NCBI GenBank assembly: GCA_938048925.1
Contig: CALITV010000210.1
Location: forward strand, 1-16,840
Length of the DNA: 16,840 nt
Direction of reading: 5' to 3'
From: an uncultured bacterium
GTDB taxonomy: Bacteria; UBP6; UBA1177; JAKLFG01
Shown here: positions 1-16,840 of the stretch, piece after piece
Layout of the letters: each line of letters opens with the position of its first letter
Numbering within the stretch: position 1 is the first letter of the stretch
Translations under genes and position numbers: made by a program
The notes under the pieces: model-generated
Database searches by the model: none
Seen by the model: only the letters and a program-made list of their open reading frames with translations
What the model was told of the DNA's origin: nothing

Positions 1-642
1 CTCCTTCTTGAAGGTGAACAGCGAGAGTTCCGACTGTTCCAACTGTTTCTTGAGGTTGATGCTCTGCTCCGAAAGCCACTTCGCGGCGTCCCGCGTTGCG
101 AGGTACCGTTTCTCTATGTTGAACTCAATGTATGCCGTGGCCACACTGTTCGCGAGAAACGCCGCAACCTCCGGATCGGGATCGGAGACGCTCACCTGCA
201 CGATGTTTGAATTCTTCTGCGGTTCGACCGTTATTTTTCCTTGGAGAATCGCCACCGTATCGACATTCTGCATCTCGGCCGGATCTTCGAACTGGTCTGC
301 TCGTATCCCGAACAACTCGAGTGCATGCTCATGCGAGAGCCCCTCGATCACCTTGGCGCTCACCGAGCGGCTCTTGATTATCTCGTACTGGGTCGCCGCG
401 TATTCCTTGCTCGCCCAGTAGTAATCAGCCCCCGATGAAGTGACCGCCTCGACACGGCGACCGAGGATATTCTCTTCCTTGGGATCCATCTCGAGCATCA
501 CCGTCGCCCGATAGATCCGTGGCGCCTTATAGAGATAGGCGGCTGTAAGAGTAAGCGTGACGACGACGATACCGGCAAAAAGATAGAGGTGCTTGACGAG
601 AAGCAGGTAGAATTGCTTGATGTCAAACTCTTTCGCGCCCAT
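1..642 (-). CDS. Polysaccharide chain-length determinant (Wzz/GumC-type PCP), partial
   Basis: The N-terminal 214 codons of a polysaccharide co-polymerase; the rest lies beyond base 1. These inner-membrane proteins control chain length of exported polysaccharide and contact the outer-membrane OPX protein. A transmembrane helix is visible at about residues 17-38, preceded by a short cytoplasmic segment. The following periplasmic region shows features typical of the Wzz family: a stretch around residues 40-60 (RIYRATVMLEMDP), the region around 'NSNIVQVSVSDPDPEVAA' and then AYIEFNIEKR leading into a helical segment. It starts at an ATG 7 bases after the stop of the OPX gene, with only a weak ribosome site, suggesting coupled translation. 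Whether a BY-kinase domain is fused at the C-terminus cannot be seen. Confidence 0.9.
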   Translation of the reverse strand, partial: MGAKEFDIKQFYLLLVKHLYLFAGIVVVTLTLTAAYLYKAPRIYRATVMLEMDPKEENILGRRVEAVTSSGADYYWASKEYAATQYEIIKSRSVSAKVIEGLSHEHALELFGIRADQFEDPAEMQNVDTVAILQGKITVEPQKNSNIVQVSVSDPDPEVAAFLANSVATAYIEFNIEKRYLATRDAAKWLSEQSINLKKQLEQSELSLFTFKKE

Positions 643-649
643 CACACCG

Positions 650-1321
650 TCAGAAAAAACGCTCCCGCACAAACACTATGTCATCAGGCAACAGGTAGAA
701 GGTTTCTGCCTTTCCCGACAACATCGCTTCGATGTCAACGGTAAACCTGACCTCCTGCCCCGACTCGTCCCGCCGAGTTACCACGACATTGTTGATGTCG
801 GCCATATTGGTGAATCCCCCGGCAAGCGCGACCGCCTCGACGACGCTCAACCGGTGAATGATCGGTATTTTCCCCGCGTTCTTCACCTGTCCCAACACGA
901 ATACCCGGCGGCTGTTGAACTCCTTGACGAACACCGAAACCTGCGGATCGCGGATAAATCCTTCCCGCAGGCGCTCCGCTATCCTTTCAGCAAGCGAGAA
1001 GTTCGTCATCCCTTTTATCGTCAATTCTCCGATAAACGGGAAGACAATGAATCCCTCGGGACTCACCTGATAGGTCCCGCTCAGCTCTTTTTCTCCATAC
1101 ACCGTTATCTGCAGCAAATCTCCGGGACCGATGACCCCCGATTGGAGAACTCCGGCGTCCGGCTCTTGGGCAACTGCGGCTTTCTTCGCCGGTGCTCCCG
1201 GTCCCTCCGGGCCCCCCTCCGTTCCACCGTCCTGCATTATCTTGAAGGTACACGAGGAGGCAGTCAGGACAAAGAGTGCGCCGAGCGCCGAGGCGAAGAG
1301 GATGACACCGCGACGCACCAT
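650..1321 (-). CDS. Short OPX (Wza-type) polysaccharide export lipoprotein
   Basis: A 223-residue outer-membrane polysaccharide export protein. The N-terminus is a lipoprotein signal (MVRRG, hydrophobic core, TASSC with the lipidated Cys at 24). A Gly/Pro/Ala-rich linker is followed by a Poly_export domain (about 62-133, beginning IGPGDLLQITVYGEKEL and containing SPEGFIVFPFIGEL) and one SLBB domain (about 138-190, RRVFVLGQVKNAGKIP). The protein stops right after a final strand (LLPDDIVFV), so it has neither the second SLBB domain nor the C-terminal amphipathic helix that forms the outer-membrane pore in E. coli Wza (about 380 residues). An upstream in-frame start at 1414 would place 31 residues before the signal peptide and overlap the preceding gene, so I chose the ATG at 1321, 7 bases after that gene's stop. 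Secretion probably depends on the neighbouring beta-barrel. Confidence 0.9.
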   Translation of the reverse strand: MVRRGVILFASALGALFVLTASSCTFKIMQDGGTEGGPEGPGAPAKKAAVAQEPDAGVLQSGVIGPGDLLQITVYGEKELSGTYQVSPEGFIVFPFIGELTIKGMTNFSLAERIAERLREGFIRDPQVSVFVKEFNSRRVFVLGQVKNAGKIPIIHRLSVVEAVALAGGFTNMADINNVVVTRRDESGQEVRFTVDIEAMLSGKAETFYLLPDDIVFVRERFF

Positions 1322-1328
1322 GGCCACA

Positions 1329-2744
1329 TCAATAATCGGCCGTAAGCGTAAGAAGCACGCGATGATCCATATAGTCATAGTAGGTGGTATAGGTGACATC
1401 GGTTGACGCAGCACCCGTCACCACGACCTGTTGTGAGCTGTAATAGGGTGTTTGTCGCGTTTCGAAGGTATACTGCAACGCCAAGCCGAGCCAACGGAGG
1501 AAATTATATGATATCGTTGGCTGGACGCGTATCAGATGATCTTGACGCGAGAGGCTCTGCTGATTGGTGGTGACGGTTTTCACCGCGCCCGTCGTCGGGT
1601 CTGGAGGAGTTATCTCGACCATATTTTGAATGGGGTAGCGGACATTGTTGCCGTAGTCGTAGTGGCTGTAACTCGCATCGAGTTTGAGAAGCAAACGATT
1701 AAAGAACTTTTGCACCACTTCAAGGTATGCCTTGTCGAGCGTATAGTATTGGAAAACGGGGATCGGCATGAGGGTGCGCACATACCCCAATCTGAGGAGT
1801 GTGTTTTGCGAGTGTTTGAAAACGAACTCGACACCAGCCACCCCATCGTGATGCATCTCTTTCGAGAATGAATTCGTATAGCCGCCGGAAAGTTTCAGAG
1901 ATATCTTCGATGTCAACTGGCCGAGCGCACCGACAAAGACCGACAACGGCATCGCCCGTTGCTCATCACGGTAATCTCCGGCATTGAAATAGTCTTGGTA
2001 GATAAAAGAGGCATTGAAGAAGGCCCCTGTCTTCGGGAGAAACTTCCACTGACCGTAGAGAGAATTACGGGAGTTCCAGAAGTTATGCTTGCTGAACAGA
2101 GACTCTTCGAAGTAATTGAGTTGTATGCCTGATGATATCTTGAGGCTGAGCGTGTCTTCCGTGTTTTTTACATAGAGCGACAGCAAAAAATCCTCGAACA
2201 GGTTGGTGTGAAGTCCGTTCTCGATGGCTATCTGATCGGGACGGTTGTCTCGGCGTAGACCATTCGACGCCTGCACGATAACGTTGCCGTCCTTGTTGAA
2301 TTCGCCCAGAATATTGGTATCGAAATGAAGAGAAGAAAGCGTCGAGTAATGTTCGAAGGTTTTTTTGTCCTCGAGACCGCTGTAGAGATCGTAAGAAAGG
2401 GCAAGCGCCATGCCCAAGGTTTTTTCTCTGTCGTCTATCTTTGCTCGAAGGGCGGGAGCAAAACGTATGATTAAGTCGCCTGTATCGGAAAAGGTATAAT
2501 TCCGAGAGGGATCGAAATTATCAACGAAAGTGGAGCGTTCCGATATTCTGTTGATATTGGTGTCGTATTCCGAGGCAAGAGAAAGATGAAGATTCAACAA
2601 GGCCGTTTCCGACAATCTGAATCCCGTCTGTTGGACGGCAACACCTTCGCTCTCCGCACCGCATAGGATATCCGTCCACAAAAACAAACATCCCGTCATG
2701 AACATAAACACTATGCGTGGGAAAACAAGCATCGGCATCAACAC
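1329..2744 (-). CDS. Outer-membrane beta-barrel protein, probable partner of the OPX exporter
   Basis: A 471-residue exported protein with a signal peptide (about 1-30, ending near CGAES) and then alternating aromatic/polar strands over the whole length, for example LNLHLSLASEYDTNI, LGMALALSYDLYSG and a last strand VLLTLTADY ending in an aromatic residue, as in outer-membrane barrels. No other domain is visible. Its position immediately before a short OPX gene (7-base gap) fits the beta-barrel porins (Wzp type) that supply the outer-membrane channel for OPX proteins without their own; that role is inferred from context and architecture. The start is a GTG at 2744 with AGG nine bases upstream; an ATG two codons later at 2738 is the alternative. 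The gene follows the 238-residue gene by 23 bases. Confidence 0.8.
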   Translation of the reverse strand: MLMPMLVFPRIVFMFMTGCLFLWTDILCGAESEGVAVQQTGFRLSETALLNLHLSLASEYDTNINRISERSTFVDNFDPSRNYTFSDTGDLIIRFAPALRAKIDDREKTLGMALALSYDLYSGLEDKKTFEHYSTLSSLHFDTNILGEFNKDGNVIVQASNGLRRDNRPDQIAIENGLHTNLFEDFLLSLYVKNTEDTLSLKISSGIQLNYFEESLFSKHNFWNSRNSLYGQWKFLPKTGAFFNASFIYQDYFNAGDYRDEQRAMPLSVFVGALGQLTSKISLKLSGGYTNSFSKEMHHDGVAGVEFVFKHSQNTLLRLGYVRTLMPIPVFQYYTLDKAYLEVVQKFFNRLLLKLDASYSHYDYGNNVRYPIQNMVEITPPDPTTGAVKTVTTNQQSLSRQDHLIRVQPTISYNFLRWLGLALQYTFETRQTPYYSSQQVVVTGAASTDVTYTTYYDYMDHRVLLTLTADY

Positions 2745-2767
2745 TCAACAAGGCCTGTCATTGTCTT

Positions 2768-3484
2768 TCATTTTTCTGGGCTAGCTTCGATAAAAGGAGG
2801 AATAGAAACCTGATCTCCATAATCGTTCACGATTTCGGGGGTCCCTCCCGTTTCTCCGGGAGTTTCGGCCGGACCACCGGGTGTATCGGTGCCGGCCCCG
2901 TCAGCAAGGTCTTCGGTCCCCAAGTTATTCGGATCGCGCTCCGTCGCCCAATCGGAGGTGAAATCCTGTCCCATCGCGTCTCCGATAGAGTCTTCCTCGC
3001 CATAGGTACCCGTCATATCCTTTTTTTGCTCCTTCTCCACGGTGGAGCGATTGTCCACCCGCGTCAACTGACGAGGACACGCTTGCGCGTCAATGAAGGC
3101 CTTCTCAGCGGCATCCGCAAGACCGCGTGTCAGCATCACCTGCGTCTGAGCCGCATCTTTTTTCTCGGCACGAATGAGATCGCTCATACGGTCTTTTGCG
3201 CTCTGAATGCTCGCCGCGATGCCCCGTATGGTTGCTAGGATGTCACCGAGACACACCTTCCATTTGATGTCCTTCTCTTCCACTGCCGCCGCCTGCATTT
3301 TCTTGACCGCCATCTCTATTGCACCGATCCGGGCCGCTTTTGCCTCCACCTCGGCGACCATCTGGTCTGCGGTCATGGTAACTTTCTTCTCTCTCAGTGG
3401 TTCGACGCCGGTGGGATCGGGCGCACCCTGCAAAAGAAGCGACCCTGCGCAAAGAAGAAAGAAGAACACCGTTCTCTTTTTCAT
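2768..3484 (-). CDS. Exported two-cysteine protein of unknown function
   Basis: A 238-residue protein that I do not recognise. It has a clear signal peptide (MKKRT, then a hydrophobic stretch to about residue 20). Residues 38-140 are Ala/Lys/Glu-rich and probably helical, with two cysteines (78 and 136) flanking the region and able to form a disulfide in the periplasm. Residues about 145-225 are acidic and rich in Gly, Pro and Thr, likely disordered; the C-terminus is SIPPFIEASPEK. It starts at an ATG with ACGGAG six bases upstream and begins 11 bases after the stop of the FHA-like/TonB gene, so it probably belongs to the motor operon as an accessory or regulatory periplasmic protein. It also lies 23 bases before the polysaccharide-export genes, so association with that unit is possible. 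Confidence 0.75.
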   Translation of the reverse strand: MKKRTVFFFLLCAGSLLLQGAPDPTGVEPLREKKVTMTADQMVAEVEAKAARIGAIEMAVKKMQAAAVEEKDIKWKVCLGDILATIRGIAASIQSAKDRMSDLIRAEKKDAAQTQVMLTRGLADAAEKAFIDAQACPRQLTRVDNRSTVEKEQKKDMTGTYGEEDSIGDAMGQDFTSDWATERDPNNLGTEDLADGAGTDTPGGPAETPGETGGTPEIVNDYGDQVSIPPFIEASPEK

Positions 3485-3495
3485 CGCTTGCTCCG

Positions 3496-4863
3496 TTAAT
3501 TGGCCGGCGAGAACACGAACGGAAAGGTCACCGAAGCGGGCGACTCAGGCTTTGGAAACCGCCAGCGGCTCACCACGCCCTTGATGCACGCGGCGACATC
3601 GGCATCTTTCATGGTATCTTCCGTTATCTCGACCATCTCGGCACGACCATCTTGGTTGATCATCCAAGTCACCGCAACCTTACCCTTCAATTGAGGGTTA
3701 GTTTTTAATGCCTTCTCATAGCATCTTTGAATAGCGGCGCTGTTCTGCTTCACTATCTTGACCACGCCTGCCTGATCGAGCGTACCCTCAACCTCCGGGG
3801 CACCTATCTTCGTGCTCGCAACGATTTCCTTCTCCTTCATTCCGCTGACCTTGACATTGCCGGAACTGGCGGCAACCTTGAGATCGTCAATCTTTGCCGA
3901 CTCGGTAGCGCCGGCGTCCCCTTTGCGACTCCGCTGTCCCGCATCGGTCGCGATGCCGATCTGTTTGACGCCGGACAAGGCGGAGTCTATATCTCGATCT
4001 TTTCCCCCCTCTCCCAAAACATCAGAGATGATTCCCGCCGAACCGTCACCACCCGCAGAGCCAATGAGTTTCAAAAGACCGACTCCTGCCACTTTCTTCT
4101 TCAACTCAGCGATACGCATCTCCTCTTCCCTCGCGCGGGTCGCCGCGTCGCGCGGTCCTTTCTTCTTCTTTGACACATCTTCGCCGCCCGATGTTTCTTC
4201 TTTTTTGGCGGCCGTCGCCGTTCCTTCCATCTCGGTTGTCTTTTTTTCTTCGATCGGCTTCTCCTCTATGGGAGGCATCTCAGGAGCAATGAGGCGTGCA
4301 AAGCGGTTGTCTATCTGGTCAAGCGCCTTCGGGGCGGGGTCGGGCAATCCATACATCCAATAAAGAAACGCAAAACCTATCAAAAATACAGAGGCATGTA
4401 TCGCCGCAAGCGGCCAATCTATCATCTGCGTCCATGATCCCCGTATCGAGCGGGGTAACCGGAGTTTCGGAGGCCGTGCCGGCGGCACGACGAACTGAAA
4501 TAGAACTATGGCGCTCCCCACCAACACTTTACCGCGCGCATCGGTTGAGAGCGGAAGAATATACGCATGTCCCCGTTTCTTGAGAAGACCTTTCTTGATA
4601 ACCTCTTCTATCTCTATCACTTTTCCCTTCAGGAATACCTTCCCGCTCATGTTTTCCATTACTACGAGCTCATATCTTCCCGATTTATAATAGAAAATCG
4701 GGAACTTGCTCGGGAGACTCGAAGAGGGAACAACGAAATGCGCCTTGGAGGTATCGCCGACATAGATCGTTTCCGGTTTGCGGAAGACCTGCTCGTCGAT
4801 GATTTTGCCGTTATAGATGACGCCGACGCGCAGCACCTTTTCAGTTGCAACGTTCTGAGTCAT
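3496..4863 (-). CDS. Inner-membrane FHA-like / AgmX-PglI TonB-type protein (GltG-like)
   Basis: A 455-residue protein with three parts. Residues about 10-125 form a cytoplasmic beta-rich domain like the FHA-type N-terminus of gliding protein GltG relatives, ending in RGKVLVGSAIVLFQFVVPP. One transmembrane helix spans about 151-172. A charged Lys/Glu/Pro periplasmic linker leads to a C-terminal domain at about 363-452 with the signature of the AgmX/PglI C-terminal (TonB-like) family: IQRCYEKALKTNPQLKGKV, DGRAEMVEITEDTM, ACIKGVVSRWRFPKPE and FPFVF, including the conserved cysteine pair Cys381/Cys426. By family analogy it would carry the energy of the ExbB/ExbD complex across the periplasm. The ATG start at 4863 has AGAAGAGG five bases upstream. 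The preceding 160-base gap holds a strong hairpin and a 12-codon ORF overlapping this start. GltG identity is inferred from domain order. Confidence 0.85.
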   Translation of the reverse strand: MTQNVATEKVLRVGVIYNGKIIDEQVFRKPETIYVGDTSKAHFVVPSSSLPSKFPIFYYKSGRYELVVMENMSGKVFLKGKVIEIEEVIKKGLLKKRGHAYILPLSTDARGKVLVGSAIVLFQFVVPPARPPKLRLPRSIRGSWTQMIDWPLAAIHASVFLIGFAFLYWMYGLPDPAPKALDQIDNRFARLIAPEMPPIEEKPIEEKKTTEMEGTATAAKKEETSGGEDVSKKKKGPRDAATRAREEEMRIAELKKKVAGVGLLKLIGSAGGDGSAGIISDVLGEGGKDRDIDSALSGVKQIGIATDAGQRSRKGDAGATESAKIDDLKVAASSGNVKVSGMKEKEIVASTKIGAPEVEGTLDQAGVVKIVKQNSAAIQRCYEKALKTNPQLKGKVAVTWMINQDGRAEMVEITEDTMKDADVAACIKGVVSRWRFPKPESPASVTFPFVFSPAN

Positions 4864-4898
4864 GACAACCTCTTCTTTTGCGTAAGGAAACCGCTCAT
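4860..4898 (-). CDS. Possible 12-codon leader ORF before the FHA-like/TonB gene
   Basis: A tiny ORF (MSGFLTQKKRLS) begins at an ATG preceded by GGAGG, three bases away, and ends in a TGA that overlaps the next gene's ATG in the arrangement ATGA. This geometry would permit translational coupling. The Shine-Dalgarno spacing is short and the ORF may be chance, because GGAGG-like strings are common in this purine-rich mRNA strand. No function is claimed. Confidence 0.2.
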   Translation of the reverse strand: MSGFLTQKKRLS

Positions 4899-4927
4899 CT
4901 TCCTCCGACGCGGGACAGGCGCGGCAC

Positions 4928-4963
4928 GGGGGAGAGGTCTCTATTCGAGAAACACTCTCCCCC
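4928..4963. other. Strong imperfect stem-loop in the ExbD-TonB intergenic gap
   Basis: Read on the minus (mRNA) strand, a nine-pair outer arm GGGGGAGAG/CTCTCCCCC encloses a one-base bulge and a six-pair inner arm GTTTCT/AGAGAC around a five-base loop CGAAT. On the minus strand it is preceded by an A-rich stretch and followed by GTGCCGCG, with no U run, so it is not a classic terminator of the operon. On the plus strand it is followed by TCTTTTT, which would suit a terminator of antisense transcripts, but no plus-strand gene is seen. It may be an mRNA processing or stability element that sets motor-to-transducer ratios. Confidence 0.65.
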
Positions 4964-5024
4964 TCTTTTTAAGATTTTTCGCGCGCACTGCTTCGTCCCT
5001 TGTTCCGCTCGCCGTGTCGGCTCA

Positions 5025-5609
5025 TCAACCCTCCGGACTGGAGATCGTAAGGAACTTAAACTTGTTGAATTCCGCCTGTCCAGCCGTGTACATCACCTCG
5101 GTAAGAAGACGAAACGGGGTGTCGCCGTCCATGATAATGGTCGCAACGCCCAGCGTCTTGCCCGCCGATGGGTTCACCGCAGCGATACGGCGCTGTTTCT
5201 CCATGCCGTCGGCCAGCATCTTATTGAGAGGGATGATGAAGTAACCGTCTTCGCCGCCGCGCTTCTGGGAACCGTCCACCTTGCCGTCCTTCACCGCCAA
5301 CGCCATCGCGTTATCCACAAGGATCGCCGACTTCGAGACGGTTATGGTAACCGTCTGTTCTGGTTGCAACATTGTCTTACTCTTCACGAGATCGAGATCG
5401 GCCGACGGAGTAACCGCCACCGGATCGGTCGAATAGCTTTTCAGCAGGAACACAAGAAGAATAGTGAGAATGTCCATGAGAGAGGTAATCGTCAATTTAG
5501 GCGGTCTCTCCAGCCGCCCTCCCTTCTTCCCCGCCTTTTTTTTGGCGAGCATCTCTTGCTCGTATGTTTCCGAGAGAATCTCGTAGGTCTGTTTTTGCTC
5601 TTCTGCCAT
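5025..5609 (-). CDS. ExbD/TolR-type biopolymer transport protein (Asp-containing copy)
   Basis: A 194-residue single-pass inner-membrane protein. A charged 38-residue cytoplasmic N-terminus (lysine-rich around 23-31) leads into a membrane helix at about 39-58 (LTITSLMDILTILLVFLL). Asp46 sits where ExbD Asp25 / TolR Asp23 carries protons. The usual N-x-T-P motif just before it is replaced by T-I-T-S. The periplasmic part (about 60-194) has the ExbD/TolR-like fold pattern ending with an amphipathic segment and FNKFKFLTISSPEG. With ExbB it would form a proton-driven motor. The ATG start has AGGGAGGA four bases upstream; the gap to the preceding ExbD gene is 11 bases. After its stop comes a 160-base gap with a strong hairpin. 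Confidence 0.9.
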   Translation of the reverse strand: MAEEQKQTYEILSETYEQEMLAKKKAGKKGGRLERPPKLTITSLMDILTILLVFLLKSYSTDPVAVTPSADLDLVKSKTMLQPEQTVTITVSKSAILVDNAMALAVKDGKVDGSQKRGGEDGYFIIPLNKMLADGMEKQRRIAAVNPSAGKTLGVATIIMDGDTPFRLLTEVMYTAGQAEFNKFKFLTISSPEG

Positions 5610-5620
5610 GCTATCCTCCC

Positions 5621-6169
5621 TTATGCCACGCCGGCGCTCAAGACGACATTCGGGAAGAGCGTCTTTTTCTTGTCGCCCTCCTTCTTCTCCCGAGAAGCGT
5701 CCATCACTTGGATGATATAGCGATATTTGATGTGCGACTCGGCCGTAATGATGATGTTCTCTTCCACCGGGTTCTCATCCTTGATGTCGGAGAGCATCTG
5801 GCTCAAGCGATCGTAGTCGTACACCTTGCCGGGGACCGGTTTGCCGTCAACGACCTCCTCGCCGTCCTTTTTGGGGATCGTCGGCCCCAGCGGATCATCC
5901 TTGTTCTCGATCACTTGATCCCGCGCATAGAGGTGGAACCCGCGGTCGGTGAGGGCAATGGTCAGTTTGAGCGGCTTTTCATCGGGAGCTTGGTCGGGTG
6001 GCGTCACCTCGCTCGACGGACCGATCTGAGGCGTCGCCACATTGATGACCGCCAGTTTCAGTGTCTCCATGGCCGTGATGAGAAGCGGGATGAGAATGAG
6101 AATGAGATTCATCGCCGGGATGAGATTGACATCGGTATCGGGCTCCAGTTCTTTTCTTTTTCTTGCCAT
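5621..6169 (-). CDS. ExbD/TolR-type protein with Asn in place of the catalytic Asp
   Basis: A 182-residue single-pass inner-membrane protein of the ExbD/TolR family. The membrane helix is at about 14-36, beginning VNLIPAMNLILILIPLL. It aligns without gaps to E. coli ExbD INVTPFIDVMLVLLIIF, so Asn21 (codon AAT) stands at the position of the essential proton-binding Asp25, while the conserved N and P before it are kept. The periplasmic domain (about 66-180) contains the usual strand/helix pattern, with an insertion (IPKKDGEEVVDGKPVPG) and a segment NIIITAESHIKYRYIIQVMDASRE typical of the family's C-terminal part. It starts at an ATG with AGGAGG seven bases upstream, 23 bases after the ExbB stop. 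It probably forms a mixed dimer with the other ExbD inside one ExbB ring; that is inference. Confidence 0.9.
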   Translation of the reverse strand: MARKRKELEPDTDVNLIPAMNLILILIPLLITAMETLKLAVINVATPQIGPSSEVTPPDQAPDEKPLKLTIALTDRGFHLYARDQVIENKDDPLGPTIPKKDGEEVVDGKPVPGKVYDYDRLSQMLSDIKDENPVEENIIITAESHIKYRYIIQVMDASREKKEGDKKKTLFPNVVLSAGVA

Positions 6170-6192
6170 AGGAAAACCTCCTATTTAATGGG

Positions 6193-6840
6193 TTAGCCCT
6201 CGGTCACCGTCCCCTTCTCGCGCGAAACCAACAGGTTGACCAATTTAACCGAATAGAGATCGATGTCGTTGAAGATTTTGCCTTCGAGCGACTTGATGAG
6301 CATATGAATGAACATCCCGGGGATCGCGACGCCGAGACCGAAACCGGTCGTGTTCATCGCGATGGAGATGCCGCTGGCGAGAAGCGCCGATTTCTGCTCG
6401 GGCGCCGCGTGTGCAACGGCATCGAACGCTTGGATCAGCCCTTGAATGGTGCCCAGCAGTCCAAGCATTGTCGCCATGTTGAAGACGACCGCGACCGTGT
6501 CGGTGAGTTTCTTGACCTTGGGGGTGTACTCAAGAACCGTCTCATCAATGGCGTTCTGAATCTCGAGTTCACCGCGGTTCGCGCGGCTGAGGCCCGCTTT
6601 GAGCACATTGGCGAGCGCCGCATCGCCGGCGGCCGAGCAGAGTTTGATCGCCTTGTCAACATTGTTGGCCATGACGAGTTTCTGGATCTGCTTCATCAGG
6701 TTGGCGCCGTTGGTGTTGAACTTAAGGAGAAGGAAGAGAAACTTGTAGATGGCGACGCCGATGATGTAGAGGCCGCACATCGCGATGAAGTGCATGAACA
6801 TACCGCCCTCGCGGTAAAACTGAGCAAACGATTGAATCAT
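6193..6840 (-). CDS. ExbB/TolQ/AglR-type motor channel protein
   Basis: A 215-residue inner-membrane protein with three transmembrane helices at about 14-39, 115-140 and 155-185. The family signatures are present: MLGLLGTIQGLIQAF in helix 2 and TTGFGLGVAIPGMFIHML in helix 3. Thr131 and Thr165 match the pore threonines of ExbB (Thr148, Thr181 in E. coli). The conserved glutamate of helix 3 (Glu176 in E. coli) aligns with Ile160, so the pore is atypical. The length is near that of short TolQ/ExbB proteins. The ATG start has GGAGG seven bases upstream. Two ExbD genes follow directly, and the order small exported protein-ExbB-ExbD-ExbD-TonB-like protein supports a dedicated motor operon. Confidence 0.93.
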   Translation of the reverse strand: MIQSFAQFYREGGMFMHFIAMCGLYIIGVAIYKFLFLLLKFNTNGANLMKQIQKLVMANNVDKAIKLCSAAGDAALANVLKAGLSRANRGELEIQNAIDETVLEYTPKVKKLTDTVAVVFNMATMLGLLGTIQGLIQAFDAVAHAAPEQKSALLASGISIAMNTTGFGLGVAIPGMFIHMLIKSLEGKIFNDIDLYSVKLVNLLVSREKGTVTEG

Positions 6841-6873
6841 GACGAAACCTCCGTCAAAACAAGGTGAATATAC

Positions 6874-7134
6874 CTAGAAAGCGTCTTCACTGAAGACCGC
6901 TTCCCTAACCTTCGGGACAAAGTTCACTTGCAAATCGAGTGTCCGGTAAACAAACTTGGCCCGCGACAAGAAATACATCGCTTCCGGCTTCTGTATCTTT
7001 CCTTTTATCTCTATCTCTTGGAAAACGAAACTCTTGGGGCGCCCCGGCTGGGGCCCTGCCATGAGCACGACAGCCGTCAATAAAACTACCACTGCGGTCA
7101 TAGCCCCTCTTACCGGTATCAAGGACTTCCTCAC
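6874..7134 (-). CDS. Small exported protein upstream of ExbB
   Basis: A protein of 86 residues with a signal peptide (positive residues in the first ten, hydrophobic core about 12-27). The mature part of about 55 residues carries a compact motif, FQEIEIKGKIQKPEAMYFL (37-55), then SRAKFVYRTLDL and an acidic end. The motif looks conserved rather than random, and similar short proteins occur beside motors of this kind in related clusters as I recall them, but I cannot name a function. The start is uncertain: GTG at 7134 gives the best signal peptide but has only a weak ribosome site; a TTG four codons in has AGGA five bases upstream; an ATG at residue 12 would lose the positive n-region. It lies 33 bases before exbB and just after a candidate promoter. 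Confidence 0.7.
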   Translation of the reverse strand: MRKSLIPVRGAMTAVVVLLTAVVLMAGPQPGRPKSFVFQEIEIKGKIQKPEAMYFLSRAKFVYRTLDLQVNFVPKVREAVFSEDAF

Positions 7135-7163
7135 AGTTTACACCATTGTACGAATGACCGTAT

Positions 7164-7192
7164 TTCATACCTTTTTCTCGGGAAGAAATCAA
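7164..7192 (-). promoter_or_regulatory. Candidate sigma-70-like promoter for the motor genes
   Basis: On the minus strand TTGATT and TATGAA are separated by exactly 17 bases, each matching four of six consensus positions. The -10 box ends 29 bases before the GTG of the 86-residue gene. It lies in the 72-base gap after the TPR lipoprotein gene, one of the few places in the window with room for a promoter. The match is modest, so this is a candidate only. Confidence 0.3.
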
Positions 7193-7206
7193 ATTTTTTG
7201 TCACTT

Positions 7207-8838
7207 TTATGGTTCCGTATTCTTTGGCGTTTTCTCTTCATCTGGCGGAGGTGGTACCTCAGGGGAGAGCGGCGACGCGCTGCCTGTTTTGAGCGCCTCG
7301 ATGCGTTTTTGGACAAAGAGCCGCACATCATGCTCTTCGCCAAGGTCGGCGTGTTTCGCGAGGAACTCGGCATACGCATCTATTGTATCCTTTTTCTTCG
7401 CTTCCTCCAAATCCTTCATCAACTGTTGATACTGACGCTCCTCTTCCTCTTCCTTCTTGCGTTTCGCCTCCATCTTCTGTCTCTGTTTTATCATCAGTTC
7501 TATTTTTTTCTTCTCGGTTTGTGCCTCTTTCAAGTAATCGGCTATCCGCTTCTGCTCCTCCTTGTCGCGCTTGTCAACCATCGCAAAATACTTGGTCAAA
7601 TAGGTCGTCGCGGTGTCGAGACGCACCGGTTGTCCGTCGCCCTCGACATCGTTGTCGAGGTAGAGGACGGCAAGGTTATAGATGATATCTTTCATCATTT
7701 CTTTGGGCGTTGCCGGGTCCTTTTCCAAAGAAACCAGAATATCTCGGGCCTGCTTGTATTCCTTCAGTCCCTTCAAGGCAACCGCCAGATTAAACTTTGC
7801 CTCGAGAAAATCGGGAGATATCTTCAAAGCAAATTCGAGTTCTTGTCGCGCCGTCTCGAAGTCTTCTATCTCCATCGCAAGAACCGCCAACATATTAGAG
7901 ACTTCCGGCAACTCCGGGTTGAACTTCTTTGCTTTCCGGAAGTGCTCGGTGGCTTTCTGCTTATTTCCTTGCTTGTATTCGAGGAAACCGTATATCCGCT
8001 GGAGACGGAAATTATCGGGGTTGATCTGCTCGGCAGTCGAAAAAATCATCTGTGCAAGTTCGAGCATGCCTTGATAAAAATAGGCAGTGCCGAGAGACAC
8101 CATGGCATCCACATTCTGTTCGTCTTCCTTCAGCACCGCCTTGGCGTGTTTGATGCACTCGTCATACTTCTTCGCTTTAAGATAGAGCCACGCAAGAAAG
8201 TTGTTCCGTACGACCACATCGGTGATCGTGTCCGCAAGGCGACGATAGTCGTCGGTTCGCAGGTTCTTCTTGTGCTCATCCAAGAGCACCATGTTGTATA
8301 AGGCCTGTTCCTGTATCTGCCGCACCGTCACCGCCTTCTCATACCACCGGCGCGCCTCATCGAGTTTACCCTGTCGCTCAAGACAAAGCGCTATATTGTA
8401 GGCGATGGACCCATTTTCCTTGTCCTGCACAAACGCTTTTTCCCATTCCTTCAAAGCTGCGCCGCACCCTTGGGAGAAATAACGTTCGACCCCTTTTCCG
8501 AACTCTTCCTTTGCCGGCCCGACATACCGCGTCCCGTCGAAGAAACGCTCCCGTTCCGACTCCTTTTCCCGTTGAGCATTTTCATCACGTTGCTTCCTCT
8601 CTTCGTCGGAAAGGGGCTGCTTCTTCTCGGGAGAGGCCGCCGGCAAAGCCGCTTTACTTTCTTCGGAGACTGCCTTTTCCTTGTCGCCCTTATCCGATTC
8701 CGTCTTTTGTTCGGTGAGCGACTCTTTTATTCGTGCCGCCCCCTTCTCCGGTGCCGTCGAGGCACATCCCCCTATGAACGCAAAGATAACGACGAGATAC
8801 ACGAACGGTAGTGCAAAGCGGGCCCGTATCGCCGCCAT
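7207..8838 (-). CDS. TPR repeat outer-membrane lipoprotein (GltE/AglT-like)
   Basis: A 543-residue lipoprotein. The signal peptide ends in a lipobox FIGGC (lipidated Cys25) followed by Ala-Ser, a sequence compatible with outer-membrane sorting. A charged, Lys/Glu/Ser-rich linker spans about 30-100. TPR repeats cover about 110-420, for example AYNIALCLERQGKLDEARRW and AVALKGLKEYKQARDIL. A highly charged coiled coil follows at about 425-485, then a short helical segment and a Pro-rich tail. Domain order resembles the gliding TPR lipoprotein AglT/GltE of M. xanthus, but no orthology test was possible. The ATG start is preceded by AAGGGGGA and lies one base after the stop of the long TPR gene, indicating co-translation. 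It probably anchors or scaffolds the machine at the outer membrane. Confidence 0.85.
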   Translation of the reverse strand: MAAIRARFALPFVYLVVIFAFIGGCASTAPEKGAARIKESLTEQKTESDKGDKEKAVSEESKAALPAASPEKKQPLSDEERKQRDENAQREKESERERFFDGTRYVGPAKEEFGKGVERYFSQGCGAALKEWEKAFVQDKENGSIAYNIALCLERQGKLDEARRWYEKAVTVRQIQEQALYNMVLLDEHKKNLRTDDYRRLADTITDVVVRNNFLAWLYLKAKKYDECIKHAKAVLKEDEQNVDAMVSLGTAYFYQGMLELAQMIFSTAEQINPDNFRLQRIYGFLEYKQGNKQKATEHFRKAKKFNPELPEVSNMLAVLAMEIEDFETARQELEFALKISPDFLEAKFNLAVALKGLKEYKQARDILVSLEKDPATPKEMMKDIIYNLAVLYLDNDVEGDGQPVRLDTATTYLTKYFAMVDKRDKEEQKRIADYLKEAQTEKKKIELMIKQRQKMEAKRKKEEEEERQYQQLMKDLEEAKKKDTIDAYAEFLAKHADLGEEHDVRLFVQKRIEALKTGSASPLSPEVPPPPDEEKTPKNTEP

Positions 8839-8839
8839 T

Positions 8840-11800
8840 TCATTCCCCCTTGGGAGATTCTTCTCCGGCCGGTTTTTCTTCCTTCTTGATGCCCGCCCGC
8901 TTATACACCTTCTTTTCGGAACGGTCCAAGGTCAGGATGACCGGATACCCCGACTCGAGGGCGGTGTTGATCCCATACCGCGGCGCTTTCCCGGCACGGA
9001 ACTCTTCAGGACGGAGTTTGGAGAGTTTTTCGATGATAAGAGTCGTCCATCTGTTGAATATCCGCGCCTCCTTCGCCTTTTCAAGCGTGCTGACATAAAT
9101 GTCAACCGCCTGCTGTTCAAGCGGCGCGATCTGTTCGTTAAGCATCTGCTGATACATGTCGGCCGCTTCAGGATCTTTTTCAATTTCCTTCGGAATCGGC
9201 GTATCAATCAGCGCGGCCGCAAAGAGTTGCAGAATATTTCCCTGCCGGTAAAGAGCGGCATACGACCATTCCGATTTATATTTGAGGATCTCTCCATAGC
9301 GTTTTCCCAACTCTTGAGACAACGCCTTCTTCGCCTTGAGCGACTCCTCAAGCTTTTTGAGATTCTGTCCGCCTATCTTGAGTTTTTCATAGTCTGCGAA
9401 ATCGTCCTCTATCAGTTTGAACTCCGCCTCTGCCGCATAGGCGTTTGCCTCTTCACTCTCCACCTTCTTGGCGTTATAGTATTCGAGTATCTTCACATAC
9501 GTTTCCTTCGCCCGCTTCCAGTCCCCCAGCTTTTCCTCATAGGTTTTGGCGATCTGATAGTAGGCACGCAACACGAGGTTTTGCACCGCGGGATCGTTAC
9601 GATAGGTATCGATAAACTGCTCGAGCCGGGCGATCATCCCCTTCCAGTCTTCCGCTTTCTGATACATGAGACCTACGAAGTAGGCCGCCTCCTTTCCGTC
9701 CGGCTTATCGGCCTGTTCCCGTGCATAGAGGGCATAATAGGTTGCCGCTTCGCGATACCGCTTGAGTCTCTCGAGAAGCAGCGCCGCGTTGTATATGGCA
9801 AAAAGTCTTTTTTCGTTCGTCGGGTACTTTTTGTAAAGGAGCAGATAGGCGTCCAAAGCCTTTTCGAAGTTATACGAACGCTCGGCATTGTAAGCGACCA
9901 AGAAAAGGGACTGCGGTGCTATCGGCGAGTAAGGGTACTCTTTGTATATGCGCTCGTGAATCGTCATAGCCGAATCGAACAGGAGCGCCTTCTCGAAGTT
10001 ATATGCAGCGTTGAAGAGAGCTTTGTCGGCATCTTGGTGGTACGGGTTCTCCTCGACGATACGCAGATACTCGTCGGCCGCTTCCCGATGTTTCTTTTCC
10101 TCTTGCAACTGCTCCGCATACTTAAAGAGCGCCGCGCCGCGATAGGTCTTGAATTCGTCGGTAATCTCTTTTCCCTTGGGGCTCTTCGCCTGCAGCAAGC
10201 GGTCGGTGAGCAGCTTCGACCACTTCGCGACATTGACCCAGTCCTTCTTCTCCGTATAGGCACCGATGATGTCTCGAGCGGCATAGACAGCCGCCTCCGA
10301 TTCGGGGAACTCGTTGATGATGCGAAGATACCGTTTCTCGGCTTCATCGAACCTGCCGTGGTCATAGAAGATACGCGCCGAGTTGTACGCCACCCCGCTC
10401 CGGTCGGCGGCCTCTTTCGCAATCTCGAGATAAATGTCGCTTGCCTCTATGAGTTTTTCCTCTATCTTCGCAAAGGGCTTTCCCCTCTTCTCCTCGCTTT
10501 TTATCTGGCGTTCCGGCGCTTCTTCCCATAAGGCGTTGTAACAATGATAGGTTGCCAATCCGGCGTCGTTTCTCAGCCTATCTTGATTCTTGTCATCACG
10601 AATGCGTTCATAGATGAGCACTGCTCTTGCGATCTGGCCTGAGAAGTAGAGGCAATCGGCAAAGTTGTAACTGATGTCATAACTCTCCGAAGTATAGGGG
10701 AATTTCTCCAGATACTTTCCATAAAGTTGAGCCGCTACGGCATATTCGTTCTTTGCCCTTTCGAAATCCCCCTTCTCTTTTGCCTGTTGGGCTAGCGTTT
10801 GGTGATACCCGGCGGAACCGATGAGAAAATCTTTCGCCTGCTGAGCGGCATTTCGCAACGCAGTGGCATTGGCCCGATTCTTGATCGCCCACTCCGCCCC
10901 CTCTTCGTAAAGCACCGTAAAGCGCTCTATCTCTTCCTGCATCTTGTCGAGCATACCCTGCTTGTTGTACATCTGAATAAGTTTCTCATGGATCTTGGGA
11001 GCGCTCTCGTGGTGCGGGTGTCGCGACAGAACGAACCGATATGCTTTTTCGGCTTGCGCGTAATTGGCGTTCTCGTAATAATACTTCCCTAGTTTGTCGA
11101 ACACCTCGAGTTCGAAGTTCTTCCCGTCTATTTTGTTGAAATAGGCTATCGCTTTGTCAACCGAGCCCCACTCTTCGTCGGCGAAACTTATCGCGATATA
11201 CTGCACAGACTCCTTGCGCATATCCTGTCCGCCGGGCAATCCACGGCGCTTCATCTCGTCGGCGTAGAAGATGAGCGATGCAAACGTGTCTATCGCCCGG
11301 TCGAAGTCGTTCATACGGTAATAGGTCCATGCGATCTTGTAAACCACCTTGTCGTAATCCTTATAATCCTTGTATTGGGCGCTTTTCATGAAAGCGTCCA
11401 GCGCCTTGCGGAGGTCGTTCTTCTCTGAGAAGTAGTATTCTCCTATCCGCATATAAACCTCGGCGGCATACTCCGAAGAGATTTTTTGCTCCATCATCTC
11501 TTCCCACACCTTCACCGCCTCCTCCTTCTGCTTGGAAGCGTCGAGACAATAGCCGAGCATATAATATGCTCCGCCGAGATAGCGGAAGTCACGATAGTTC
11601 GTGACGATCTCCCGATACAGCGCGATAGACGGCTCTAGGTCTACGATCGGCATCTCCGGCTCTTGGGCAATCTGTCCTTTCTCATAGAGCGCCATTTGGC
11701 GGTCATATTCGTCCATCCGCGCCTCGTGCTCTATCATGGAGCGTTCATAGTAAAGTTCCGCCAAACGGTACATGGCGCTGGGAACGAACTCGGCGTTTCC

Positions 11801-12151
11801 CCAATACTTCTTGATAAAATTCTCGAAAAGAACGATCGCCTCGTCGCGGGAAGCCGACTCGCTTTCCAGTTCCTTGCGAAGAGAGGGCTGGTATTTCATC
11901 TCAATGAGTCGTTTCTTTTCTTCCACCTTACGCTTCAGAAGAGACTGCACCTCCCGTTGATAGTCGGCGACCAGCGATTCATAGCGGATAATCTGTCGTT
12001 CGACATAATCCTTCTCAAAACTTGTCTCGTCAACCACCATGGGAACACGGTTGTTTTTTCGCTCGGTCTCCTCTTTCGTAAGATTTTTTTCTTCTTTCGC
12101 CGAAAGTGGCAGGGCAAACAACAGGAGACAGAGGAGTTTGAGGATCGTCAT
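8840..12151 (-). CDS. Long exported TPR-repeat scaffold protein (AgmK/GltI-like)
   Basis: A 1103-residue secreted protein: a short signal peptide (MTILKLLCLLLFALPLSA), a charged coiled region to about residue 100, and then many degenerate TPR-like helical hairpins over most of the length, for example YMLGYCLDASKQKEEAVKVW, NEFPESEAAVYAARDIIGAY and ALLLERLKRYREAATYYALY. The last 150 residues (from about EEIEKDPEAADMYQQMLNEQ onward, including RWTTLIIEKLSKLRPEEF) look like a separate conserved end, with a Lys/Glu tail. The ORF can be read from 12250, but the 33 extra residues precede the signal peptide and lie inside the upstream gene, so I use the ATG at 12151, which has GGAG eight bases upstream. 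The ATGA overlap with the upstream TPR gene shows tight coupling. It is likely a periplasmic scaffold; the AgmK comparison rests on architecture and context. Confidence 0.85.
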   Translation of the reverse strand: MTILKLLCLLLFALPLSAKEEKNLTKEETERKNNRVPMVVDETSFEKDYVERQIIRYESLVADYQREVQSLLKRKVEEKKRLIEMKYQPSLRKELESESASRDEAIVLFENFIKKYWGNAEFVPSAMYRLAELYYERSMIEHEARMDEYDRQMALYEKGQIAQEPEMPIVDLEPSIALYREIVTNYRDFRYLGGAYYMLGYCLDASKQKEEAVKVWEEMMEQKISSEYAAEVYMRIGEYYFSEKNDLRKALDAFMKSAQYKDYKDYDKVVYKIAWTYYRMNDFDRAIDTFASLIFYADEMKRRGLPGGQDMRKESVQYIAISFADEEWGSVDKAIAYFNKIDGKNFELEVFDKLGKYYYENANYAQAEKAYRFVLSRHPHHESAPKIHEKLIQMYNKQGMLDKMQEEIERFTVLYEEGAEWAIKNRANATALRNAAQQAKDFLIGSAGYHQTLAQQAKEKGDFERAKNEYAVAAQLYGKYLEKFPYTSESYDISYNFADCLYFSGQIARAVLIYERIRDDKNQDRLRNDAGLATYHCYNALWEEAPERQIKSEEKRGKPFAKIEEKLIEASDIYLEIAKEAADRSGVAYNSARIFYDHGRFDEAEKRYLRIINEFPESEAAVYAARDIIGAYTEKKDWVNVAKWSKLLTDRLLQAKSPKGKEITDEFKTYRGAALFKYAEQLQEEKKHREAADEYLRIVEENPYHQDADKALFNAAYNFEKALLFDSAMTIHERIYKEYPYSPIAPQSLFLVAYNAERSYNFEKALDAYLLLYKKYPTNEKRLFAIYNAALLLERLKRYREAATYYALYAREQADKPDGKEAAYFVGLMYQKAEDWKGMIARLEQFIDTYRNDPAVQNLVLRAYYQIAKTYEEKLGDWKRAKETYVKILEYYNAKKVESEEANAYAAEAEFKLIEDDFADYEKLKIGGQNLKKLEESLKAKKALSQELGKRYGEILKYKSEWSYAALYRQGNILQLFAAALIDTPIPKEIEKDPEAADMYQQMLNEQIAPLEQQAVDIYVSTLEKAKEARIFNRWTTLIIEKLSKLRPEEFRAGKAPRYGINTALESGYPVILTLDRSEKKVYKRAGIKKEEKPAGEESPKGE

Positions 12152-14463
12152 TCCAAGTTCTCCAAGTTCAGGTAGAGTTCCTGAATCTCCTGCGCCATCC
12201 GCGTACGAAGACGGTTGAGGTTCTGAGTCGCCTCTTCCTTGCGCTCCCACGCGACATCAATAATGCCGAGATCGGCTTGCAAAAGAAGATCGTCAAATGT
12301 TTTGTTCACCCGCGAAAGGTTGGAAACTACCGTCAACGAGACGGTCTCGTTCACCTCCCGCTTCAAAGAGAGGAGTTGACTTTTATACTCTTCGATCTTT
12401 ATTTTTTCGGCTTCGAAGGCCTCCTTGATATTTTGCACAAGGCCGCCCACGACCTCGTTGAGCCTGTCGGAAAACCGAGCGACAATCCCGGCAAGATTGT
12501 CCAACCGTGCGAAAAGATCCTCCACCCGCTTCTTTTCCGTTGCGGGAAGACTTGTCGAGCGAGCAAGAATCTGTTCCTGCTCCCGCAGTACCCGCTCATA
12601 GGCATCACGAGCGATCATCATGCGGGAAAAGATGTCCCCGCCCAAAAGAATGCGGTTTTTTTCGTCCTCGGTTTCCTGCTTGAATTGCAGAATGCGCTCC
12701 CGCAGGGAAACGACCTGTTGCTTTTCTGTCTCTATTTTCTTGACGATCCTGTTATCGGGAGATGTCGTCGCGCGCATATAGTACATATGCAACGATTCGA
12801 TCTGATCCCCCACCGTTTTCGTACGCACCAACGCTCGGTGGATTTCTTCCTCAAAGGCAAGTAACGAAGCGGTATAATGGGAAACGGTTTCCTCAAAAGA
12901 GGCCCCTGCCTGAGGCGTCAAATCGCTTACCTTTTTCTCGAGAGGCTTCCTCTCCTTTTCAAGATCATCCCATCTCGCGCGATCCTGCGGCGCAAGTCCC
13001 TTCAACACCGCGTCGGCGTATACCTTCAAAAGGGCGGCTCGAAGAGCAGCCACTTTGCTCTTCAGAATGATCGTCTTTTCGGTCCCCTCTTTAAGGGGCG
13101 GGAATATGGCGGCCACATTTTTGTTCCCGACGATGATTGCCAGTTTGCTTTCCAGTTTAGCGACCTGTTCCAGATCCACCTCTATTTGTTTGAGCTCATC
13201 CTGAAGTCTCATCGCTTGAGAGAATTTCTTGTTGTCCTTAAGCAAGGATCTTACGAGGGGCGCATACAACGAGAAACGCGACTCGACGGAGCCATCGGCG
13301 TCTTCCCAAAGGCTTGTTTTCCCTTTAAGAGAATTCAGTTGGTCACGAACATCCCCATATTCTTTGACAATACGATTGAACAGAAGCATTGCCTCGCCAT
13401 AACGGCGCAACTTGATGAGGATATTCCCCTCAAGTATCTCGGCCTGCGGTGCCACAAAGGATCCGGGCGCGATATACCGCACCAATCGCAACGCATCGAG
13501 CGCCTTTTCCCATTGTTCGCGCTTGATATAGATCCAACACAGTTCCAAATAAGCCTCGGCGAACAGATGAGAACGGTGATCGATCTTCAGATAATAATCG
13601 GTGGCGGTTTCCAAATCGCCTTTTCCAAAAAGAAGACGCCCCATCGCAAGTATCGCGAGATCGCGAATCTGTTCATACTTGAGATACGGGCCTGCCGGCG
13701 TCTCGCTCACTGTAGCAAAAAAGGGAATTGCTCGTTCGATGTCGTTCCCCTGCAAGGCGATCACCCCGCGGAAATAGAGGCTTTGAAGATAGTAAGCGCT
13801 CTCTTTCTGGACCGCAGAGAGCACCGCGTCCGCGTCCTTGTACTGGGCATCGAAAAAAAGCGATTTACCTAAGAAGTAAAGAAGGTCTTGATCCCGCGAG
13901 ATATCGTAGCCGATGTTGAGAAAATCGTTGTAGTATGTCTTTGCTTTCGCATACTCTCCCAGATGATACGCCGCGGCGATGAGCCGTTTAAGGGCGTCCA
14001 CCTGAAAACGCGAATAGGGTTTCTCGGCCAGCAATGTTTCGTAATACCGGGACGCCGAGAGGTAGTTGTTGCTGAGGAACAATGTCTCGGCGAGTTTGAA
14101 AAGAGCCTCTTCCCAGATGACATCCTTCTCTTTCCGCCCGCTCGCTATAGAGTAATAGAGACTTCCCGCCGAAATGTAGTCTTTTCGTTCAAAATAGAAA
14201 TCGGCCTTCTCAAGTTTCTTCGCGGGAGATTCGCTGTATTCGCGACTGACGGTGAAAGGAGCTAGGTAGCGTCCCTCGGCACCTGCTACTTCCTCCTCGA
14301 GTGTTTTTAAGTCGAACTCTATCGAAGAAAGATTCTTCTCAAGCGCCCCTGCCCCCCCTGCGTCGGAAACCTTTTGTTGTGCCGCGAGTTCTTTGCCCTC
14401 CGCGACCAGCAATAAAGCCAAACACAAGAAACGGCAAGAAAACATCCTCGTTCGGAGAGACAT
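12148..14463 (-). CDS. Exported TPR and coiled-coil protein (Glt-cluster type)
   Basis: A 771-residue secreted protein. The signal peptide (MSLRTRMFSC and a Leu-rich core) ends near residue 28. After a coiled segment (about 40-65), TPR-like helical repeats span about 80-370, for example EALFKLAETLFLSNNYLSAS and GVIALQGNDIERAIPFF. The C-terminal half (about 395-771) is mainly charged long helices predicted to form coiled coils, ending RTRMAQEIQELYLNLENLE. It would make an elongated periplasmic element. An in-frame GTG at 14475 would add four residues but has no ribosome site; the ATG at 14463 has a closely placed AGG and gives a good signal peptide, so I prefer it with moderate certainty. Its TGA overlaps the ATG of the next TPR gene. 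It starts 15 bases after the 236-residue gene. Confidence 0.83.
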   Translation of the reverse strand: MSLRTRMFSCRFLCLALLLVAEGKELAAQQKVSDAGGAGALEKNLSSIEFDLKTLEEEVAGAEGRYLAPFTVSREYSESPAKKLEKADFYFERKDYISAGSLYYSIASGRKEKDVIWEEALFKLAETLFLSNNYLSASRYYETLLAEKPYSRFQVDALKRLIAAAYHLGEYAKAKTYYNDFLNIGYDISRDQDLLYFLGKSLFFDAQYKDADAVLSAVQKESAYYLQSLYFRGVIALQGNDIERAIPFFATVSETPAGPYLKYEQIRDLAILAMGRLLFGKGDLETATDYYLKIDHRSHLFAEAYLELCWIYIKREQWEKALDALRLVRYIAPGSFVAPQAEILEGNILIKLRRYGEAMLLFNRIVKEYGDVRDQLNSLKGKTSLWEDADGSVESRFSLYAPLVRSLLKDNKKFSQAMRLQDELKQIEVDLEQVAKLESKLAIIVGNKNVAAIFPPLKEGTEKTIILKSKVAALRAALLKVYADAVLKGLAPQDRARWDDLEKERKPLEKKVSDLTPQAGASFEETVSHYTASLLAFEEEIHRALVRTKTVGDQIESLHMYYMRATTSPDNRIVKKIETEKQQVVSLRERILQFKQETEDEKNRILLGGDIFSRMMIARDAYERVLREQEQILARSTSLPATEKKRVEDLFARLDNLAGIVARFSDRLNEVVGGLVQNIKEAFEAEKIKIEEYKSQLLSLKREVNETVSLTVVSNLSRVNKTFDDLLLQADLGIIDVAWERKEEATQNLNRLRTRMAQEIQELYLNLENLE

Positions 14464-14478
14464 TACCTGCACCACATT

Positions 14479-15189
14479 TTACTGAGCCGATCGTTCCTGC
14501 CGGCGGTCGTTCCGTTCGGCCGTAGTAAATTCCTCGTAGGATTTTTTGGCAATATCGAATGATATATAGAGGCGGTTGTCGAGTTTCACCAATGAACCTC
14601 TATCTATCGTCGTCGCCGTCACCTCGACCAACTGTCCCTCTTCAACATTGAAAGAATAACCTGCTTTCAGTTTGAACAAATAACCTTTCATATAAGAAAA
14701 GAGCCCGTACCCTTTTCCTCTATACACAAGGTAAATAGACAGGTGGTGCGGCCCCGGCACCACCGACCCGTCGAAGATAGGCACTTCGTCCTTTATTTCG
14801 GGGCCGCCTTCGACCCATTTGAATACCGGTGCTTCGTCGAGGTAGTACAACACCGAGACCAACTCGAAGGCCGACCCCACATCGTTGCGGTGCACAATGG
14901 AACAGCGGGCGCCTGCCAGCGCGCCGCTCAACACCGTCTCTTGCAAGACGGCAAGTCGTTGCTTTGCTCTGAAGACCTTGTCTTTCAGCGAGTTGATCTT
15001 TTCCTCAAGGTTGCGCAGGCGAAGATCAATCTCCGGAGCAGAAGCACCCCCCCCCGGAGGCGTCGGACGAGTCTCGCCGACCTCCGCCGGTGCTGCTCCG
15101 TCAGAGGATAGTGCACCGGTATCCTCCGCCAGAACCCCCCAAACGGCGAGAAGCAAGAGGGCGCAAAAAACCATAACAACCGTTTTCAT
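14479..15189 (-). CDS. Exported coiled-coil plus beta-domain protein of Glt-type clusters
   Basis: A 236-residue exported protein with a signal peptide (about 1-21), a Pro/Gly/Ala-rich linker (about 25-53), a short coiled coil (about 54-88, DLRLRNLEEKINSLKDKVF) and a globular, strand-rich domain (about 92-215) with the segments SIVHRNDVGSAFELVSVLYY, GSVVPGPHHLSIYLVYRGKG and YGLFSYMKGYLFKL. I recall similar proteins, sometimes mislabelled dihydrolipoamide acetyltransferase, beside TPR genes of gliding clusters in myxobacteria; this is memory of the family, not a search result, and no acetyltransferase or lipoyl domain is visible. The C-terminal 20 residues are strongly charged. The ATG start has GGGGA seven bases upstream. 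A candidate promoter lies just upstream, after murI. Confidence 0.78.
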   Translation of the reverse strand: MKTVVMVFCALLLLAVWGVLAEDTGALSSDGAAPAEVGETRPTPPGGGASAPEIDLRLRNLEEKINSLKDKVFRAKQRLAVLQETVLSGALAGARCSIVHRNDVGSAFELVSVLYYLDEAPVFKWVEGGPEIKDEVPIFDGSVVPGPHHLSIYLVYRGKGYGLFSYMKGYLFKLKAGYSFNVEEGQLVEVTATTIDRGSLVKLDNRLYISFDIAKKSYEEFTTAERNDRRQERSAQ

Positions 15190-15215
15190 ATCGTATCCCC
15201 AAAAAGCAACAAAGC

Positions 15216-15244
15216 AGCATACACAAGCAAGTCGGTAAAATCAA
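15216..15244 (-). promoter_or_regulatory. Candidate sigma-70-like promoter after murI
   Basis: On the minus strand TTGATT and TATGCT are separated by 17 bases, each matching four of six consensus positions. The -10 box ends 26 bases before the ATG of the 236-residue gene. The -35 box lies just after the murI stop. The same TTGATT-17-TATG arrangement occurs before the 86-residue gene, which slightly raises confidence in both. Confidence 0.3.
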
Positions 15245-15248
15245 TTTT

Positions 15249-16046
15249 TCAGATATGTTCTACGGTGGAAAGAGGGCGGCCTAGGAAACGCCCTCCTATA
15301 CGTCGAAAGCTCTCGGCTGCATCGGTGACAAAGAAACGCTCCTCGCCTTTTCCGGAAACATCGTTGGAAAGCCCGGAGCGGGTCAGAAGATCCCGAAGAG
15401 CAACCGCGGTAGGAACCGCAGAATCAATGATGAACACCTTGTTTCGAAAATAGGCCTCTAGAGCAGGACGTAAAAGCGGGTAGTGCGTACACCCGAGGAC
15501 GAGGGTATCTATAGCGACTTCTCGGAAATCCGCAAGGTAGTAATCTATCACTTGGTCAACCAGCGGATGCACGACTATCCCTTCCTCAACTAATGGGACA
15601 AAAAGCGGACATGCCTTGGCCCTTATTGTTTTCCCCAGAGATTCCAAGGCAGATTGATAAACCCCACTGCCGATGGTCGTCGTCGTTCCGATCACCCCTA
15701 TATTCTCCGTATCCGATCGGGAAGAAAGATATTTCACCACCGGTTCGACGACACCGATAATCGGGATATCCGGGAAAACCGCCCTGACATGGTCGAGTGC
15801 CGTCGCCGATGCTGTATTGCAGGCGACCACTACGACCTTGGCTCCTTGCCCGACGAGGAACCGGATGTTGCCTTCGGCATACCGACGGATGACCTCCGGT
15901 GACTTGGTGCCGTAAGGAACCCTCGCCGTGTCACCGAGATAATACAAATCCTCGGAAGGCAGAATTTCTTTTATTTCCTTGAAAACGGTGAGCCCGCCGA
16001 TACCCGAATCAAAAATCCCGATCGGTTTTTTCTTTGCAGAAACCAT
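15249..16046 (-). CDS. murI: Glutamate racemase
   Basis: Interconverts L- and D-glutamate in the cytoplasm, supplying D-glutamate for peptidoglycan stem peptides. The 265-residue protein has the family's full length and all main motifs: GIFDSGIGGLTV near the N-terminus with the catalytic-site Asp-Ser-Gly, LGDTARVPYG, VVVACNTASA with the first catalytic Cys, and LVLGCTHYPLL with the second catalytic Cys and the conserved His. No key residue is missing. The ATG at 16046 is preceded by AGAAGGA eight bases away; a GTG one codon earlier is equally possible. It sits 79 bases after the small beta-barrel gene and 59 bases before the 236-residue gene, an unusual position for a housekeeping enzyme inside a surface-machine cluster. 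Confidence 0.97.
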   Translation of the reverse strand: MVSAKKKPIGIFDSGIGGLTVFKEIKEILPSEDLYYLGDTARVPYGTKSPEVIRRYAEGNIRFLVGQGAKVVVVACNTASATALDHVRAVFPDIPIIGVVEPVVKYLSSRSDTENIGVIGTTTTIGSGVYQSALESLGKTIRAKACPLFVPLVEEGIVVHPLVDQVIDYYLADFREVAIDTLVLGCTHYPLLRPALEAYFRNKVFIIDSAVPTAVALRDLLTRSGLSNDVSGKGEERFFVTDAAESFRRIGGRFLGRPLSTVEHI

Positions 16047-16125
16047 CACTATTTTCCTTCTCGTTACATTCTGCTTTTTTCTAACCGAACAAGAAAAACG
16101 AACACAAAGAAGATACGGTCTTTCT

Positions 16126-16737
16126 TCAGAACCCGAAAGAGTATTTAAGATACGGCATGATAGTTACGCCGAACCCGTCGAAATTCACAATGTAATCGAA
16201 TTTCGCCGAAAGTCCCATGGAAAAGTGGCGTGCATAGGTGTAATATTCGGCATCCGCCCCCATGCCGATCATGATGAAAAGATCGTTTTCTTTGTTGCCG
16301 GAATCTTTTGCCTTTGCGGCAAGCATGAAGTCGGCGCCGAGATTAAGACCTATCTCCCAGCGGTTGTTGATACAGTAGGTAGGAGAAAGGGATATTCCGA
16401 CCAGCACCGGCGCATAGTCTTCGAGCCACGGGGAGACCGACTTAGAGGAATCGGTATTAAGTTGCAAGAGACCGAAGTCCGCATTAATCCCCAATGAAAA
16501 GACGCTGACAATCTGAATATCGTATCCGAACCCAAGCTTAACAATAGAACCAACCGTATCGGAGTACTTGGCCGCGTCACCTATCATAAAAAAGGGACCA
16601 CCGGAAATGGCGGAATTGAATCCCTTCAAGACAGGCACGAGATCGTTGCCGGAGGCGTCTCCCACCGTCTGCTCTTCGGCGGAAAGAAGCGACACGGCGA
16701 ACAGTATCAGTGCCGCTGTCATTATTCTCCCTTTCAT
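16126..16737 (-). CDS. Small outer-membrane beta-barrel protein (Glt/CglE-like context)
   Basis: A 203-residue exported protein with a signal peptide (MKGRIMTAALILFAVSLLSA). The rest is short alternating strands separated by turns, for example GSIVKLGFGYDIQIVSVF, NRWEIGLNLGADFMLAA and a final strand ITIMPYLKYSFGF-like ending in Phe (read directly: VTIMPYLKYSFGF), the hallmark of a small eight-stranded-type barrel. Myxobacterial gliding clusters include small barrels of this kind (GltA, GltB, CglE), which is why I link it to the machine; sequence alone would also fit a generic OmpW/OmpA-like porin. The ATG start has a strong AAGGAGGA eight bases upstream. It begins 18 bases after the end of an AgmX-like gene. 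Confidence 0.75.
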   Translation of the reverse strand: MKGRIMTAALILFAVSLLSAEEQTVGDASGNDLVPVLKGFNSAISGGPFFMIGDAAKYSDTVGSIVKLGFGYDIQIVSVFSLGINADFGLLQLNTDSSKSVSPWLEDYAPVLVGISLSPTYCINNRWEIGLNLGADFMLAAKAKDSGNKENDLFIMIGMGADAEYYTYARHFSMGLSAKFDYIVNFDGFGVTIMPYLKYSFGF

Positions 16738-16755
16738 AGCCGCACTCCTCCTTTC

Positions 16756-16840
16756 TTACCCTTCCGAATGTTTGAACACGAAGGGATAGTTAACGATGAC
16801 GATGCCGCCGCCCTTCGGTTGCGGAAACCTTATCTTTTTT
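16756..16840 (-). CDS. C-terminal end of a second AgmX/TonB-type protein, partial
   Basis: Reading the minus strand from the window edge gives 27 residues and a TAA stop. They read KKIRFPQPKGGGIVIVNYPF followed by VFKHSEG. This is the end of the AgmX/PglI C-terminal domain: an aromatic/FP-x-P segment, a triple-Gly turn and a final YPFVF strand, matching WRFPKPE and FPFVF at the end of the complete protein at 3496-4863. The start lies beyond base 16840, so the full domain set cannot be seen. It suggests a second TonB-like transducer (AgmX/GltJ-like) at the head of this cluster, 18 bases before the small beta-barrel gene. Confidence 0.7.
   Translation of the reverse strand, partial: KKIRFPQPKGGGIVIVNYPFVFKHSEG

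What the first reader, a model, noticed from the sequence alone, without database searches (positions are those of the whole stretch)
2768..16840. Agl/Glt-like trans-envelope machine encoded as one co-directional cluster
One strand carries, in order, an AgmX-like end, a small outer-membrane barrel, a periplasmic coiled-coil/beta protein, two long TPR scaffolds, a TPR lipoprotein, a small exported protein, ExbB, two ExbDs and an FHA-like/TonB protein. M. xanthus has related parts spread over the glt and agl loci; here motor and scaffold genes are contiguous. No polar-switch regulator (MglA/B) or adhesin is visible in the window. It may drive gliding or power another surface process.
Basis: partly seen in the sequence, partly recalled or inferred. 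Interest (0 to 1): 0.72.

Follow-up and report, generated by a model that had tools for sequence, protein, structure and literature searches.

The report
Gliding-type motor beside sugar-polymer exporter
An uncultured bacterium carries, in one gene row, the parts of a proton-driven machine related to the one that moves gliding myxobacteria, but here tied to genes that export a surface sugar polymer, which suggests that this branch of the family handles polymer rather than moving the cell.

Summary
The host is a MAG of candidate phylum UBP6. Clustering of gltC/D/E/G with aglRQS homologues was published in 2011 as a 'core complex' of unknown function. New here: (1) the scaffold groups with the M. 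xanthus orphan cluster G4, and the motor with its orphan motor M2, not with gliding (G1, AglRQS) or sporulation (Nfs). (2) The order t3-GltC-D-E-F-[motor]-GltG-t11-Wzp-Wza recurs in UBP6 (Wza 17 of 17) and Myxococcota (39 of 45), putting the 'orphan' wzaB-wzpB beside G4. (3) The AgmX-like tail and small barrel belong to a second, Nfs/Glt-type module; a relative lost the window-type module except the motor. (4) One ExbD has Asn where the proton-carrying Asp belongs (104 of 110 homologues). Best reading: a pmf-powered trans-envelope machine serving surface-polysaccharide export or transport. Function is inferred, not shown.

The parts
16756..16839 (-). 3' end (27 residues and stop) of a GltG-type protein with AgmX/PglI tail; belongs to upstream module A (Nfs/Glt type)
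   Evidence: Translation; 96% identical to the end of the 471-aa module A GltG of G003 and G001; the G003 protein scores 259 bits to gliding_GltG and 106.6 to myxo_SS_tail
16126..16737 (-). t1: small outer-membrane barrel, CglE (=GltH) family; last gene of module A
   Evidence: NCBIfam NF033755 CglE 80.8 bits, cut-off 70; same place in relatives. CglE = GltH is recalled.
15249..16049 (-). murI, glutamate racemase, between the two modules; not a machine part
   Evidence: TIGR00067 222 bits, cut-off 146.65; present at this place in 7 of 8 inspected UBP6 loci
14479..15189 (-). t3: exported coiled-coil plus beta-domain protein; first gene of module B; in Myxococcus it lies directly after mglA
   Evidence: 35 of 41 Myxococcota-type and 14 of 14 UBP6-type loci with enough upstream DNA; alignment; L138. 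Fold is a reading of the sequence, not predicted.
12148..14475 (-). GltC-like TPR protein, exported
   Evidence: NCBIfam GltC 47.1 bits, below cut-off 450; tree
8840..12151 (-). GltD-like long TPR protein; likely start at the ATG at 12151 (signal peptide)
   Evidence: tree places it with M. xanthus G4 GltD
7207..8838 (-). GltE-like TPR lipoprotein
   Evidence: NCBIfam GltE 68.4 bits, below cut-off 225; lipobox in translation
6874..7134 (-). GltF-like small exported protein (86 aa)
   Evidence: matched by position and sequence in relatives including myxobacteria; no NCBIfam match
6193..6840 (-). ExbB/AglR-family motor subunit
   Evidence: PF01618 74.4 bits; best M. xanthus match 39% identical, in the second motor locus L152; one such gene in each of 25 of 28 UBP6 genomes at E<=1e-30
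5621..6169 (-). ExbD1 (AglQ position); Asn21 where both M. xanthus motors have the transmembrane Asp
   Evidence: PF02472; Asn in 25 of 27 readable loci and 104 of 110 homologues
5025..5609 (-). ExbD2 (AglS position); Asp46 kept
   Evidence: PF02472; Asp in 29 of 29 loci and in both M. xanthus motors
3496..4863 (-). GltG-like protein: N-terminal cytoplasmic region without detectable FHA, one TM, linker, TonB-like/AgmX tail
   Evidence: NCBIfam GltG 164.7 bits (cut-off 650), myxo_SS_tail 98.2 (cut-off 40); FHA 0 of 20; tree
2768..3484 (-). t11: exported helical protein with two conserved Cys and acidic tail; counterpart between GltG and Wzp in Myxococcota
   Evidence: hhalign 91.7%, E 8e-7 against six Myxococcota proteins; unrelated-pair control 0.4%
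1329..2744 (-). Wzp-type outer-membrane barrel, homologous to the barrel next to Wza in myxobacteria (WzpB place)
   Evidence: hhalign 99.9%, E 1.8e-32 over 362 columns; 17 of 17 UBP6-type loci
650..1321 (-). Wza-type polysaccharide export lipoprotein, short form ending with its SLBB domain
   Evidence: PF02563 81 bits, SLBB; 223 aa from the likely start, as in relatives
1..642 (-). Wzz/Wzc co-polymerase, cut by the contig end; in a relative full length with P-loop domain and Tyr-rich tail
   Evidence: PF02706 39 bits; L048:14053-16200 with Wzz, GNVR and AAA_31

Best explanation
The window holds module B of a two-module super-cluster. Module B is a proton-driven trans-envelope machine of the Agl/Glt superfamily, of the branch that in M. 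xanthus is split into the uncharacterised scaffold cluster G4, the uncharacterised second motor M2, and wzpB-wzaB. Proposed mechanism: ExbB with one ExbD1 and one ExbD2 forms the inner-membrane motor; GltG is the TonB-like link that carries the stroke through the periplasm along the TPR scaffolds GltC, GltD, GltE and GltF to the outer membrane; there it acts on the Wzp barrel/Wza translocon, fed by the Wzc co-polymerase, so that pmf work gates, pulls or moves a secreted surface polysaccharide. In UBP6 the same motor also serves the Nfs/Glt-type module A upstream. Shown: gene content, homology, placement in trees, conserved order, one such motor per genome, the Asp/Asn asymmetry. Inferred: the polysaccharide role, the force path, the ExbD heterodimer, the sharing of the motor.
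For: Trees of GltD (97), GltC (100) and GltG (94, SH-aLRT) split module B and the Myxococcota GltG loci (with M. xanthus G4 in the first two) from Nfs and UBP6 module A; M. xanthus G1 is in the GltD tree only, G1-type rows of Anaeromyxobacter in all three. A tree of the joined motor proteins (33 rows, bootstrap/SH-aLRT) puts the M. xanthus motor with exact AglRQS lengths outside (100/100) and the other M. xanthus motor among cluster-borne module B motors (98/97). Wzp and Wza follow GltG in 17 of 17 UBP6-type loci and in 41 and 39 of 45 Myxococcota-type loci with at least 5 kb downstream; G026 of a distant family keeps t3-GltC-D-E-motor-GltG-Wza, with a weak Wzp hit. In M. xanthus AM003 three contigs give MglA-t3-GltC-D-E, GltF-GltG-cNMP-t11, Wzp-Wza, fitting published tags MXAN_1922 (G4 gltD), 1916 (WzpB), 1915 (WzaB). 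The one relative's Wzc examined has a fused P-loop domain and Tyr tail, as WzcB of BPS has a fused kinase but WzcX/WzcS do not (PMC7310880). G024 lost t3-GltC-D-E-F and GltG-t11-Wzp-Wza-Wzc on both sides of a retained motor. MXAN_3003 (M2) did not bind GltG or NfsG in two-hybrid (PMC3858216, passage), which leaves G4 GltG as a candidate partner. Precedent: Agl-Nfs moves the Wza(ExoA)-exported spore coat (same passages).
Against: No experiment links G4 or M2 to polysaccharide. G009 keeps Wzp, Wza, Wzc, t3 and GltC but lost GltD-G of module B, so export genes persist without most of the scaffold. 6 of 45 Myxococcota-type loci lack Wza nearby. Most Myxococcota loci have no motor in the cluster (ExbB in 8 of 52, both ExbD in 7 of 52). 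No Wzx, Wzy or glycosyltransferase gene was recognised in the window; Wzy_C hits lie on other contigs in 4 of 5 genomes and none was found in this 65% complete MAG. Wzx was not searched genome-wide. Shared operon position is not proof of shared function.
Confidence: 0.63

Rival explanations
1. It is a gliding machine: the motor drives module A, and module B with Wza/Wzp supplies or transports the slime that couples the machine to the surface.
For: Module A has a GltA/B-like barrel (weak), C, D, E, F, G and CglE genes, close to the set that PMC3169522 proposes for potential gliders; MglA is present in the MAG; the motor is kept with module A when module B is lost.
Against: UBP6 module A is not closer to G1 than to Nfs in the GltD tree (open fork). 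The motor is M2-type, not AglRQS. 11 of 23 in-phylum genomes with the window-type GltD have no MglA match. M. xanthus G4 and M2 mutations did not affect motility (PMC3169522). GltJ, GltI and CglB were not established here.
Confidence: 0.18
2. The Glt genes and the Wza/Wzp/Wzc genes are independent systems that merely share a transcription unit for coordinated envelope growth (murI, RlpA/SPOR and SpoIID are also nearby).
For: murI inside the row; DPBB/SPOR and SpoIID genes after Wzc in a relative; G009 keeps export genes without GltD-G.
Against: The order is kept across phyla, while murI was found only in UBP6 loci and not in all of them; Wzp and Wza follow GltG in 41 and 39 of 45 Myxococcota-type loci; G024 lost both parts on either side of a retained motor.
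Confidence: 0.14
3. It is an Nfs-like machine that builds a spore or cyst coat in UBP6.
For: Nfs acts on an exported polysaccharide with a shared motor (PMC3858216); module A is on the Nfs/Glt side of the trees.
Against: Module B is on the G4 side, not the Nfs side; deletion of MXAN_3004 of the M2 motor left sporulation normal (PMC3858216). Sporulation genes were not searched for.
Confidence: 0.05

Closest known systems
Myxococcus xanthus G4 cluster (MXAN_1922 region) with wzpB/wzaB (MXAN_1916/1915)
   Same: Same gene families in the same order: t3, GltC, GltD, GltE, GltF, GltG, t11, Wzp, Wza; same side of the GltD and GltC trees.
   Different: M. xanthus has mglA before t3 and a cNMP-binding gene after GltG; Myxococcus loci with full flanks show no motor and no Wzz/Wzc hit. 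UBP6 has all three motor genes and Wzc in the row.
M. xanthus M2 motor (MXAN_3003-3005)
   Same: Nearest M. xanthus motor: ExbD1 E 2e-17 and ExbD2 E 2e-24 against 1e-3 and 5e-8 for the AglRQS-sized set; tree.
   Different: Encoded apart from G4 in M. xanthus; both its ExbD proteins have Asp, while the window's ExbD1 has Asn. L152 is M2 by elimination.
'Core complex' of Luciano et al. 2011 (Group B: gltC, D, E, G, aglR, Q, S in one region)
   Same: All seven gene types contiguous.
   Different: The word polysaccharide does not occur in that paper's text, and it covers other phyla; the wza/wzp/wzc linkage, second module and Asn-type ExbD are added here.
Agl-Glt gliding machinery (G1, G2, M1)
   Same: Motor family, GltC-G scaffold families, CglE-type barrel (module A).
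   Different: G1 GltD and the AglRQS-sized motor fall outside the window's group; below NCBIfam cut-offs for GltC, GltE, GltG and GltJ; no gene of GltI size in the window; GltK not assessed.
Agl-Nfs sporulation machinery
   Same: One motor for two scaffolds; work on a Wza-exported glycan.
   Different: Nfs lies on the side of upstream module A in the trees, not of module B.
Class 3 OPX / Wzp / Wzc export (WzaB-WzpB-WzcB, BPS)
   Same: Short Wza, adjacent Wzp barrel homologue, Wzc with fused P-loop domain in a relative.
   Different: No Wzx/Wzy/glycosyltransferases recognised in this row.

Membership tests
Agl-Glt core complex (Luciano 2011, Group B) | gltC, gltD, gltE, gltG and aglR, Q, S homologues in one genomic region | tested here: met
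   definition from PMC3169522 section 7
Agl-Glt gliding machinery of M. xanthus | orthology to G1 proteins | tested here: not met
   GltD tree groups the window with G4, not G1; GltG 164.7/650, GltE 68.4/225, GltC 47.1/450 bits
Agl-Glt gliding machinery of M. xanthus | motor orthologous to AglRQS | tested here: not met
   Joined motor tree, AglRQS-sized set outside at 100/100; assignment of that set rests on the lengths 245/162/194
Agl-Glt gliding machinery of M. xanthus | CglE (GltH) barrel | tested here: met
   80.8 bits over cut-off 70, but in module A
Agl-Glt gliding machinery of M. xanthus | MglA control | tested here: inconclusive
   MglA in own genome; 12 of 23 in-phylum genomes with the window-type GltD have a match, 11 have none
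Agl-Glt gliding machinery of M. xanthus | CglB adhesin, AglZ, GltI, GltJ, GltK elsewhere in the genome | not tested
   One attempt hit another family, TraB
M. xanthus G4-type module | GltC and GltD on the G4 side | tested here: met
M. xanthus G4-type module | t3, t11, Wzp, Wza in the same order | tested here: met
Nfs machinery | GltC/D/G on the Nfs side | tested here: not met
   (true of module A, not of the window's module B)
Class 3 OPX / Wzp / Wzc export system | short OPX protein without C-terminal outer-membrane helix | tested here: inconclusive
   Wza ends with its SLBB domain; no structure could be predicted
Class 3 OPX / Wzp / Wzc export system | adjacent barrel of the WzpB family | tested here: met
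   hhalign 99.9% against the barrels next to Wza in myxobacteria; 18 strands not tested
Class 3 OPX / Wzp / Wzc export system | Wzx and Wzy in the locus | tested here: not met
   None recognised in the window; Wzy_C on other contigs in 4 of 5 genomes searched; M. xanthus wzaB is also apart from its pathway
ExbBD/TolQR-type proton motor | transmembrane Asp in ExbD | tested here: met
   ExbD2 Asp46 yes; ExbD1 has Asn21 instead

The most novel reading that the evidence does not exclude
The UBP6 row is one pmf-driven polysaccharide machine whose three parts lie scattered in M. xanthus as the orphan scaffold G4, the orphan motor M2 and the orphan wzaB-wzpB: M2 would pull through G4 GltG on the WzpB-WzaB exporter, so that BPS export is motor-driven. 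In UBP6 the motor is an asymmetric ExbB-ExbD(Asn)-ExbD(Asp) unit; gliding and spore-coat building would be sister uses of the same design.
Probability: 0.33. Interest if true: 0.86.

Novelty: new variant of a known kind. Interest (0 to 1): 0.65.

Why it matters
PMC3169522 states that the functions of G4, of M2 and of the core complex outside gliders are unknown; PMC7310880 and PMC7484181 treat wzaB (MXAN_1915) as an orphan. Conserved order across two phyla, with a motor of the M2 kind inside the row, joins these three open ends into one testable proposal in a tractable laboratory organism. The Asn-type ExbD1 bears on another stated unknown, whether AglQ and AglS work as homo- or heterodimers (PMC9389320, passages): a conserved partner without the Asp argues that at least this branch uses an asymmetric pair or a non-conducting second subunit. 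The natural loss in G024 suggests that the motor outlives one of its two scaffolds.

Tried and rejected
Rejected: a T9SS/PorW relation (20.1 bits against cut-off 250). Rejected: t11 as UBP6-specific; the first tblastn pass found it in 0 of 52 Myxococcota-type loci, but reading the gap between GltG and Wzp in 8 of them showed counterparts in 6, and profile comparison supported these. Rejected: the AgmX tail as GltJ; the full protein of G003 matches GltG far better (259 against 34.5 bits). Mended late: I first took the M. xanthus motor in L152 for AglRQS and that in L155 for M2; the lengths in L155 (245, 162 and, from the ATG, 194 aa) equal those of AglR, AglQ and AglS in PMC3169522, so the names were the wrong way round, also as row labels. 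Both sets have Asp, so its counts stand. The motor tree made after this moved my odds slightly: best explanation 0.60 to 0.63, novel case 0.30 to 0.33, gliding 0.20 to 0.18. No help: PDB sequence searches for GltG (TonB tails; other matches at E>=0.1), t3 (coiled coils at E>=0.12) and Wzp (one match at E 0.1); Rfam and tRNA scans (0 and 0); the accession tried for CglB, which proved to be TraB with sub-cut-off matches in 28 of 28 genomes. A first GltD tree of 85 rows did not finish; the reported one has 53 of those 85. Left out before the 85: 14 short frames under 880 aa (some are artefacts of where a hit began) and loci held twice. GltC and GltG trees used thinned sets of 35 and 39 rows; M. 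xanthus G1 is in neither, and its G4 GltG (L069) is not in the GltG tree. One outgroup row (G060) stands on the module A side for GltD and GltC but on the B side for GltG. Structure prediction for t3 and GltG could not be run.

Full report
Host and setting. The window is one whole contig (C210, 16,840 bp) of a 1.47 Mb MAG, 65% complete. Its closest named relatives in genome contigs are MAGs labelled 'bacterium', 'Spirochaetales', 'Sumerlaeota' and, by UBA accession, 'UBP6_UBA1177' and 'UBP6_UBA1209'; I take the host to be candidate phylum UBP6, from record titles only.

Anatomy. All genes of interest read on the minus strand. From high to low coordinates: the end of a GltG-type protein, a CglE-family barrel (t1), glutamate racemase, t3, GltC-like, GltD-like, GltE-like, GltF-like, ExbB, ExbD1, ExbD2, GltG-like, t11, Wzp-type barrel, Wza, Wzz/Wzc. 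Gaps from t3 to Wzz run from -4 to 161 bp.

Two modules, one motor. In the relatives G003, G001, G008, G022 and G019, a second set lies upstream of the window's genes: barrel (g12), GltC, GltD, GltE, GltF, GltG, t1 (the G001 contig begins inside this set). I call it module A and the window's set module B. Both GltD copies lie on one contig in 12 of the 17 same-order genomes (own genome included) with hits to both, about 10-11 kb apart (counted by me from its table). An ExbB of the window's kind occurs once in each of 25 of 28 in-phylum genomes at E<=1e-30, and in 18 of 18 genomes at least 90% complete and at most 5% contaminated.

Which branch: scaffold. I identified the M. xanthus paralogues in strain AM003: L139 is G1, because its GltE scores 746 bits against the GltE cut-off of 225; L140 is the Nfs-type cluster by content; L138 is G4, being MglA-t3-GltC-GltD-GltE. 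Trees (quick IQ-TREE, SH-aLRT, unrooted): GltD, 53 rows and 983 columns, central branch 97; GltC, 35 rows, 100; GltG, 39 rows, 94. In each, one side holds Nfs and UBP6 module A (and, for GltD, G1); the other holds the window, other UBP6 module B rows and the Myxococcota loci (with G4 for GltD and GltC). Several long branches carry warnings in these outputs, one outgroup row changes sides for GltG, and no AU test was run.

Which branch: motor. AM003 has two motor loci of this family: L155 with frames of 245, 162 and 194 aa, the lengths of AglR, AglQ and AglS, and L152, which by elimination is MXAN_3003-3005, 'the only additional complete set' (PMC3858216, passage). The window's ExbD1 and ExbD2 match L152 at E 2e-17 and 2e-24, and L155 at 1e-3 and 5e-8. 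In a tree of the three joined proteins (33 rows, 584 columns, careful IQ-TREE, unrooted) the AglRQS-sized sets of three myxobacteria stand apart (100/100), and the other sets lie among module B motors (98/97) next to two loci labelled Deltaproteobacteria that carry the motor in the cluster (99/98). The window's motor is thus M2-like.

Conserved linkage to polysaccharide export. Of 79 loci found with a GltG alignment (best 80 of 212 kept), 19 are UBP6-type and 60 Myxococcota-type (my split by order of identity and title; one of the 60 is titled Comamonas). With at least 5 kb downstream of GltG, Wzp and Wza follow in 17 of 17 UBP6-type loci and in 41 and 39 of 45 of the others. Myxobacteria are related, so these counts are not independent events; the agreement across phyla carries the weight. 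The Wzp-type barrels of UBP6 and Myxococcota are homologous by profile comparison (99.9%, E 1.8e-32), as are, less strongly, the t11 proteins (91.7%, E 8e-7; control pair 0.4%). In AM003 the pieces GltF-GltG-cNMP-t11 (L069) and Wzp-Wza (L165) end at contig breaks that fit one row with L138. Published tags agree: gltD of G4 is MXAN_1922 (PMC3169522, section read), WzpB and WzaB are MXAN_1916 and 1915 (PMC9603273, passages), leaving five numbers for t11, cNMP, GltG, GltF and GltE. That mglBA is MXAN_1925-1926 is recalled.

What the literature says. PMC3169522 (sections 6, 7, 11, 12, 13 read) describes the core complex and calls the functions of G4, G5 and M2 unknown. PMC7310880 (section 6 read, other passages) calls mxan_1915 orphan-like; PMC7484181 (passages) says it is not part of a cluster for polysaccharide synthesis. 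Words beginning with Glt or Agl do not occur in the main text of PMC9603273; the passages of PMC9601211 mention Glt only for gliding controls. Searches for MXAN_1917, 1921, 1923, 1924 and 1914, 1918, 1919, 1920 found no paper in the held library; a search joining WzaB, WzpB, MXAN_1915, mglA and gltD listed none that holds both gltD and the wza names. Supplements and subscription papers were not searched, so the link may be in print elsewhere.

Natural deletions. In G024 (84% complete, 6% contamination) the contig reads module A, t1, murI, ExbB, ExbD1, ExbD2, then an RlpA/SPOR-like gene: t3 to GltF and GltG to Wzc are gone on both sides of the motor. Its only Poly_export match is in a 426-aa frame on another contig. 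In G009 (97% complete) GltD, E, F and G of module B are gone while t3, GltC, motor, t11, Wzp, Wza and Wzc remain. Neither stretch has N in these gaps. I read this as the motor also serving module A, and as module B being a dispensable unit; G009 shows that the unit is not all-or-none and counts against a strict need of the scaffold for export. G002 and G004 gave no GltD hit, but G002 holds GltF, motor and GltG on a 4.4-kb contig, so its missing GltD may be a gap in the assembly.

Motor asymmetry. At the transmembrane site where both M. xanthus motors have Asp in both ExbD proteins, ExbD1 has Asn in 18 of 18 readable UBP6-type loci and in 7 of 9 others; the two with Asp (L064, L072) are the ones that group with M2. 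So M2 itself keeps Asp, and the asymmetry cannot be assumed for M. xanthus. Among 110 homologues of the window's ExbD1, 104 have Asn, 3 Asp, 2 Gly, 1 Ser; that search started from an Asn-bearing query, which favours Asn. ExbD2 has Asp in 29 of 29. A Glu at the outer end of the ExbD1 helix is kept in 18 of 18 readable UBP6-type loci; its meaning is unknown. PMC9389320 (passages) says AglQ and AglS are both predicted to carry the Asp and that homo- or heterodimer formation is not known.

MglA. The MAG has an MglA-type gene on C134. Of 23 in-phylum genomes with the window-type GltD (three of them, of a distant family, at 28% identity), 12 have an MglA match and 11 none; two more have MglA without a GltD hit. 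Some are incomplete, but the two features look separable.

Conclusion. The finding is a new variant of a known kind. The family and order claims are firm; the polysaccharide role is an inference from conserved order, motor kind, Wzc type and the Nfs precedent; the asymmetric motor is a sequence fact with an inferred mechanism.

Noticed in passing
window 15249-16049; L168, L170: A glutamate racemase gene lies between the two Glt modules in 7 of 8 inspected UBP6 loci; it is absent in G022.
   Followed up: partly
L048:16160-17984: Downstream of Wzc in G022 lie a DPBB/SPOR (RlpA-like) gene and a SpoIID gene, both peptidoglycan-related.
   Followed up: no
L138:8007-9417; L142/L143; L028: In M. xanthus AM003, Anaeromyxobacter and G055 (Citreicoccus) the gliding-polarity gene mglA lies directly before t3 of the G4-type cluster, so the polarity switch sits beside the polysaccharide-linked branch, not beside G1.
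   Followed up: partly
L061, L062, L069, L090 between GltG and t11: Some Myxococcota clusters hold a cyclic-nucleotide-binding protein after GltG; a possible regulator.
   Followed up: no
G000:C203 (L002, L003): Two long frames (471 and 460 aa) in this MAG carry MotA/ExbB domains side by side; they are distant from the window's ExbB.
   Followed up: no
ExbD1 residue 35 in window numbering: A Glu at the outer end of the ExbD1 transmembrane helix is kept in all 18 readable UBP6-type loci beside the Asn.
   Followed up: partly
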